64,000 nucleotides of DNA from Rhizobium sp. N324 (lineage in GTDB: Bacteria > Pseudomonadota > Alphaproteobacteria > Rhizobiales > Rhizobiaceae), in assembly GCF_001664485.1 (NCBI RefSeq), contig NZ_CP013634.1, positions 440,142 through 504,141 of the forward strand, in the 5' to 3' direction. The notes under the pieces were generated by a model, which was given only the letters and a program-made list of their open reading frames with translations, searched no databases and had not been told where the DNA came from. The first letter of the stretch is position 1. Every line of letters starts with the position of its first letter. A program made the position numbers and the translations under genes. Positions 1 to 64,000 of the stretch are shown here, piece by piece.

Positions 1-374
1 ACACCGCCGCACAGCCAGCGATAGACGTCGTGGCTCCCGCACTGCCGTTCCAGCGCCCGCGCGCTGCCGACGCCGTCGCTGCTGGCATAGAGCCACAGCG
101 CCAGCAAAAGCCGTGGCGAAATCGGTGGATGGCCTGGCCGGTGCTCACGCGCCTTGATCCGATCTTCGAGCGTGCTCAGATCCAGTCCCTCGACATAGTT
201 CCAAATGACCCGCACCGCATGATCCTGGCCGATCAAGCTGTCGATATCGACGGCACGCAACTCGATCTGATCGCGCACCGGCTCACGCATGCGCGCCGCT
301 CCGCGTCCCACCTGAGCACTTCGCCGCGCTCCATGCACCGGCAATCCTTCGAACAGGTCGTCGCCCACCATCAT
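1..374 (-). mobile_element. IS1182-family transposase, N-terminal part, cut by window edge
   Basis: Reading the minus strand from an ATG at 374, the frame stays open to base 1. It has the usual N-terminus of IS1182-type (DUF772) transposases: a segment with VRVIWNYVEGLDLS, then EHRPGHPPISPRLLLALWLY, then ARALERQCGSHDVYRWLCGG. A purine-rich TTGGGGG lies just before the start. Only about 124 residues are visible of a protein that is normally about 450, so I cannot say whether the element is intact. It puts a mobile element beside the patchwork region that follows. Family assignment is from remembered motif similarity. Confidence 0.75.
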
Positions 375-560
375 CCCCCAAGCAAATCAACGACCCAACA
401 GAATCACAATCCAATCGCCTCCGCTACCAAACATTCACAGGCTCTCAGGATGAGGCTCTCTTGAACCCCGGCGCTGCATTCTCCGACCCCCGTGATTTGT
501 GGAATATCTGGCATCCGCCCGCCGACCCTGTCATAAATTGATGTCATCGAGGGAGGCAGG

Positions 561-1334
561 ATGATGCAGAAGAATGCGCCGGACTTCAGCCTTGAGGGCA
601 AGGTGACTTTGGTGACGGGGGCGAGCCGTGGCATCGGGCGAGCTTGCGCGCTTGCCTGTGCCGCGGCAGGCTCGGATATTGTCTTGGGGGTGCGCGATGT
701 CGCGGCGTCGGCGGGACTGGTTGCCGAACTCGAGGGGCTGGGACGGAAAGTCCTCGCTGTTGAACTGGATCTTCCCAACAAGGCCCATATCGCCCAAGCC
801 GTCGATGCAGCGCTTGGTACATTCGGCCGGATCGATGTCCTCGTCAACAATGTCGGCGTGGCTCCCGGCAATCTCGCGGAACTCGTTGAGGAGAAGGACC
901 TTGACGAGATCCTCGACGTCAACATCAAGGGCACCTTTCTGATGACGCAGGCAGTGGGGCGTCACATGATCAAGCGCAATGGCGGCCGGATCATCAACAT
1001 CAGCTCGCAGGCCGGCACCGTGGCGCTGCGCGGCGAGGCCATCTATTGCATGAGCAAGGCGGCAATCAATCACCTGACGCGCTGCCTTGCCGCCGAATGG
1101 GCTGCCTACAATATCACCGTCAACACCGTATCGCCGACCTTCATTCACACCGATGGCACAGCACCGTTTCTCTCCGATGCCGGAAATCGCAAAGCGACGC
1201 TCGATCACATTCCACTCGGCCGGATCGGTGAAACCGACGATGTGGTGGGCGCCGTCGTCTTCCTGGCATCGCCGGCGGCAAGCCTGATCACCGGCGCCAA
1301 CCTGCTGGTGGACGGTGGATGGTCCGTCGCCTGA
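561..1334 (+). CDS. Short-chain dehydrogenase/reductase (SDR)
   Basis: A 257-residue classical SDR. The N-terminal Rossmann motif TGASRGIG is near residue 19, the NNVG motif follows in mid-protein, and the catalytic YCMSK (YxxxK) is preceded by the Ser of NISS. The C-terminus ends in the common LLVDGGWSVA. The ATG-ATG start follows GGGAGGCAGG at Shine-Dalgarno distance. It is probably a cytosolic NAD(P)-dependent oxidoreductase; the substrate cannot be told from sequence. Its last 160 bases or so and the downstream flank recur twice further on (near 5918 and 6714) as truncated copies, so this is the only intact copy. Confidence 0.85.
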   Translation: MMQKNAPDFSLEGKVTLVTGASRGIGRACALACAAAGSDIVLGVRDVAASAGLVAELEGLGRKVLAVELDLPNKAHIAQAVDAALGTFGRIDVLVNNVGVAPGNLAELVEEKDLDEILDVNIKGTFLMTQAVGRHMIKRNGGRIINISSQAGTVALRGEAIYCMSKAAINHLTRCLAAEWAAYNITVNTVSPTFIHTDGTAPFLSDAGNRKATLDHIPLGRIGETDDVVGAVVFLASPAASLITGANLLVDGGWSVA

Positions 1335-1430
1335 GGCCGAGGCTCCTGCTCAGCAGCGCAGGTCTCATTGAGACGAAACGATAATTTTCCCCGCATGACC
1401 TGGAGAACAAGGGGTGTGTCCGCTTCGCGC
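1174..1430 (+). repeat. SDR-tail repeat, copy 1 (intact gene end plus flank)
   Basis: The last part of the SDR gene and its 3' flank. Two related copies lie at 5918-6112 and 6714-6960. Shared landmarks are GCAAAGCGACGCTCGATCAC, GGATCGGTGAAACCGA, CTTCCTGGCATCGCCGG and, past the stop codon, GCATGACCTGGAGAA (shared with copy 3). Confidence 0.8.
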
Positions 1431-1517
1431 CCGCATCTCGGTCGCCCATGACCGCCTCATCCCCTCCGCACGATCGTTCGGCCGCCGAGCCTCACACAGA
1501 CGATGCAAGATGGCCGA

Positions 1518-2417
1518 TTACGCCGCTGCCGAGCTGCCGATCGCCTGCCTGAGCTGGCGTATGTCGCGCACCGGGGGTACGCCGAATTGCCGGAGATATT
1601 CGCGACTGAATTGCGAGGCGCTTTCGTAACCGACTGCGAAGGCGACATCTGAGGCGGTTCGGTCACCGGAGAGCAGCAGTTGTCGCGCCTCCTGCAATCG
1701 AAGCTGCTTCTGATACTGGATCGGGCTGAGCCCTGTCAGCGCCACGAAGTGGCGGTGCAGGCTGGCGCGGCTCATGCCGCTTGCGTCGCAGAGGGCTTCG
1801 ATCCGCAGCCGCGTATTGTGGTGATCGCGAATCCATTCGACCGCACGCCGGATCCGGCCGAGCGCCCCCTCGGGCCGGGCGATATGGCGCAGCAGGCGTC
1901 CCTGCGGGCCTTGCAGGAGACGATAAAGCAATTCGCGTTCCGCCATCGGCGCCAGAACCGGAATGTCGGCTGGGGTGTCGAGCAACGCCAGCAGGCGCAG
2001 CAGCGTGTCGCGCAGCGGCGGGGTCATCGGATTGATCGCGATCCCGATGCCAGGCGCATCGGCGTCGCGCACCGGCGGCATGGTGGACGCGATCTCGGCC
2101 AGCAATGCGGGGTCGAGGACGAACGACACTGCGACATAGGGCCGGCCGCCATCGGCATCGTGGATCTGGCCGCTCAGCGGCAGATCCAGCGCGCTGACGA
2201 GATATTGCGAGGAGTCGTAGCGCAACAGATTGTCGTGGATCGCCACATCCTTCGACCCCTGCAGGATGAAGCAGATCATCGAGCGGTACAGGCACGGCGA
2301 CGTGCCGGATGTCGCTTGCCCCACGCCGATCTCCAGTCGCTGGATCGGCGTAACGGTCATCCCCGATCGCGCGTGGCGCAGGGCGAGGTCGATATGCGGC
2401 TGGAGATGCTCGGTCAT
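1518..2417 (-). CDS. AraC-family transcriptional regulator
   Basis: About 299 residues from the ATG at 2417, chosen because AGAAGG sits just upstream; a longer frame runs to 2465 without such a site. The N-terminal half is an AraC_N/cupin-type effector domain (SMICFILQGSKDVAIH, then SALDLPLSGQI). The C-terminal third holds two helix-turn-helix motifs, with LCDASGMSRASLHRHF and VAFAVGYESASQFSREYLR being the most typical parts, followed by FGVPP. It is divergent from the SDR-GST-isochorismatase set starting at 2588 and is the likely regulator of that set. The inducer is unknown. Confidence 0.88.
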   Translation of the reverse strand: MTEHLQPHIDLALRHARSGMTVTPIQRLEIGVGQATSGTSPCLYRSMICFILQGSKDVAIHDNLLRYDSSQYLVSALDLPLSGQIHDADGGRPYVAVSFVLDPALLAEIASTMPPVRDADAPGIGIAINPMTPPLRDTLLRLLALLDTPADIPVLAPMAERELLYRLLQGPQGRLLRHIARPEGALGRIRRAVEWIRDHHNTRLRIEALCDASGMSRASLHRHFVALTGLSPIQYQKQLRLQEARQLLLSGDRTASDVAFAVGYESASQFSREYLRQFGVPPVRDIRQLRQAIGSSAAA

Positions 2418-2587
2418 GCGCCTTCTATGGCACTGTTTTTCGAACAAGCAAAGAGCCTGAGACAATCAGGCAATAGATTGAGAGCATTGGGCGGGCGGGC
2501 GCGGCCCGCCCGGCTTATCTGGTTGGCATCGGAACGACGCCGCAGTGGTGCGGCATTCCGGCGAGACCACTCCAGGAAGGACAGACC

Positions 2588-3346
<759 letters not shown>

Positions 3347-3396
3347 CCGTTGCGCCGCCCCTTTATCCGGAATTGCCGTCAAATCGAGAGGCCATC

Positions 3397-4071
3397 ATGC
3401 CCGACCCCAGCCTGACACTCATCAGCCACCCGCTCTGCCCGTTCGTTCAACGCGCAGCGATCGTCCTTCTCGAGAAGAGCGTGCCGTTCGAGCGGATCAA
3501 CGTCGACCTCTCGGCCAAGCCCGACTGGTTCCTGGCGTTGTCGCCGACCGGCAAGGTTCCACTGCTCAAGGTGCACCAGACCGATGAGGAGGACGCTATC
3601 CTCTTCGAAAGCATGGTGATCTGCGAATATCTGGAGGAAACGCAGGGCGGCGCGGCGATGTATCCCGACGATGCGCTGCAGCGCGCCCGGCAGCGGGCGT
3701 GGATCGAGTTCGCCACGCAGACCCTGGCCGATGGCTGGCAATTCCTCAACGCCACCGATCCGGCGACCGCGGACGCCAAGCGGGGGGCGTTCCGCGACCG
3801 GCTCCGGAAGCTGGAGGCCGAGCTCGGGGCGGGGCCGTATTTCGCCGGCGCCGTCTTCGGCATGGTCGATGCGGTCTACGCCCCGCTCTTCCGCTATTTC
3901 GCGATCATCGATCCCGCCGTGTCGCAGGCGATCTTCGAAGGCTTGCCGCGTGTCTCGACGTGGCGGGCGGCACTGGCGGCGCGCCCGAGCGTGGGGAATG
4001 CGGTGGTCGGGGACTATGCCGACCGCTTCCGCGCGCATCTGCGCCAGCATCAGGCTCTCCTTGCGGCCTGA
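3397..4071 (+). CDS. Glutathione S-transferase family protein
   Basis: About 224 residues. The ATG at 3397 is preferred over an in-frame TTG at 3373 because GAGAGG lies just upstream. The N-terminal thioredoxin-like domain has SHPLCPFVQRAAIVL, where Cys plus Pro-Phe replaces the usual Ser/Cys active-site context of omega/beta-like GSTs, then the cis-Pro element SPTGKVPLL and the glutathione-binding LFESMVICEYLEE. An all-helical C-terminal domain follows. It sits 50 bases after the SDR, likely in the same transcript, and points to glutathione-dependent detoxification or reduction. Confidence 0.87.
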   Translation: MPDPSLTLISHPLCPFVQRAAIVLLEKSVPFERINVDLSAKPDWFLALSPTGKVPLLKVHQTDEEDAILFESMVICEYLEETQGGAAMYPDDALQRARQRAWIEFATQTLADGWQFLNATDPATADAKRGAFRDRLRKLEAELGAGPYFAGAVFGMVDAVYAPLFRYFAIIDPAVSQAIFEGLPRVSTWRAALAARPSVGNAVVGDYADRFRAHLRQHQALLAA

Positions 4072-4125
4072 CGCCGACCGCAGGGGCTAAGCACCCGAAC
4101 ATCATCCAAACAAAGGAACAACACC

Positions 4126-4740
4126 ATGACCGACCACGCAACCAACGAAGCCGGCGCCAGGAGCGCGCTGATCCTCATCGAATATCAGAACGACTGGCTG
4201 GCCCCCACCGGCGGCATCAACGGCCAGTTCCAGGACCGCGAGCAGATCGACACCGCGATCGCCAATTCGAAGAAGGTCCTCGAAGAAGCCCGGCGCCGCA
4301 ACATCGAGGTCATCCACGTCAGGATGGTGCTTGAACCGGCCTACCGGGTGCTGGGCGAAGGGAAGTACGGGCTGCGCAAGATGGTGCGCGACTATGGCTC
4401 GTTCCTCGGCGAGCAGACCGATTTTTTCCCGGGGTTCGAGCCTCGCGACGGCGAATATGTCATCAGCGAGCGCACCGGCGGCAGCAGCGCCTTTGCCGCC
4501 ACCACGCTCGACAGCTATCTGCGCAACAACCGGATCTTCGACATCTACGTCATGGGCTTTGCCCTGCGGCAGTGCGTCGAGTCGACCGTGCGCAACGCCC
4601 ATGACCTCGGCTATCACACCAACGTCATCTACGATGCGTCGGCGGCCTTCACCCGGGAGCAGCAGACCTCGTTCCTGAGCGACATCGCACCTTTCTACGC
4701 AAATGCGATCACGACGCAGGCATTCATGACGCAAGCTTAA
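4126..4740 (+). CDS. Isochorismatase-like cysteine hydrolase
   Basis: A 204-residue single-domain protein of the isochorismatase/nicotinamidase fold. The first catalytic motif reads LILIEYQNDW, so the usual Asp is Glu; the nucleophile Cys is clear in GFALRQCVESTVRNAHDLGY. The middle motif reads YVISERTGGSSAFAATTLD, where the expected catalytic Lys is not obvious. The enzyme probably hydrolyses an amide or ester, but Asp-to-Glu and the unclear Lys mean activity may differ from nicotinamidase. It is the third gene of the AraC-linked set. Confidence 0.82.
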   Translation: MTDHATNEAGARSALILIEYQNDWLAPTGGINGQFQDREQIDTAIANSKKVLEEARRRNIEVIHVRMVLEPAYRVLGEGKYGLRKMVRDYGSFLGEQTDFFPGFEPRDGEYVISERTGGSSAFAATTLDSYLRNNRIFDIYVMGFALRQCVESTVRNAHDLGYHTNVIYDASAAFTREQQTSFLSDIAPFYANAITTQAFMTQA

Positions 4741-5121
4741 GCCGTGGCGATGCCGAGCTCCACGGAGGTGGTGCTGGGCATCGTTCGCCCGGCCAGCCAT
4801 CGCTGTTGCACGTCGCCGGCCCGGTGGCGCGCACGGCCGGCACGAGGCGAATGCGGCCGACGCGCTCGTTTGCAGTCGAGCCTCAGCCGACACTTCCGCA
4901 CCGCGCGGCCGATGTTCCTGACTTGCTGCTCGCCAGCGAAATGGAGCGGCCAATTGAGTTTGCCCTGGAGATCATCATAGGCCCTGCCCGACGCCGCCAC
5001 GCCGCCAGGCTCGGCCAAATGCTCCAGCTGCGCGGCGACATTTTCGTTGAGGAGAAGCACCTTGACGAAAAGCGGCCGGCAAGTCCTTGACGGGATGCAT
5101 TGCAAAAACCGCAGCAACCTT

Positions 5122-5150
5122 CAGGAAGCTAAAAAACAAATAGCTTCCTG
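5122..5150. repeat. Perfect 10-bp inverted repeat, 9-base A-rich loop
   Basis: CAGGAAGCTA and its exact reverse complement TAGCTTCCTG flank AAAAACAAA. It could be a transcription terminator (no U-tract follows) or a protein-binding site. Confidence 0.6.
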
Positions 5151-5500
5151 GAGTGAAGGAGGCTTGACGGTCGATAAGTGCGAGACGCGGCCAAGACACA
5201 AGATGAAGGAAGGCGAGGAATGGAAACTCGGCGTTCGACCTTTTCGACTGCCGCTCTTCTATATCCGATGTGCCGCTCACACCTTGTGTGCGCTCGATCA
5301 ATGCGCGGCGGGTATCCGGATCGCGCCGCCGAAAGAAAAGGTGGCGCTCGCGGCCTACGGCAGTTTCGCCGACATCCTTGTCCTCGGCTTCGATGTTTCG
5401 GCGGAGAAGAGGGCGGCGCGGGACTTTCTCACGAGGTACGCCGGGTTACTCCGGTTTATCTGATCGCGGCGAACGCCTAGATGTGAGATATTGAATATGC

Positions 5501-5520
5501 GGCAGATCACCTGATCTGCC
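5501..5520. promoter_or_regulatory. Palindrome upstream of GYD gene
   Basis: GGCAGATCA and TGATCTGCC are exact complements separated by two bases. The site ends 23 bases before the GYD start codon, so it could be an operator or a hairpin close to the ribosome-binding site GGGAGG. Confidence 0.5.
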
Positions 5521-5543
5521 CAATAGCTGAGGGAGGATGTCCT

Positions 5544-5876
5544 ATGCCACTGTTCATAATCACAGGGTGCTATTCAGCCACGGCAGCGAAGGGAATGATC
5601 GCCGATCCATCGGACCGGGAAGCGGCGGCCCGTGCCATCATGGAAGCAGCAGGCGGGAAACAGCATTCTTTCTACGTCACGACCGGGGAAACCGACTGGA
5701 TGATAGTCGCGGAATTTCCCGACGGTGTTGACCTGATCCCCGCACTTCTTGTCGTCGGCGCATCGGGAGCAGTATCGAATATCAAAACCGTGCGAGCATA
5801 CACGGGGGCGGAATTCAAGGCCGCCCAAGAAAAGGCGGGCAAAATCGTATCTGCCTACAAAGCCCCTGCAAGATAA
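5544..5876 (+). CDS. GYD-domain protein
   Basis: A 110-residue cytosolic protein matching the small GYD domain family: MPLFIITGCYS at the start, then YVTTGETDWMIVAEFPDG, then a region with SNIKTVRAYTGAEF. Family members are compact ferredoxin-like-fold proteins of unknown role, often near stress or metabolic genes. GGGAGGATGT precedes the ATG. It stands alone between the AraC-linked set and a truncated SDR copy, so context gives no role. Confidence 0.8.
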   Translation: MPLFIITGCYSATAAKGMIADPSDREAAARAIMEAAGGKQHSFYVTTGETDWMIVAEFPDGVDLIPALLVVGASGAVSNIKTVRAYTGAEFKAAQEKAGKIVSAYKAPAR

Positions 5877-5917
5877 GCAGACGCCTCGTTGGATCATTTC
5901 TGGCAGCGGATGTGCGA

Positions 5918-6112
5918 TCCGCTGCCGACAATCGCAAAGCGACGCTCGATCACATTCCTCTCGGCCGGATCGGTGAAACCGATGATGTGGTTGGCGCCGT
6001 CGTCTTCCTGGCATCGCCGGCTGCGAGCCTGATCACCGGCGCCAACCTGCTGGTGGACGGTGGATGGTCCGTCGCCTGAGGTGGAGGCTGTTGCACGGCA
6101 GCGCAGGTCTCG
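5918..6112 (+). pseudogene. Truncated SDR copy 2 (C-terminal end only)
   Basis: It repeats about 190 bases of the SDR gene at 561, beginning near codon 205 of that gene and running past its stop. It still reads ATLDHIPLGRIGETDDVVG, then LASPAASLITGANLLVDGG and WSVA before TGA. The coenzyme-binding and catalytic parts are missing, so it cannot be functional. Confidence 0.85.
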
Positions 6113-6131
6113 TCCCGCTGGCGATTGCTGA

Positions 6132-6578
6132 CTAGGCTCCGGCTGGTACGGGAATCATCGATCGAACTTTTTCGAGCGGATGAAAAGCCGTTCGTCCGCC
6201 CCATGAAATGAAGATTCCGGTCCTGCCCTGAAAAGCCAAGGCGTTTGTGTAATAGCAGTCGTTGGTCAGGATGTCGTACCGGGCCATCGCGTTGCGAAAC
6301 GCGAAGGCCGTGCTGCCATAACCCACACCGATCGATATGAGGATACCGAGCGGCAAGGCGAGCAACGGCAACCTGCGCTGCCGAACATCCGCCAGCCAGA
6401 GGCCCGCTGCCGCGAGAATGCCTGGGATGACCGAAAAGGCGAGGAAGACGAGATCAGGTGAAGCGAGTGCTCCGAAGTCGTCGTCTACGTAAAGCGCCCG
6501 GCCAAACTCCATCACCACAGGCATGAAGAGCCCAAACGCGATAGACAGGATCAGCACACAGATAATGCGAACACGCAC
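6132..6578 (-). CDS. Small membrane protein, function unknown
   Basis: A 148-residue protein with an N-terminal hydrophobic stretch (IICVLILSIAFGLFMPVVM), a second (LVFLAFSVIPGILAAAGLWL) and a third (LLALPLGILISIGVGYG), then a hydrophilic tail with two Cys/Tyr residues (NDCYYTNA). Three membrane segments are likely, the first possibly acting as a signal anchor. I do not recognise a family. It lies between truncated SDR copies 2 and 3, so it probably came in with the rearrangement. Confidence 0.6.
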   Translation of the reverse strand: MRVRIICVLILSIAFGLFMPVVMEFGRALYVDDDFGALASPDLVFLAFSVIPGILAAAGLWLADVRQRRLPLLALPLGILISIGVGYGSTAFAFRNAMARYDILTNDCYYTNALAFQGRTGIFISWGGRTAFHPLEKVRSMIPVPAGA

Positions 6579-6713
6579 GGGTCCGTTCCCAAGCTAAGCC
6601 GGTCTTCGGCAATACGGCAATCATACGATCAATTGGCTCCGCTGCCATGGGTTTGCACGCCTGAGTTATTTCGAAGTTAATAATCCATCTATTGAGCTGC
6701 AGGACCGTTTGGC

Positions 6714-6960
6714 GGGATCGGTGAAACCGATGATGTGGTGGGTGCCGTGGTCTTCCTGGCATCGCCGGCTGTGAGCCTGATCACCGGTGCGAACCTGCTG
6801 GTGGCGGTGGATGGTCCGCCGCCGGCAGGTGGAGGCAGCGCAAGTCTCATCCAGAGGAAAAACGACAATTTCCTAGTTTAGGGTCACCTTACATCACCGG
6901 CAAATGCGATGGCTATCCACGATTTCTATCAGCATGACCTGGAGAATAATGGGTGTGCCC
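6714..6960 (+). pseudogene. Truncated SDR copy 3, frameshifted
   Basis: It starts at GGGATCGGTGAAACCGATG and follows the SDR gene tail. A base is missing near the VDGG codons (GGTGGCGGTGG instead of GGTGGACGGTGG), which shifts the frame, and the stop codon region is altered. Similarity resumes downstream at GCATGACCTGGAGAA, as in the flank of copy 1, after about 65 extra bases. Confidence 0.8.
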
Positions 6961-7217
6961 GTTTCGGGCACTTTCCGCGGAGATAGTCCGCCGCGTGTGG
7001 CGCGAAGCGATCATCAAATTTATTGAAAGACAGCTTCGCGCCTCCTTATCAGTCGCAATGGCAGACCTTGCCATTGCCGCAGAGCAGACTTCCGTTCGTT
7101 TTGACGTTAGTGCATCTGGACACGATTTGGGGTCATCCAATCGACACGCCAACGCTGCCCCGGTAGTGCTCCGACTTTCGCAGGCCGGCAATCACGACGA
7201 GCAGGCAAGGGATCACC
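6961..7217. other. No gene recognised
   Basis: Short overlapping frames on both strands (for example minus 6913-7191 and plus 6953 onward) have no recognisable protein and no good ribosome-binding site. I see no repeat here beyond the end of SDR-tail copy 3. Confidence 0.4.
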
Positions 7218-8009
7218 TCAGAGCGTGTCGATCAGTCCTCCGTCCACGCGCATGGAAGCCCCGGTCGTCGCGGATGCCAAAGGCGACGCCAGATAGGTTA
7301 CGAGGTTGGCGATTTCCTCTACGCTTGCAGCTCGTTGGATGATCGAACTGCCACGATGCTTCTTGACGAAGTCCGCCGCGACCTCCTCGATCGGCTTGCC
7401 CGTCTTCGCACGCTCTTCGGCAAGCATCGCCTCGACACCTTCGGACAGTGTTGGGCCGGGAAGGACCGAGTTCACGGTAACGCCCGTACCAGCCATGCGC
7501 TTGGCGAGCCCGCGGGCAACCGCGATATCGGCGGTCTTGCTGACGCCGTAGTGAATCATCTCCACCGGAATGTTAAAGCCGGATTCCGACGCGATGAAGA
7601 TGACACGACCCCAGTCGACCTTCTGCATGCCTGGAAGGTAGGCACGCGAAAGCCTGACGGCCGACATGACGTTTACCTGCCAGTGGCGATCCCACACCTC
7701 GTCGTTCGCCTCGAAGAAGTCGAGCGGCTGAAAAATGCCCGCGTTGTTGATGAGGATGTCCACATGAGGAACCTTGGCGACGAGAGCGTCACACCCTTCA
7801 GCGGTTGCGACATCGGCTGCGACGGCGGTTACGGTGCCCCCGGCACCTTCGCCTTTCAGGCGTTCGGCGGCATTTGCGGTCTTTTCTTCGGACCGTCCGT
7901 TGATCACCACGTCCGCGCCAGCCCTCGCGAGCTGGCGGGCGATCGCGTAGCCGATACCTTCGGTCGATCCAGTAATAAGAGCGGTCTTGCCTGCGAGGTC
8001 GATCTGCAT
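7218..8009 (-). CDS. SDR-family oxidoreductase
   Basis: About 263 residues from the ATG at 8009, which follows GGAGCAGCAG; a longer frame to 8228 has low-complexity Arg-rich sequence unlike the family. TGSTEGIGYAIA is the coenzyme loop, NNAGIF the structural motif, and SESGF plus YGVSK the catalytic Ser-Tyr-Lys. The end reads ATTGASMRVDGGLIDTL. It is cytosolic, NAD(P)-dependent, substrate unknown. It is the third distinct SDR in the first 8 kb and sits alone, convergent with nothing obvious. Confidence 0.85.
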   Translation of the reverse strand: MQIDLAGKTALITGSTEGIGYAIARQLARAGADVVINGRSEEKTANAAERLKGEGAGGTVTAVAADVATAEGCDALVAKVPHVDILINNAGIFQPLDFFEANDEVWDRHWQVNVMSAVRLSRAYLPGMQKVDWGRVIFIASESGFNIPVEMIHYGVSKTADIAVARGLAKRMAGTGVTVNSVLPGPTLSEGVEAMLAEERAKTGKPIEEVAADFVKKHRGSSIIQRAASVEEIANLVTYLASPLASATTGASMRVDGGLIDTL

Positions 8010-8255
8010 CTGCTGCTCCGTGTGAGGTTGGATAGAGAACGTATGAACTGGCGGTCGGTCTCGCAACAGCCCGCGACGTCGATCCCCGATCGAATGCCTG
8101 GAAGTCGATGGTCTGCTTCGCCGTTGACCGCGTCCGAAAAGCACTATCATAGCGGTCGTCGAGCCACCGGCCGCCGTTGCTGCAAAGCGGCTATGGCGCA
8201 GTGACAACGTGGGTCGCAGTTGCGCCAAAAGCCGCCATTCCGCCCCATGCGGTGA

Positions 8256-9431
8256 CTAGATCACGAACTCCTCCTCGTACCTCTGTGGCTCGGGAACGAC
8301 CGTAACCTCCACCGGAACGATCCAATTGGCCGCGTAGCTCTCGCAGTCGGATCGCTGGAGGTCGGGCTGCACGCACCCAGCCGCATCGATCGCGCGACAT
8401 CGCAGTATATATCGCCCCACGTCTTCAGGGGTCCACATGTACTCCCACAAGCGCCACGCAAAAGGACGTTCTGTTTCGAGGAGCCTTCCCTCGCGCCAGC
8501 CCCTGCCATCTCCGGTGCAGACCTGCACCTGCCGGATAGCAGCCTCTCCGCTCCAGGCGGCTCCGAAAATCCGATACGGTTGGCCGGCGACGAGACGCGC
8601 CCCCTGCACGGGACGCGCGATCTGCGCTTTGACCTCCATCTCCGCAAGGGGGACCAGCCTGGGTTCCCCGAGGCTGCGCTCCCAACGGAAATAGTCGCGC
8701 GCCTGCCAGTAGCCAAGGAACGGTTCCTCCACAACCGTGATATCAGTGATCCACTTGACCCAAGCCATGCCGAACCAGCCACCCACGACCGCGCGTAGCG
8801 GGTAGCCGTGATCGCGCGTCAACGCCTCCTCGTTCATCGAATAGGCAAGGATCGTGCTGTCGGCGATGGCCTTCTCAAGCGGTAAACTGCGCGCAAAAGC
8901 GATGGGGCCTGGAGAAGCCGTTTTCTTGTTCGTGTCGACGACGCCGCTGTCTGCGCCGACGAGCAGAACCTCACGTGCGGTTCGCTTGACGCCCGCCATT
9001 TCTAAAATCTCGCGCAGAGGAACACCTGTCCACGCGGCATTGCCGACGGCTCCGTTCTGCCACTGCAACCCCTCCCTCGGCGGCACATAGTAGACGCGCC
9101 CGTTGCCTGCGCACTCGACGACGGCAGTGAGAGTCGTGCTCCGCATCGCCTTGATGCTGTCGAGGTCAAGTTCGATCGGCCGCTCCACCGCCCCGCCAAC
9201 GCGCAATCTCCAGTCTCGCGCATCGAGGTCCGGCGACGGGAAATGGTTTCGCACGAAGAACAGCTCGGTTGGGATCAGCCAATCGGAGAGTGACGCAAAC
9301 GGAAACTCGATGTTTGGTGGGGATTTCTGTCGAACTATTAGACTGGGTTGCTCTGGTGTCGGCATCGTCCTCGTCTCCCCTTCAAAGAGCACAACGTTGG
9401 CACTCGGTCGCACGAATTCCGGTTCGATCAC
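8256..9431 (-). CDS. Sulfite-oxidase-like molybdopterin oxidoreductase
   Basis: A 391-residue protein with the oxidoreductase molybdopterin-binding domain in the first 250 residues (LFFVRNHFPSPDLDARDW, then VVECAGNGR whose Cys should ligate molybdenum, then GYPLRAVVGGWFGMAWVKW) and the Mo-co dimerisation domain after it (MEVKAQIARPVQGA to the C-terminus). Domain order is that of plant and animal sulfite oxidase without the haem domain. No signal peptide is visible, so it is likely cytosolic or exported only with a partner. A second start at MPTPEQ (codon 23) is possible. No cytochrome partner is adjacent. Confidence 0.85.
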   Translation of the reverse strand: MIEPEFVRPSANVVLFEGETRTMPTPEQPSLIVRQKSPPNIEFPFASLSDWLIPTELFFVRNHFPSPDLDARDWRLRVGGAVERPIELDLDSIKAMRSTTLTAVVECAGNGRVYYVPPREGLQWQNGAVGNAAWTGVPLREILEMAGVKRTAREVLLVGADSGVVDTNKKTASPGPIAFARSLPLEKAIADSTILAYSMNEEALTRDHGYPLRAVVGGWFGMAWVKWITDITVVEEPFLGYWQARDYFRWERSLGEPRLVPLAEMEVKAQIARPVQGARLVAGQPYRIFGAAWSGEAAIRQVQVCTGDGRGWREGRLLETERPFAWRLWEYMWTPEDVGRYILRCRAIDAAGCVQPDLQRSDCESYAANWIVPVEVTVVPEPQRYEEEFVI

Positions 9432-9559
9432 ACCGCCCCTCGCAGCGCGTTCCGTCTTCGGCCCCAGTCTAGCACATACCGCACGTTCCTCGGATCGACC
9501 TCGAACGGCAGCAAAGGGCCCCGAATGTTGCCCACGTCTCTTTCACGCCCGCTTGTCGT

Positions 9560-10231
9560 TCAGGCACTACCGGTGGAGAAGATCAGCAACATATTGTTGG
9601 CAGGCATCTCGATCGTCTCGCGGAGATTAAGCCCAGCGGCCTCACCCATTTGTTCAAGATCAGCGATATCACGCACACCCCAGGATGGGTTGCGCTCCTT
9701 TAGAGCCGCGTCGAAAGCAGCGTTCGAGGGGGCGTTGTGTGTTCCGTCGCGCATGAATGGGCCGTAGAGAAGAAGAAGCCCACCAGCGTGAAGCAAACGG
9801 CCAGCTCCTGCGAACAATCCTAAGCTTGCCGCCCATGGCGCGATATGGATCATATTGATCGACACGATGGCGTCAAAATGACCTGTTTGTTCGACGCCCC
9901 ATTGCCCTGCGCACACATCAATATCCCGCGGTGCCAGCACATTCTTCAGCCCTGCAAATTTGATCCAGTTAGACGTGCTGGTGCGGGCGTCGGCATCCGG
10001 ATCGCTCGGCTGCCAAGTGAGGTCGGGCATTGCTCCCGCAAAACACACGGCGTGCTCGCCGGTCCCGCATCCAATCTCCAGCACGGCGCCACGTGTTGGA
10101 AGGACGCGTTTTAGGACCGCGAGGATCGGCGCCGAATTTCGCGCAGCGGAAGGTGAGAACATGCGCTGGTCGGCGCTTATATCGCGCTGTTCCAGCGCAA
10201 CAGGCGAACGGTCCTTCTTCTCTGGGGGCAT
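9560..10231 (-). CDS. DUF938-family SAM-dependent methyltransferase
   Basis: A 223-residue class I methyltransferase of the DUF938 type: MFSPSAARNSAPILAVLKRV, the SAM motif VLEIGCGTGEHAVCFA, then WQPSDPD, then the characteristic IVSINMIHIAPW and LLLYGPFMRDGTHNAPSN. The substrate is unknown in the family. It is transcribed in the same direction as the sulfite-oxidase-like gene and about 130 bases upstream of it, so they may share a transcript. Confidence 0.85.
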   Translation of the reverse strand: MPPEKKDRSPVALEQRDISADQRMFSPSAARNSAPILAVLKRVLPTRGAVLEIGCGTGEHAVCFAGAMPDLTWQPSDPDADARTSTSNWIKFAGLKNVLAPRDIDVCAGQWGVEQTGHFDAIVSINMIHIAPWAASLGLFAGAGRLLHAGGLLLLYGPFMRDGTHNAPSNAAFDAALKERNPSWGVRDIADLEQMGEAAGLNLRETIEMPANNMLLIFSTGSA

Positions 10232-10289
10232 TGGCCTTGAATCCCCTTTGGGCGATGTCTGTCACCTTATAGATTGAACTCCTCCCTTG

Positions 10290-10436
10290 CTACGGCTTGG
10301 ACGGCTTCATCAGGGCCGAAAAGATACGAATATCATTTGTTCCCGGACGACCAGTTGCCGCGAAATAACACTCCAGCGGCTTGAGTTCGATTCCGCGTAT
10401 GTTGGTAACGCCGAGTTCCTTCGTCGAGGCGGTCAT
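10290..10436 (-). CDS. 48-codon small ORF coupled to LysR stop codon
   Basis: The sequence TGATG joins the LysR gene's stop to an ATG one base back; the frame then runs 48 codons to TAG at 10290. The peptide starts MTASTKELGVTNIRGIE, includes KPLECYFAATGRPGTND and ends ALMKPSKP. The 1-base overlap favours translational coupling. I do not recognise the product. The first 30 bases resemble a stretch near 15310 inside the pseudokinase gene, so it may instead be a remnant. Low confidence as a real gene. Confidence 0.35.
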   Translation of the reverse strand: MTASTKELGVTNIRGIELKPLECYFAATGRPGTNDIRIFSALMKPSKP

Positions 10437-11320
10437 CAGCCAAACCGTTCCACCAGGAAATCGATCACCGTCCGCAGCATCGCTGTCGGCCGGCGGTTCG
10501 GCGCATAGACGAGGGACATCGGAACAGGTTTGTAGGACCAGTCCGGCAGCACCTGTTCAAGCCGCCCTTCGGCGATATCGGCGGCGAGCAGCAGTTCCGG
10601 CTGGAGCACGATTCCCGCGCCGCTGAGCGCGGCCATGCGCAGTGCCGCCCCCTGGTTGGTGGAAAATTTTCCGGAAATCAACACATCACGCATTTCTCCG
10701 CCCGGCCCGACCAGGTGCCAGCGGTCCTGCCTGCGCCAATAGGAGTGGCCGAGGCAGAGGTGGTTGGTCAGCGCCTCCGGCGAGGCCGGCCGGCCATGGC
10801 GGGCGAGATAATCAGGCGAGGCAGCGAGAATCCGCCGATAGGGCGTCAGCGGGCGGGCGACCAAGCTGTCGTCAGTGAGCGGGCCGATGTGGATGCCGAG
10901 CTCGAACCCTTCGCCGACGAGGTCATGGACATTGTTGTCGAGTGATAGCTCGATGCTGACGTCGGGATAGGCGTTCTGGTAATCGATCAGCGCCGGCACC
11001 AGGATCTGCGTCCCGAAGCTGACGGGTGCCACCACGCGAAGCCGGCCGCGCGGCGCCGATTGCAGCTCGCTCGCCGAAGCCTCGGCCAGCGCCACTTCGG
11101 ACAGCGCGCGTTTGCAGCGCTCGTAATAGAGCTGGCCGACCTCTGTCAGCTGATGGCGGCGCGTGGTGCGATGGATCAGCTTGGCCCCGAGCCGGGTCTC
11201 GATGGTCTTGATGTGCTTGGCGACCATGGCAGGCGACACTTGCGCGATCTCCGCGGTGGCCGCGAAACTGCCATTGTCGACGACCCGGACGAACATCGCC
11301 ATGCCGGCCAGCTTGTCCAT
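10436..11320 (-). CDS. LysR-family transcriptional regulator
   Basis: A 294-residue regulator. The winged helix is at residues 1-60 (MAMFVRVVDNGSFAATAEIA, then SPAMVAKHIKTIETRLGAKL and the wing RTTRRHQLTEVG). The substrate-binding domain follows from about residue 90 (GRLRVVAPVSFG to SLVYAPNRRPTAMLRTVIDFL). It is divergent from the tautomerase gene at 11447, 126 bases away, the usual arrangement when a LysR protein controls its neighbour. Inducer unknown. Confidence 0.9.
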   Translation of the reverse strand: MDKLAGMAMFVRVVDNGSFAATAEIAQVSPAMVAKHIKTIETRLGAKLIHRTTRRHQLTEVGQLYYERCKRALSEVALAEASASELQSAPRGRLRVVAPVSFGTQILVPALIDYQNAYPDVSIELSLDNNVHDLVGEGFELGIHIGPLTDDSLVARPLTPYRRILAASPDYLARHGRPASPEALTNHLCLGHSYWRRQDRWHLVGPGGEMRDVLISGKFSTNQGAALRMAALSGAGIVLQPELLLAADIAEGRLEQVLPDWSYKPVPMSLVYAPNRRPTAMLRTVIDFLVERFG

Positions 11321-11446
11321 GATTGCCTACCTCCAGGTTTCGAATGACGATACCGGGAGCTTATTTATCAACCTCAGCATTTGCAACATGGTGGTCATGC
11401 CCGCGCCAAAGGCGACGGATATTGCCAACATGACCAAGGAGAAAAC

Positions 11447-11632
11447 ATGCCCATTCTTCACCTGCAGATGCATCCCGGCCGCACCGACGATCAGAAACGC
11501 GCCTTCGCCCGCGAGGCGACCAAGGCCGCCGTCGAAACGCTGGCGTGCCCGCCGGAATCGGTGGAAATTCTGATAACGGAGATCGCCAAAGATTCCTGGG
11601 CGGTCGGCGGCAAGCTGAAATCCGAGGCTTGA
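11447..11632 (+). CDS. 4-oxalocrotonate-tautomerase-like protein
   Basis: A 61-residue protein beginning MPILHLQMHPGRTDDQKRAF. The Pro after the initiator Met is the catalytic base of the tautomerase superfamily, and an Arg follows at position 12. Length matches the small 4-OT subunits, which work as hexamers. AAGGAGAAAAC precedes the ATG, which fixes the start within a longer frame. It probably isomerises an enol or 2-oxo acid and is likely controlled by the divergent LysR protein. Confidence 0.85.
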   Translation: MPILHLQMHPGRTDDQKRAFAREATKAAVETLACPPESVEILITEIAKDSWAVGGKLKSEA

Positions 11633-11716
11633 GGGAGGACCCGCAGCGTCGAAGGCTCGAAGGGCGATAGTGAAAGTCGTGCCGAGTTTGGCGAGAAGCC
11701 CGCCCCACTCTCCGTC

Positions 11717-11795
11717 GTCCTCGGCCTTGAGCCGAGGACCCACGCCCACGACTGCTGGCGGATGCGGCGTGGATGCTCGGCTCAAGGCCGAGCAT
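11717..11795. repeat. Pair of hairpins, CCTCGGC/GCTCGGC family
   Basis: Two perfect 9-bp stems with 5-base loops: GTCCTCGGC-cttga-GCCGAGGAC at 11717-11739 and ATGCTCGGC-tcaag-GCCGAGCAT at 11773-11795. The same pair recurs in the other orientation at 52959-53069, including the flanking ATGACGGAGG. This is a dispersed intergenic palindrome family. Confidence 0.85.
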
Positions 11796-11874
11796 GACGG
11801 AGGGGGGGCTTAAGTCGCTGGAGATAGCTCACCTTGAGCGCAAGCGAAGGGCGATCGTGAACGGCGTGCCGTGT

Positions 11875-12097
11875 GGCCCCCTCATCCGCTCTACGGGCAC
11901 CTTCTCCCCGCTGGGGAGAAGAGGGAAGCAAGACGCATCGATACTGCCAAACGAACCCACCTACCCAAAGGCACTTCATCCAATTGAATCAATGGCGAAG
12001 CGGCGTTCTCCTTCTTCTCCCAGCGGGGGTTCGAAGGACGGGTTGAGACCCGTGGCTCAACCCCGGGCGGTGGCCCGAAGGGTCGGATGAGGGGGCC
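11875..12097. repeat. RIME-like intergenic palindromic element
   Basis: Outer ends GGCCCCCTCATCCG and CGGATGAGGGGGCC are complementary; inside are CTTCTCCCCGCTGGGGAGAAG and a related CTTCTCCCAGCGGGGG. Elements with the same end and core motifs lie near 27911, 35742 and 47070. They fit the rhizobial intergenic mosaic elements; no coding function is apparent. Confidence 0.75.
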
Positions 12098-12306
12098 GCA
12101 GGCACGGCAGCAACGGCGATTAGTCTATCCATGGACGTCGGCTTCCGGCGCAACGCGGCCGAGCCGCCTTGCCGCCTTTTGGCCCGAAGCGGTCATCGAC
12201 CCTCGCAATAGTCGACCGCAAAACTTCGACTTATGCGAGGGAGTTTCGCGCCGGTATTTTTCTAAAGTTTTGAGGGAAGTCGGGATTTGTGCGTTGTGCA
12301 TGGCCT

Positions 12307-12687
12307 TCAGGTTTTCGCCTTTTCATAGGCCATGAGCAGATCGGTGACGAGAACGCCATTGATCCGCATCCCAGTCAAATCGGCATCCGTTATGTCTGAA
12401 TCTGCTAGCGTGACGTTGCTTATGGTCAATCGCGACAGGTTTGCATTCGTGATGGCGGCGCCAGACAGATTGACGTTGTTGAAGCGCGCATCCGCAAGGC
12501 TGATATCGTCAAAAACCGCTTCGCTTAAATTGCTGTCAGTGAATTTTGCCTTGGTCAAAACAGCGTAAAACTGTGCGTCTGCGAGGTTTACACCATCGAA
12601 ATTGGCGCCTGACATATCGGCCCGCTCGTAGTGCATTCCCTGCATCTGAGGGCCATCAAACGGGTTGTGTTCGTGCTGATCGCTCAT
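12307..12687 (-). CDS. Pentapeptide-repeat protein
   Basis: About 126 residues from the ATG at 12687, which follows GGAGGAAACG; a longer frame lacks such a site. From residue 25 onward the A(D/N)LXX five-residue rhythm is clear (ADMSGANFDGVNLADAQFY, then ARFNNVNLSGAAITNANL, then DITDADLTGMRING), giving roughly 18 repeats, enough for a short right-handed beta-helix. No signal peptide. Some pentapeptide proteins mimic DNA and bind gyrase, but nothing here identifies the partner. Confidence 0.82.
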   Translation of the reverse strand: MSDQHEHNPFDGPQMQGMHYERADMSGANFDGVNLADAQFYAVLTKAKFTDSNLSEAVFDDISLADARFNNVNLSGAAITNANLSRLTISNVTLADSDITDADLTGMRINGVLVTDLLMAYEKAKT

Positions 12688-12963
12688 TATCGTTTCCTCC
12701 GGCAATCCTGCTTGCCACGGAAAGAGTGCCAGATCGCGCAATCATTGACGACCGTCGAATCTGAATCGAACGAGCCTACGTCCATTCTGGCCGTGCCGTT
12801 TGTCGCGAAAATCCCGGCAAAGGCGACACTTGTTTTCCTGCTTTTGCACGCTGGGGAATAGACAGCTGCCACAGCCTGCGGGACGAGACTGAGAGCAGCG
12901 ACACCGGACAGTCGTCTCGAAAAGGAGCTTGCGAATCAGATAAGTGTGTGCTTATGTGTTTGC

Positions 12964-13278
12964 ATGATCGAAAATGACTTTTTCCGAGCTTTGGCAGACC
13001 CGACCCGCCGTGCGATCTTTGAGAAGCTGGCGGCAGGTAGCATGAACGCCAGCGCCTTGCGCGAAGGCATGGAAATCAGCCAGCCGGCGATGTCGCAACA
13101 TCTTGCGGTTCTGCGCAGTGCGAAGCTCGTGAGGGAAGAACGGCAGGGGCGTTTCGTGAATTACGAAGTCGATCCCGACGGGTTGGCGCTCATCGCCCAG
13201 TGGCTGGCAAAATACCGCGCCTATTGGCCGGAGCGTATCGCAGCACTCAAAGTCTTGCTGAAGGACATGGATCAATGA
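12964..13278 (+). CDS. ArsR-family winged-helix regulator
   Basis: A 104-residue regulator: FFRALADPTRRAIFEKLA, recognition helix around ISQPAMSQHLAVLRSAKLV, and wing REERQGRFVNYEVDP. No metal-binding Cys pair is present in the recognition helix, so it is of the non-metal group that pairs with AHSA1/SRPBCC proteins. An in-frame GTG at 12946 is an alternative start; neither has a strong ribosome-binding site. Its stop overlaps the start of the next gene (ATGA). Confidence 0.87.
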   Translation: MIENDFFRALADPTRRAIFEKLAAGSMNASALREGMEISQPAMSQHLAVLRSAKLVREERQGRFVNYEVDPDGLALIAQWLAKYRAYWPERIAALKVLLKDMDQ

Positions 13279-13634
13279 ACGAAGCGAAGACCAAGGAACA
13301 GGATAGCGGCGTCGAGCTGGAGTTTGACTTGGGCGATCCGCCGCAAAAGGTCTGGCGTGCCGTCACCATTCCCGAACTTCGGGAAAGGTGGTTGCCGAAG
13401 GAAGCATTGGCCGATCCCGATGCGATCACCGTCACCCCCGGCCAGGAAGTCCGCTACAGGCTGCGCGACGACAGCCCGCCTTTCCTTGAAAGCACCGTGA
13501 CGTTCACGATCACCCCGAATGCCACGGGCGGAACCTGCCTTCGGATCGTCCACGAACTGACGGACGCAAGATTCGACGGAATGGCAAGAGCGCCGGCGAA
13601 CAGCAACAGCCCGCCCCTCATGCTCGCCGCCTGA
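13275..13634 (+). CDS. SRPBCC/AHSA1-domain protein
   Basis: A 119-residue protein whose ATG overlaps the ArsR stop, so translation is coupled. Recognisable features are ELEFDLGDPPQKVWRAVTIP, ERWLP, then VRYRLRDDSPPFLESTVTFTI, typical of the START-like AHSA1 fold that binds hydrophobic ligands. The family is usually about 140 residues and ends in a long helix; here the end (ARAPANSNSPPLMLAA) looks atypical, so the C-terminus may be altered. ArsR-AHSA1 pairs often form two-gene stress units. Confidence 0.8.
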   Translation: MNEAKTKEQDSGVELEFDLGDPPQKVWRAVTIPELRERWLPKEALADPDAITVTPGQEVRYRLRDDSPPFLESTVTFTITPNATGGTCLRIVHELTDARFDGMARAPANSNSPPLMLAA

Positions 13635-13679
13635 CGCGGCGAGTTTGACGCTAAAATTCTGGAAGTCTGGAGGTCGCCG

Positions 13680-14291
13680 ATGCGCGAAGCGATGCAGCTC
13701 GTCCCTATGGTCGTAGAACAGTCCAGCCGGGGAGAACGATCATTCGATATTTATTCCCGGCTTTTGCGCGAGCGGATTGTCTTCCTCAATGGCGAGGTGA
13801 ACGACACCGTTTCGGCCCTCGTCTGCGCCCAGCTGCTGTTTCTGGAAGCCGAAAACCCCAAAAAGCCCATCTACCTCTATATCAATTCGCCGGGCGGCGT
13901 CGTGACCAGCGGCCTCGCCATGTATGACACCATGCGCTACATCCGCGCGCCGGTTCACACGCTCTGCATGGGCACGGCCCGCTCCATGGGATCGTTTCTG
14001 CTGATGGCGGGGGAGCCTGGCGAGCGGGCCGCCCTGCCAAATGCAAGCATCCTGATCCACCAGCCATCCGGCGGTTTTCAGGGGCAGGCGACCGATATGC
14101 AAATTCACGCCGAGGAAATCCTGAAAACAAAGCAGCGTATGACACGGCTCTATGCGGAACATTGCGGGCGCTCCTATGAGGATTTCGAACGCGCCATGGA
14201 CCGCGACCGCTTCATGACGTCGCAAGAAGCATTGGAATGGGGCTTGATCGACAAGATCATGCAGATCCGCGAAGCCCCGGCCGATGAGTAA
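13680..14291 (+). CDS. clpP: ClpP-like serine protease (accessory paralogue)
   Basis: A 203-residue ClpP-family protein: [34 protein letters not shown], the nucleophile Ser in [11 protein letters not shown], the catalytic His in ILIHQPSGG, and [17 protein letters not shown] with the Asp region. All three catalytic residues appear present. ClpP forms a tetradecamer that degrades proteins fed by ClpA or ClpX. The GTARS in place of the usual GQAAS suggests an accessory paralogue rather than the housekeeping copy. It follows the ArsR-AHSA1 pair by 45 bases. Confidence 0.88.
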
Positions 14292-14305
14292 GGGATATGG
14301 GCGGG

Positions 14306-14617
14306 TTATCTTCGCGCGTTCGACGGCAGGTCCGCGCGTCGGGCTGCGACGCCCTGGGGGACGAGACTGAGGGCGGCGATGCCGGCCTCTTCGGCTGCGC
14401 GCAGAAGCGCTTCGCGGAATTGTTCCGGGGCGATTTTGCCGCTGATGGCGTCGACGCAGGCTTTGACGGCAGCCACATATTCCTCGCCGTCATCGAAAGG
14501 CCAGTCGTTCATCAGGAGACGCGCCGCGTCGCCCAGCGTCCATACGATCTTGCGAGATGCCGGGCCTCGCAAAGCAAAACCAACCGGCGTGAATGCTGCT
14601 GATGTATTCCAGCACAT
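14306..14617 (-). CDS. DUF982-domain protein
   Basis: A 103-residue protein that fits the small DUF982 family found mostly in rhizobia: RKIVWTLGDAARLLMNDWP, then YVAAVKACVDAISGKI and an Ala-rich helix FREALLRAAEEAGI. Function unknown. It is convergent with the ClpP gene. The start is uncertain: ATG at 14617 follows GAGGACA. Confidence 0.65.
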   Translation of the reverse strand: MCWNTSAAFTPVGFALRGPASRKIVWTLGDAARLLMNDWPFDDGEEYVAAVKACVDAISGKIAPEQFREALLRAAEEAGIAALSLVPQGVAARRADLPSNARR

Positions 14618-14872
14618 TGTCCTCGACCCCTCAAGGCGGGGATACTGCAGTCCCCATCTCTAATATACCCCATTTTATGAAAGTTGGAATTGAAAAGTGG
14701 AGATGGGTACCGCCTGCGCGCGAGGCTGCCGCATCAGGAAAAAGGGGCGGTCTGAGACCTTGTGTCGAGGCGCTGTGGGCTCCCGTCGACACGTGTTGCA
14801 GCGATGCGGATTACCCTGCCCCGGCATGCGCGGCAGACCGTTTTCCCGCTCGGTCTCAACCCTTCCGATCCG
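14618..14872. other. Intergenic, no gene recognised
   Basis: The stretch between the DUF982 gene and the end of the pseudokinase gene has short frames only. No repeat, hairpin of note or RNA gene was seen. Confidence 0.4.
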
Positions 14873-17284
14873 TCAGCGCAATTCGGCGGTGACCCGGAAG
14901 ATGCCGCCGGCCGAGGCGTCGGAGCAGACGACGAAGGTCGAGCCTTCCTGCGCCATGAACGCGACGTTGCCGCCGGCTTCGCAGGGGGTGGCGCTCCATT
15001 GCAGGAGGATGTCGCCATTATCGGGCAGTTTTTCCGGTTCCATCTTTGTCGCGCTGGCCATCCATTCGGTTGCCGACGGCAGGTGGACGGGGGCGTTCAG
15101 CTGTTTCGACAGCCAGGCGGTGTAGTTCTGCGCTACGGCCAGCGGCACGTCGTCGGCCGGCAGCTGCGGGTTGTCGGCATAGGCCTGTGCAGAGGCGGGA
15201 TCTGAATTGGCGGTGTAATAGGCCGCCATCTCGGCGCGGGTGACGGCCTTTGCCTGCATGCAGAAGGATTTTTCGACCTTCACGGCGCCATTGGCGACGC
15301 CGAGCATGCCGCCGAGCTCCTTCATCGAGGCGGTCATCAGCCGGACATTCTCCAGCGAATAACTGCCCGCCGGCACGGTCTCGAAGGCAAGGGTCGGCGA
15401 AACCGGGCAGAAGCCGCGCGCCGACAGCGCCTCGAGATCGGCAAGGATCGGTTTGTACGCCACGACGGCGAGCTTATAGGCCTCCGCGCTATAGCGGCCA
15501 TCGGCCTCGCCGATCTTCGGCGTGAGTGCGGCAAGCGTCGGATCGGCGGCACCGGCGCGCGTAGTGATCGAGGCGCTGAGATCGGCGACCTTCTGCTTCA
15601 GGCCCGTCGCCTCGTCCTTCGACGCCATGACGTCGGCGATGATGGCGTCGAAAAGTTTGGCGGCGTCGCCATAGCCTGAGGTCGCCGCCGGCATCTGCCA
15701 TTGCTCGGCCTTGGTTTTTGCCTCCGCCATCAGGCTGCTCGCCTTGGCGACGTCCGGACTATCGCCGGCGCCGATGCGGTTGACCGTTTCGCGCTTGGCC
15801 GCCGCATCCTTTTCCGCCGCCGTCAGCGCCGTCAGCGCCTTGGCGAGATCGTCGAAAGCGGTTTTCGATGCATCGTAATTTTCGACGGCGCCGTGCATCT
15901 GCTTGGCGGCGGCGCTGTCGGCGGCGGTCTTCATCCTGGCGTCGGCCTCGGCGAAGCTCGGCGCCTTGTCGCCGCCGGCGGCCGAAGCCGACGCTTTCGC
16001 CTTCTCGGCATTCTCCTTCGAAATGGCGATCAGCGCATTGCCGAGATTGATGGCGGCAGACTGATAGCCCGGAAGGGCTTTTTCATAATCTTCGTCCTTG
16101 AGCAGCGCATCGGCGGAGGTCAGCGCTGCCGCACCGGTGTCATAGGAAAGCTTGGCCTGGTCGCTGGCCGGGCGCTCCGGCGCCTTGGCGGCGATCGCCT
16201 TCTGCTTTCGGCTTTCGGCCTCCTTCTTCCAGGTGCCGACATCGGCGACGAGTTTCGGATCCGGGCGCAGAAGTTTCGGAATGGTGATGGCGCCGACGCC
16301 GATGCAGATCAACAGCAGCGCTGCGATCATCGAGATTTTGACGGGCGTCCACTTTTTCGGTTTCGCCGCCTCCGGCTGCTGCGGCATGCCGCCGCGCGGA
16401 TCCCAGGACATCGGCTGGATGCCCGTGGTCACCCTGGAGTATTCTCCGAGCGCATCGGCGCCGGTGCGCGGGCGCTGGGCCGGGTCGCGGCTCAGCATCC
16501 GTTCCACAAGGCTGGCGAGGCCTTCGGGAAAGCCGGGGATCAGCACGTCGAGGCGGGGAAAGACGTTGGAGGGATCGAGATGGATGTTCTTCCAGCTCTG
16601 CTCGCGCTGATGCTCGTCCTCCCAGACCATGACGCTGTCGAAGACGCTGTTATAGGTCTGGCGCGGCAGGAAGAGCTTGTAGGCGATCATGCCCATGGCG
16701 TAGATGTCGAGGGCGGCTGAAGCCGAGAAGGTGCCGCTGGCATAAATCTCCGGCGCGCCGAATTCCGGCACATAAGGCGGAATGATGTGCTCGCCGATCT
16801 TCGAGATCAGATGCAGATTGCCGATCCGGACCGACAGGCCGGAATAATCCTCGGAGACGTAGATGCATTGATCCGTCAGCGCATTGTGGGCGTAACCGGC
16901 GCCGTGCAGCGTCGCCAGGCCTTCGAGGATGTGGCGGCCGATCTCGGCGGCGCGCTCATAGGCCACCATCTCGGTTTCGTCGAGATACTGGTGCAGCGTT
17001 TTCGACGGCCGCTTTTCGACGATGTAGAAATTGTCGTCTTCCGGCGACGGCGGGATCAGGTCCTCGATTTCGACGAAGCGGCGGGCGGTCAGCGATTTCG
17101 CCTCGTTGATGGAGGTCCAGACCCGCTCGAAACGCGCCTTATCCAATTTCAGCGCCACATCGGGGGCGACGATGAAGACCGCATGGCCCATCCGCTTGTC
17201 CTCAGCGGGATAGACGATGAACTCGTTCTCATAGACCGGCTCGCCGATCGTGTAGCGGGCGATCAGATCACTTCTCATGCACAT
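14873..17284 (-). CDS. Membrane pseudokinase with FGE-sulfatase-like C-terminus
   Basis: About 803 residues from the ATG at 17284 (AGGGGG just upstream). Residues 1-280 have a protein kinase fold: VALK keeps the ATP-site Lys, and GAPEIYA (APE) and RDPAQRPR are intact, but the HRD loop reads HNALTDQ and the DFG position reads GNL, so phosphotransfer is unlikely. One membrane segment (ISMIAALLLICIGVGAITI) is near 315-336. An Ala/Lys-rich helical region follows, and the last 190 residues resemble formylglycine-generating-enzyme-like domains (FETVPAGSY, VTRAEMAAYY, HLPSATEWMAS). Topology would place kinase fold in the cytosol and the rest outside. It lies 143 bases after the serpin gene. Confidence 0.8.
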   Translation of the reverse strand: MCMRSDLIARYTIGEPVYENEFIVYPAEDKRMGHAVFIVAPDVALKLDKARFERVWTSINEAKSLTARRFVEIEDLIPPSPEDDNFYIVEKRPSKTLHQYLDETEMVAYERAAEIGRHILEGLATLHGAGYAHNALTDQCIYVSEDYSGLSVRIGNLHLISKIGEHIIPPYVPEFGAPEIYASGTFSASAALDIYAMGMIAYKLFLPRQTYNSVFDSVMVWEDEHQREQSWKNIHLDPSNVFPRLDVLIPGFPEGLASLVERMLSRDPAQRPRTGADALGEYSRVTTGIQPMSWDPRGGMPQQPEAAKPKKWTPVKISMIAALLLICIGVGAITIPKLLRPDPKLVADVGTWKKEAESRKQKAIAAKAPERPASDQAKLSYDTGAAALTSADALLKDEDYEKALPGYQSAAINLGNALIAISKENAEKAKASASAAGGDKAPSFAEADARMKTAADSAAAKQMHGAVENYDASKTAFDDLAKALTALTAAEKDAAAKRETVNRIGAGDSPDVAKASSLMAEAKTKAEQWQMPAATSGYGDAAKLFDAIIADVMASKDEATGLKQKVADLSASITTRAGAADPTLAALTPKIGEADGRYSAEAYKLAVVAYKPILADLEALSARGFCPVSPTLAFETVPAGSYSLENVRLMTASMKELGGMLGVANGAVKVEKSFCMQAKAVTRAEMAAYYTANSDPASAQAYADNPQLPADDVPLAVAQNYTAWLSKQLNAPVHLPSATEWMASATKMEPEKLPDNGDILLQWSATPCEAGGNVAFMAQEGSTFVVCSDASAGGIFRVTAELR

Positions 17285-17335
17285 GTCCCCCTGCAATCAT
17301 TGGCATTCCATGAAACCGAATTCTATTCGCCCGCC

Positions 17336-17381
17336 AGAGCATGATGCCGAAAAATGTGAGCGGTTTTCGGCATCATGCTCT
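17336..17381. repeat. Long hairpin repeat AGAGCATGATGCCGAAAA
   Basis: AGAGCATGATGCCGAAAA at the left and TTTTCGGCATCATGCTCT at the right are complementary over 18 bases with a 10-base loop. It resembles abundant rhizobial palindromes and could also terminate transcription after the serpin gene. Confidence 0.75.
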
Positions 17382-17395
17382 GACTCTTTAATGTA

Positions 17396-17443
17396 GAACA
17401 GGATTCAGATTTCAGGCCGAGAGGCCTTCAATCATCCTGTTCT
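17396..17443. repeat. AGAACAGGAT palindromic repeat overlapping serpin end
   Basis: AGAACAGGAT and ATCCTGTTCT are exact complements around a GGCC-containing middle. A related copy lies at 42486-42535. The serpin stop codon (17428-17430) is inside it, so the repeat encodes the last few serpin residues. Confidence 0.75.
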
Positions 17444-18612
17444 AGTAGCGGATCGCCGATCAGGCCGGCGGCCAGCACCAGGCCGGTCCTTGTATCCCTG
17501 AGCGCGAAGGCAAAGCGGGCATTGGCGACGACGCGAACGAGCTTGGGATCGATGCTGCGTTCCGTGATCGCTGCCGTGGCAGCTGCTGCCTCCGTGCCGT
17601 TTTCGTCAACCTTGATCATCGTCTTCTGAAGAACGCGCGACAAGCGAATGTTTTCCTTGGTGAAACCCGGGAAGGCCGAATGCTTGGCCTTTTCGGGTGT
17701 CAGTCCGATCGCGTTCAGCACCGGCATCAAATCACGCCCGTCGCTGAGGGAAAAGCGGGGCAGGAAGATTTCGCCCTTGACCGCCTCGAATTTTTCCCCC
17801 TGCAGCCAGGAGGCGAGCGCCTTCAGATCCGCGCCGCCAACGCCCTTGCCGGAGCGCGCGGCGATCACCACCATGCTGTAGCTCTCGTCCGTATAGGCAA
17901 GGTCGACGGCGGTGAATTTCTCGTCGACACGGAATTTCTGTCCGTCGCCTGTGAGATGCATCATCGGCACCGAAACCGTCGAACCGTCCGGCCGCTGAAA
18001 GGGGCTTGCCGGGCTTTCCCTGTCGAAAGACGTTTTCCAGCGCGCCTTGAAGGACAGCGCGCCGAGGCTGACGAAACCGCCGCCCGGCGGCGCGTCCAGC
18101 ATGACGGGAATGGCGCCGCGCGTCGTCTCCTTGACCCAGAGGTTGATATGCTCGACCGACCCAGGTCCGTCGAGATCCTCGATCGAGGGTTTGACCCGGT
18201 GGCTGGCGAGCATGGAAAGCGCGTCGGGAGCGAGCATCAGCTTGTCGTCGAAGATGATGGCAACCGCGCTCGCCAAAGGCGCATCCGCGGCTGCCGGCTT
18301 TTCCGGCGTCATGGCGGCAAGCACCGTCTCCGGCCCCTTCACCTCGCCGCCGAAGCCGAGGCCCTTGGCGATCGCGGCCTTGCCTTCGGCGGAGGCGCCG
18401 AGGCTGGCAAGGCCGAGGGCTGCGGCAAGGCTTGCCGGCGACACCATGATATTGGCAGCACCCTCCTTTGCCAGCGTGCGGCCGAGCAGTTCGGCGGCAA
18501 GCCCGGCCTGGGCTGAAAGCATCGATTTGCCGTCGCCGGCGTTGTCGGCATGGGCTGAGGCAAGCGTCAGCAGGGAAACGGCAAGGCCCGCCAGCAGAGT
18601 GGATTTCGGCAT
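17428..18612 (-). CDS. Secreted serpin-family protease inhibitor
   Basis: A 394-residue protein with a signal peptide (LLAGLAVSLLTLASAHA, cleavage near residue 22). The serpin core is clear: NIMVSPASLAAALGLASLGA, then FVSLGALSFKARWKTSFD, then the hinge VDENGTEAAAATAA and NARFAFALRDTRTGLVLAAG at the C-terminus. The hinge has the small residues needed for loop insertion, so it may be inhibitory. Counting from the hinge puts the scissile bond around ITERSID, close to an Arg, which would suit a trypsin target. It is 13 bases after the trypsin-caspase gene in the same operon. Confidence 0.85.
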   Translation of the reverse strand: MPKSTLLAGLAVSLLTLASAHADNAGDGKSMLSAQAGLAAELLGRTLAKEGAANIMVSPASLAAALGLASLGASAEGKAAIAKGLGFGGEVKGPETVLAAMTPEKPAAADAPLASAVAIIFDDKLMLAPDALSMLASHRVKPSIEDLDGPGSVEHINLWVKETTRGAIPVMLDAPPGGGFVSLGALSFKARWKTSFDRESPASPFQRPDGSTVSVPMMHLTGDGQKFRVDEKFTAVDLAYTDESYSMVVIAARSGKGVGGADLKALASWLQGEKFEAVKGEIFLPRFSLSDGRDLMPVLNAIGLTPEKAKHSAFPGFTKENIRLSRVLQKTMIKVDENGTEAAAATAAITERSIDPKLVRVVANARFAFALRDTRTGLVLAAGLIGDPLLEQDD

Positions 18613-18625
18613 GCTTCCCTCCCCT

Positions 18626-21181
18626 TCAGCGGATGCGATAGAATTTGGAATCGAACGACCACTTGCCCTGGGCGCCGGTCTCGTCGTCGCCGACGATCCT
18701 TAAAGTGCGGGCGAGATCGTAGACATAGTTGAAGGCGGCGCGCTGGCCGACCAGCGGCGTCGGCACGTCCGGCAGGTCGAGCACCTCGATCGGCTTGTCG
18801 CTGAGAATGGCGACGACCATGCCGACGCCGGCCGGCCCCTCCACCACATATTCGAAGCCGGTATAGGGATTGCGCGCATCCGGCACGACGACCGGCCGGG
18901 TGGGATCGAGCCGGTTGTCGCCGCTCTTGGCGGTCGGTTTCAGCCCCATCGAGCGCTTGTTCGGGTAAAGTTGGGTCAGTTTGCCGGAGGCGTCGATATC
19001 GACCAGGATCAGGTAGCCTGATTTTTTGGTCGACACCCGCATCGCCACCTTGTCGCCGATGCCGACCGAGGTGCCGGGCAGCACATCGACGGCGACACCC
19101 GCCTCATTGTCCGTCTTCAGCGTGTTCTCGACGGCGGCGACCGGGGTTTTCGCCTCCTCGCCGGTGATGACATCGCGGCCGAGCGCATCCGGCTGGCCGT
19201 AGAATTGCGGCACCGGCGTGAAGCGGCAATCCTCAGCATGCGTCCGGCAATATTCGTCGGATTTGCGTCTGACATAATCGAGCAGGGCGGCATTGCTGAT
19301 AGTCGGCTTGTCGGCGGCGCGCGCCACGCCATCCTGTACACCTTCGATGAAGCGGCGGGTGAAGACGCCGACCGGCGGCTTGGCCTCGCGGTCGACCAGC
19401 GCCCACTGGCCTGAATTGACGGCCGACCAGACCATGGCGTTTTCGCCGCCGAAGGAGAATTTCGCCTCCTTGCCCGATTTGTTCGGCGTTTCGAGTGCTG
19501 CCAGCGCCGGACCGAGGCAACGCACGTTGCCGCCGCTTGGTGCCGCCACCGCGCTGCGGCTGCCGGGCCCGACATGGCAGGCATCGATCAGCAGCGTAAC
19601 GCGGCGGTCCTTGAGGCTGTTCAGCCGTGCGGCGATCTCCGTCTCGCGGATCTGGTTGGTGACCGTCAGCTTGCCGGCCTCGCGCATCAGCTTGGCGTCG
19701 GCTGCGACAAGCGTCGGGCTGGTTGTTTCCTCGGCGCCCATTTCCTCTGAACCTTGGCCGCTGAAATAGAGGAAGACCCGGCTGCCGGGCGTCGACTGGC
19801 GTACCAGCCAGTCGTCGATTTCCGCAAGGATCGCCTCGCGGCTCGCCTTGCGGTTGGTCAGCGTGTGGATCTGTTCCGGGCGGTAGGCGAGCGTCTTCAC
19901 CAGGAAGAGCTGCATCGCCTTGACGTCGCTGGCGGAGCCGGTGAGTTTTGCCTCGCGCATCTCGTAATCGTCGATGCCGATCAGCAGCGCGCGATCGCCG
20001 GGAGAGCTTTGGATGCCGGGTGTTTGGCCATCGGGGACCTGGACAGTGGGCGTCTTGATGGCGGGCGGCTGGATGGTGGGTTCCCCGGCGGCAGGCTTGT
20101 CAGCCGGCGCGGGTTCGACGGCTGATGCGTCGGGTGTTTGGCTCGTGGCGGCAGGGGCGGTATCGCCGGCGGGCGGGGTGGTGATGGCGAGATTGGCCAG
20201 TTTCTGGCCGGATTGCCTGAGCTTGGTCCCGGGAACGGTGGTGGTCGAGGCGACCTGATCGGCGGGCGGCATTTCGACATTCGGCACGTCGCCATCGGTC
20301 TTGGCGGCGATCCAGTCGCGGAAGGCGGCGACGCGGGTATAGACGCCGTAATGTTCGGCCTCGGCGCAGCCGGCACCCCAGCTGACGATGCCGAGCTGGA
20401 TCCAGCTTTTGTCGGAACGCTGGGCCACCAGCGGCCCGCCGCTGTCGCCCTGGCAGGCATCCTTGCCGCCTTCGGCATAACCGGCGCAGACATTGCGCTC
20501 GTCGATCGGGTTCATCCGCATCGAGCTGTCGCGATAGGCCGCACGGCAATCCTCACGCGGGACGATCGGCAGCTCGACTTCCTGCAGCTCGGTCGGCAGG
20601 TATTTGTCGTCCCAGCCGTGATCGGCCTTGGTGTAGCCCCAGCCGGTGACGACGGCCTTGTGGCCGGCCGCCTCCACCTCGTCATCGGAGGCCGAGGCGA
20701 GAATGGCCGGCCTGGAGACGGCGGGCTCGGCCAGCTTGATCAGGGCGATGTCGTTGGCAAAGACCTTGCGGTCGAAATCCTCGTGAATGACCACGTCTTC
20801 GACGGCAAGGCCGGGTTTATCCGGCCCGTCGACCGAGATCACCTTGTCGATCTTCGACTTGCCCTCGACGATCAGCAGGTCGCGGGCGAACAGATCCTGC
20901 TTGCCGGAGCGGCCGCTGGTGACGCAATGGGCGGCGGTCAATATCCAGCGCGGCGCGATCAGCGAGCCGCCGCAATGGCCGCCGAAGCGGCCGCGCTGTT
21001 CGGGATCGGGCGCCAGGATTTTCACCTGCCAGGGCCATTCGCCCTTCTTCGCCGCCTGGCCGCCGATCACACGGCCGCCATCCTCGCCGGCAAAATCGGT
21101 ATCCTGCTGCGTCAGCGCCGGCGCAGCCAGCAGCAGCACCACAGAGGCAATGGTGATGACCCTGCTGATCGACGCGCTCAT
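18626..21181 (-). CDS. Exported trypsin-like protease fused to caspase fold and DUF4384
   Basis: An 851-residue protein. A signal peptide occupies residues 1-25. An S1 trypsin domain follows (IGGQ near 39, LTAAHC His85, ANDIALIKL Asp144, CQGDSGGP Ser247), and Asp241, six residues before the Ser, predicts Arg/Lys specificity. After a Pro-rich linker (300-390) comes a caspase/C14 fold (ALLIGIDDYE at about 398) with Cys535 in LLIDACH but Gln476 where the catalytic His belongs (YFSGQGS). A DUF4384-like module (LTQLYPNKRS) ends the protein. Its start overlaps the stop of the caspase gene by four bases (ATGA). Confidence 0.87.
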   Translation of the reverse strand: MSASISRVITIASVVLLLAAPALTQQDTDFAGEDGGRVIGGQAAKKGEWPWQVKILAPDPEQRGRFGGHCGGSLIAPRWILTAAHCVTSGRSGKQDLFARDLLIVEGKSKIDKVISVDGPDKPGLAVEDVVIHEDFDRKVFANDIALIKLAEPAVSRPAILASASDDEVEAAGHKAVVTGWGYTKADHGWDDKYLPTELQEVELPIVPREDCRAAYRDSSMRMNPIDERNVCAGYAEGGKDACQGDSGGPLVAQRSDKSWIQLGIVSWGAGCAEAEHYGVYTRVAAFRDWIAAKTDGDVPNVEMPPADQVASTTTVPGTKLRQSGQKLANLAITTPPAGDTAPAATSQTPDASAVEPAPADKPAAGEPTIQPPAIKTPTVQVPDGQTPGIQSSPGDRALLIGIDDYEMREAKLTGSASDVKAMQLFLVKTLAYRPEQIHTLTNRKASREAILAEIDDWLVRQSTPGSRVFLYFSGQGSEEMGAEETTSPTLVAADAKLMREAGKLTVTNQIRETEIAARLNSLKDRRVTLLIDACHVGPGSRSAVAAPSGGNVRCLGPALAALETPNKSGKEAKFSFGGENAMVWSAVNSGQWALVDREAKPPVGVFTRRFIEGVQDGVARAADKPTISNAALLDYVRRKSDEYCRTHAEDCRFTPVPQFYGQPDALGRDVITGEEAKTPVAAVENTLKTDNEAGVAVDVLPGTSVGIGDKVAMRVSTKKSGYLILVDIDASGKLTQLYPNKRSMGLKPTAKSGDNRLDPTRPVVVPDARNPYTGFEYVVEGPAGVGMVVAILSDKPIEVLDLPDVPTPLVGQRAAFNYVYDLARTLRIVGDDETGAQGKWSFDSKFYRIR

Positions 21182-22794
21182 AGCTTGACTCCGGCGGAGG
21201 TATAGAGGACCGTAAATCCGACGCGGGCGCCCTTGGGCAGGACGTCGCCGAGCCGCCTGGCAATATTGCCGGCGGTGCGGCGCCTGTCGTTCTGCTTGAG
21301 GAACTCGACGAGCTCGGGCATCGGCTTTTCCGAGGTGACGGCGACGAGCAGATCGGTGCCGAAGGGGGCAACGACGGAGAGATCGAGATCGAAACTCGCC
21401 GACATCTCGGCATCGATCTCTTTCTCACCGGGATAGAGGAACTGCACGGTTCCATCGCCGGTGACGTCGAAGAGCACGAGCTTGCGGCCGGAGAGATCGG
21501 ATACCGCCACGCCGACACGCTCGCCCTCCCGATGGACGGTATCGGAGGGGGTGACGCGCACGGTCTGCGGGTTGGCCTCCGACAGCCGCTTCAGCGTGTC
21601 GAGCGCGGCCATCCGGTCGACGACGAACGGCATGTCGCCGGCGCCGATGCCGGAGGCGACGACATCGCCGCCGGCAACCGCCTCGCGTTTTTCCGGATCG
21701 AAGATCAGTTCGGCAGCGGCGGTTTCCGTCAGCTTGAACGGCGTGACGGCCGGGTCGATGCCCTGCAGCACCGGCTCGGCGCCGAGGGCGGCGACGCTGA
21801 TCGGCGCGGGCTCGACCGGCGGCGGCGTGGATGATTTCGCTGCTTCTGCCGTCGTTCCCGCCCCTTCGTAATTATAGACGACCGCGCGGTCGAGATCGGT
21901 TCCCGGCGGGCTTTCGGTGAAGATGTTCTGCCGCTGGTCGGTGAACTGGTAGACCGACTGGCGCACATATTCGAAGAGTTCGCGGCGGCTGACGGCGCCA
22001 TCGCCGTTGCGGTCGGCCGCCCCTTCGAAGGCGCGGGCGGTGGCATAGCTCAGCGCGCCGCGTTTCTGCGGGATGCCGGGAATGGAGATTTCAGGCGACT
22101 TGGTGTTGTCGTCGACGGCGGCGAGGAAGGTCAGCCGTTTGTAATCGAAGCCGGTGGAGAGCGCGTCCGCCGTCGTCGAGATCGGCGCGAGGTCGTCCTC
22201 CTCGATCGTATAGGAGGGCGCCTGGCGCCAGGTGATCTCGGCGCCGCGCGGATCGACATCGCGGGTCATGCCGCCGGCATGGCAGGTATCGGCGATGAAG
22301 AGCACATCGGCGCCCTTGGTCTCCAAGTTGCGGATCAGCACTTTGAACTCGTCGCCGAAGATGCGTTCGCGCGATCCGGGCAGCCTTGTGTCGAAGCCGG
22401 CGAGCACATAGACCTCGTCGCGGCCGCTCGGTTTCGAGCCCTTGACGCGCTCCGGCTCGCTCGAGCCATGGCCCGCGATGCCGAGCACGACGAGATCGCC
22501 GGCGCCAGCCCGTTCCGTCACGGCCTCGATCGCATGGAAGATGCCCTCGCGGTCGGCCTCGCCGTTCTTCAACAGCGTCATGTCTTCGACACCGACCGAA
22601 CGCAGCGACAGCGAAAGATCCTCGGCATCGGCGACGGCGCCGTGCAGCGGCGGAACGTTGCGGTAAAGATCGATGCCGATCAGCACCGCCCGGACGGCGC
22701 CGCGCTCCGGCGCCTCGATGGTTTTTGCCAGGGTCTCTGTCGCCGCCAGGCTGAGGAGGGCGAATGCGGCGGCCATGGAAACGGATGCGGACAT
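21178..22794 (-). CDS. Exported caspase-family protein with EF-hand loop and DUF4384
   Basis: About 538 residues from the ATG at 22794 (GGGGAG upstream; an in-frame TTG at 22800 is less likely). A signal peptide is followed by a C14 caspase fold (AVLIGIDLYRN) with His109 in IAGHGS and Cys171 in ADTCHAGG, so the dyad is intact. At about 261-272 lies a canonical EF-hand loop, DRNGDGAVSRRE. The C-terminal half carries a DUF4384-like module (GDGTVQFLYPGEKE). A calcium-dependent, periplasmic or secreted orthocaspase-like peptidase is the best reading. It lies between the OmpA-like and the trypsin-caspase genes. Confidence 0.85.
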   Translation of the reverse strand: MSASVSMAAAFALLSLAATETLAKTIEAPERGAVRAVLIGIDLYRNVPPLHGAVADAEDLSLSLRSVGVEDMTLLKNGEADREGIFHAIEAVTERAGAGDLVVLGIAGHGSSEPERVKGSKPSGRDEVYVLAGFDTRLPGSRERIFGDEFKVLIRNLETKGADVLFIADTCHAGGMTRDVDPRGAEITWRQAPSYTIEEDDLAPISTTADALSTGFDYKRLTFLAAVDDNTKSPEISIPGIPQKRGALSYATARAFEGAADRNGDGAVSRRELFEYVRQSVYQFTDQRQNIFTESPPGTDLDRAVVYNYEGAGTTAEAAKSSTPPPVEPAPISVAALGAEPVLQGIDPAVTPFKLTETAAAELIFDPEKREAVAGGDVVASGIGAGDMPFVVDRMAALDTLKRLSEANPQTVRVTPSDTVHREGERVGVAVSDLSGRKLVLFDVTGDGTVQFLYPGEKEIDAEMSASFDLDLSVVAPFGTDLLVAVTSEKPMPELVEFLKQNDRRRTAGNIARRLGDVLPKGARVGFTVLYTSAGVKL

Positions 22795-22816
22795 GGCCAA
22801 ACTCCCCTCGCCCCGG

Positions 22817-24748
22817 CTATTCGCGACGCCATTCGACGCGGCGGTTCAGCGCATCGACATCGTCTTCGGTGAGGTTTGCGGTTGCGGTCACGTCGACCGG
22901 CTCGGAGGCGCCGCGGCCTTCGGCATCGATCGACGCATCGATGCCGTGGCTCTTGAGGAAATCGGCCACCGCCTGGGCGCGGCGCTCGGAGAGCTTCTGA
23001 TTATAGTCGTCGCCGCCGCGCCGGTCGGTGTGGCCGATCAGGATGATGCGGCCGGGCTTCTGCTCCTTCAGCGCCTCCAGCAATTCCTCGGCCGCCTCGG
23101 TGCCGATCGAGGTGAAGCTCGACTTGTCGAAGTCGAAGGTGATCGGCACGGGAATGGAGACCGGCACGATGCCGCGGACATTTTCGGAATAGATGCCGCC
23201 GAGCACGCCGCTGCGGTGGTCTTTCTCGGCCGGGACGAAGCTGCCTTCAGGGTTGTCACTCGTCGGATTGGCGGCCAGGATGCGGGCCTGGGCGGCGCGC
23301 TGGATGAGATCGGAGATGGTGTCGGCCGGCGGCGCCTTCGGCGTGCGGGTCTCGTTCTTGATGATTTCGATCGCCTGCTGGTAATCGGCGGCGGCATCGG
23401 CAAAGCGGCGGGCGGAGAAATAGATCTCGCCGAGCGTGGCGGAGGCCTGCCAGAGCACCTGCGGGCTGTCGGCGGCGACCAGCAGCGGCTCGTAATCGGC
23501 GACCGGCTGGTTGGCGGCCATCATCTCCTGGGCGGCGGCAAGCCTGAGGGCCGCAACGCGGCGCTGGGCATTGACCTGGAACTGGCCGCATTCGGCGCTG
23601 ACGGCGATCGCATCGGCCTCGGACGCCGCCGCCGTGATATCCTTGGCGGCAACGGCGGTGTTCAGCTTGTCGAGAAGGGCAGTGCAGGCAGGCGTGTCGG
23701 CATTCGCGACTTCGATCTCTTCGCCGGCCTCGGGTTCGGCCGAGCGGCCGAGGTTGAGCTGCGGCATCTTGATGCTGAAGCCGCCTGGAAGTTTGAATTG
23801 CGGCATCTTCAGCTGCGGCATCGGCAGCTTCGGCATCTTCGCCTGGGAGGATTGGGCGGGCTGCTTATACTGGCTCGGTCGGGTGGAGGCGGTGGTGTCG
23901 GCGGGGCCGATCAGTTGCAGTTCATCGGCGGCAAGCTCCTGGCCGGGCGCCAGATTGGTGACGATCTTGTATTTCTTCGGCGGCTGCGTCGTCGCCTGCT
24001 CCACCGGTTTCGGCGTCACCTTTTTCGGGGCCACAGGCTTCGGTTTTTCCACGGCCGTGTCCGGCTTCTTGGCGACTTCCTGTTTGATCACCGGCTTCGG
24101 CTTCGGCTTCGGCGCAACCGGCGGCTTGGCCGCCTGTTCGATCGGTTTTGTGGCGGGAGCGGCTGCAACCGGCGGGGCTGCGGCGGGCGGCAGGGCCGCC
24201 GGGCTGTCGACCGTCGTCAGCATCAGCGTCTTACTGCTGATCTTGGTGCCGAGGCTGCGGGCCTCTTCCAGGCTGCGGGACACGGCATCCATGCCGCCGT
24301 CGATCGAGCGGAACATGCCGCTGCCGCTGCCGCCGAGATCGGCGAAGATGGTCAGCGGCTTGGATGAATAGAAGACCTTGATCTGCTCCTGGCCCACCGG
24401 GCCGGAGACCTGCAGCCGGGCGCCGCTGGCCGGATCCGGCACCTGCACGCGCTTGCCGGGGCCGACGAGGGCATCGGTCTGATATTTGTTCGGGAAAAGT
24501 TTGACGACGGAGCCGTTCGGCGAGACGTTGATCACCGTGACGTAGCTGTTCTCGGTCGACTGGATGAACAGGCCGACGACTTCGCCGATGGCGTATTTGG
24601 CCTCGGCGCGATCGAAGGTGATGCTGACGGGTCCGGTCTGGACCGGCGCTTCGGTCAGTGTGCGTTCGTTCTGCGCCTCGACGGCGGGAACCACCGCAAA
24701 GAACGAGAGAAAGGTGGCTGCGGCTAGGATGGCTTTGCGGTTCGACAT
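22817..24748 (-). CDS. DUF4384-OmpA envelope protein
   Basis: About 643 residues from the ATG at 24748, which follows GAGGAGG. A signal peptide (LAAATFLSFFAVVPAVEAQ) precedes a DUF4384-like module (ITFDRAEAKYAIGEVVGLFI, then GSVVKLFPNKYQ). A Pro/Lys/Ala-rich linker, about residues 185-300, could span the periplasm. A region of mixed helices follows, then a C-terminal OmpA domain (FDFDKSSFTSIG, ILIGHTDRRGGDDYN, LSERRAQAVADFLKSHGI), which binds peptidoglycan. It is the first gene of the operon with two caspases and the serpin and could anchor them at the cell wall. Confidence 0.87.
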   Translation of the reverse strand: MSNRKAILAAATFLSFFAVVPAVEAQNERTLTEAPVQTGPVSITFDRAEAKYAIGEVVGLFIQSTENSYVTVINVSPNGSVVKLFPNKYQTDALVGPGKRVQVPDPASGARLQVSGPVGQEQIKVFYSSKPLTIFADLGGSGSGMFRSIDGGMDAVSRSLEEARSLGTKISSKTLMLTTVDSPAALPPAAAPPVAAAPATKPIEQAAKPPVAPKPKPKPVIKQEVAKKPDTAVEKPKPVAPKKVTPKPVEQATTQPPKKYKIVTNLAPGQELAADELQLIGPADTTASTRPSQYKQPAQSSQAKMPKLPMPQLKMPQFKLPGGFSIKMPQLNLGRSAEPEAGEEIEVANADTPACTALLDKLNTAVAAKDITAAASEADAIAVSAECGQFQVNAQRRVAALRLAAAQEMMAANQPVADYEPLLVAADSPQVLWQASATLGEIYFSARRFADAAADYQQAIEIIKNETRTPKAPPADTISDLIQRAAQARILAANPTSDNPEGSFVPAEKDHRSGVLGGIYSENVRGIVPVSIPVPITFDFDKSSFTSIGTEAAEELLEALKEQKPGRIILIGHTDRRGGDDYNQKLSERRAQAVADFLKSHGIDASIDAEGRGASEPVDVTATANLTEDDVDALNRRVEWRRE

Positions 24749-24959
24749 GGGAAAACCTCCTCTTCGAACAATCTCACACTGTGTTGAAGATGAGAATAGC
24801 ACTGACCGGCGAAATTGGGATGGCTTTGCCTGTCTTGCTTGAGGGAGGGTTACAAATTATTTGGAACCGGCAAGAAACCGTCCCGGAAAAGACGTGCGCA
24901 AGACTCGGGATCGGCATTACCCGCCGTCCGATGTCGTCTTTTTGACTTTGGAATGGAGC
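24749..24959. promoter_or_regulatory. Upstream region of the OmpA-caspase-serpin operon
   Basis: About 210 bases between the operon's first gene and the next minus-strand gene's stop. It must hold the operon promoter, but I see no clear -35/-10 pair or palindrome. Confidence 0.35.
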
Positions 24960-25337
24960 TTAGTTCTTGGGTTTCTGCCCGGCTGATTTCAAAATCGAGA
25001 TCAGGTCGCTCATGCCCTCGGGCGAGGAATTGTAGAGCCAGAGAATATCCGGATTGTCGACCGTGAATTCCTTACCAAGGCCCGAGCCCATGTCGCGGCC
25101 TGGCGAGGTCTCGTCTGGCAGCTTGTCCTTTCCCGGCGTCAGCCCCTTGGCTTGTTCATGTTCGGCGATGAGTGCGGCGGCAGCAGCAAAGGCCTTTTCG
25201 TCATGCTGGCGGAGCGCCGCCAGCGAGGGGTTGCGGGCCGCCAGCGCGTCTTCCATCGGGCCGGCATGAGCAAGCTGAGACACGTGCAGCGCCAGCAGCA
25301 GGCCGATCGACAGGGGTATGAGCCGGGATTTCGTCAT
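24960..25337 (-). CDS. Small secreted protein, unknown
   Basis: About 125 residues from the ATG at 25337. A signal peptide (LIPLSIGLLLALHVSQLAHA) is followed by a charged helical body (EDALAARNPSLAALRQHDEKA), a segment LPDETSPGRDMGSGLGKEF and the end DILWLYNSSPEGMSDLISIL. No family recognised. It lies upstream of the OmpA-caspase operon in the same direction, about 210 bases away, and is probably another exported part of this region. Confidence 0.65.
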   Translation of the reverse strand: MTKSRLIPLSIGLLLALHVSQLAHAGPMEDALAARNPSLAALRQHDEKAFAAAAALIAEHEQAKGLTPGKDKLPDETSPGRDMGSGLGKEFTVDNPDILWLYNSSPEGMSDLISILKSAGQKPKN

Positions 25338-25493
25338 CGTCGTCACATCCGTCCTATGGGGCGCCATTCGCGCGACATGCTTACCGACAATAGGGAGAGG
25401 CCGGAAGGAAGGCAACGGCGCTCGGTGCCCATCGATTGGGAGGGGTGAAATCGGCTGGCCGCGCAGCGCCCGACATCGGGTCGCGGCACTTGC

Positions 25494-26084
25494 TCAGAGG
25501 ATCTTCAGTTGCTGCAGGCTAAGGCGGAGATCGCGCAGCATCTCGCCGAAGATCTCCTCGATCTTGCCCGTCGACCAGACGACCATGGTGCCATAGGGCG
25601 AGCGCTTGCGCTGCATGAAGCCCGCCGTCTCGAAATCGATCAGCGTCTTGCGGCAGGTCTCGCTCGACATCACCGCCACGAGGAACCGGGCGAGATTGGA
25701 CTGGTCGATGGCGCCTGATTTCTCCGCCCAGTTCTGGATCAGCCGCGGCTTGGTGTCGGCGGTAAACATCGAGGCGAGCGCGCGATCCTGCGACAGCCCG
25801 AGGCGCTGCAGCTTGGCCGGGTCGCGGGTCAGCGACACCACGTAATCATTGTGCAGATCGGCGAAGCGCTCGATATCCTCGGCCGCGCTGATGCCGAACA
25901 CCTTCATCGAATAGAGGAACTCGGCCATCAGATAGGTCGGCTCGGAGCGCAGCTGCGCCAGATGCTTGTCGTCGGCGCTTTGCGAGGCGGCGCAGACGCG
26001 ATCGGAGAAGCCGATCCTTGCGGCGCGCACCTGCTCCAGCAGGCTGATGTCGAGCGCCAGTTCGTCACCGTTCCATTCCAGCAT
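25494..26084 (-). CDS. Cytosolic protein, unknown
   Basis: About 196 residues if started at the ATG at 26084, six bases after GGGCAGGGA; ATGs at 26090 and 26117 are in frame. It has no signal peptide or membrane segment. Content is largely helical with a WNGDELALDISLLEQVRAA start and FLVAVMSSETCRKTLIDFE late. I do not recognise the family. It is the only gene without an export signal between the pseudokinase and the caspase-Sel1 gene apart from the membrane methyltransferase, and it is divergent from the propeller-NlpC/P60 gene, so it could be a regulator; that is inference. Confidence 0.65.
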   Translation of the reverse strand: MLEWNGDELALDISLLEQVRAARIGFSDRVCAASQSADDKHLAQLRSEPTYLMAEFLYSMKVFGISAAEDIERFADLHNDYVVSLTRDPAKLQRLGLSQDRALASMFTADTKPRLIQNWAEKSGAIDQSNLARFLVAVMSSETCRKTLIDFETAGFMQRKRSPYGTMVVWSTGKIEEIFGEMLRDLRLSLQQLKIL

Positions 26085-26264
26085 AAGCATTCCCTGCCCG
26101 CAAATCTTGGAGACCATGATCTTGTACTATTCCAGGCGCAGATCTCCAAATCGTTTGGAAAGCAACGGCTTGCTGACAAGGCGCATCTATCTTACCATTT
26201 CCAAGACTTGACGGTCATAGAGGGCCGAGCCGGCCTGACATCGTCCTGTTCGGGGGTCGAGGAC

Positions 26265-27869
26265 ATGCGTAGTCTTGGGTCGCATATTCTGATTGCCGCG
26301 GCACTTGCGGTCGCTTCGCCGGTTTTTGCCAAGGACACGACGATTATCGAGCTTCGTAGCGGCGATGGCGGCCGCTCGGTCGGCATCATTTCCGCCAGCG
26401 AGGAAGTCGAGGCATCGGGACCTGCGGCGATCACCGTCGGCGACGACGGCACCATCTATATTCTCGACCAGAACAACGGCCGCGTGCTCGCCATCGACGC
26501 CGAGCGCTCGCAGGCCGAGCCCCAAATCCTGCCTCTGCCGGAAAATGCGACCCCGGAAGATCTCGCCGTCGTCCACAACGAACTCTACCTCTGGTCTGAT
26601 GGTGTCGTGCCGCTCGAGCGTGCCACGGAAGCCGATGGAAGGTCGCAGACGCTGCGCGCCGTCGACGGCGGCGATGCCGACGATTACACCCGCTCGGTCT
26701 TCGCCTCGATGGGCTCGGTGCCGCCGGGGCCGCTGAACAGCATCGTCGACGAGATCGGCCGCAGCACCAGCCGACCGGCGGCCCGCCCGCCGGTCGTTCA
26801 ATATGTGCCGAGCCGCGGGCTCGGCGATATCGTCGCCGAGGTTTCGGCTGTAAATGACAAGGCCGAGATCCTGCTGCGGCGCAGCAGCTCGGAGGAGAAT
26901 TTCCTGTCGCTGCAGCTCACCGCCGAGGGCCGCATCGGCACCGTCGAACTTCTCGACATCGACACGACGGGCCGGCCCTATGCGCTGGTCGAGCTGGTGC
27001 CCGCCGATCAGCCGGAGCGCACCGGCATGCTGGTGGCGCGCTTCACGCCGAACGGGGTGGTGGACCGGATCTACGACCTGCCGATCGACCCCGGCACGGT
27101 GTTTTCCCGGCGTTTCGTGGCGATCGGCCCGCGCGGCGACGTGCTCTATCTCAAATCGCAGGAAAGCCGGGCGCAGGTGCTGCGGCTCGACGGCCGCGAT
27201 CCCGGCCGAAAACTCGCCGTCGCGCGGCCGGCAAAACCGCTCAATGCCGGCAAGCCCGGCAAGGCGCCGAAACTGGCGATCGTGCCGAAGTCGCGCAGCG
27301 ACGTCATCGAGCGGGCGATCGGCTTCGAAACCTTGAACTGGCTGGTGACGTCATCAGCCTATGGCAAGGATCCGGGCCCCGGCTGCATCAACATGAACCG
27401 GCTGCGCCGGCCGATCTATCTGATCGGCAAGCGCGGCCAGACGGTGAAGGGCGTTCCCTATTGCTGGGGCTGCAAGACCCGGCTCGAGGATTTCATGGAC
27501 GGCGTCGAAAAGGGCCAGACCGCCGGCAATGTCTGCACCAAGAGCGCGCCGCAAACCAACATCCTCGGTGTCGACTGCTCCGGCTTCGTCAGCGACGCCT
27601 GGGGCCTGAAGATGCATGTCTCGACGCGCGCCATCCCTGATATCACCAAACGCGTCTCCGACCCCTGGTCGATGCGGCCGGGCGACGCGCTGAACAAGCC
27701 GGGTTCGCATGTGCTCTTGTTCATGCGCTTCACCGACGACCGCAAGGTCGAGGTGATGGAGGCCTCGCCCAACGCCTGCAAGGGCCGCGTCTGCCGCAAC
27801 ACCTATTCACTCGGCAGCCTGCTGATGCGCGGCTATCAGCCGGTGCGTTTCAAGGGGCTGGATGGGTGA
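26265..27869 (+). CDS. Exported beta-propeller protein with NlpC/P60-like C-terminus
   Basis: About 534 residues. The ATG at 26265 opens a signal peptide (HILIAAALAVASPVFA). Residues 40-330 show repeated blade-like units (ITVGDDGTIYILDQNNGRVL, LLDIDTTGRPYALVELVP, FVAIGPRGDVLYLKSQ), as in NHL-like propellers. The last 170 residues contain VPYCWGCKTRL, the Cys of VDCSGFVSDAWGL and the His of KPGSHVLLF, matching the NlpC/P60 Cys-His arrangement. It may cut peptidoglycan peptides or related amides. It is the only plus-strand gene in this exported-protein region. In-frame sequence upstream of 26265 lies opposite the divergent gene and lacks a start signal. Confidence 0.78.
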   Translation: MRSLGSHILIAAALAVASPVFAKDTTIIELRSGDGGRSVGIISASEEVEASGPAAITVGDDGTIYILDQNNGRVLAIDAERSQAEPQILPLPENATPEDLAVVHNELYLWSDGVVPLERATEADGRSQTLRAVDGGDADDYTRSVFASMGSVPPGPLNSIVDEIGRSTSRPAARPPVVQYVPSRGLGDIVAEVSAVNDKAEILLRRSSSEENFLSLQLTAEGRIGTVELLDIDTTGRPYALVELVPADQPERTGMLVARFTPNGVVDRIYDLPIDPGTVFSRRFVAIGPRGDVLYLKSQESRAQVLRLDGRDPGRKLAVARPAKPLNAGKPGKAPKLAIVPKSRSDVIERAIGFETLNWLVTSSAYGKDPGPGCINMNRLRRPIYLIGKRGQTVKGVPYCWGCKTRLEDFMDGVEKGQTAGNVCTKSAPQTNILGVDCSGFVSDAWGLKMHVSTRAIPDITKRVSDPWSMRPGDALNKPGSHVLLFMRFTDDRKVEVMEASPNACKGRVCRNTYSLGSLLMRGYQPVRFKGLDG

Positions 27870-27910
27870 AGGGTGTGAGTGTCGCGCCGGCGGTCCGGTT
27901 GGTGCCGGTG

Positions 27911-28052
27911 GCTGCCCCTCACCCTAACCCTCTCCCCGTAAAACGGGGAGAGGGGACGTGCCCTGTGCGACGTTGGCGAGGGACGGAGAGGCCGCGGCAT
28001 ACCCCCTTCTCCCGTAAAACGGGGGAGAAGGTGCCAGCAGGCGGATGAGGGG
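27911..28052. repeat. RIME-like intergenic palindromic element
   Basis: It contains CTCTCCCCGTAAAACGGGGAGAG and CTTCTCCCGTAAAACGGGGGAGAAG as two internal hairpins, with outer CCCCTCACC and GGATGAGGGG. It lies between convergent genes, so it may also end both transcripts. Confidence 0.75.
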
Positions 28053-28100
28053 CCGACCTCGCAGATATTCTGCCTCCCCTGCGCTATATCCTATGCCTTT

Positions 28101-29318
28101 TCAGAGGCGTGGCGCTGTCGGCGCCAGACGCCGTTTCGCCATCGCCAGCAGTCCATTTGCGGCGACAGTCTCGGCATAGTCCCGATAGGCGGGATCCTGG
28201 CTCAGCATGCGCTCTTCGGCGCGGGCGCGCAGTAGATAGATCAGGCTGACGACCGCCAGCATGCCGGCCCGCGCCAGTCCTTCGGCAAGACCGCTGGCGA
28301 CGAAGCTCGGGGCCGCAAACAGCCACCAGGAGATGTTCTTGGAGAGATAGGCCGGATGTTTGACGAAGCGGTAGGGGCCCGAGGTGATGATGCCGCGATG
28401 GGTCAGGTTGGAAAATCGCGGCCCGAAGGCAATGGTCGCCCAGACGTAGATTATGGCGCAGGACAGCGTGGCAACGCTCCAGACGAAGTAGGCCACCGAT
28501 CCCTCCCGGATCACGCTTTCCCAACCCGGTCCGGCGCCATAGGGCACGAAGGCCTGTGAAATCGCCGGGAAGAACGGCTCGTAACAGATGAGGCACACGA
28601 GCCAGCCGAGCGCCGTTGTCTCCGTCGCCCTGACATGCCATCCGAACAGCTTGAAGGTGGCGATGTAGCCGCCGGCAGCCAGGATAACGTCGAGAAGGAA
28701 GACAAGGCGCAGCAAACCTTCGAACCAGGCGGCTGAAAATGCTGGAAACAGCCAGACCGGCCTTTCGGCAAGATCGGAAAGCGCCGCTATGCCGCTGGAA
28801 AACATCAGCACGAGGAAGAAGCATTTGATCGTCAGCAGGCGCAATGCGAACAGCACGTCTTCTTCGCGAAAATCCTGCATCAGCACCGCACGCCCGACCT
28901 GATGGAGATAATCATCGGGCTCCTCGGCGACGCGATCGGTGACCGCGACGTAGAGAATGGTGGCGCCGGCAAGGGCGATGGAGATGGGAATGGTTGTGTG
29001 GCGGGCCTCGATGAACCATTGGACCGCCGACGACTGCGTGAAAAACGGAAAGACGGAACAGGCAATGACGACCACACCCAAAAGCGCGGCGATGCCGACA
29101 AGCTTGGTTCCGATGCGCCGGCAATAAGCGGCGGGACACTCTTGCCGCCTCCCCCGCAATGCCCAGGCCCAGCGCGCAGCCGGTGTGCCGTCGACGACGA
29201 TCCACGCCGCGAGAAGACAGAGGACCGCAAGCGCCATCGCCTTGCCGGGCTCGAGCTCCAGATAGGTCGAGAGCGCAATGCCGACGACAACCCCAATAAG
29301 GGTCACAGCTTGAATCAC
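28101..29318 (-). CDS. Multi-pass membrane protein with ICMT/PEMT-type methyltransferase end
   Basis: A 405-residue protein with about ten hydrophobic segments. The C-terminal 130 residues match the isoprenylcysteine/phospholipid methyltransferase family: RGIITSGPYRFVKHPAYLSK for the conserved GPYR-hRHPxY motif and RARAEERMLSQDPAYRDYAE near the end, both part of the SAM site. The N-terminal 200 residues are extra membrane segments that I do not recognise. The substrate could be a lipid or a lipidated thiol; nothing here decides. It is 14 bases from the lipoprotein gene upstream. Confidence 0.78.
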   Translation of the reverse strand: MIQAVTLIGVVVGIALSTYLELEPGKAMALAVLCLLAAWIVVDGTPAARWAWALRGRRQECPAAYCRRIGTKLVGIAALLGVVVIACSVFPFFTQSSAVQWFIEARHTTIPISIALAGATILYVAVTDRVAEEPDDYLHQVGRAVLMQDFREEDVLFALRLLTIKCFFLVLMFSSGIAALSDLAERPVWLFPAFSAAWFEGLLRLVFLLDVILAAGGYIATFKLFGWHVRATETTALGWLVCLICYEPFFPAISQAFVPYGAGPGWESVIREGSVAYFVWSVATLSCAIIYVWATIAFGPRFSNLTHRGIITSGPYRFVKHPAYLSKNISWWLFAAPSFVASGLAEGLARAGMLAVVSLIYLLRARAEERMLSQDPAYRDYAETVAANGLLAMAKRRLAPTAPRL

Positions 29319-29332
29319 GAAGGATCCTGCCC

Positions 29333-29668
29333 CTACCAGGACGGGCCGCCGCTCGAAGAGTTGCCGGAGCTAGAAGAACTACCAGAACTCGATGAGCCGC
29401 CGCCCATGCCACCGGAACCAGAGCCGGAATTCGAACCGGAGTCATTGCCGGAACGGCCGAAAGATGTTTCATTGCTCTTTGCTACGACCTTCCTCACGGT
29501 GGGCGTCGTTTTCCTGGTCGGCGTGGCGTTCGGGGTATTCCTAATCGGCTCTTCACTGGCGAACAGCGTCTTGGCGCCCGGGTCGAACACACAACTCTGT
29601 AGAATTGCGGCTGAGCCCGCGATGAAGGTAGAGCACAATAAGACACGGATGATGAGCTTGCTGTTCAT
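29333..29668 (-). CDS. Small Ser/Gly-rich lipoprotein
   Basis: A 111-residue protein with a lipoprotein signal (VLLCSTFIAGSAAILQSC, modified Cys near 26). The mature part has a Thr/Lys-rich stretch and ends in about 40 residues of Ser and Gly, a low-complexity flexible tail that ends GGPSW. It lies between the methyltransferase-like membrane gene and the caspase-Sel1 gene on the same strand, with short gaps. Role unknown. Confidence 0.7.
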   Translation of the reverse strand: MNSKLIIRVLLCSTFIAGSAAILQSCVFDPGAKTLFASEEPIRNTPNATPTRKTTPTVRKVVAKSNETSFGRSGNDSGSNSGSGSGGMGGGSSSSGSSSSSGNSSSGGPSW

Positions 29669-29692
29669 GTAGGGCGCCCCCGGATCGCCGTT

Positions 29693-32275
29693 TCAGAAGA
29701 GATCGTACCTCGGATTTCGTTTTACCCATGTCGCCTTGGCGAGCTTGACGAGCCTGTCATCTATCGACTTGGATTTTGGAATTGCCTTTTGCTCCTGAGC
29801 TGTCAGCTCGGTGGCAAAGGCGGCTTCTGCGTTCTTCTTCGCGGCATTGGGCAGCCTCTTGAGTTCCGCCAAAGCCTGGTTCTTCGGATCGCCGCTGCCA
29901 GGCATGTTGATGGCGGTTGCCAGCGCAAAATAACGCGCCGCCGTCGTCAAGCCGTCAGCGCCGCTGCCTTCTTCCTTCGCCAGAATGGCGCGGTCGAGAG
30001 CCCCCCAATAGTCGCCGCGTTCGGCGCCTATCTCAAGCCACTTCACCGCTTCCGTCTTGTCTGCGGCAACGCCAACGCCGTCACGATACATGCGCCCGAG
30101 GTTCGTGGGAGCATGAGGCTGTCCGCCTTCTGCGGCCCGCGTGAAAAGGTCAAGTGCCTTTGTAAGATCCTGAGGGGCACCCTTTCCAAAGCGATAGACC
30201 AGGGCGAGATTGTTCAGGGAGTAGATGTCGTTGCGTTCAACGCCGGCCTCATAGAAACGAATACCGCGCTCGGGATCGGCTGGGACGTTTACGCCGTTCA
30301 GGAAAATATATCCGAGCTCGTTCATCGCATATGTATGGCCGAGGTCGGCGGCCTGCAGCATCATCCGCATGCCCTCTTGCTGATTGGCCTTGGTGCCACG
30401 GCCGTAGTAGAGAGCTTTGCCGTAGCTGTGCAGGGCGAACGGATCGCCCTTGGCGGCGCCACCTTTGGCGATCTCGCTGGCCTTGGCTGCATCGCGGGGA
30501 ACGGAGGCGCCGAACTCGTAAAGGCTCGACAATTCCTGAATCGCCCGGACATGCCCGGCATCCATCGCCTTCTTGATCGTCGCAAAAGCCGTCTTGGTGT
30601 CGCGATTGGCAAGTTGAGCGCGGCCGAGCTGGTAGACGAAGCGCGCCACCTCGGGATAGGCCATTATTGCTTCGGTGCACGCCGGCAGCGCCACGTTCGG
30701 GTCGATCTCGTTCGGGAGCTTGCCTGCGGTGACGCCCTGCAGGTCGAGGGGGGCGGCGGCGGATGTGTCGCAGGCGTCGAGCGTCGGCTTGAAGGTGACG
30801 GTCGCCGGCGCCAGGTCGTCATTGGCGGCTTGCAGCGTCAGGGCGAAAGGCTGGTTTTCGGTGCCGATCTGCGGCTCGTAGGAAAGGCCCGGAAGATCGG
30901 CGGCTTCAAGCACATGGCCGAGCCCGATCACCCGGTCTCCGGCGCGCAGCGTGCCCTTGTCGGGCAGGGCCGCGACCTTGAAGGTCATTTCGGCGGCCGA
31001 TGCCGGAACGACCGGCAGGCTGGCCGCGACGGGGCCGACACCGATCGTCGTGCCGACATCGCGCGGCAGCGTTTTCAGATAGGCATCGGCATCGGCAAGC
31101 CGCACTTGCTTTTGCTGTTCGAGCTGGGCGAGCTTGGCACCGGCATCCGCCGAGACGGTGATGGCGACGACGCCCTGTGTTGCCTGACCATAGGGATCGC
31201 TGACGGTATAGCCGATCAGGCCGACGGTGCCGGCGGTGACACCCGATGAATCATAGGTGAGCGCCGTCAGCGCCGCGGCCGGCATCTTGGCGCCCTGCTC
31301 GACCGGCTTGCCGTCGAAGCTGAGCTTGCCGGTCTGCGGCAGCTGGTTGAGGGTGACGAGCAGCGCCGAGCCGGTCTCGTCATGCGGCGGGGCGATCGTC
31401 AGCTTCGTGGCGGCGGCCCCTTCCGGCACGCTCACCTGCTGCATCGCCTCAACGCTCGGCGGCGGCGGCGCCGGAATGAAATAGAAGCTGTCCATCAGCG
31501 AGGAGTTTTCCCAGGGGACCTGCTTGCCGTTGGTCATGGCGATCACGTCGCGGCGCACATCGGTCAGCACCTGGCGGATTTCCTTGTTGGGTTCGCTGGC
31601 GCGTTTGATGAAGGATTCGGAATAGGGGCTGAGCGCACCGGTACCATCGAGCGCCACCTGGCCCGGTTCGGTGGAAAAGGCGATCAGGCTGCCGAGATCG
31701 CTGTCGATGCGGGCAAGGCCGCGGGTGGCGCCGACCGGCTCCAGTTTTTCCGCCATCCAGAATTTCTGGGCGTTGAAGGGATTGTTGCGGCAGGCATCGA
31801 GGAAGATCAGTTGCACCCGCGAATTCTGCTTGAGATGGTTGAGGATGAGGTCGAGCGGCATGGTCTGTGTCTCGACGTCATAGGGCGTCTCCAATGTCGC
31901 ATCGACCGGCACCAGGAAATTCTGCCCGCCCACCTGGATGCCGTGCCCCGAATAATAGATCAGGCCGGCCTCGGCATTGCTGGTCGAACGCAGGAACCGG
32001 CGCACCGTATCCTCGAGCCCGATGCGGTCGACATTGACGCCGATCGTCACGTCGAAACCGGCCGCGCGCAGCGTCGTCGCCACCTCTTCGACATCATTGG
32101 CGGGATTGGGAAGCGAGGGCAGCGTCTTATAGACCGAGTTGCCGATGACCAGCGCGACGCGGCGGCCGTTTTCCCCTTCCGTCACGGCGGCATATGCGGT
32201 GGCCGTCGACAGCAGTATTGCCGCGATGGTCAGCAGATAGGCGCAGAGTCTCCGGATGTGATGAAACTTCGGCAT
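29693..32275 (-). CDS. Exported caspase-family protein with Sel1-type repeats
   Basis: An 860-residue protein. The signal peptide (CAYLLTIAAILLSTATAYA) precedes a C14 caspase fold at 40-270 (VALVIGNSVYK, His111 in YYSGHG, Cys162 in LDACRNNPF), so the dyad is intact. Residues 275-520 look like beta-sandwich modules (LTYDSSGVTAGTVGLIGYTV, LSYEPQIGTENQPF). Sel1-like repeats follow from about 560 (LHSYGKALYYGRGTK, MNELGYIFLNGVNVPAD, LNNLALVYRFGKGAPQD, PTNLGRMYRDGVGVA). The architecture, caspase then protein-interaction repeats, is a signalling or scaffold type. It is the upstream gene of the lipoprotein and membrane methyltransferase genes. Confidence 0.87.
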   Translation of the reverse strand: MPKFHHIRRLCAYLLTIAAILLSTATAYAAVTEGENGRRVALVIGNSVYKTLPSLPNPANDVEEVATTLRAAGFDVTIGVNVDRIGLEDTVRRFLRSTSNAEAGLIYYSGHGIQVGGQNFLVPVDATLETPYDVETQTMPLDLILNHLKQNSRVQLIFLDACRNNPFNAQKFWMAEKLEPVGATRGLARIDSDLGSLIAFSTEPGQVALDGTGALSPYSESFIKRASEPNKEIRQVLTDVRRDVIAMTNGKQVPWENSSLMDSFYFIPAPPPPSVEAMQQVSVPEGAAATKLTIAPPHDETGSALLVTLNQLPQTGKLSFDGKPVEQGAKMPAAALTALTYDSSGVTAGTVGLIGYTVSDPYGQATQGVVAITVSADAGAKLAQLEQQKQVRLADADAYLKTLPRDVGTTIGVGPVAASLPVVPASAAEMTFKVAALPDKGTLRAGDRVIGLGHVLEAADLPGLSYEPQIGTENQPFALTLQAANDDLAPATVTFKPTLDACDTSAAAPLDLQGVTAGKLPNEIDPNVALPACTEAIMAYPEVARFVYQLGRAQLANRDTKTAFATIKKAMDAGHVRAIQELSSLYEFGASVPRDAAKASEIAKGGAAKGDPFALHSYGKALYYGRGTKANQQEGMRMMLQAADLGHTYAMNELGYIFLNGVNVPADPERGIRFYEAGVERNDIYSLNNLALVYRFGKGAPQDLTKALDLFTRAAEGGQPHAPTNLGRMYRDGVGVAADKTEAVKWLEIGAERGDYWGALDRAILAKEEGSGADGLTTAARYFALATAINMPGSGDPKNQALAELKRLPNAAKKNAEAAFATELTAQEQKAIPKSKSIDDRLVKLAKATWVKRNPRYDLF

Positions 32276-32520
32276 GGCTCGATCGCAAACATTCTATTGT
32301 TTAAGTTCAATAAAATTTGCTGGCCTGCTGGTGCTGGGCCCCCTCCGCATTCACCGTTTGAAAATATTCCTCACTGCTAAAAAAAGCAAGCTTCGCCCGC
32401 CTCCAAGTGAATTGGAGCAGTCCCGTCAGATTGGAAGCCCGTCGGCTGCGGGAAAGACTGTCGGCGTCAGGAAATCATCCTGCGGCCGGCAGCCGATACG
32501 TCGGCGCTGGCGAAGTTTTC

Positions 32521-33798
32521 TTAAGCAGGAAACGTATAGTTGCTGATCGATGCCGGTTTCATCTCGATCGAGAAGCCCGGCAGGGTGGGCGGCATGTAGG
32601 CGGCGTTCTCGATGCGGCAGGGGTCGAGGAAGTGTTCGTGCAGATGATCGACATATTCGATGACGCGGCCTTCCTTGGTGCCGGAGACCGCGACGTAGTC
32701 GATCATCGACAGATGCTGCACATATTCGCAGAGGCCGACGCCGCCGGCATGCGGCCAGACCGGCAAGCCGAACTTGGCGGCGATCAGCAGCACGGAGAGA
32801 ACCTCGTTTAGCCCGCCCATGCGGCAGGAATCGATCTGCACGATGTCGATCGCGCCCTCGGCGATGAACTGCTTGAACATGATGCGGTTCTGGCACATCT
32901 CGCCCGTCGCGACCTTCACCGGCGCGATCGCCTGGCGGATCTTACGGTGGCCGGCGACGTCGTCGGGGCTGGTGGGTTCCTCGATGAAGAAGGGCTTGGC
33001 CGGGGCAAGCGACTTGACCCAGTCGATCGCCTGGCCGACGTCCCAGACCTGGTTGGCGTCGATCATCAGATAACGGTCGGGACCGATCACCTCGCGGGCG
33101 ATCCTCAGGCGGCGCATATCGTCTTCCAGGTCGCGGCCGACCTTCATCTTGATATGGTTGAAGCCGGCGTCGATCGCCTCCTTGCAGAGGCGGCGCAGTT
33201 TCTCGTCCTCATAACCGAGCCAGCCGGCCGAGGTGGTATAGCAGGCATAACCTTCCTTTTCGAGAATGGCGATGCGTTCGGCCTTGCCCGCTTCGGCGCG
33301 CTTGAGGATCTCGACTGCCTCCTCACGGGTCAGCACGTCGGTGAGATAGCGGTAGTCGACGATATCGGCGATCTCTTCAGGCGACATCTCGGCGACCAGC
33401 CGCCAGACCGGTTTTCCCGCCTGTTTGGCAAGCAGATCCCAGACGGCGTTGACGACGGCGCCGGTCGCCAGATGGATGGCGCCCTTTTCCGGGCCGATCC
33501 AGCGCAGCTGGCTGTCGCTGGTCAGATGCCGCCAGAATTTGCCGGGATGGGCGAGCACCTCGGCAAGCTCGGTGCCGACGACGAGATGGCGCATCGCCTC
33601 GATCGCCATGCAGCAGATGTCGTTGCCGCGGCCGATGGTGAAGGTCAGGCCGTGGCCGGCAAGGCCGGGCGCATCGGTATCGAGAATGACATAGGCGGCC
33701 GAATAATCCGGATCGGGGTTCATCGCATCCGATCCATCCAGGCTTTGCGAGGTGGGAAAACGGAGATCGAAGACACGAAGGTCGGTGATGCGGGTCAT
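32521..33798 (-). CDS. L-fuconate dehydratase
   Basis: A 425-residue enolase-superfamily protein of the fuconate dehydratase type. Features are TFTIGRGNDICCMAIEAM, HIKMKVGRDLEDD with the catalytic Lys, LMIDANQVWDVGQ, FIEEPTSPDD and ATGEMCQNRIMF for the metal ligands, and WPHAGGVGLCEYVQHL with the catalytic His. It removes water from L-fuconate to give 2-keto-3-deoxy-L-fuconate. GGGAGAAC precedes the start. It is downstream of the SDR at 33865, and both are divergent from the IclR gene. Confidence 0.88.
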   Translation of the reverse strand: MTRITDLRVFDLRFPTSQSLDGSDAMNPDPDYSAAYVILDTDAPGLAGHGLTFTIGRGNDICCMAIEAMRHLVVGTELAEVLAHPGKFWRHLTSDSQLRWIGPEKGAIHLATGAVVNAVWDLLAKQAGKPVWRLVAEMSPEEIADIVDYRYLTDVLTREEAVEILKRAEAGKAERIAILEKEGYACYTTSAGWLGYEDEKLRRLCKEAIDAGFNHIKMKVGRDLEDDMRRLRIAREVIGPDRYLMIDANQVWDVGQAIDWVKSLAPAKPFFIEEPTSPDDVAGHRKIRQAIAPVKVATGEMCQNRIMFKQFIAEGAIDIVQIDSCRMGGLNEVLSVLLIAAKFGLPVWPHAGGVGLCEYVQHLSMIDYVAVSGTKEGRVIEYVDHLHEHFLDPCRIENAAYMPPTLPGFSIEMKPASISNYTFPA

Positions 33799-33864
33799 GG
33801 TAGTTCTCCCAATTGCAAGAGCCGGATGGCCGGCAGGGCTGCCGGCCGGCTTCCTTGGCTGAAG

Positions 33865-34599
33865 TTAGATCGTCCAGCCGCCGTCGATGGCGATCGCCTG
33901 GCCGGAGGTATAGGTGGCGCCGGCGAGATAGACGGCGAGATCGGCGATCTCTTCCGGCGAGCCGAGCCGGCCCATCGGCTGGCGGGCGATGAAGGCGGCG
34001 CGGGCCGCGTCATAATCGCCCTGGGCGCGCATGCGGTCCTGCAGCGACGGGCTTTCCACCGTGCCGGGGCAGATGGCGTTGCAGCGGATGCCGTCAGCGA
34101 CATAATCGGCGGCGACGGATTTGGTCAGTCCGATGACGGCCGCTTTGGTGACGCCGTAGGCGAAGCGGTTCGGAACGCCCTTGATGCTGGAGGCGACCGA
34201 GGCCATGTTGATGATCGACCCGTCCTTGCGCTCCAGCATGCCGGGCAGCACGGCGCGGATGGTGCGGATCATCGCCTTGACGTTGAGGTCGAGGGCAAAT
34301 TCGAAATCGGCATCCTTCATCTCCAGGATCGAGCCGGCATGAACGAAGCCGGCGCAGTTGAACAGCACGTCGACAGCGCCGATCTCGGCGACGAGAGCCT
34401 TGACCGCATCCTCTTCGAGCACATTCAGCTGATGGGTGGAAACGCCGGTTTCCGCTGCAAGCGTTGCCAGCGCGCCGGTATTGATGTCGGTCGCGTGGAC
34501 CTTGGCGCCGACCGCGGCAAAGGCGATCGCCGTCGCCCGGCCAATGCCCTGGCCGGCGGCGGTGATAAGAACGGTCTTGCCGGAAAGTCTGTTTGTCAT
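33865..34599 (-). CDS. SDR, probable 2-keto-3-deoxy-L-fuconate dehydrogenase
   Basis: A 244-residue SDR with [24 protein letters not shown] (N-C-A-G variant of NNAG), NMASVASSI and YGVTK. The C-terminus is [13 protein letters not shown]. Its sequence style ([32 protein letters not shown]) is that of 2-keto-3-deoxy-L-fuconate dehydrogenases, and the adjacent fuconate dehydratase would supply the substrate. It is the first gene of the minus-strand pair. The exact substrate remains an inference from context. Confidence 0.82.
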
Positions 34600-34807
34600 G
34601 TCACGGGCCTCTTCTGGAATTGTCTGTGCCGAACGATCGAATGCAGTTCATGTCTTAATGCAGTTCATGTCTTGGCGAAGGCTCGGGCATTCACCCGCTT
34701 CTAGTTTGCGCGCTGAGACCGCCCTCCGGCAAGATGGCGCTGGCAGCCGGCCGGGTTTCCGCGTGCTATATCTCACCCAACGTAAACTGCATCTTCAGTG
34801 ATGATTT

Positions 34808-34829
34808 GTCTGTTTATAGACAAACAGAC
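34808..34829. promoter_or_regulatory. Candidate IclR operator
   Basis: GTCTGTTT-ATAGAC-AAACAGAC is a perfect 8-bp inverted repeat with a nested TTGTCT/AGACAA pair. It lies between the divergent SDR and IclR genes, the expected place for an autoregulatory operator. Confidence 0.65.
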
Positions 34830-34913
34830 GATCCGCCAAGGGGCAAGCGCAAACTTTTCCTTTTCGGGCCGCCGTTCTGCGTATATGCAGAATGATATTC
34901 ACAGGAGGAAGGA

Positions 34914-35699
34914 ATGGAGACCGACGAGTCAGACCGCTACCGCGCTCCTGCGCTCGACAAGGGCCTCGATATCCTGGAATTGCTCGCCGGCGTCGACAGC
35001 GGCCTCACCCAGGCCGAGATCGCCAAGCGGCTCGACCGCAGCCCCAACGAATTCTACCGCATGCTCGACCGCCTGGTGCGCCGCGGTTACGTCACCCGGC
35101 TCGATGGCGACCGCTATTCGCTGACGCTGAAGCTCTTCGGTCTGGCGCAACTGCACACGCCGGTGCGCCGGCTCGCGTCTTACGCCACGCCGCTGATGCG
35201 CGATCTCGCCCAGCGCTCGCGCCAGGCCAATCACCTTGCCGTCTTCGATCGCGGCGCGGCTGTCGTCATCGCCCAGCAGGAGGCGCCGGACTATTGGGGA
35301 TTCTCGATCCGCATCGGCGCCCATATCAGCCTGTTCGACACCGGTTCGGGGCACGTGCTGCTAGCCTTCCGCAGCCCGGAGGAGCGGGAGATGATGATCT
35401 CCGAGCATGTGCGCAGCCGGGCGGAGATAGAACTCGGCCCCGATTTCTACGATCGTCTCGACCAGATCCGCGAGCGCGGCTATGAGATGATGGCAAGCGC
35501 CCAGACATCCGGCGTCTATAATCTTTCCGCGCCCGTCCTCGGCCCGGACGGGCGCTGCATCGCCGCCCTCACCTGCCCCTTCATCGCGCTCGTCAATGCG
35601 CCGGCGGCGCCCGATATCAGCCAAGCGATCATGCTGGTGCAAAAGACCGCCAACCAGCTTTCGCAGTTGGCCGGGGCCGATGTCGCCAATCCTGTTTGA
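34914..35699 (+). CDS. IclR-family transcriptional regulator
   Basis: A 261-residue IclR protein: winged helix at residues 10-75 (ALDKGLDILELLAGV, LTQAEIAKRLDRSPNEFYRML) and effector domain from about 85 to the end (HLAVFDRGAAVVIAQQEA, ISLFDTGSGHVLLAF, SAPVLGPDGRCIAALTCPF). GGAGGAAGGA precedes the ATG. It is divergent from the fuconate genes and upstream of the lactonase-like gene, so it probably controls both sides through the palindrome at 34808. The effector is presumably a fuconate-pathway intermediate. Confidence 0.88.
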   Translation: METDESDRYRAPALDKGLDILELLAGVDSGLTQAEIAKRLDRSPNEFYRMLDRLVRRGYVTRLDGDRYSLTLKLFGLAQLHTPVRRLASYATPLMRDLAQRSRQANHLAVFDRGAAVVIAQQEAPDYWGFSIRIGAHISLFDTGSGHVLLAFRSPEEREMMISEHVRSRAEIELGPDFYDRLDQIRERGYEMMASAQTSGVYNLSAPVLGPDGRCIAALTCPFIALVNAPAAPDISQAIMLVQKTANQLSQLAGADVANPV

Positions 35700-35741
35700 T
35701 GGCTGTCCAGTTCGGCACCTCGACGCTGGAGGTCGCCGGTG

Positions 35742-35920
35742 GCTGCCCCTCATCCGGCTGCCGCCACCGACCGGGCTCGAGCCACGCGTCTCGACCCGTC
35801 CTTCGGACCCCCGTAAACGGGGCGAAGGGGATATGCCGCAGCCTCTCGCTCCCTCTCCGACGTCTCGCAGGGCACGTCCCCTCGCCCCGTTTACGGGGAG
35901 AGGGTTAGGGTGAGGGGCAG
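35742..35920. repeat. RIME-like intergenic palindromic element
   Basis: Outer CTGCCCCTCATCC and GGTGAGGGGCAG, inner CCCCGTAAACGGGGCGAAGGGG and CGCCCCGTTTACGGGGAGAG. It belongs to the same family as the elements at 11875, 27911 and 47070 and separates the IclR gene from the lactonase-like gene. Confidence 0.75.
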
Positions 35921-36035
35921 GCCGCACGGCATAGCGCGCTAGGGACAGTCATGGACTGACGACGAAAAATTTCTATTTGAATAATCCATTCACCAGAAAT
36001 AGGCTGTCGTACAGCCTGTCTTGGAGGAGAAAAGC

Positions 36036-36872
36036 GTGCTCATCGACACCCATCTGCACATTATCGATCGCGCGGCACTGCCCTATCCCTGGCTTTCGCA
36101 GGTGCCCGATCTCGATCATGATTTTCTCTATGAGACCTACGCGGCCGAGGCGCGGCGCTGCGGTATTACCACGGCGCTGCATATGGAGGTCGACGTCGAT
36201 CCCGCCGCGATGCAGGACGAGACCGACCACATCGCCGGCCTCGCGGGGAAGGAAGGCAGCCTGATTGCCGGCGCCATCGTCTCCTGCCGGCCGGAAGAGG
36301 AAGGCTTTGCCGCCTATCTCGAGCGGCAAAAAGCCGATCCCTTCGTCAAGGGGTTCCGCCGCGTGCTGCATGTCGTGCCCGACGACGTGTCGGAAGGTGC
36401 CCTGTTTCGCGAAAACATCCGCCGCATCGGCGGCAGCGGCCTGACCTTCGATCTCTGCACATTGCCGCACCAGGCGGGCCGCGTCACAGCCCTCGTCGAT
36501 CTCGCGCCGGATGTGCAGTTCGTGCTCGATCATTGCGGCGTGCCAGATATTCGCTCCGATGCGTTCGAGCCGTGGAAGGCCGGTTTGTCGGAGATCGCCC
36601 GGCGGTCGAACGTCGTCTGCAAGGTCTCCGGTGTGGTTGCTTATGCCGACGCCAGGACATGGACGGCGCAGACGCTGCGGCCCTATATCGAGCATGTGAT
36701 TGCGAGTTTCGGCTGGGATCGTGTCGTCTGGGGCAGCGACTGGCCGGTCTGCACGCTCGGCGGCGGCCTGTCCACCTGGGTCGCGGCAACCCATGCCGTG
36801 CTGTCCGGCAGCAGCGAGGCGGAGCGGGCGAAGCTGCTTTTCGCCAATGCACAGCGCCTTTGGTCGCTTTGA
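36036..36872 (+). CDS. Amidohydrolase, probable L-fuconolactonase
   Basis: About 278 residues from a GTG at 36036; GGAGGAG lies inside the longer frame that starts with TTG at 36021, so GTG is preferred. It starts LIDTHLHIIDR with the HxH metal motif, continues with FVKGFRRVLH, FVLDHCGVPDI and VVCKVSGV, and has GWDRVVWGSDWPVC near the end. This is the amidohydrolase-2/lactonase family that includes L-fuconolactonase and PDC hydrolase. Beside fuconate dehydratase and its IclR regulator, opening of L-fucono-lactone is the natural role, by inference. Confidence 0.8.
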   Translation: MLIDTHLHIIDRAALPYPWLSQVPDLDHDFLYETYAAEARRCGITTALHMEVDVDPAAMQDETDHIAGLAGKEGSLIAGAIVSCRPEEEGFAAYLERQKADPFVKGFRRVLHVVPDDVSEGALFRENIRRIGGSGLTFDLCTLPHQAGRVTALVDLAPDVQFVLDHCGVPDIRSDAFEPWKAGLSEIARRSNVVCKVSGVVAYADARTWTAQTLRPYIEHVIASFGWDRVVWGSDWPVCTLGGGLSTWVAATHAVLSGSSEAERAKLLFANAQRLWSL

Positions 36873-37075
36873 CGTCACGAAATCACGTGATGTGCTGTGC
36901 CTTGTAAAAGTGCTACTTTGGCATGTCTTTTGCTTCTGTAAGGATGAAGCGACGCAATGTTTCGGTTTGGGACGACTTACCGCCGAGCAATTGCTAGCTT
37001 TAACCAACTCAGGTAAAAGTTGTCAGACACGGATTTGGCGAATACTTGTAATCCGGTGTCCTCAGGAGGGAAAAA

Positions 37076-37480
37076 ATGAAAGAAGAACCGCATTCCGTCG
37101 ACGTTCACGTCGGAAAGACCATCCGTATCCAGCGTCTGCTGAGAAAAGTTTCTCAGACGGAACTAGGCGACCGGGTTGGCGTAACGTTCCAGCAGATCCA
37201 GAAATACGAAAAGGGTTCCAATCGCGTTTCCGCCAGCATGCTGGTTGAAATCGCCGGCGCGCTGAAGGTCGATGTCAGGACGTTTTTCGACGATCTGTCG
37301 TCCCCCGATACGGCCAACGACAACCCGGCTCCCAGCGAGGAATTCATTATCTCGCGCGAAGGCGTGCTTCTCAATGCGGCGTTCTTTTCGATCAAGAACG
37401 AAGCTCTTCGCAAGAAGATCCTGAAACTCGTCCAGGCGATAGCCCACACCGAACAGGTGGAAGGCGAAGCGGCCGAATAA
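37076..37480 (+). CDS. XRE-family regulator (PraR/PhrR-like)
   Basis: A 134-residue protein. The N-terminal helix-turn-helix of residues 8-70 (VGKTIRIQRLLRKVSQTELG, VTFQQIQKYEKGSNRVSASM) is close in style to the short rhizobial regulators of the PraR/PhrR group. The C-terminal half (SREGVLLNAAFFSIKNEALR, KILKLVQAIA) may be a dimerisation segment. AGGAGGGAAAAA precedes the ATG. It faces the 88-residue gene at 37857, which is transcribed toward it, so it is not clearly linked to the TfuA-YcaO operon. Confidence 0.85.
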   Translation: MKEEPHSVDVHVGKTIRIQRLLRKVSQTELGDRVGVTFQQIQKYEKGSNRVSASMLVEIAGALKVDVRTFFDDLSSPDTANDNPAPSEEFIISREGVLLNAAFFSIKNEALRKKILKLVQAIAHTEQVEGEAAE

Positions 37481-37590
37481 ACCAGATCTCCTTCACGCGA
37501 ATCCAACGGGCCGCATGAGGATATAGCGATCGGGATCAATTCCATCGGGCTCGATGGGGGTTGACCGAGATTGATGTCCATTGATCCGGA

Positions 37591-37857
37591 TTAATGGCGA
37601 TCGATCAGGATCAGATTCTCGCTGGCGTCCTTCATTGCGATCTTGGCTTTGCTGCCGAGCAGTTTCTCGAGATTGACGTCTAGCTCCCTGTCGGGATCTA
37701 TGCCGTCCCAATCGATCACGACCTGCAGCAGCGCCATGTTCGTCAGGTGCATCAGATTACGCAGCTGAAGCTTTTCAGCCTCCTCCTTGGCTGCCGACAG
37801 CAGCCGGAAGATCCTTGAGTATTCGCTGCCGGTACCTTCGTTGCGTTGTTCAAACAT
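37591..37857 (-). CDS. Small protein downstream of TfuA, unknown
   Basis: An 88-residue acidic, helical protein (EYSRIFRLLSAAKEEAEKLQ, LMHLTNMALLQVVIDWDG, VNLEKLLGSKAKIAM). No family recognised, no signal peptide. It starts 66 bases after the TfuA stop on the same strand, with GAGGCGGGAACG upstream, so it may belong to the same transcript. It could be an accessory factor or an unrelated gene. Confidence 0.55.
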   Translation of the reverse strand: MFEQRNEGTGSEYSRIFRLLSAAKEEAEKLQLRNLMHLTNMALLQVVIDWDGIDPDRELDVNLEKLLGSKAKIAMKDASENLILIDRH

Positions 37858-37923
37858 CGTTCCCGCCTCTTTGGCCGTGAAACCCTACGATTCCATCACC
37901 ACTGCATCTTTCCGCCGGGACCG

Positions 37924-38667
37924 TTATTCCAGCGTTACAGCAACCGCATTGCGCGTGACTTCGGCGTGCAAGAGCTCCCAATGCGAGGTCGCGGCGAAGC
38001 GCCAGTCACGGTTGACGGGCAGGAATTCGTCCCGGCGCAGCCAATCCAGCACCAGCCGGGCGTCGCTGCGCTTGCGCTCGACGCGATGCTGACGGACAGC
38101 GGCGAGGATCTGGTCGCGGCGCGGCTTGCGGAAGTGGCACTCGTCGGCGACCTTGGCATAGGTGCGTTCGGAAAAATGCAGGAAACGGCCGGCAAGCAGC
38201 AGTTTCTTGCGCTCGCCTGACGAGATCTCGCCATTGGCAAAGAGCGCATCAACGGTCGGCTCGAAATCGACCCATGGCACCGAAAGCGGCAGCCAGCCGA
38301 GAGCCTGCGGCGCGTGCACCAGCGCGACGGCCTCGTCGTCGAGCAGCCGCCCGGCCTCGTAATCTTCGAAGATCGAGCCGAGCCCGACCATGCCGAAGGG
38401 CGCGCATTCGGCCGCCCGCAGCGCGCCCATGCTGGCGCCGCCGGCAACGGCGACATCATGTTCGAGCGCGAACAGAATTTCCTTGTGCCAGACCGAGGGC
38501 AGATCGCCGAAATAACCGTCGACGAGGCCGATGGCGGTGGCGCCGTCGTGAACGGCCTTCAGGATGTCACCGCAGGCGGCCGGCGGCCGGAAGTCGATGC
38601 GGGGGGACATGGCGCGCGCAGCAGTGAGATCGCTGCCAAGGCTCGGGCCGACGAACAGCACCTTCAT
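37924..38667 (-). CDS. TfuA-like protein (YcaO partner)
   Basis: A 247-residue protein. The ATG at 38667 overlaps the YcaO stop (ATGA). It starts KVLFVGPSLGSDLTAARA, then IGLVDGYFGDLPSVWHKEIL, then GGASMGALRAAECAPFGM, and FEDYEAGRL; these are the hallmarks of the TfuA family. TfuA was named from trifolitoxin biosynthesis, and TfuA partners help YcaO enzymes install thioamides (as in methyl-coenzyme M reductase and thioamide peptides). It therefore should work with the upstream YcaO enzyme on a peptide substrate. The second half (DEFLPVNRDWRFA) is typical of the family as well. Confidence 0.86.
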   Translation of the reverse strand: MKVLFVGPSLGSDLTAARAMSPRIDFRPPAACGDILKAVHDGATAIGLVDGYFGDLPSVWHKEILFALEHDVAVAGGASMGALRAAECAPFGMVGLGSIFEDYEAGRLLDDEAVALVHAPQALGWLPLSVPWVDFEPTVDALFANGEISSGERKKLLLAGRFLHFSERTYAKVADECHFRKPRRDQILAAVRQHRVERKRSDARLVLDWLRRDEFLPVNRDWRFAATSHWELLHAEVTRNAVAVTLE

Positions 38668-40028
38668 GACTGGAATCCTCTCATGGTGTTGACCGCCCGC
38701 ATGCCGAGCTGGATGTACTGGCCTGATATATCGACCTCCAGGCCCGGGACGATTACCCTGACGACGGAGACGGGCAGTACCCGATGCGCAAACGGCACGA
38801 CGACGATCTGCTCGATACCGGTTGCCGCCAGCCGGCCGGCGATATGAGCGATGGTGTCCTGGATCGTCGCAGCGCGGGGATGACGGGCCTGGAAGGCGCG
38901 CATCCGGCCGTCGCCCTCGCAGAGCTCGACCACCTGCTGCATCGCCTCGCTGCGGTCGAGCCGCTGATAGATGCGCGGAGAGAAATCGTCGCGGCTGCCG
39001 GCAATCGCGGTCAGCCGGCTCTGCGCCGCCTCGGTGATGGCGCGCAGCGCGGCCCGCACGGGGTCGGGGTGGCAGCCGCAGCCGCCGCAGACATGGGCCC
39101 AGCGCGCATCGACGCGGTCGGTAAGATTGCCGGGCAGAATGACGGCAAGAAAAGCCGGGACGCCGATATCGGTGGTCATGTCGAGCAGCAGCAGCCGCAT
39201 GCCGGCGCGGGCGATCCGATCGGTCATGATGTCGATAACCGCATCGCCGAAGGAGGCGGGGTCGATGCGGCTTTCCTTCAGCCGCTGCGGCGATTTCAGC
39301 TGGGTCAGGGCCCAGGCGTCGCGCTCCACCAGCTCGCAAAGCCCATGCAGGACCGCTTCGGACGGCGTGTTGCCGGAGGCGAGCCCATCGCTCGACTGCT
39401 CGAAACCCGGCGGCCTTTCGCCGCGGTGATCGAGGCCGACGAGCCACCAGGGCACGAAGACGCTGCTGCCGGAAAGAATGTCGAGCCCGGAGCACCAGGG
39501 AAGGAGGCCTTTGCCGATCTCGTCGGGCGCGCAGCGTGCGACATTGTCGAGATCGATCATGGCGGCATGTTCCGCCCGCATGCTCTCGACCGTCGCCAGC
39601 GTCAGGTCGGCGGGTGGGATTTCGGCGATCCTCGTCTCGATCGCTTCCATGGCGGCCGAGGTCATGGCGGCATCATTGTCGATACCCTTGCCCTGAAAGA
39701 CCGAGAGCGTATGGCTGTTCGGCCGCGTCGCGAAAGCGACGGGGATGTTGAGGACGTCGAGCGCGGTCAGCAGGCCGACGCGCGTAATGCCGAACTCGCG
39801 CAGATGCGGCCTGATGGCCGCAAGTGTCTGCGCCGGCGTGACCGCGCGGTCATGATATTCGCTGACGCCGGCCGACGATCTTTCGAGGTCACCGGCGAGC
39901 GTCTCCAGAGCATTTCCGTTTTCCGTCTGGTCACGGAAATGCTCCGTCTCTTTGTTGTCATGCAATCCCGCCCGCAAAACCGCTTCACATTTTTGCTGGA
40001 ATTGCCCTAAATCGGCAAAAGCGGACAT
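38664..40028 (-). CDS. YcaO-family cyclodehydratase/thioamide synthetase
   Basis: A 454-residue YcaO-domain protein. ATP-binding motifs are SAAMEAIETR at about 124-132, HGLCELVERDAW at 228-239 and AITEAAQSR at 330-338. A Cys cluster, CGGCGCH, is at about 314-320. The C-terminus (NTMRGFQS) lacks the Pro-rich tail of azoline-forming YcaO enzymes, which with the TfuA partner favours backbone thioamidation. YcaO activates peptide amides with ATP. The gene is 14 bases after the 47-codon gene and overlaps TfuA by four bases, so all three form an operon. Confidence 0.88.
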   Translation of the reverse strand: MSAFADLGQFQQKCEAVLRAGLHDNKETEHFRDQTENGNALETLAGDLERSSAGVSEYHDRAVTPAQTLAAIRPHLREFGITRVGLLTALDVLNIPVAFATRPNSHTLSVFQGKGIDNDAAMTSAAMEAIETRIAEIPPADLTLATVESMRAEHAAMIDLDNVARCAPDEIGKGLLPWCSGLDILSGSSVFVPWWLVGLDHRGERPPGFEQSSDGLASGNTPSEAVLHGLCELVERDAWALTQLKSPQRLKESRIDPASFGDAVIDIMTDRIARAGMRLLLLDMTTDIGVPAFLAVILPGNLTDRVDARWAHVCGGCGCHPDPVRAALRAITEAAQSRLTAIAGSRDDFSPRIYQRLDRSEAMQQVVELCEGDGRMRAFQARHPRAATIQDTIAHIAGRLAATGIEQIVVVPFAHRVLPVSVVRVIVPGLEVDISGQYIQLGMRAVNTMRGFQS

Positions 40029-40042
40029 ACCGGTCTCGTCCT

Positions 40043-40186
40043 TTAACGGAACCTCAGTGCATGCGTCAGGCTTTCGAGCGCATTGGCGGAAACGTTGAGT
40101 TCGTCCTGTTTCATCGCTGCTCTGGCAGCGGCAGAGAAGCGCAGGGACTGTGTCTGAACTGCGGTGCTTTCAGCATTTGTCTTCAT
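40043..40186 (-). CDS. Candidate RiPP precursor peptide, 47 residues
   Basis: A short gene from the ATG at 40186 to TAA at 40043, with GGAGATGGAAC giving a good ribosome-binding site. The peptide starts MKTNAESTAVQTQSL, has RFSAAARAAMKQDELNVSAN in the middle and ends ALESLTHALRFR. It has no Cys but several Ser and Thr, so heterocycles could form only from Ser/Thr; backbone thioamides would need no Cys. It is the first gene in the YcaO-TfuA operon, and AAGGACGAG between them serves the YcaO start. That it is the substrate is inference. It could be an antisense or chance frame. Confidence 0.65.
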   Translation of the reverse strand: MKTNAESTAVQTQSLRFSAAARAAMKQDELNVSANALESLTHALRFR

Positions 40187-40289
40187 GTTCCATCTCCGAT
40201 TGGTTGGGCAGCGCGCTGCCGTTAACCATCGAAGGGAAACATTGCCTGCGTCATTTAAGCGTTACAGGCTTCGTTAAAAGGCGGTGTAA

Positions 40290-42221
40290 TCAGGTGAGAC
40301 CGGCCAGTTGCAGGCCCTTTATCAGCGGTTCGGTAAAGGCGGGATCGCGATCGGGGACGAAATGACGGATGTCCTCGCTGCGGAAATCGGGGAAGTTTTC
40401 CAGAACCGTTTTGGCGTAGCTATGGGCCTTGCCCCTATCGCCCGACATGGCATGCGAGGCGGCGAGCAGACGGGCGGTCGCCTGTTTCGTCTTCACTGGT
40501 TCCAGCGCCTCGATCGCCTTTTCATACTCTTCGCGCATGAAGTGGATGCCGCCGAGGTTCCAGTAATAATAGTCCGGCGGCAGCGGATTGAGCTTGAAGG
40601 CGGCACGGCTGAGCTCCAGCGCCCGGTCGAAATCGCCGTCATGAGAAAGTGCGTCGGAGAAATCGGCGAGGATATCGGCGTCGTTCGGATTGAGATCCTG
40701 GGCCTGCTGGAAATATTCCAGGCTTTCGTCGAAGCGGCGGCGATAAAGCGCGACGAAGCCGAGCTCGCGATAGGCCCGGCCGCTGTTCGGGTCGGACTGC
40801 TGCGCCTGCCGGGCGGCGCCGTTCGCCTCATCGAGCAGGTCGGTGTCGCGCATGCCACGGATCAGCCATTCCATGCCGAGCGCCCGCGACACGCCGGCAT
40901 GAGCGGCGGAGAAATGCTCATAGCGATTGAGCGAGGATTTGAACCATTTGCGCGCCTGGCGCAGGTGCTGCAGATCGGTCTGGGCGATCAGCCGCTTGCC
41001 TTCCAGGTAAAGGCGATAGGCTGAGGCCGGCGCTTCGCCGATCGGCATCGCCAGCTCGTGGCGCTCGATCGTGTCGGCGAGCGAAGACACGATCCGCCGC
41101 GTCAGATGCGCGAAGGATTCGCTGATCTTCTGCATCACCAGCGGCAGTTCCAGCGCCCAGATCACCTCCGATGTCGTCGTCCGCGTCAGCCGGCAGGTGG
41201 CAAAGACGTCCTCGTCGCGGCCCTGGATGGTGACATAGACCGCATAGTCGAAGCTGAGGTCGAGCGGGCCGGGCACGGCACGCGCCGGATCGATCGAGCG
41301 GCTGAGGATTTCGAGGCTGGTATGCGCCGCGATCACCTTGAAGCCGCGCTGCTGGCTGAGGCCGATGGTGACGTCTTCGAGAAGCGCCCTGCCGACACGC
41401 TCCATCAGCGGATCGGTGAAGATGCTTTCCGGCGGCAGGATGATGATGCGCGGCTGGCCGAGCAGACCGGCGAACATGGCTGATGCAGACGGGCGCTCCG
41501 GCACGGCTGCCTGCGCCGCCGGGATCACGCCGAGTTCGCGGGCGAGCGCCGTGGTGCTTTCCTCCGGCTCGGTATCGAACTCGTCCTTCAGCTGGCTTTT
41601 GCATTTCAGATAGGCCTGGCGAGCCGCAGCCGGATCGTTCATCCTGACATGGGTGCGCATCAGGGCGCGATAGGCCGTCTCGCTGGCGGGGTCGAGTTCC
41701 AGCAGGCGCCTGGCAAGCGCCACTTGCTCGTCATCCGACCGGTCATCCGATGTTTCGAGCAGCCGGGTCAGATGGGCCGAGCGCCATTCGTCGATGCGCT
41801 GGCGTTCAAAGGTCAGCCAGTCCTCGGCGCCCTGTGTCGGCGATTTGGCGCCTTCCAGCAGTTCGCCGTTCAGCATATCGCTGTCTTCGGGGGCAAGCGG
41901 CCCTTTCTGTTTCAGGATGTGAACGTCGACCTCCCAGCCGTCCGCAAGCCCTATATGCGTTCGGGTCGCGGCAAGCAGCGGCGGAAGGTCGGCGGGAATG
42001 CTCTGCTCGATGCGCGACAGCAGCTGGCGCAGGCTGCCGGCCCGTTTTTCCGGCAGTTCCGATTGCCAGAGCTGCCGCCTGATGGTTTCGCGGTCGAGTT
42101 CGAGATTGGCTTCGGCGGCGAGCATGGCGAGGAGAAAATAAGACTTCTCCGGCAAAGGGAGTTCCCTCCCCGTTGCCAGCAGCCTCGGTCTTCCGAGCAG
42201 GCACAGCCTGTTCTTCGACAT
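40290..42221 (-). CDS. BTAD/TPR-type transcriptional activator
   Basis: About 643 residues from the ATG at 42221 (GGAGATCC upstream). Residues 1-90 are a winged-helix-like DNA-binding domain (CLLGRPRLLATGRELPLPEK), followed by a bacterial transcriptional activator domain (LLELDPASETAYRALMRTHV, AARQAYLKCKSQLKDEFDTE), a middle region like those of adenylate-cyclase-type SARP proteins (ILPPESIFTDPLMERVGRAL), and TPR repeats in the last 230 residues (GRAYRELGFVALYRRRFDES, DYYYWNLGGIHFMREEYEKA). No sensor or kinase partner is adjacent. It ends 103 bases before the small precursor gene on the same strand and could activate that operon. Confidence 0.82.
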   Translation of the reverse strand: MSKNRLCLLGRPRLLATGRELPLPEKSYFLLAMLAAEANLELDRETIRRQLWQSELPEKRAGSLRQLLSRIEQSIPADLPPLLAATRTHIGLADGWEVDVHILKQKGPLAPEDSDMLNGELLEGAKSPTQGAEDWLTFERQRIDEWRSAHLTRLLETSDDRSDDEQVALARRLLELDPASETAYRALMRTHVRMNDPAAARQAYLKCKSQLKDEFDTEPEESTTALARELGVIPAAQAAVPERPSASAMFAGLLGQPRIIILPPESIFTDPLMERVGRALLEDVTIGLSQQRGFKVIAAHTSLEILSRSIDPARAVPGPLDLSFDYAVYVTIQGRDEDVFATCRLTRTTTSEVIWALELPLVMQKISESFAHLTRRIVSSLADTIERHELAMPIGEAPASAYRLYLEGKRLIAQTDLQHLRQARKWFKSSLNRYEHFSAAHAGVSRALGMEWLIRGMRDTDLLDEANGAARQAQQSDPNSGRAYRELGFVALYRRRFDESLEYFQQAQDLNPNDADILADFSDALSHDGDFDRALELSRAAFKLNPLPPDYYYWNLGGIHFMREEYEKAIEALEPVKTKQATARLLAASHAMSGDRGKAHSYAKTVLENFPDFRSEDIRHFVPDRDPAFTEPLIKGLQLAGLT

Positions 42222-42485
42222 CAGTCCGGATCTCCGTTGCATCCCGGTTCTCACCCCTGAAAGCCATGGCGCGCAAACGTAGCGGTCGCGAAAACATGTT
42301 AGAGCTATAAGAGCGCCGCGCATAGCGGTTTTTGCTATAAAGAGAAGAAGTTTCAGCGAATATTTGCATTTTCGCGTGCCGCTCGCCGAGAAGATGCTTC
42401 GCCAACACTTGCCGATTAAGGTGCTGTGGACCTTCTCCGGCGGGGAGTTGTTTGAGCCGCGACTGGCCTTTATAGCCGGCAGAGT

Positions 42486-42535
42486 AGAACAGGATGATTT
42501 TAGGCCGGATCGGAGTAAAATCTGAATCCTGTTCT
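42486..42535. repeat. AGAACAGGAT palindromic repeat
   Basis: AGAACAGGAT and ATCCTGTTCT frame a middle with GGCC, in the same way as the copy at 17396-17443 but in the other orientation. It lies just past the nadC stop and may serve as its transcription end. Confidence 0.75.
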
Positions 42536-42546
42536 AAATTAAATAG

Positions 42547-43443
42547 TTAGAGCATCTGCGCAACCCGTTTCGAGCTTGTTTCCGTCGCGTTCGCCTCGAC
42601 GAAATCGAGCCCGATATCCAGGACCGGGGCGCTATGCGTCAGCCAGCCGACGGAAATGAGGTCGACGCCGGAAGCGGCGATTGCGGCGGCCGTTGCCGGC
42701 GTCACCCGGCCGGAGGCCTCGGTGATCGCCCGGCCGGCGACGATGGCGACGGCTTGGCGCAGCTGATCCGGCGTCATATTGTCGAGCAGAACGGCATCGA
42801 CGCCGGTCGCCATCGCTTCGCCCAGCTGATCAAGCGTGTCCACTTCGACCTCGATCTTCACCAGATGACCGATGCCGGCCCGCGCTCGGCGGATCGCTTC
42901 AGTGACGCCGCCTGCGATGGCGACGTGATTGTCCTTGATCAGCACCGCGTCGTGGAGCGCAAAACGGTGGTTCATGCCGCCGCCGGCCCGCACCGCATAT
43001 TTTTCCAGTGCCCTCAGCCCCGGCGTCGTCTTGCGGGTGCAGGCAACGGAGGCTTTGGTGCCGCTGATGGCGGCGGCAATCTCAGCCGTGACGGTGGCGA
43101 TACCGGAGAGATGGCCGAGGAAATTCAGCGCAGTGCGCTCGGCGCTCAGCAGGCCGCGTGAGGGTCCTTCGATGGTGGCAATCACATCGCCCGGCTTGAC
43201 CGCGTCGCCGTCCTGGCGATGGCGGCGCATGGCGATACCAGGGTCGACGAGGGCGAAGGCGAGTTCGGCCGCATCGAGACCGGCGATGACGCCCGGCTGG
43301 CGGGCGGCCATGACGACCGTCGAGCGGTGGTCGTGGGGGATGACCGAGGCCGAGGTGATATCGCCGGCAAGGCCGAGATCCTCGAGCAGGGCTGCGCGGA
43401 CCAAAGGTTCGACGATCAGGCGCGGAAGCGGGACGAGGTGCAT
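42547..43443 (-). CDS. nadC: Nicotinate-nucleotide pyrophosphorylase (quinolinate PRTase)
   Basis: About 298 residues from the ATG at 43443, directly after the nadB stop (TGAGATG) and after CAGGAG; a start 8 codons earlier is less likely. Family motifs are ALLEDLGLAGDITS, SAERTALNFLGHLSGIAT, CTRKTTPGLRALEKYAVRAG, NHRFALHDAVLIKDNH and LLDNMTPDQ. It joins quinolinate with PRPP to give nicotinate mononucleotide. It closes the nadA-nadB-nadC operon. Confidence 0.95.
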   Translation of the reverse strand: MHLVPLPRLIVEPLVRAALLEDLGLAGDITSASVIPHDHRSTVVMAARQPGVIAGLDAAELAFALVDPGIAMRRHRQDGDAVKPGDVIATIEGPSRGLLSAERTALNFLGHLSGIATVTAEIAAAISGTKASVACTRKTTPGLRALEKYAVRAGGGMNHRFALHDAVLIKDNHVAIAGGVTEAIRRARAGIGHLVKIEVEVDTLDQLGEAMATGVDAVLLDNMTPDQLRQAVAIVAGRAITEASGRVTPATAAAIAASGVDLISVGWLTHSAPVLDIGLDFVEANATETSSKRVAQML

Positions 43444-43444
43444 C

Positions 43445-44980
43445 TCAAGCACTCCTGGCAAGGACATAGGGGGCGCGGGCGATTTCCAGGGCTTGGGAAA
43501 GGTGAATGCGGCACCGGTCGGCAGCCGCGAGCTTCAGCGGAAAATCAGTGCGGGCATGGGCGCCGCGCGATTCCAGCCGCAGGCTGGCAGAGACGGCGAT
43601 CAGCAAGGCGACAATGGCGGGATCGGCTGCAGGCCCGTCGCCTTCGGCAATCGGCAGCAATGCGGCGATCGCGTCCTCAAGGGCGCCGGCATTGCGCAGC
43701 ACGCCGAGATGGCGCGAGACGATCGGCCGGACGAGCGATGCATCGGCGGGTGCCGGCAGTCTATCGGCAAGGATGGTGCCGACAGCGCGCGCCGGCATGG
43801 CTGCGATGTCGCGCGCCGCCCGCATGCCCATCACCGCCGCCTCCAGCAGCGAATTGCTGGCCAGCCGGTTGGCGCCATGCAGGCCGGTCGAACCCGCCTC
43901 GCCGGCAATCCAGAGTCCGGCAACCGAGCTGCGGCCATTCGCATCGGTGGCGACGCCACCCATGTGATAGTGAACGGCCGGGCGCACCGGAATGAGATTT
44001 TTCGCCGGATCGATGCCGGCCTCGCCGCAAAGGGCCGCGATGACGGGAAAGCGGGTGGCAAAGCGGCCGCCGAGCGCATCGCGGGCATCGAGGAAGACCC
44101 GGCCGCCGCGGGCGATTTCGGCGCTGATGGCGCGCGCCACCACGTCGCGCGGCGCAAGCTCGGCGCCCGGGACGCGGGCCATGAAGCGGTCGCCGCGTTC
44201 GTTGACAAGCAGAGCCCCCTCGCCGCGCACCGCTTCGCTGACCAGCGCCAACGGCCTGCGGCGGGAATCGAGCGCCGTCGGATGGAACTGGACGAATTCC
44301 ATGTCGGTGAGATCGGCGCCCGCCCTTGCCGCGAGCGCGATGCCCTGGCCGAAATTGCCCATCGGATTGGTGGTCGCGTCGTAAAGCCCGCCGATGCCGC
44401 CAGTGGCGAGCACCAGTTCCGATGTCGGCAGGATGGCGGCGCCGTTGGCGGTTGCGCAGAGCAGGCCGGCGACGTTCTCGCCGTCCATCAAAATCCGCCG
44501 CGCCTCGAAACCTTCGAGCACTGATATGGCCGGCGTCTGCTGCACTGCCCGCACCAGCGCGGCGATGATCGCGGCCCCGGAGCCGTCGCCTTCGGCATGG
44601 ACGATGCGGCGGCGGCTATGGGCGGCTTCCAGCCCGAGCGAGAGCCCGCCCTTATCATTGCGGTCGAAACGCACGCCGGCTTGCTCCAGCGCGGCGATCG
44701 CCGCCGGCGCTTCGGCAATGATGCCGGCGGCAACCGTGGGATCGCAGAGCCCGTCACCGGCGGCAAGCGTGTCGGCAAGGTGCAGTTCGGCGCTGTCGTC
44801 GGCGCCCATGCTGGCGGCGATGCCGCCCTGCGCCCAGGCGCTCGACGTCTCCGTGCCAAGGGCGGCGCGGGTGACGATGACGGAGGGTTTGGGCGCCAGC
44901 GTCAGCGCGGTCATCAGCCCGGCAAGGCCGCTGCCGACGATCACCGTGCGGCCGGCGAGATTGTGGAGAATCTCGGTCAT
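43445..44980 (-). CDS. nadB: L-aspartate oxidase
   Basis: A 511-residue flavoprotein. The ATG at 44980 overlaps the nadA stop (ATGA). It has the FAD motif [34 protein letters not shown]-type [41 protein letters not shown] and [16 protein letters not shown]. It oxidises L-aspartate to iminoaspartate for quinolinate synthase. Complete, with the C-terminal helical domain ([12 protein letters not shown]) present. Confidence 0.95.
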
Positions 44981-45948
44981 ATCGCCAGCATCCTTTCGAC
45001 GGCGCGGCGCGCGGCCACGGCAATCGCCGGATCGACCGTCACCTCGTGACGGTTTTCCTCGAGCGCCGAACGGATATTGGCAAGGGTGATCCGCTTCATA
45101 TGCGGGCAGAGATTGCAGGGCCGAATGAATTCGACATCGGGATGGTGCACGGCGACATTGTCGCTCATCGAGCATTCGGTGAGCAGCACGACGCGCGCCG
45201 GCTTCCGGCTGCCGACATAATCCGACATGACGGCGGTCGAGCCGGCGAAATCGGCTTCGGCCACCACGTCGGGCGGGCATTCGGGATGGGCGAGCACCGT
45301 CACGCCGGGATGGTTTTCGCGCAGCTGGCGCACGTCGTCGGCAGTGAAGAGCTCATGCACCTCGCAATGGCCGTGCCAGGCGATGATCTCGACATCGGTC
45401 TCGCGGGCGACGTTGCGCGCCAGATATTCGTCCGGGATCATCAGCACTTTGGGTACGCCGAGCGATTCCACCACCTGCTTGGCATTGCCCGAGGTGCAGC
45501 AGATGTCGGAGGCGGCCTTCACCGCGGCCGAGGTGTTGACATAGGTGATGATGGGGACGCCGGGATGGGCCTGGCGCAACAGGGCGATATCTTCAGGCGT
45601 GATCGAATCCGCCAGCGAACAGCCGGCGCCGAGATCCGGGATCAGCACGGTTTTCTCGGGATTCAGCAGCTTGGCGGTCTCGGCCATGAAATGCACGCCG
45701 GCCAGCACGATGACATCGGCATCGACCTCGATCGCCTTGCGGGCAAGCGCCAGGCTGTCGCCGACGATATCGGCGACGCCGTGGAAGATTTCCGGCGTCT
45801 GGTAATTATGCGCAAGAATGACGGCGTTGCGGCGGCGCTTGAGCTCGAGGATGGCGTCGACATCGCTCTCGAACGACATCCATTCGGCTTTGGGGATGAC
45901 GCGGCTGACGCGCTCATAGAGCGAGGATGCGGAAACAGGGTGATTCAT
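44977..45948 (-). CDS. nadA: Quinolinate synthase A
   Basis: A 323-residue iron-sulfur enzyme that condenses iminoaspartate with dihydroxyacetone phosphate. Motifs are [70 protein letters not shown] and [13 protein letters not shown], with Cys in the positions expected for the 4Fe-4S cluster. It is the first gene of nadA-nadB-nadC. Two palindromes lie directly upstream. Confidence 0.96.
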
Positions 45949-45962
45949 GACCGGCTCCTTAT

Positions 45963-45981
45963 TATGCTCTATTTGAGCATA
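45963..45981. promoter_or_regulatory. Operator-like palindrome upstream of nadA
   Basis: TATGCTC-TATTT-GAGCATA is a perfect 7-bp inverted repeat 15 bases before the nadA start. With the neighbouring regulator gene it fits a NAD-pathway repressor site. Confidence 0.7.
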
Positions 45982-45995
45982 TCATGGGCAAATAG

Positions 45996-46016
45996 ATATT
46001 CTCACCATGAGTATAT
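45996..46016. promoter_or_regulatory. Second operator-like palindrome upstream of nadA
   Basis: ATATTCTC and GAGTATAT form an imperfect inverted repeat (one mismatch) spanning 45996-46016, directly after the regulator's stop region. It shares the CTC/GAG half-site core with the palindrome at 45963. Confidence 0.55.
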
Positions 46017-46017
46017 G

Positions 46018-46947
46018 TCAATTGCGGGAGAGCGGTAATTTCGTTCCGGCGAGTGCCCGTTCCTCGAGCACCGTATGGCGGAAGCGGAAGAGCTTGGCCG
46101 GCCGGCCGCCCGTTTCGCTTTCCGTGCCGCCGGTTTCCTCGACCAGTTCCTGCTGTTCGATCAGGCGGCGGAAATTCTGCTTGTGTAGCGTCAGCCCCGC
46201 CAAGGCCTCGATGGTGCGCTGCAGCCGCAAAAGCGTGAAACTGTCCGGCATCAGCTCGAAGACGACGGGGCGGTATTTGATCTTGGCGCGCAGCCTGGCG
46301 ATGCCGGTCGCCAGAATCCGACGGTGATCGGCAAACATCGCCCGGCCGAGGTTGGCTTCGGCGGCACATCCGGCTTCGGCGACGAGCCCGGCTTCATAGA
46401 GCAGTTCGTAGCGCTGCAGCGCCAGATCCTCGTTCCAGCCGCCGCCATCGAGACCGAAGGTGAAATCCGCCCGGCGATGGCGATAGTCGCGCCTGAAAGG
46501 ATCGGCATCGGCCCAGTTCCTCAGGCGCGTGATGATCTCATCCAGCACGGCGGGGCGGCCCTGCCGATGGTCTTCCCAGGGAAAATAGTCGTACCAGCCG
46601 TGCCATCCCGGCCGGCCGGCGCCCGACTGCTCGTTGACGAGGCCGAGATAGCTGATCGAGATCGTCCGCCCGCCCGGAATGTCGTTGTTCCGGTCGCGGT
46701 CGGCGAAAGTATAGAGCTGTTCGAGATAACCGACGGGATGTTCGGTCTGCTCCTGCACCCATTCGCGCAGGCCCGATTGCAGGGTGCGATGGCCCATTTC
46801 GAAAGGGCCTGACGGCAGCGCATTGCCGGAGCGGATGGTCATCACACGCGGCTCGTCCCCCGTCACCGCGACGAGCACCGCAATCAATTCCGCATGCGCA
46901 AAGCCGATCGTCACAGGGGACCGAATACTCCGTTCCGAATGGGTCAT
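46018..46947 (-). CDS. nadQ: NadQ/NrtR-like regulator of NAD biosynthesis
   Basis: About 309 residues from the ATG at 46947; a GTG at 46914 (before TIGFAHAELIAVL) is also possible. The N-terminal 170 residues are a Nudix-like domain (HPVGYLEQLYTFADRDR, GGRTISISYLGLV) and the C-terminus is a winged helix typical of NrtR-type proteins (YRPVVFELMPDSFTLLRLQR, LHKQNFRRLIEQQELV, GRPAKLFRFR). Such regulators bind NAD-pathway metabolites and repress nad genes. It sits directly upstream of nadABC, and the two palindromes between them are its likely sites. Symbol from the role inferred for alphaproteobacterial homologues. Confidence 0.8.
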   Translation of the reverse strand: MTHSERSIRSPVTIGFAHAELIAVLVAVTGDEPRVMTIRSGNALPSGPFEMGHRTLQSGLREWVQEQTEHPVGYLEQLYTFADRDRNNDIPGGRTISISYLGLVNEQSGAGRPGWHGWYDYFPWEDHRQGRPAVLDEIITRLRNWADADPFRRDYRHRRADFTFGLDGGGWNEDLALQRYELLYEAGLVAEAGCAAEANLGRAMFADHRRILATGIARLRAKIKYRPVVFELMPDSFTLLRLQRTIEALAGLTLHKQNFRRLIEQQELVEETGGTESETGGRPAKLFRFRHTVLEERALAGTKLPLSRN

Positions 46948-47069
46948 TCCTGACACAGGCGGGGACGGAAGCCAATGGAGCGGAAGCCACTTCGCGGGCC
47001 TTCCACATCTCTCTTGTCTCTTGTGAAGATGCCTTTCGCTCGCGCTCAAGGCGTTCGTCGCGGGCGCTC

Positions 47070-47236
47070 CTCACCCCCTCATCTGCCCTGACGGGCATCT
47101 TCTCCCCGCTGGGGAGAAGGGGGAGCAAGCCGCACGGTCCTCATTCCCACATCCAAGCTTTCAAGAGGGGGGAGAGGCCGCCACACCCTCTTCTCCCCAG
47201 CGGGGAGAAGATGCCGGCAGGCAGATGAGGGGGTGA
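47070..47236. repeat. RIME-like intergenic palindromic element
   Basis: CTCACCCCCTCATCTGCC at the left and GGCAGATGAGGGGGTGAG at the right are exact complements (18 bases). Inside are two CTTCTCCCCGCTGGGGAGAAG-type hairpins with GGGCATCTTCTCC/GGAGAAGATGCC. It fills the 300-base gap between the NadQ-like gene and the PanB-like gene. Confidence 0.85.
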
Positions 47237-47291
47237 GCGAAGCGAATGCGCTGAGCGTAAGCGAAGGCAAAGAACAGGCGCGCACTTGCTC

Positions 47292-48104
47292 TCAACCATT
47301 CCCCGTCTCGCTCTCCAGCCGATCCAGGAAAGCCTTCAATTCCGCCTCGTCGATGCCAACCAGATGGCTCTTTTGCGGATAGGCGCCGGTGCGGACATCC
47401 TCGGCGAATTCGGTGAAGGCGGCGATGCGTTCGCGCTGCAGCCGGTCGTGTTCGGCGGCGAAGTTGCGGTAGACCTTGGCGTGGCGCGGATAATGGTCAC
47501 GATTGGCGCCGAGTACGTCGTCGGCGAAGAGATATTGGGCGTCGCAGCCGCTGCCGGCGCCCATGGAGATCATCAGCATCGAGGTGTTGCTGCTGATGGC
47601 GGCGGCGACATCGCCCGGCACGACTTCGATTTCGGCGGCGAAGGCGCCGGCCTCTTCCAGCGCCTTGGTCTGCCGCCAGATTTCGGCCGCACTGGCCGCG
47701 GTCTTGCCGACGGCACGAAAGCCGCCGGTCCAGGTCGCCTTCGACGGGATCAGTCCGAGATGGCCGCAGACCGGGATGCCCTCATCACGCATGCGCCGGA
47801 TCGTCTGCAGGCTGGCGGCGCAATAGACCGCGTCGCCGCCGGCCTTCAGTGCCGCAAAGGCGGCGCGGAGATAATCTTCCGCCGAGACATGATCGCCATA
47901 TTCGAGGCCGGGGATGGCAAAGGGCGTCGGCGCGATTTCGCGAAAGACCGGGCCGAGCAGCGAGGGCGGCACCGAGACGATGTCGATCCCTGCCTTTTCG
48001 GCCGCTTCGGCCTCCTCCAGCGAGGTGACGCGCAGCATGGTGAGCTGGCGCTTGCCTTTTACCGCCAGCAGGTCGGCAACGGTGGCGCGCTTATGTTTCT
48101 TCAT
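47292..48104 (-). CDS. PanB-like (ketopantoate hydroxymethyltransferase-like) protein
   Basis: About 270 residues from the ATG at 48104 (CAGGAAT upstream). The TIM-barrel fold of PanB is recognisable (IPVCGHLGLIPSKATWTGGF, ALEEAGAFAAEIEVVPGDVA, ISMGAGSGCDAQYLFADDVLG), but the first substrate motifs differ: the usual TAYD is RVTS and VGDS is VPPS. It may therefore be a paralogue with another aldol acceptor. It follows mocF by 42 bases on the same strand and is probably co-transcribed with mocDEF. Confidence 0.75.
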   Translation of the reverse strand: MKKHKRATVADLLAVKGKRQLTMLRVTSLEEAEAAEKAGIDIVSVPPSLLGPVFREIAPTPFAIPGLEYGDHVSAEDYLRAAFAALKAGGDAVYCAASLQTIRRMRDEGIPVCGHLGLIPSKATWTGGFRAVGKTAASAAEIWRQTKALEEAGAFAAEIEVVPGDVAAAISSNTSMLMISMGAGSGCDAQYLFADDVLGANRDHYPRHAKVYRNFAAEHDRLQRERIAAFTEFAEDVRTGAYPQKSHLVGIDEAELKAFLDRLESETGNG

Positions 48105-48146
48105 TGTCAATTCCTGTGAGTACAACGGGTGAATATATCGGGCGGC

Positions 48147-49370
48147 TCAGGCGGCCAGCAGAGATTTCAGTTTGACGTCATTGGCTCGCAGCGCCGCCGG
48201 ATCCGGATGCGCACCTGCTGCGATCAGCATTTCGGCGAGGCGGATGTCGCGCGCCACCGCGTTGCCCGGTCCGATGCCGCTCGCGGCGATCAATCGTCCG
48301 TCGGCGTCGAGATGGAACAGAATGAAGGCGCCCGCCCCGAGGTCGCGGCGCTGATGCGTGGCCGCCCCTTCGGCAAGGCCTGCTATCTGCAGCGTCATGT
48401 CGTATTGATCCGACCAGAACCACGGCACGGCGGAAACGGCTTGGTCGAGACCGAGCATGTTGGCCGCGGCCAATGTGCCCTGCTCCTGGGCGTTGCGCCA
48501 GGATTCGAGCCGCACCCGCCGGCCGCCATAAATCGCCAGCGGAAAGGAGCAGCAGTCGCCGGCGGCAAAAACATCTGGCGCCGAGGTCTGGAGATAGCGG
48601 TCGACGGCGATGCCGTTTTCGATCGTCAGGCCCGCCCTTTCGGCGATCTCGACATTCGGCCGGGCGCCGATGCCGACAAGGGCGAGATCGGCCTCGATCC
48701 TCTCGCCGCCCGACAATCTGATTATGGCTTTTCCGCCTTCCTCGTTCAGGCTCTCGATCGAGACGCCGCAGCGGATATCGACACCCTCGGCGCGGTGGCG
48801 CTCGGTCAGCAGGTGTGCGATTTCCTCAGGCACGCCGCGCTTCAGCACGCGTTCCAGCCCCTCGATGACGGTGACCTCGGCACCGAGCAGGCGGGCGGTC
48901 GCCGCCAGTTCCAGGCCGATGAAGCCGCCGCCGATGATAGCGATATGCTTCCCCAGCTTCATCACATCGCGCAGTGCCGCAGCGTCATGATGCGTCCTCA
49001 GCGCGCGAATATGGGCGCTACTTTCAGGCGCGCCGGGAAACCAACGCGCGGCGGCACCCGTTGCCAGCAGAAGCTTGTCATAGGAAAGCGTCGCCCCGTC
49101 GGAAAAGGTGACGGTCCTGGATGCCGTGTCGAAATCCCTGGCTTCCAGGCCGGTCAGCAGCCGGACGCCGCTGTCGGCGTATTTCTCCGCCGCAGCGATG
49201 AATTTCGGATCGCCTGCATCGGCACCCGCCTTCGAAAGCGGCGGCCGTTCATAGGGATGAAGGGGCTCGGCACCGACAAGCGTTATGTCGCCGTCAAAAC
49301 CTTTTTCCCGCAGGGCGAAAGCGGCGCGCGCACCGCATTCGCCCGCCCCCAGGATAACGAAATGGGCCAT
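48147..49370 (-). CDS. mocF: Ferredoxin reductase, MocF-like
   Basis: A 407-residue FAD/NAD(P) reductase: FAD motif FVILGAGECGARAAFALRE, YERPPLSK, LLLATGAAARWFPG, the NAD motif IAIIGGGFIGLELAATARLL, and APDVFAAGDCCSFP. The C-terminal domain (VPWFWSDQYDMTLQIAGLAE) is that of ferredoxin/rubredoxin reductases of oxygenase systems. It would pass electrons from NAD(P)H to the Rieske protein encoded next door. Symbol by analogy with the rhizopine mocDEF operon, where the order is the same. Confidence 0.82.
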   Translation of the reverse strand: MAHFVILGAGECGARAAFALREKGFDGDITLVGAEPLHPYERPPLSKAGADAGDPKFIAAAEKYADSGVRLLTGLEARDFDTASRTVTFSDGATLSYDKLLLATGAAARWFPGAPESSAHIRALRTHHDAAALRDVMKLGKHIAIIGGGFIGLELAATARLLGAEVTVIEGLERVLKRGVPEEIAHLLTERHRAEGVDIRCGVSIESLNEEGGKAIIRLSGGERIEADLALVGIGARPNVEIAERAGLTIENGIAVDRYLQTSAPDVFAAGDCCSFPLAIYGGRRVRLESWRNAQEQGTLAAANMLGLDQAVSAVPWFWSDQYDMTLQIAGLAEGAATHQRRDLGAGAFILFHLDADGRLIAASGIGPGNAVARDIRLAEMLIAAGAHPDPAALRANDVKLKSLLAA

Positions 49371-49380
49371 GACAGCCTCC

Positions 49381-49695
49381 TCAGATCGCGATGAAGACGG
49401 CGCCGCCTTCGACCTTCACGGGATAGGTCTTGAGATTGACGCAGACCGGTGCGCCTTTGGCTTCGCCTGTCTTGTAGTTGAAGCGGCCGTTATGTTTCGG
49501 GCATTCGATGATCTCCTCCATGACAAGCCCGTCGGCGAGATGGATATGTTCATGCGTGCAGAGCCCGTCGGTGGCGTAGAATTCGTCGTCGGGGCTGCGG
49601 TAGACCGCAAAGGTGCGCCCGCCATGATCGAAGCGGATGACATCCTCTTCGTCGATCTCATCCTTGCCGCAGACTTCGATCCAATTTCCGCTCAT
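49381..49695 (-). CDS. mocE: Rieske-type ferredoxin, MocE-like
   Basis: A 104-residue soluble Rieske protein. The cluster ligands are CTHEH (Cys, His) and CPKHNGRF (Cys, His), and the rest matches the short bacterial Rieske ferredoxins (FDHGGRTFAVYRSPDDEFYA, VNLKTYPVKVEGGAVFI). It carries electrons from the reductase to the membrane oxygenase encoded upstream. Gaps of 10 and 21 bases to its neighbours suggest one transcript. Confidence 0.85.
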   Translation of the reverse strand: MSGNWIEVCGKDEIDEEDVIRFDHGGRTFAVYRSPDDEFYATDGLCTHEHIHLADGLVMEEIIECPKHNGRFNYKTGEAKGAPVCVNLKTYPVKVEGGAVFIAI

Positions 49696-49716
49696 CTTAT
49701 CCTCCCTCGATCGTGA

Positions 49717-50808
49717 TTATTGCGCGGCCGGAGCCAGCTCGTTGTGGAACTCTTCGCGATAGGGCCGCGCGGTGGCCGGCAGCTCGCGTTTCAGGAAATA
49801 ATCCTCGTTGCGCAGCTGCCGCAGGAAGGCCGGGATCATCTCGCGATAGCCCGACCAGATCGACGGATTCGGCGCCGGCAGGTCGTGTTTGATCATCGCG
49901 TGCAGCCTCGGAAGCGCGTGGTAGGGCACCATCGGGAACATGTGATGTTCGACGTGGTAGTTCATGTTCCAGTAAATGAAGCGGCTGATCGGGTTCATAT
50001 AGACCGTACGGCTGTTCAGCCGGTGGTCGATGACGTTGTCGGCAAGGCCGCCATGCTGCAGCAATCCGGTCAGCACATGGTGCCAGGCGCCGTAGAGGCG
50101 GGGCAGGCCGATCAACATCAGCGGCAGGATCGAACCCATGACGAGTGCTGCGGCGATCGTGGCGAGAAAGATCGCCAGCCAGATGCGGGCGATGCGGATC
50201 GCCTTCGGCTGCTCCATCTCCGGAATGAAGGTCTTCTCAGCCGCGCTGACGACGCCGAAGGCATTGCGCGACATGTCGACGATCGCATGCCAGACATCGA
50301 GGATGCCGAGGAAATTGAGGACCAGCCGGACGAGATCGGGCGGCCGCATGACGGCGATCTCGGGATCGCGGCCGACGATAACGGTATCGGTGTGGTGGCG
50401 TGTGTGGCTCCAGCGCCAGGTCACCGGGTTGCGCATGATCATGAAGCAGGCGATCTGGTAGACGGCGTCGTTCATCCAGCGCGTCTTGAAGGCGGTGCCG
50501 TGGCCGCATTCGTGCCAGCGGCTGTCGGAGGCCGAGCCATAGAGCACGCCATAGGCAAGGAAGAAGGGCAGCGCGACCCACGAGCCCCAGAAATAGACGC
50601 CGAGCCCAGCCAAGACCAGCATGCTGCCGAGCCAGATAACCGTGTCACGGATACCAGGGGCATCCGAACGCTGCATCAGCGCCTTCATTTCCTTGCGCGG
50701 AATTTCCGTGTGGTACCATTGCGCTGCCGCCAGCCCCGTCTCGACAGCGGTGCGGCCGCTTTCGCCGAGCAGGTCGTAGTCTCGTTTCTTTGCCTGGATC
50801 GTCATCAT
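49717..50808 (-). CDS. mocD: Membrane fatty-acid-desaturase-type oxygenase, MocD-like
   Basis: A 363-residue integral membrane di-iron protein. The three His boxes are WHECGHGTAF, HTRHHTDT and HVEHHMFP, and LLQHGG adds a further His. Hydrophobic segments are near 55-95, 130-145 and 210-245. The family hydroxylates or demethylates small organic substrates; in rhizopine users MocD is the oxygenase for O-demethylation of 3-O-methyl-scyllo-inosamine. It heads a mocD-mocE-mocF-PanB-like operon and is divergent from the LacI gene. The substrate here is not proven. Confidence 0.82.
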   Translation of the reverse strand: MMTIQAKKRDYDLLGESGRTAVETGLAAAQWYHTEIPRKEMKALMQRSDAPGIRDTVIWLGSMLVLAGLGVYFWGSWVALPFFLAYGVLYGSASDSRWHECGHGTAFKTRWMNDAVYQIACFMIMRNPVTWRWSHTRHHTDTVIVGRDPEIAVMRPPDLVRLVLNFLGILDVWHAIVDMSRNAFGVVSAAEKTFIPEMEQPKAIRIARIWLAIFLATIAAALVMGSILPLMLIGLPRLYGAWHHVLTGLLQHGGLADNVIDHRLNSRTVYMNPISRFIYWNMNYHVEHHMFPMVPYHALPRLHAMIKHDLPAPNPSIWSGYREMIPAFLRQLRNEDYFLKRELPATARPYREEFHNELAPAAQ

Positions 50809-50887
50809 CCGCCTCCCGTTATGCCATGCTTGGGAGGATAGGTTGACTTTGTAAGGCGCTCAATGCAGGCTTGATATAATCTATCAA

Positions 50888-50906
50888 AAGCCATCAGAAA
50901 TGGCTT
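50888..50906. promoter_or_regulatory. Candidate LacI operator
   Basis: AAGCCAT-CAGAA-ATGGCTT is a perfect 7-bp inverted repeat between the divergent mocD-like and LacI genes, 32 bases before the LacI start. Confidence 0.65.
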
Positions 50907-50937
50907 GCATTCATGATCGAATCTATCAGGAACGCCG

Positions 50938-51966
50938 ATGCGCCGTCCGACCATCTCCGATCTCGCCCGTGCCTCGGGCGTCAGTGTTGCCACCGTCGAC
51001 CGGGTGCTCAACGGTCGCCACCGCGTGCGCGAGGAAACCGCGCGGCGGGTTTATGACGCGGCCCAGTCGATCGGCTACCATGCCGTCGGCCTCATCCGGC
51101 AACGCGTCTTCGAGGATCTGCCGCAATACAAGCTGGCGTTCCTGCTGCAAAAGCCGATGCAGCCCTTCTATCAGGCTTTTGCTCGCGAGATCGAAGTGGC
51201 GGCGCGCGCCGTGACCACCGCCCGTGTCCAGATCCAGATCGACTATCCCTCCGCTTCGACACCGGCGGCGATCGTCGAGAAGCTCAGGGCCCTCGGCGCC
51301 CGCAATCAGGCCATCGCTCTCGTCGCTCCAGACTATCCTGCGGTGACGGCGGCAATTGAAGAACTGAGGGAAAGAGACATTCCCGTCTTTTCGCTGCTTT
51401 CCGACTTCGCCTCAGGGGTGCGCAATGCCTATATTGGCGTCAACAATCGCAAGGTCGGCCGCACCGCCGCCTGGGTGATTGCCAAGACTGCCCGTGTGCC
51501 GGGCAAGGTCGCCTGCTTCGTCGGCAGCCACCGTTTTCACGGACATGAGCTGCGTGAGATCGGTTTTCGTTCCTATTTTCGTGAAAACGCGCCGGAATTC
51601 GACGTCATCGATACATTGATCAACCTGGATACTCCCGAAATAACCCATGAGGCGACGCTGACGCTGCTGCAGAAGCATCCCGATCTCATCGGCCTTTATG
51701 TCTGCGGCGGCGGTATGGAGGGCGCGATCTCGGCGATCCGTGAGGAAAGTCTCGCCGGCAAGATCGTCCTCGTGGTCAACGAGCTGACGCCCGACAGCAA
51801 AGCCGGGCTTGCCGACGATATCGTCGCCATGGCGATCGGCACCCCCCTGCCCGCACTGTGCAAAGAGCTGATAGGGCTAATGACGAGTGCGATCGAAAAC
51901 CGCGAAACGGCTGTTCCCGGCCAGTTCTTCCTGCCCTTCGATATCCATATTTCGGAGAACATCTGA
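50938..51966 (+). CDS. LacI-family transcriptional regulator
   Basis: A 342-residue regulator. The N-terminal helix-turn-helix and hinge are clear (TISDLARASGVSVATVDRVL, NGRHRVREETARRVYDAAQS). The effector domain is of periplasmic-binding-protein type (NAYIGVNNRKVGRTAAWVIA, HPDLIGLYVCGGGMEGAISA), so a sugar, inositol or similar compound is the likely effector. It is divergent from the mocDEF-like operon and upstream of a TIM-barrel isomerase gene, both of which it probably controls through the palindrome at 50888. Confidence 0.9.
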   Translation: MRRPTISDLARASGVSVATVDRVLNGRHRVREETARRVYDAAQSIGYHAVGLIRQRVFEDLPQYKLAFLLQKPMQPFYQAFAREIEVAARAVTTARVQIQIDYPSASTPAAIVEKLRALGARNQAIALVAPDYPAVTAAIEELRERDIPVFSLLSDFASGVRNAYIGVNNRKVGRTAAWVIAKTARVPGKVACFVGSHRFHGHELREIGFRSYFRENAPEFDVIDTLINLDTPEITHEATLTLLQKHPDLIGLYVCGGGMEGAISAIREESLAGKIVLVVNELTPDSKAGLADDIVAMAIGTPLPALCKELIGLMTSAIENRETAVPGQFFLPFDIHISENI

Positions 51967-52129
51967 GAAATGATGGAATTCTATCATTTCGGCTGAAATT
52001 CTTTCAGCAATGAGAGCGGGCGGCAGCGATGGCCGATGGATTGCCACGGGAATTTCGATAGAGATTCGCGGGCCCATTCACGAGGAACCGCTCCGCTTAT
52101 GCCGCGGAGACGAGGAGGAACTATCCGTC

Positions 52130-52942
52130 ATGACTTCCATCCGCTTTGCGCTCAACCATATGGCCGCGCCGTCGCTCGCCATCGATGATTTCTTCGCGCT
52201 GACAAAGTCACTCGGCATCGACGCGGTCGAGATCCGCAACGACCTTTCCGGCAACGCCATTCTCGACGGCACCAAACCGGAGACAATCAAGCAGGCTGCC
52301 GACCGCCACGGGCTGACGATCATCTCGATCAACGCGCTGCAGCGTTTCAACGAGTGGAATGCCGCAAGGGCCGCTGAAGCGCAGGAACTGATCGACTATG
52401 CCAGCGCCTGCGGCGCCAAGGCGCTCGTCCTTGTTCCGAAGAACGACGGTACCGGCTGCGCCGACGGCGAACGCCAGGCCAATCTGCGCCAGTCGCTGAC
52501 GGCGCTGAAGCCGATGCTCGAGAAAGCCGGCATTATCGGCCTCGTCGAGCCGCTCGGCTTCGAGATTTGCTCGCTGCGTTCGAAGACCGAGGCGGCCGAG
52601 GCAATCAAAGAACTCGGCGCGCAATCGACTTTCAAGCTCGTCCACGACACCTTCCACCATCACCTTGCGGGCGAAGCCGCGACCTTCCCGGAGCTTGCCG
52701 GCCTCGTCCACATTTCCGGCGTCAGCGACCCCTCTGTTTCCGTTGCCGATATGCGCGATTCCCACCGCGTGCTCGTCGATGGCGACGACCGGCTCGACAA
52801 TGCCGGGCAGATCAAGGCGCTGCTGCAGGCGGGCTACCAGGGTCCGTTTTCCTTCGAGCCATTCGCAGCCGAAGTGCATGCGGTCAAAGACCCGGCCGGT
52901 GCGCTTCGCGCCAGCATGGAGTATTTGTCCGCGCGGGTTTGA
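52130..52942 (+). CDS. TIM-barrel sugar isomerase/epimerase-type protein
   Basis: About 270 residues from the ATG at 52130 (AGGAGG upstream; a longer frame to 52010 has no such site). It begins IRFALNHMAAPSLAIDDFFA and has KSLGIDAVEIRNDL, VLVPKNDG, GLVEPLGFE, FKLVHDTFHHHLAG and VHISGV with the acidic/His metal ligands of xylose-isomerase-like TIM barrels (AP-endonuclease 2 fold). Related proteins act on inositols and other polyols, matching the LacI and mocDEF neighbours. Substrate unknown. Confidence 0.82.
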   Translation: MTSIRFALNHMAAPSLAIDDFFALTKSLGIDAVEIRNDLSGNAILDGTKPETIKQAADRHGLTIISINALQRFNEWNAARAAEAQELIDYASACGAKALVLVPKNDGTGCADGERQANLRQSLTALKPMLEKAGIIGLVEPLGFEICSLRSKTEAAEAIKELGAQSTFKLVHDTFHHHLAGEAATFPELAGLVHISGVSDPSVSVADMRDSHRVLVDGDDRLDNAGQIKALLQAGYQGPFSFEPFAAEVHAVKDPAGALRASMEYLSARV

Positions 52943-52958
52943 GACAAAGTCCTCCGTC

Positions 52959-53069
52959 ATGCTCGGCCTTGTGCCGAGCATCTAACCACTGCAATTGCTC
53001 TGACAGGAAAACTTTTGTTTTCAGGTGCTTAATTGGAGTTGGGCAGATCCTCGGCACAAGGCCGAGGAT
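52959..53069. repeat. Pair of hairpins, same family as 11717-11795
   Basis: ATGCTCGGC-cttgt-GCCGAGCAT at 52959-52981 and ATCCTCGGC-acaag-GCCGAGGAT at 53047-53069, perfect 9-bp stems. The order and orientation are inverted relative to the other copy. It lies between the convergent isomerase and cobM genes, so it may end both transcripts. Confidence 0.85.
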
Positions 53070-53169
53070 GACGTCGCGGGGTTTTTCAATGCTTGTCCAC
53101 AACGGAGGGCGAGCACGCTCATCGTTTGATCTTCGAGGGCCGCGGCACCAGCGCGGCCAATCTTTGAAA

Positions 53170-53928
53170 TTATTCCCGGCCTCGGAACCGGCGCTGATAG
53201 GCGGGGTCGTAGAGCGAGCTCTCGCGAAAATCCTCTGCCGCAAGCGACGGGCCGACAAAGATGATCGCCGTGCGTTCGATCGGTTCGGCCGCAACCTTCG
53301 CCTCGATATTTGAGAGCGTGCCGCGCAGGATGCGCTCGTCCGGCCAGGAGGCCTTGACGACGATGGCGACCGGGCAATCGGCGCCGTAAAGCGGCGTCAA
53401 TTCCTCCACGACCTGCTTCAGCGCGTGGATCGCCAGATGGATCGCCAGTGTGGCGCCCGTTGCGCCGAATTTGGCGAGCGTCTCGTCGTTCGGCATCGGT
53501 GACGCCCGGCCGGAAACGCGAGTGAGCACCAGGCTCTGGGCCACTGATGGGATCGTCAGCTCACGCCCGAGCGCCGAGGCGGCCGCGGCAAAGGCCGGAA
53601 CACCCGGTGTCATCGTATAGGCGATGCCGTGTTTTTCAAGCCGGCGCACCTGCTCGGCAACCGCGCTCCAGACCGAGAGATCGCCGGAATGCAGCCGGGC
53701 CACATCCTGGCCGGCGGCAGCGGCGCTGAGATATTCCGCCTCGATTTCGTCGAGCGACATCGGCGCGGTATCGACGATACGTGCATCCGCCGGGCAATAT
53801 TGCAGCAGTTCCGTCGAGACGATCGAGCCGGCATAGAGGCAGACCGGGCATTGGCCGATGAGATCGCGGCCACGCACTGTGATCAAATCCGCAGCCCCAG
53901 GCCCCGCGCCGATGAAATGCACCGTCAT
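53170..53928 (-). CDS. cobM: Precorrin-4 C11-methyltransferase
   Basis: A 252-residue tetrapyrrole methylase: [52 protein letters not shown] and [17 protein letters not shown]. It methylates precorrin-4 at C11 in the aerobic cobalamin route. The end carries a short extension ([12 protein letters not shown]) common in rhizobia. It starts four bases after the cobL stop. Confidence 0.93.
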
Positions 53929-53932
53929 TGCG

Positions 53933-55165
53933 TCATCCTTTCGTCCAGCGCCATTGGGTCACCGGCATGGCCGGCCGCCAGCCGCTCATGTTGCCGACAG
54001 ACCCCGCGCGCGATATTTCGATCCGTGTCAGCGAGCCGCCGCGTTTTGCGTGTTCTGAGAGCAGCACGCCTTCCATCTCCAGCGTCACGGCATTGGCGAC
54101 GAGCCGCCCTTCCCGCTTCAGCGCGGCGATCGCTGCATCGATGACGCCGGGTTCGCTGCCGCCGCCACCGAGGAAGATCGCATCCGGCTCCGGCAGGCCG
54201 GCCAGCGCGCCGGGCGCTGCGCCTTCGACAACGGCGAGATGCGGCACGCCGAAGGCGGATGCGTTGCGCGCGACGCGCGCGGCCCGCTCCGGCGACTGCT
54301 CGATGGCGATTGCCTTCAGCGATGGATTGGCCAGCATCCATTCGATGCCGATCGATCCCGAGCCCGCACCGATATCCCAGAGCAGTTCACCATGGCGCGG
54401 CGCGAGCGCGGACAGCGTCATCGCCCGGATTTCGCGTTTGGTGATCTGTCCGTCATGCTCGAACAGCGCGTCTTCGAGCCCGGCGGCGAAAGGCAGAATG
54501 CGCGCCCCCTCCCCTGCCGCGATTTGCAGGGCGCAGACGTTGAGGGAATCGATGTCCGTGAGGTCGAAATCCGCGGCCAGGGCTTGCCTTCGCCGTTCCC
54601 GTGCGCCGCCCAGCGCCTCGAGCACGGTAAGCTGCGACTGACCGAAACCATCGGCGGCAAGCAGCGCAGCCAACTCACCCGGGCCCCTCTCGTCCGAAGT
54701 CAGCGCGATGATGCGCCGCCCGGCGTGCAGATGCGGCTTGATCAGGTCGATCGGTCTGCCATGCAGCGAAATCGCCGCGACGTCCTGCAGCGGCCAGCCG
54801 AGACGCGAGGAGGCGAGGCTGAAGGCCGATGGCGCCGGGATGGTGCGCATTTCTTCCGCCGCCACATGGCGGGAAAGCGTTGCACCGACGCCGTAGAGAA
54901 ACGGGTCGCCGGAGGCGAGCACGACGACGGGCGTGCCGCGCCTCTGGAGAATGGCATCGACCGAATGCGCGAACGGGCTCTGCCAGGAAAACCTTTCGCC
55001 TGTGATCAGCGACGCGGCAAGCGCATGGTGCCGTGTTCCCCCGAAGACGGCAGGCGCGGTGGCGATCAGCCGCCTCGCCTCTTCGCCGAGCCCTTCTGGA
55101 CCATCTTCGCCGATGCCGATAATAGTCAGCCAGCGCGGGCCGGAAGCAGGAGAGAGATCAGACAT
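53933..55165 (-). CDS. cobL: Precorrin-6Y C5,15-methyltransferase (decarboxylating)
   Basis: About 410 residues from the ATG at 55165. The N-terminal half is a CobE/CbiE-like methylase ([40 protein letters not shown]) and the C-terminal half a class I methyltransferase (CbiT part: [35 protein letters not shown]), so it is the usual fused CobL that methylates C5 and C15 and decarboxylates. Its start codon overlaps the start codon of cobK on the other strand by two bases. Confidence 0.93.
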
Positions 55166-55934
55166 GGGAAGACCTCGCATTCTGATCCTCGGCGGCACGG
55201 GCGAGGCACGGCTGCTGGCCGAAGCGCTGGCGGCACGGGGAAACTGCGATATTCTTCTGTCGCTTGCTGGGCGTACCGAAAAACCGGCCGCGCAGCCGGT
55301 TCCGGTCCGCATCGGCGGGTTCGGTGGTGCTGTCGCGCTCGCCGATTTCCTGAAGGCGGGTGGCTATGGTCTGCTGATCGATGCCACGCATCCCTTCGCC
55401 GAGCGCATTTCCGCCAATGCCGCCTTTGCGGCCGAGGCCACTGGCATAGCTGCGATCGCTCTTCGCCGTCCCGAGTGGCAATGCCTGCCGGGCGATCGCT
55501 GGTGTGATGTGCGGAGCATTCCCGCCGCCATCGAAGCGCTCGGCCCCTCCCCTCGCCGGGTCTTCCTGGCGACCGGTCGGCAGGGTGCGCATCATGCAGA
55601 AGCGGCGCCGCAACATTTCTATCTCATCCGCAGCGTCGATCCCATCGAGCCGCCGCTGGCGATTGCCAATGTCGACTATCTCCTCGATCGCGGTCCGTTC
55701 ACCGTGGAAGGCGAATGCGCTTTGCTGAAGCAGCACCGCATCGACGCCGTCATTGCCAAGAACAGCGGTGGCGCCGCCACCTATGCGAAGATCGAAGCGG
55801 CCCGCCTGCTTGGCATCGAGGTGATGATGGTGGCGCGCGCAGCGGCATCCACAATCAAAACGGTCGGAACTGTCAAGGCGGCGCTGACGGCGGTCGATCA
55901 CCTCTTCCCCCCCGCCATGAAGCGCGGCGTATAA
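55164..55934 (+). CDS. cobK: Precorrin-6A reductase
   Basis: A 256-residue enzyme with the start RILILGGTGEARLLAEAL, IDATHPFAERISANAA, FLATGRQ and the C-terminal IAKNSGGAATYAKIEAARLL. It reduces precorrin-6A with NADPH. The ATG at 55164 is followed in this frame by the conserved N-terminus and preceded by AGGAGAGAG. It is the only cob gene on the plus strand; its 3' end overlaps the 3' end of cobJ by 37 bases. Confidence 0.93.
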   Translation: MGRPRILILGGTGEARLLAEALAARGNCDILLSLAGRTEKPAAQPVPVRIGGFGGAVALADFLKAGGYGLLIDATHPFAERISANAAFAAEATGIAAIALRRPEWQCLPGDRWCDVRSIPAAIEALGPSPRRVFLATGRQGAHHAEAAPQHFYLIRSVDPIEPPLAIANVDYLLDRGPFTVEGECALLKQHRIDAVIAKNSGGAATYAKIEAARLLGIEVMMVARAAASTIKTVGTVKAALTAVDHLFPPAMKRGV

Positions 55935-56662
55935 ACGAGATCCAGCCGGCCGGGCCGCGCCACGATCCGGGTTTCGGCCGATCCGATGATGACGCAGGTC
56001 GCCATATCGGCCATCGACGCATCCGCCTGCGACAGCGGCTGCACCGCGATGCGTTCGTCCGGCCGTCCGGCCGCCCGGCCGAAAATGACCGGTGTCGCTG
56101 CCGGCAGATGGTTGCGCAACAGCTTGAAGGCTTCGCCGAGTTGCCAGGGCCGCGCCCGGCTGATCGGGTTATAAAGGGCGATGACGAAGCCTGCCCTGGC
56201 CGCCAATTCGAGACGGTTTTCTATTATATCCCAAGGCTTTAGATTGTCGGAGAGCGAGATGGCGCAGAAGTCGTGGCCAAGCGGGGCGCCTGCTCTTGCC
56301 GCCACCGCCAGCATCGCGGTGATGCCGGGCAGGATAGTGAGATCGACGGCCCGCCAGGCTGCCGGCCCGTTGTCGACCGCCTCGCAGACGGCGGCCGCCA
56401 TGGCGAAGACGCCGGGATCGCCGCCGGAGACGACGCAGACCTTGGCGCCATCCGCTGCCATCGAAAGGGCCGCCCCTGCCCTGTCGAGTTCTTCGCGATT
56501 GTCCGAGGCATGCCGCAGCTGATCGTCGCGAAGCTGCAGCCGGTCGAGATAGGGGCCGTAACCGAAGAAATCCGTTGCCGCCTCGACGGCGGCCAGCGCT
56601 TCCGGCGTCATCTGCTCGGGATTGCCGGGACCGGTGCCGATCACGAAAAGCCGGCCGCTCAT
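55898..56662 (-). CDS. cobJ: Precorrin-3B C17-methyltransferase
   Basis: A 254-residue tetrapyrrole methylase: LFVIGTGPGNPEQMTPEALA, FFGYGPYLDRL, VVSGGDPGVFAMAAAV, LPGITAMLAVAARAGAPLGHD and IALYNPISRARPWQLGEAF. It catalyses ring contraction and C17 methylation. The start overlaps the cobI stop by four bases (ATGA). Confidence 0.94.
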   Translation of the reverse strand: MSGRLFVIGTGPGNPEQMTPEALAAVEAATDFFGYGPYLDRLQLRDDQLRHASDNREELDRAGAALSMAADGAKVCVVSGGDPGVFAMAAAVCEAVDNGPAAWRAVDLTILPGITAMLAVAARAGAPLGHDFCAISLSDNLKPWDIIENRLELAARAGFVIALYNPISRARPWQLGEAFKLLRNHLPAATPVIFGRAAGRPDERIAVQPLSQADASMADMATCVIIGSAETRIVARPGRLDLVYTPRFMAGGKR

Positions 56663-57390
56663 CGGCTGTTCTCCCAGCCAGGCACAAGGACCAGCGAAAA
56701 ATACGGCGCATCGCCGTCAGCTCTGTCGACGAGCTTTTCCATCGCCGCATTCGCCATGGTGCCGCGCTCGACATAGACGGCTTCCGTAAGCCGGCCGGCC
56801 GCCGCCAAGGCCCGGCGGATCTTCGGCAGATTGCGGCCGACCTTCATAATGACGGCGGCCTGCGTATCGGCAAGGCGGCGCGTCAGCTCGGCCTCGGCCA
56901 TCGTACCGGGCAGTACGGAAAGCACGTCGTCACCCTGGACGATCGGCATGCCCGCCAGCGACCAGCAGCCGGACATGGCGCTGATGCCAGGGATCACCTC
57001 CGTTGGGTAGCGCTGGGAAAGCCTGACATGCAGGTGCATATAGGAACCGTAGAACAGCGGATCGCCTTCGCTGAGCACGGCGACGGTCAGCCCGGCATCG
57101 AGCTGGCCGGCGACGGCTTTCGCAGACCGGTCGTAAAATTCAGTGATCAGGCTCTGGTAACGCTCGTCGTTCTTATCGATCTCGGTAGTGACGGGATAAT
57201 AGAGCGGCAGCAGCGTCACGCCGGATTTCAGCAGTGGCTCGACGATCGCCTTGCCGTTGCCGCCCCTGCCCTGCTTGGCGAAATAGGCGATGACGTCGGC
57301 GCCTTCGATGGCGCGGACGGCTTTGAGGGTCAGAAGCTCCGGGTCGCCAGGACCGGTGCCGACGCCGATGAGACGGCCTGTTGTCGTCAT
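56659..57390 (-). CDS. cobI: Precorrin-2 C20-methyltransferase
   Basis: A 243-residue enzyme: LIGVGTGPGDPELLTLKAVR, VIAYFAKQGRGGNGKA, LSEGDPLFYGSYMHLHVRL, VIPGISAMSGCWSLAG and ERGTMANAAMEKL. The ATG at 57390 overlaps the cobH stop (ATGA), fixing the start within a much longer open frame. It methylates precorrin-2 at C20. Confidence 0.94.
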   Translation of the reverse strand: MTTTGRLIGVGTGPGDPELLTLKAVRAIEGADVIAYFAKQGRGGNGKAIVEPLLKSGVTLLPLYYPVTTEIDKNDERYQSLITEFYDRSAKAVAGQLDAGLTVAVLSEGDPLFYGSYMHLHVRLSQRYPTEVIPGISAMSGCWSLAGMPIVQGDDVLSVLPGTMAEAELTRRLADTQAAVIMKVGRNLPKIRRALAAAGRLTEAVYVERGTMANAAMEKLVDRADGDAPYFSLVLVPGWENSR

Positions 57391-58019
57391 AGGCCCGGCC
57401 TCGCCAGCGCATTGAGGGCGGCCGCCGTCATGGCGCTGCCGCCGAGCCGGCCGCGCACGATGGCAAAGGGTACGCCATAGGAATTCTCCGCCAGCGCGTC
57501 CTTCGATTCCGCCGCGCCGACGAAGCCAACGGGCATGCCGAGGATGGCTGCGGGTTTCGGGGCGCCGTCGCGCAGGAGTTCGAGCAGATGGAAGAGCGCG
57601 GTCGGCGCATTGCCGATCGCGACAACGCTTCCGCCGAGCCGATCGAGCCAGAGATGCATGGCCGCAGCCGAGCGGGTATTGCCGATCTCGCGCGCCAGTT
57701 CCGGCGTGGCGGGATCGCGCAGCGTGCAGATCACCTCGTTCAGCGCCGGCAGCCGTGCCCGGGTCACGCCCTGGGATACCATTTCCGCGTCGCAGAAGAT
57801 CGGCGCCCCGGCTCTCAGCGCGTCGCGCGCGGCGCTGACGACATCGGCGGAGAACACAAAATGCTCCGCCGCCTCGACCAGCCCGCATGCATGGATCATG
57901 CGCACGGCGATATCGGCCTGATCTTCGGTGAAGCGCGAAAGATCGGCTTCGGCGCGGATGATCGCAAAGGAACGCTCGTAGATCGCGTCGCCGCTGCGGA
58001 TATAATCGTAGTCTGGCAT
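57387..58019 (-). CDS. cobH: Precorrin-8X methylmutase
   Basis: A 210-residue enzyme that moves the methyl group from C11 to C12 to form hydrogenobyrinate. Features are YIRSGDAIYERSFAIIRAEA, VRMIHACGLVEAAEH with the catalytic His, IFCDAEMVSQGVTRARLP, and IGNAPTALFHLLELL, GMPVGFVGAAESKDALA. It lies two bases after cobG and overlaps cobI, so cobG-H-I-J is one operon. Confidence 0.95.
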   Translation of the reverse strand: MPDYDYIRSGDAIYERSFAIIRAEADLSRFTEDQADIAVRMIHACGLVEAAEHFVFSADVVSAARDALRAGAPIFCDAEMVSQGVTRARLPALNEVICTLRDPATPELAREIGNTRSAAAMHLWLDRLGGSVVAIGNAPTALFHLLELLRDGAPKPAAILGMPVGFVGAAESKDALAENSYGVPFAIVRGRLGGSAMTAAALNALARPGL

Positions 58020-58021
58020 TC

Positions 58022-59404
58022 TTATTCCTGTCGCAGCGCCTTCGAAACGCCGGTTGCGCCAAGCCGTGTAAGGCAGGCGGCAGCCGATTCGCCAGCGCCT
58101 CTGTTGTCTTCGATGGACCGGGCGAGCCTCTCTATAGCGAAATCGATCCGACCGCCAGCGATCCGTTCGTCCGGTCGATCCGCGGCACGCCCGTTGAGGA
58201 TGAGGTCATAACCTTCAGCCGTGCCTGTCAGCGTCAGCGCCGGCCGGGCATGCGCGCAGCCTTTGGCGCAGCCGGAGAGATGCAGCGTCAGCGAACCGTC
58301 GAAGAGCGCGGGTGCGGCGGTCAGGATGCGGCGCGCCAAGCCGCGTGTCTCGTAGAAGGCGGACCCGCAGGCGCCGGCGCCGGCGCAGGCGGCGATATGC
58401 TCGGCTTTCTCGCCGGATTGGGCGTTGAAGCCGTATTGGGCCGCCGCGGCTTGCACGGCCGGTGCCGTATCCGCCGCAAGCCCGAGCAGGAAGAAACCGC
58501 GGCCGGGCGCGAGTCGGATCTCCGCTGCGCCATGGGCCATGGCCAGATCGAGCAGGGCGATCAGATCGACCGCGCGCATCTGACCGAATTCCGGCCGGAC
58601 GCCGAGCACGGTTTTGCCGTCCGCCAATCTGCGCAGGCCTGCCAGCGGTATCTTCTCCGCGCCGGACGGAATGGATCGGAGCTCGCTCAAGGCGGGAAAA
58701 CGCGCCCGCAAAAGCGCTGGATCGATATCCCGTGCCCGGCTGCCCGGCCCGAGCATTGTCAGCAGGCTTAAAACCTCGCCCACGGCCGAGACCGCCACTT
58801 CGGCAGGACCGATCGCGACCGGTGTTGCGGTCGCACCATCGCCATTGAGCGCCACAAGCCAAGTCGCCTGCGATTGCGCGGCGAGACGGATATCGGCGGT
58901 AAGCGCCGACAGGCCGAAGGCTCCGCCGCCGTCGGCGACGATCGACAGTTTCGGTGCCAGCTGAGGCGAGGCAAGCAGATCCTGAAGCGTGCTGCGCAGG
59001 GACAGTTCCATTGCGGCGGGATCGCTCAGTTCTTCCGGGTCGAGGCCGTGCAGCGGCGAGATTTCGATCGCCGGTCCGTCCGGCACGGTGATGCCGGCGG
59101 CGTCGATATCGGCGGCGAGCCGTCCGACGGTCTCGGCCCGCAGCCCGCGGATCTGCAGATTGCCGCGGGCGGTGATCTCGAGAATGCCGTTTCCGTGCGC
59201 CGCGGCTGTGCACGCCAATGCTCTAAACTGCGGCAGCGTCAGCGCACCGCCGGCCGGCCGCAGCCGCACCAGCAGACCGTCGCCGGTCGCCATCGGTGCG
59301 GCGAGGGCGGGGCAGGCGCCGCGCGCGCGCATCTTCGCCGCCATGCGATCATAGCCGTCCGTCGCGCCCTTCCTGTCGATCGCCTTGGCGGTCTTGATGC
59401 CCAT
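58022..59404 (-). CDS. cobG: Precorrin-3B synthase (oxygen-dependent)
   Basis: A 460-residue sulfite-reductase-like iron-sulfur enzyme. Conserved parts are GLLVRLRPAGGALTLPQFRA, ITARGNLQIRGL and the cluster-binding Cys residues in ACAGAGACGSAFYETRG and LSGCAKGCAHARPA. Its presence with CobF shows the aerobic pathway. GAGGATTAAGA precedes the ATG. It is the first gene of cobGHIJ, and no cobalamin riboswitch is visible in the 73 bases before it. Confidence 0.93.
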   Translation of the reverse strand: MGIKTAKAIDRKGATDGYDRMAAKMRARGACPALAAPMATGDGLLVRLRPAGGALTLPQFRALACTAAAHGNGILEITARGNLQIRGLRAETVGRLAADIDAAGITVPDGPAIEISPLHGLDPEELSDPAAMELSLRSTLQDLLASPQLAPKLSIVADGGGAFGLSALTADIRLAAQSQATWLVALNGDGATATPVAIGPAEVAVSAVGEVLSLLTMLGPGSRARDIDPALLRARFPALSELRSIPSGAEKIPLAGLRRLADGKTVLGVRPEFGQMRAVDLIALLDLAMAHGAAEIRLAPGRGFFLLGLAADTAPAVQAAAAQYGFNAQSGEKAEHIAACAGAGACGSAFYETRGLARRILTAAPALFDGSLTLHLSGCAKGCAHARPALTLTGTAEGYDLILNGRAADRPDERIAGGRIDFAIERLARSIEDNRGAGESAAACLTRLGATGVSKALRQE

Positions 59405-59477
59405 TCTTAATCCTCTGTCCGTTTCTTACATGATCGCGGCGGGCGCGGCAAAAACATGATGGAGACGGTCGGCCCGG

Positions 59478-60242
59478 CTACTCCTCGAAATCCCGTCCCT
59501 TGCGCAGGAGATAGATGTCCATGATCCAGCCATGCCGCTGCCTGGCTTCGGCCCTCAGCGCCACGATGTCGGCGGCAATATCGCCGAGGCGCCCGGATCT
59601 GACGATCTCGTCTTCAGTGCCGAGATAGGCGCCCCAGAAGATCTCGGCGTCGGGATCGTCGATCTTCGCAAAGGCCTGTTCACCGTCGAGCATGACAATC
59701 GTCGTCGCGGCCTGGAGACCGTCCCGCGCCAGCCTGCGCCCGGTGGTGATCTCAATCGGCTTGCCGACGAGGTTGACCGGGACTTTATGACTGGCGGCCA
59801 GGGCCTGGATGCTGGTGATGCCGGGAACGACGCTGTGGTCGAAATCCACGCCGGCGTCCTGCCGCACGCGTTCGATGATGCGGATCGTGCTGTCGTAGAG
59901 ACTGGGATCGCCCCATACGAGAAAGGCGCCGCGGCCGTCATCGGGCAGGCCGGCGATCAGCTCCTTATAGATAAGGGCGATCTCGGCATGCCAGGCGTCG
60001 ACGCTTTGCGTGTAGCTTCGGTCTGCCGTCTGCCGTTGTGGCACCGCGAATTCCGAAATCCGGATCCCTGGGCGGGTGACGTATCGTTCGCAGATGTCGC
60101 GGCGGATCTCGGCGAGCTCTTCCTTGCCCGTCCCTTTGACCGGCAGGAAGATCACCTCGGCTGAATTCATCGCGTTGATTGCCTGTATGGTGAGGTGCTC
60201 CGGGTTGCCCGTGCCGATGCCGATGATATGGATGTGCTTCAA
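59478..60242 (-). CDS. cobF: Precorrin-6A synthase (deacetylating)
   Basis: About 254 residues from a TTG at 60242 (GGGAGCATCGGC upstream); a longer frame to 60326 lacks family sequence. It has IHIIGIGTGNPEHLTIQAIN, VIFLPVKGTGKEELAEIRRD, VWGDPSLYDSTIRIIERV, VVPGITSIQALAASHKVP and ITTGRRL. It methylates C1 and releases the acetyl group. It is the last cob gene in the window, read away from repA. Confidence 0.9.
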   Translation of the reverse strand: MKHIHIIGIGTGNPEHLTIQAINAMNSAEVIFLPVKGTGKEELAEIRRDICERYVTRPGIRISEFAVPQRQTADRSYTQSVDAWHAEIALIYKELIAGLPDDGRGAFLVWGDPSLYDSTIRIIERVRQDAGVDFDHSVVPGITSIQALAASHKVPVNLVGKPIEITTGRRLARDGLQAATTIVMLDGEQAFAKIDDPDAEIFWGAYLGTEDEIVRSGRLGDIAADIVALRAEARQRHGWIMDIYLLRKGRDFEE

Positions 60243-60311
60243 GCCGATGCTCCCATGAGTCCCGGCGGTCTTGCCGAAAAAGCTGGTTCGCCGCAAGGGT
60301 GATGGTGAAGA

Positions 60312-60327
60312 GTTGGCCGCGGCCAAC
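60312..60327. promoter_or_regulatory. parS: parS-type partition site, copy 1
   Basis: GTTGGCCGCGGCCAAC is a perfect 16-bp palindrome matching the repABC partition consensus GTTNNCNGCNGNNAAC. It lies between cobF and repA. The identical 16 bases recur inside repB. Confidence 0.85.
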
Positions 60328-60384
60328 CGGGCCGGAATGGCTCCTGGCCCCCATTGTTGCCGGAAATCCCGAATCGTGTCACTT

Positions 60385-60427
60385 TCGATACGCTTTTTGA
60401 CGCTATGTTGACAGAAAAGCGCATCGA
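60385..60427. promoter_or_regulatory. Inverted repeat at repA promoter (operator)
   Basis: TCGATACGCTTTT and AAAAGCGCATCGA pair at 12 of 13 positions around a 17-base middle containing TTGACG and TTGACA. It lies just before repA and fits the RepA autorepression site. The exact -10 box is unclear. Confidence 0.6.
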
Positions 60428-60442
60428 AAAGGATTGGGTGTT

Positions 60443-61639
60443 TTGGACAACATTAGCGTATCGACGACAGATGTGCGGATCGAGCGGCATGCGAACCAGC
60501 TTTCGCGGCAATTGAAGCTTCTCCGCGACAAGCTGTTTCCGCCGCTCGCGCAAAAGACGCTGCGGACATTTTCTTCAGGCGAGGCTGCCCAGATGATCGG
60601 CGTGTCCGATGGCTATCTTCGCCAGCTTTCCCTCGATGGCAAGGGGCCGCAGCCGGAGCTTTCCCAGAATGGTCGGCGCTCCTACACGCTCGGCCAGATC
60701 AATGAATTGCGCCAATATATGGCGAAGCTGAAGCCGAGGGACGCACTATCCTATCTTCCCTGGCGGCGCCCCGGCGAGAAGCTGCAGACGGTTGCCGTCA
60801 CCAATTTCAAAGGTGGCTCGGCCAAGACGACGACGACGCTCTATTTGGCGCAGTATCTGGCGCTGGCGGGTTATCGGGTGCTCGCCATCGATCTTGATCC
60901 GCAGGCCTCGCTTTCCTCCATGCTGGGCGTCCAGCCCGAATTCGATCTTTCCGATGGCGATACGCTTTATGGCGCCATTCGCTACGATGCCGGCCGCAAG
61001 CCGCTGAAGGATATCGTCCGCAAGACCTATTTCGACGGGCTCGATCTGGTGCCCGGCAATCTCGAACTGATGGAGTTCGAGCATGAAACGCCGCGGGCGC
61101 TCAACGACCGGCAAAAGCCGGCAGAGCTGTTCTTTCGCCGCGTCGGCGTGGCCATCGCCGAGGTCGAGGCCGAATATGACGTCGTGGTGATCGACTGCCC
61201 GCCGCAGCTCGGTTATCTCACCCTTGGCGCCGTCTGCGCGGCAACCTCGCTGCTCATCACCATCCATCCGCAGATGGTCGATGTCGCCTCCATGTCGCAA
61301 TTTCTGTTGATGACCTCGGATCTGCTTTCCGTGGTTCGCAAGGCCGGCGGCGATCTGCAGCACGATTTCATCAAATATGTCGTCACCCGTCATGAACCCT
61401 TCGACGCGCCGCAGTCGCAGATCGTAGCGCTGTTGCGCAGTCTGTTCGGCGACGACGTCTTGACGGCGACCATTCTCAAATCGACGGCGATCGCCGATGC
61501 CGGCCTGACCAAGCAGACGCTGTTCGAAATCGAGAAGGGGCAGGTGCGCCGCTCGACTTACGATCGCGCGCTGGAATCGGTCAATGCCGCCAACAGCGAG
61601 GTTCTCGCCGGCATTCACAAAGCCTGGGGCCGGACATGA
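60443..61639 (+). CDS. repA: Plasmid partition ATPase RepA
   Basis: About 398 residues. A TTG at 60443 is preferred (AAAGGA nine bases before); an in-frame TTG at 60434 would lie on the site. The N-terminal part has a helix-turn-helix region (FSSGEAAQMIGVSDGYLRQL). The ParA-type ATPase has a deviant Walker A, NFKGGSAKTTT, near 118, and VLAIDLDPQASLSSML and VVIDCPPQLGYLT. RepA drives segregation with RepB and represses repABC. The stop overlaps the repB start (ATGA). Confidence 0.95.
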   Translation: MDNISVSTTDVRIERHANQLSRQLKLLRDKLFPPLAQKTLRTFSSGEAAQMIGVSDGYLRQLSLDGKGPQPELSQNGRRSYTLGQINELRQYMAKLKPRDALSYLPWRRPGEKLQTVAVTNFKGGSAKTTTTLYLAQYLALAGYRVLAIDLDPQASLSSMLGVQPEFDLSDGDTLYGAIRYDAGRKPLKDIVRKTYFDGLDLVPGNLELMEFEHETPRALNDRQKPAELFFRRVGVAIAEVEAEYDVVVIDCPPQLGYLTLGAVCAATSLLITIHPQMVDVASMSQFLLMTSDLLSVVRKAGGDLQHDFIKYVVTRHEPFDAPQSQIVALLRSLFGDDVLTATILKSTAIADAGLTKQTLFEIEKGQVRRSTYDRALESVNAANSEVLAGIHKAWGRT

Positions 61640-62631
61640 GCAGACGCGATCGCCTGAAAGGTCTTTTCGACGATACGGCGCAGGAGTTGGCCGCGGCCAA
61701 CTACGAAGAATCGTCTTCGCGCGGGACGGCCGGGCCGGTCCGGACGATGGCGCTGACCCTCGGGCGCATGGAGGAAGAGAGCAGGGCGATGCAGGAAGCC
61801 TTGCTCTCAGGCGAACGCATCGTCGAACTCGATCCCGATCTGATCGATTCCTCCTTCGTCCGCGACCGCCTCGCCGACCAGCCGCTCGATATCGACGACG
61901 AACTGGTGCAGTCGATTGCCGAGAACGGCCAGGAAGTGCCGGTTCTCGTTCGTCGCCATCCCGATGATGAGAGCCGCTATCAGATCGCCTACGGCCATCG
62001 CCGCCTGCAGGCGGTCAAGCTGCTCGGGCGCAAAGTGCAGGCGATCGTCCGCCAACTTGACGATACCGATGTGGTCATTGCTCAGGGCATCGAAAATTCG
62101 GCCCGCCGCAACCTTTCCTACATCGAGCGCGCCGTCTTTGCCCTCAACCTCGAGCTCAAGGGTTTTGAGCGTCCGATCATCATGAAGGCGCTGTCGACCG
62201 ATAAGACCGAGCTGTCGAAGCTGCTCTCCGTCGCCAAGGCCATCCCGGCCGAGATCGTCAGGTCGGTGGGTGCTGCGCCCGGCATCGGCCGCCGCAAATG
62301 GATGGCGCTTGCCCAGGACTGGAACGGAATGACGGCGGCGCGGCTTGCCAAACTCGTCGGCTCGGAAAGCTTCATGGCCGAGGAGAGCGACCGCCGTTTT
62401 GAGCTTCTGGTGGCCGAGCTCGCCAGGAAAGAGGCGAAGCCCGAAGCCACGGAATATGACTGGAAGCCGAAGAGCGGCGGCAAGATTGCCGGCCGAATCA
62501 AGAGCGCCGGCAATTCCTTCACGATCGCGTTGAAAACCGGCGATGCGCCGGATTTCGGCGCTTACATTTCGCGCCGTCTCGATGAGCTTTACGAAGCCTA
62601 TCGGGCCGGCAGGTTGCAAGCAGGAGAGTAG
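61636..62631 (+). CDS. repB: Plasmid partition protein RepB
   Basis: A 331-residue ParB-type protein that binds parS. It has RRHPDDESRYQIAYGHRRLQ (nuclease-like ParB motif with GHRR), the helix-turn-helix region near 190 (ALSTDKTELSKLLSVAKAIP) and a C-terminal dimer region. The start ATG overlaps the repA stop. A parS copy is inside its first codons. Confidence 0.95.
   Translation: MSRRDRLKGLFDDTAQELAAANYEESSSRGTAGPVRTMALTLGRMEEESRAMQEALLSGERIVELDPDLIDSSFVRDRLADQPLDIDDELVQSIAENGQEVPVLVRRHPDDESRYQIAYGHRRLQAVKLLGRKVQAIVRQLDDTDVVIAQGIENSARRNLSYIERAVFALNLELKGFERPIIMKALSTDKTELSKLLSVAKAIPAEIVRSVGAAPGIGRRKWMALAQDWNGMTAARLAKLVGSESFMAEESDRRFELLVAELARKEAKPEATEYDWKPKSGGKIAGRIKSAGNSFTIALKTGDAPDFGAYISRRLDELYEAYRAGRLQAGE
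61685..61702. promoter_or_regulatory. parS: parS-type partition site, copy 2, inside repB
   Basis: AGTTGGCCGCGGCCAACT is an 18-bp perfect palindrome whose inner 16 bases equal copy 1 at 60312. Here it encodes ELAAANY-type residues in the RepB N-terminus. Confidence 0.85.
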
Positions 62632-62640
62632 GTCGCAAAA

Positions 62641-62690
62641 GAAAAAAGCCTCCGAACGTTGCCGTCGCGGAAGCCTTTCTCATATCTGGA
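62641..62690 (-). ncRNA. Predicted repABC counter-transcribed RNA (incA-type)
   Basis: Between repB and repC, the minus strand has TTGACA (62726-62721), a 17-base gap, GATTCT, then at about 62690 a transcript that would end in the terminator GCTTCCG-loop-CGGAGGC followed by six U. Length about 50 bases. In repABC plasmids a small antisense RNA at exactly this place limits RepC and acts in incompatibility. The -10 is weak and the 5' end is approximate. Confidence 0.75.
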
Positions 62691-62776
62691 CAATCTGAGA
62701 ATCGCACTTCCTCGAATCACTGTCAAGCATCTTCGGCATCCTTTTGGGTGGTAGATTTCTTTTGCCTTGAAAAAAG

Positions 62777-64000
62777 GTGAGGGACATGGAGCCTCAATAC
62801 GTATCGACGCCCTTTGGGCGGCGATCGATGACGCTTGGCATGCTGGCAAGCCAGGAAAGCGCCAGCAAGGTCGAACCGGACGCATCGGTCGATAAGTGGA
62901 AGATCTTTCGTTCGCTCTGCGAAGCAAAGGACATGGTCGGCGTATCCGATCGTGCGCTGGCGGTTCTCAACGCGCTGTTGACCTTCTATCCGAAGAACGA
63001 GATTGCCGAGGCCAACGGCTTCGTCGTCTTTCCCTCGAACGAGCAGCTGTCGCTGCGCACGCACGGGATGGCCGGAACGACGCTGCGGCGAAACCTGGCG
63101 ATGCTGGTGGAAGCCGGCCTGATCATCCGGCGTGACAGCCCGAACGGGAAGCGGTTCGCCCGCCGCAACGGCGAGGGCGGGCTTGGAGAGGCCTTCGGCT
63201 TCAGCCTGGCGCCGCTGCTGGCGCGTGCCGGCGAGATCGAGGCACAGGCGGCTCAGGTGCTCGCCGACAAGCTCGAATGGAAGCGCCTGCGGGAGCGGCT
63301 GACGCTCTGCCGACGCGACATCAGCAAACTCATCGAGATCGCCCTAGAAGAGGAAATCGCCGGCGAATGGATCGAGATGCAGAAGCATTTCAACCTGCTT
63401 ACGGCAAGCCTGCCGCGCCGCCCGTCGGCCGCGGAGATCGAACATCTGCTAGCCGATCTCGAAGCCTTCCGTGAAATGATCGTCAAGACGCTGGAATTGA
63501 AGACGAAAACAGAAAAATCAGATGCCAATGACAGCCAAAACGGTCGGCACATACATAATTCAAACCCACACCCCACATCTGAACTTGAACCAAGCTTCGA
63601 ACCGAAGCAGGGCGCAAAGCCGGAGGAAGAACCGCGGCCGTGGCGGGAGCCGCCGAAATCCTTCCCCCTTGCGATGGTGCTGCAGGCCTGCCCGGAGGTC
63701 GTCGCTTATGGGCCGGGGGGCGGGATCGGCAGCTGGCGGGATCTGATGGCCGCGGCCGTCATCGTCCGTTCGATGCTGGGCGTCAGCCCGAGCGCCTATC
63801 AGCTGGCCTGCGATGTCATGGGGCCGGAAAACGCCGCCACGGTGATCGCCTGCATCCTGGAAAGGGGCGGACATATCAACTCGGCCGGCGGCTATCTGCG
63901 TGATCTGACACGGCGGGCCGAGCGCGGCGAGTTCTCGCTTGGGCCGATGCTGATGGCGCTGATGCGGGCCAATGGACCGGCAGCGAGGAAAACCGGATGA
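62777..64000 (+). CDS. repC: Replication initiator RepC
   Basis: A 407-residue protein that ends with TGA at the last base of the window, so it is complete. It has RepC-family features: the N-terminal start with YVSTPFGRRSMTLGML, VGVSDRALAVLNALLTF, the winged-helix-like region FVVFPSNEQLSLRTHGMAGT, TLRRNLAMLVEAGLIIRRDS, and the C-terminal SYRD-like WREPPKSFPLAMVLQACPEV. It initiates replication, probably from an origin inside its own gene. A 145-base gap with the antisense RNA precedes it. Confidence 0.95.
   Translation: MRDMEPQYVSTPFGRRSMTLGMLASQESASKVEPDASVDKWKIFRSLCEAKDMVGVSDRALAVLNALLTFYPKNEIAEANGFVVFPSNEQLSLRTHGMAGTTLRRNLAMLVEAGLIIRRDSPNGKRFARRNGEGGLGEAFGFSLAPLLARAGEIEAQAAQVLADKLEWKRLRERLTLCRRDISKLIEIALEEEIAGEWIEMQKHFNLLTASLPRRPSAAEIEHLLADLEAFREMIVKTLELKTKTEKSDANDSQNGRHIHNSNPHPTSELEPSFEPKQGAKPEEEPRPWREPPKSFPLAMVLQACPEVVAYGPGGGIGSWRDLMAAAVIVRSMLGVSPSAYQLACDVMGPENAATVIACILERGGHINSAGGYLRDLTRRAERGEFSLGPMLMALMRANGPAARKTG
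63490..63610. other. oriV: Probable origin of replication inside repC (AT-rich)
   Basis: This stretch of repC is markedly richer in A and T than its surroundings (AAGACGAAAACAGAAAAATC and ACATACATAATTCAAACC). In other repABC replicons the origin lies in an AT-rich part of repC. Limits are approximate. Confidence 0.5.

Follow-up and report, generated by a model that had tools for sequence, protein, structure and literature searches.

A conserved Rhizobium gene cluster encoding a trypsin-pseudo-caspase fusion, a partner caspase and a serpin with a matching loop: a candidate self-limited proteolytic module of the envelope

We analysed a stretch of 64,000 nucleotides (hereafter the window) from a Rhizobium strain belonging to the leguminosarum group, in which caspases, a trypsin and a serpin are encoded close together. 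The features of this cluster, with their positions in the window, are the following:

14873..17278, minus strand: pseudokinase, single-pass, with a weak C-terminal FGE-like domain (Pfam Pkinase 9e-12; hydropathy)
17428..18612, minus strand: serpin with a predicted signal peptide (Pfam Serpin 2.7e-55)
17545..17604, minus strand: reactive-centre loop of the serpin, ENGTEAAAATAAITERSIDP, with P1 Arg352 and P1' Ser353 (placed by the hinge and Arg alignment)
18626..21181, minus strand: trypsin / pseudo-caspase (by motif) / DUF4384 fusion of 851 amino acids (Pfam)
21178..22800, minus strand: caspase C14 with the dyad His111/Cys173 intact (Pfam C14 8e-12)
22817..24748, minus strand: OmpA/DUF4384 wall-anchor protein with a predicted signal peptide; its gene heads the tight run (Pfam)
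24960..25337, minus strand: small protein of no known family with a predicted signal peptide
25494..26117, minus strand: MarR-like winged-helix protein without an export signal
26265..27869, plus strand: predicted exported protein with an NHL-like N-terminus and a DCSGF motif
28101..29318, minus strand: ICMT-like membrane methyltransferase
29693..32275, minus strand: predicted exported caspase with Sel1 repeats and an intact dyad (Pfam C14 1.1e-38, Sel1 2.3e-29)

The genes for OmpA/DUF4384, the caspase, trypsin-caspase-DUF4384 and the serpin are packed closely into one run on the minus strand: 16 bases separate the OmpA and caspase genes, the caspase and fusion genes overlap by 4 bases (a gap of -4) and 13 bases lie between the fusion and the serpin, in agreement with the close packing of four genes described in an earlier note on this DNA. 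A fourth gap, from serpin to pseudokinase, measures 149 bases. On the 5' side of the run lie the genes for the small signal-peptide protein and the MarR-like protein, the divergent NHL-like gene, the ICMT-like gene and the gene for the Sel1 caspase with its intact dyad. Neither promoters (2 against 3.2 in shuffled background) nor terminators (12 against 16.2) exceeded background in our scans. The genome (6.97 Mb) contains 3 C14 matches and all of them sit inside this one cluster, which argues against chance clustering. The nine genes examined are all under purifying selection. For the fusion, the best 120 homologues listed are 90-94% identical and belong to R. leguminosarum, R. ruizarguesonis, R. 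redzepovicii and their kin, several being marked as plasmid-borne; 183 plasmid records match positions 14800-32400, with at least 80% covered at one place in 82 of them.

The domain order of the fusion is trypsin (20309-21070, Pfam 2e-54), C14 caspase (19142-19999, 7e-14) and DUF4384 (18791-19060, 1.6e-16), so the trypsin-caspase fusion announced in the earlier note stands and gains a third domain, for which no sequence relative was found in the PDB at E values up to 1. The trypsin domain has the S1A triad (H57, D102, S195), Asp189 and a zymogen activation site, Arg37|Val38 (R|VIGG, about 21071); it is predicted to cut after Arg/Lys, and among solved structures plasma kallikrein and coagulation factor XI come nearest to it in sequence. 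The triad, Asp189 and the Arg activation site (R|VIGG) are present in the window and in 26/26 Rhizobium loci, and the same residues were read in L057-L063, L069 and L089-L092 (L089 in two pieces); the activation site of L064 lies beyond the contig end, and L099 was left out of this reading. The trypsins of L105-L107 keep Asp189 and the serine motif, with the Arg activation site in L105 only. The caspase domain inside the fusion has Gln476/Cys instead of the His-Cys dyad and is, judged by this motif, a dead pseudo-caspase.

The partner caspase (21178-22800, starting at TTG 22800 or ATG 22794) and the Sel1 caspase (29693-32275) both carry His/Cys, as had been claimed of two intact caspases at this locus. 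A C14 type related to the Sel1 caspase is present near other clusters, and the Sel1 caspase probably belongs to the system. At the C-terminus of the partner caspase a DUF4384-like region was detected by our own iterated profile only and is absent from the Pfam result; we gave no weight to an hhalign test of this region, which was circular since each iterated profile had come to include members of the other. The fold model of the partner caspase, built on an alignment with only close relatives, is poor (pLDDT 37). The fusion-side and partner-side caspase domains fall on opposite sides of a 99/99 split in the caspase tree, so the pair is old.

We scanned caspase pairing in 28 loci plus the window, using 3 of the 26 Rhizobium loci and excluding WD40-caspases as partners. 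One partner is dead in 11 of the 20 paired loci, both are intact in 9 and both are dead in none. The dead partner belongs to the fusion in the window, L037, L043, L050, L057, L068 and L072, and is the non-fusion caspase in L090, L091, L092 and L099. Every one of the 26 Rhizobium loci combines a Gln/Cys fusion caspase with a His/Cys partner. Counter to a strict pairing rule, the six fusions of family f27 have a dead fused caspase with no paired-type partner in the stretch, and in 5/6 of these cases an intact caspase of another type is present. The tree implies 4 changes of state, at least 3 of them on well-supported branches. The dead caspase domain is still under purifying selection, with dN/dS of 0.09-0.13 against 0.34-0.67 for the linker in three comparisons. 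One fusion caspase from Chthonobacter (L058:7456-9915) carries His at a position occupied by Gln in the proteins closest to it in the tree; because this His sits inside a Gln clade, either a regain or repeated losses are possible. A separate type is represented by caspase proteins of about 1.2 thousand amino acids (L069:1918-5559, L105:10281-13925 and L065:239-3784), which consist of WD40 propellers and a C-terminal caspase in L069 and L105, L065 being grouped with them by the tree. These WD40-caspases fall on the side of the partner caspase 21178-22800, and the type is absent from the genome of the window, whose three C14 matches all lie in the cluster.

The serpin assignment of the earlier note was borne out by a full domain (PF00079, 2.7e-55, profile positions 2-370 of 370), with conserpin, miropin and PAI-1 as relatives in the PDB. 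Inhibitory serpins are recognised by a hinge of inhibitory type and a scissile bond in the reactive-centre loop. Here the hinge ENGTEAAAAT aligns to that of conserpin, the scissile bond is Arg352-Ser353, and Arg352 is invariant in an alignment of 7 cluster serpins. Among 120 listed homologues, P1 is Arg/Lys (scored at loop position 16 or 17) in 73/73 parsed cluster-type serpins against 7/43 parsed general serpins, where 1 and 3 sequences respectively were unparsed, the cut between the two types (P0304/P0305 of the ranked list) was chosen after the loops had been seen and the gene context is known for a minority of the proteins. The cluster serpins L105, L106, L107 and L108 have Arg at P1 and the solitary serpin L104 does not, but the solitary serpins L087, L097, L098 and L101 likewise have it, which counts against our main reading. 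P2-P1-P1' is E-R-S in 61/61 Rhizobium-type serpins, the window included. Conservation of the TERSI segment averages 0.98 against a serpin mean of 0.90 and 8% of five-residue windows are as conserved, so that the loop is only moderately unusual; its invariance gives moderate support to a fixed target. The P1-Arg loop would suit a trypsin with Asp189, and by sequence this match of protease and serpin is strong.

Next, we looked for the gene set in relatives. The 26 named Rhizobium loci come from one scan with the fusion protein, so the count of their order is conditional on the fusion; 26/26 show, in this order, the NHL protein (on the opposite strand), the MarR-like protein, the small protein, OmpA, caspase, fusion, serpin and pseudokinase. 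This eight-gene order is kept in R. lusitanum at 60-75% identity and in Chthonobacter rhizosphaerae (L058) at 46-65%, and in a second Chthonobacter locus (L057) it lacks the serpin. Serpins are rare in Alphaproteobacteria, with 9/385 genomes positive for PF00079. Three of the 8 other serpin genomes (G541, G427 and G633; Minwuia) have the tight order OmpA, caspase, trypsin/caspase/DUF4384, serpin, and the four-gene core with overlapping ends was found in 4 Minwuia genomes. A further one, G631, which belongs to another family, has OmpA-fusion-serpin; its partner-type caspase, truncated where the contig stops, is encoded on the opposite strand at a distance of about 4.6 kb. Beside the serpin of the other 4 of the 8, our profiles found no further cluster gene.

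Searches with the fusion show how far the serpin accompanies it. In the 385 genomes of the class a full-length fusion occurs in 5 (that of the window and 4 more) and the serpin adjoins it in 5/5, a search tilted to serpin-linked fusions because the profile included, besides the fusion of the window, three of the other four, which had come to light by way of their serpins. Of 347 order-level genomes, 62 gave any match, mostly to one part, and 10 contain whole fusions, of which 3 are adjoined by a serpin and 7 (G155 and six of family f27) have no neighbouring serpin. OmpA-caspase-caspase cores also exist without trypsin or serpin. The serpin is therefore a frequent but dispensable module, and the order OmpA, caspase, trypsin/caspase, serpin that the earlier note had wished to see in relatives is found in Rhizobium (26/26), Chthonobacter and Minwuia but not in these cores or in 7/10 order-level fusions, so that the envelope-system idea of the note withstands only in part its own refuting condition, independent occurrence of the genes in relatives.

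Further serpin searches covered the family of the window, that of Minwuia, the phylum and families f11, f44 and f27, and yielded five more cluster members (G874 with the four-gene order, G346, G249, G106 and G070) and the solitary serpins of G777, G863, G930, G1045, G981, G902 and G310. In some families the trypsin is unfused to a caspase, yet lies near serpin, OmpA and caspases: G106 and G070 have a trypsin-DUF4384 protein without fused caspase beside the serpin, with OmpA, caspase and MarR-like protein present, and G288 (Cohaesibacter) encodes its trypsin and its caspases individually, in the vicinity of serpin, OmpA and a MarR-like protein. Outside Rhizobium, 11/22 serpin genomes have the cluster in some form and 10/22 have a trypsin within 10 kb of the serpin, against 0.46 expected from trypsin counts, in a set that includes families searched because they bear the cluster; in draws not chosen for the cluster, with Rhizobium excluded, the proportion with it is 4/14. 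We conclude that the gene set is real, conserved and co-inherited. That these genes are chance neighbours on a plasmid is hardly credible: the ICMT gene behaves as a bystander and the outlying genes differ among loci, but Minwuia shows the identical four-gene order with overlapping ends, class-level fusions have an adjoining serpin in 5/5 cases, and the order in Minwuia and Chthonobacter largely refutes coincidence.

A different division of labour would be cross-class inhibition, in which the serpin mainly targets the partner orthocaspase, itself Arg-specific, and the trypsin acts downstream. Orthocaspases, defined as having p20 without p10, cleave after basic residues (PMC6426788, in part), so a P1 Arg suits the partner caspase too, and the trapping of metacaspase 9 by Arabidopsis Serpin1 offers a precedent (title of a reference cited in PMC10896300). 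In L108 (G346) a serpin adjoins a caspase, with a MarR-like gene and no trypsin or OmpA within 20 kb, providing a natural test of the caspase as serpin target. We nevertheless consider this alternative unlikely, since a trypsin lies within 10 kb of the serpin in 10/11 clusters outside Rhizobium and seven caspase loci (L065, L067, L068 and L070-L073) have neither trypsin nor serpin in the stretch fetched.

The OmpA anchor of the earlier note was upheld, with OmpA at the C-terminus (about 22877-23140, Pfam 3.4e-16) and, in addition, DUF4384 at the N-terminus (about 24356-24595, 3.4e-20); the gene is present in 26/26 Rhizobium loci. An outer-membrane protein, pRL110591, is reported to be specifically required for lentil root colonisation, in an experiment with pooled samples and no independent replicates (PMC11103875, in part). 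The L-fuconate dehydratase pRL110598 (PMC7105596, in part) corresponds to WP_011655321; the accession of the OmpA protein, WP_011655314, is smaller by seven. Because this offset of seven matches, and provided that the numbering is unbroken, the OmpA gene of the window is probably pRL110591, in which case lentil root colonisation would be a possible phenotype of the cluster.

The serpin might instead guard against outside proteases of plant, protozoan or predator origin, and the neighbouring proteases would be an unrelated secreted armoury. In favour of this, a protective role of prokaryotic serpins against proteases of the cell or of its surroundings is under discussion (PMC10090351 and PMC8233489, both in part), the OmpA gene is probably required on lentil roots, and fusions without serpin exist. 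Against this reading, which we regard as distinctly improbable, the P2-P1' residues are invariant rather than variable, and linkage to the cell's own trypsin, for which the bait residue is suited, recurs across several families.

Export was judged with our own heuristic on protein N-termini. It was positive for the fusion, the serpin, OmpA, the small protein 24960-25337, the NHL gene and the Sel1 caspase, and negative for the partner caspase, whose N-terminus is hydrophobic and has no basic residue. The near-universal export that had been claimed thus holds for six proteins and fails for caspase 21178-22800, by a test that is weak because 2/5 flanking cytosolic controls (clpP and an SDR) passed it falsely. 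The pseudokinase was confirmed as a kinase fold without catalytic motifs (HRD replaced by HNA and DFG lost, by alignment to MELK) and has a transmembrane segment at about 16280-16336, but the FGE domain named with it fell below the Pfam cut-off and was rejected. The NlpC/P60 label given to 26265-27869 could not be confirmed: Pfam has no such match, NCBIfam gives RipB at E=0.032 only and the DCSGF motif was picked by eye. The NHL-like gene occurs in 26/26 Rhizobium loci, L057 and L058, and the small protein 24960-25337 in the Rhizobium, G155 and Chthonobacter loci. The 25494-26117 protein has the predicted winged-helix fold of MarR-like proteins and probably controls expression of the cluster; such a protein accompanies most clusters and was not found in the four Minwuia stretches. 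The ICMT gene had no match in L032, L043, L046, L047 and L055, that is, in 5/25 Rhizobium loci able to show it (the contig of L052 ends before its position), and therefore looks unrelated to the system and is probably a bystander. The single envelope set of the earlier note is supported by the gene order in Rhizobium, Chthonobacter and Minwuia, the looser clusters elsewhere and the P1-Arg loop.

We also weighed an anti-phage or programmed cell-death module, similar to those CARD-NLR or gasdermin systems that include trypsins and caspases. Caspases and trypsins are known from such defence systems (PMC7159879 and PMC13236601, both in part), and the cluster is plasmid-borne in relatives and patchy. 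We judge this very unlikely, as the cluster proteins are predicted to be exported and a Pfam scan of 10 window proteins found no NTPase, gasdermin or TIR domain. PADLOC returned superfamily-level matches (caspase; the kinases MkoA, mad6 and PD-T4-6; the trypsin LmuA; MotB-type) without the core genes of a known anti-phage system, and that identification was rejected.

Starting from what can be read in the sequences (gene order, catalytic and activation residues, serpin loop, co-inheritance of the partner caspase and the predicted MarR-like fold), we propose, with slightly more than even confidence, an exported module for proteolytic control in the envelope that is limited by its own serpin. 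The trypsin would be produced in zymogen form, joined to the pseudo-caspase and DUF4384, and cleavage behind Arg37 (R|VIGG) would activate it; the cleaving enzyme would be the trypsin itself or the live partner caspase 21178-22800, which is of the Arg type and probably forms a pair with the pseudo-caspase. OmpA/DUF4384 would tether the set to peptidoglycan, and the co-made serpin would offer Arg352 as bait and trap the active trypsin, possibly the caspase too; protease activity would therefore be local and short-lived. The MarR-like protein probably governs expression. In this scheme we infer the order of cleavage, the pairing of the caspases, the anchoring through DUF4384 and the covalent inhibition. 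A bolder version, possible in our opinion and offered only tentatively, would be an envelope cascade of the blood-clotting kind, in which a live/dead caspase pair licenses the trypsin zymogen and a co-encoded serpin, whose true target is encoded alongside, ends the pulse, the caspase-pseudocaspase partnership having evolved repeatedly in bacteria.

In animal coagulation and kallikrein cascades, trypsin zymogens are under serpin control, and the window set resembles a bacterial counterpart of such regulation in animal blood and immunity. The window set has in common with them the Arg activation site, Asp189 and a P1-Arg serpin, but it is bacterial and includes a caspase-fold fusion and an OmpA gene, and the likeness is one of sequence, without sign of common descent as a system. 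The closest described protein is bacterial: Klemencic et al. 2019 reported trypsin / QC pseudo-orthocaspase / DUF4384 proteins of Alphaproteobacteria (PMC6426788, in part), with the same architecture and Gln-Cys dyad as the fusion. The section on that protein says nothing of a serpin, a partner caspase, an OmpA anchor, a regulator or an operon, and nowhere does the main text use the term serpin (0 occurrences). We found no account of the operon in a literature in which subscription journals were thinly covered, the fusion protein itself having been published in 2019. Archaeal serpins that act on endogenous proteases exist (PMC8233489, in part); they resemble the window serpin in its presumed role, but the presumed target here is a trypsin-caspase fusion encoded beside the serpin. 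In LypABC and CARD-NLR-like systems, too, trypsin-like peptidases of bacteria are part of a regulated set of several proteins, but LypABC has CARD-like and ATPase domains, for which the window proteins gave no Pfam match, and the window proteins look exported (PMC13236601, in part).

The targets of many prokaryotic serpins are elusive and endogenous ones little known, according to a 2023 paper (PMC10090351, in part). Here a P1-Arg serpin is encoded 13 bases from a trypsin zymogen, its candidate target, and the genus includes a legume symbiont that can be handled in the laboratory, which makes the question of the serpin target directly testable. The paired caspases, of which either partner has repeatedly died, provide a bacterial case for partnership between active and pseudo-caspases.

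Three further observations concern the flanks of the cluster. A ClpP paralogue (13680-14291, plus strand, PF00574, 2e-82) lies close to a pentapeptide-repeat gene and is probably outside the system, because it was matched in only 4/26 Rhizobium cluster loci (L031, L032, L052 and L054). On the minus strand, 37924-40028 holds a YcaO gene (PF02624) overlapping an adjacent TfuA-like gene (PF07812), a pair that we presume may serve peptide modification of the thioamide/azoline type. At 60434-61639 on the plus strand, near the end of the 504,141-base contig, a ParA/RepA-type ATPase is encoded, and relatives of the cluster reside on large plasmids.
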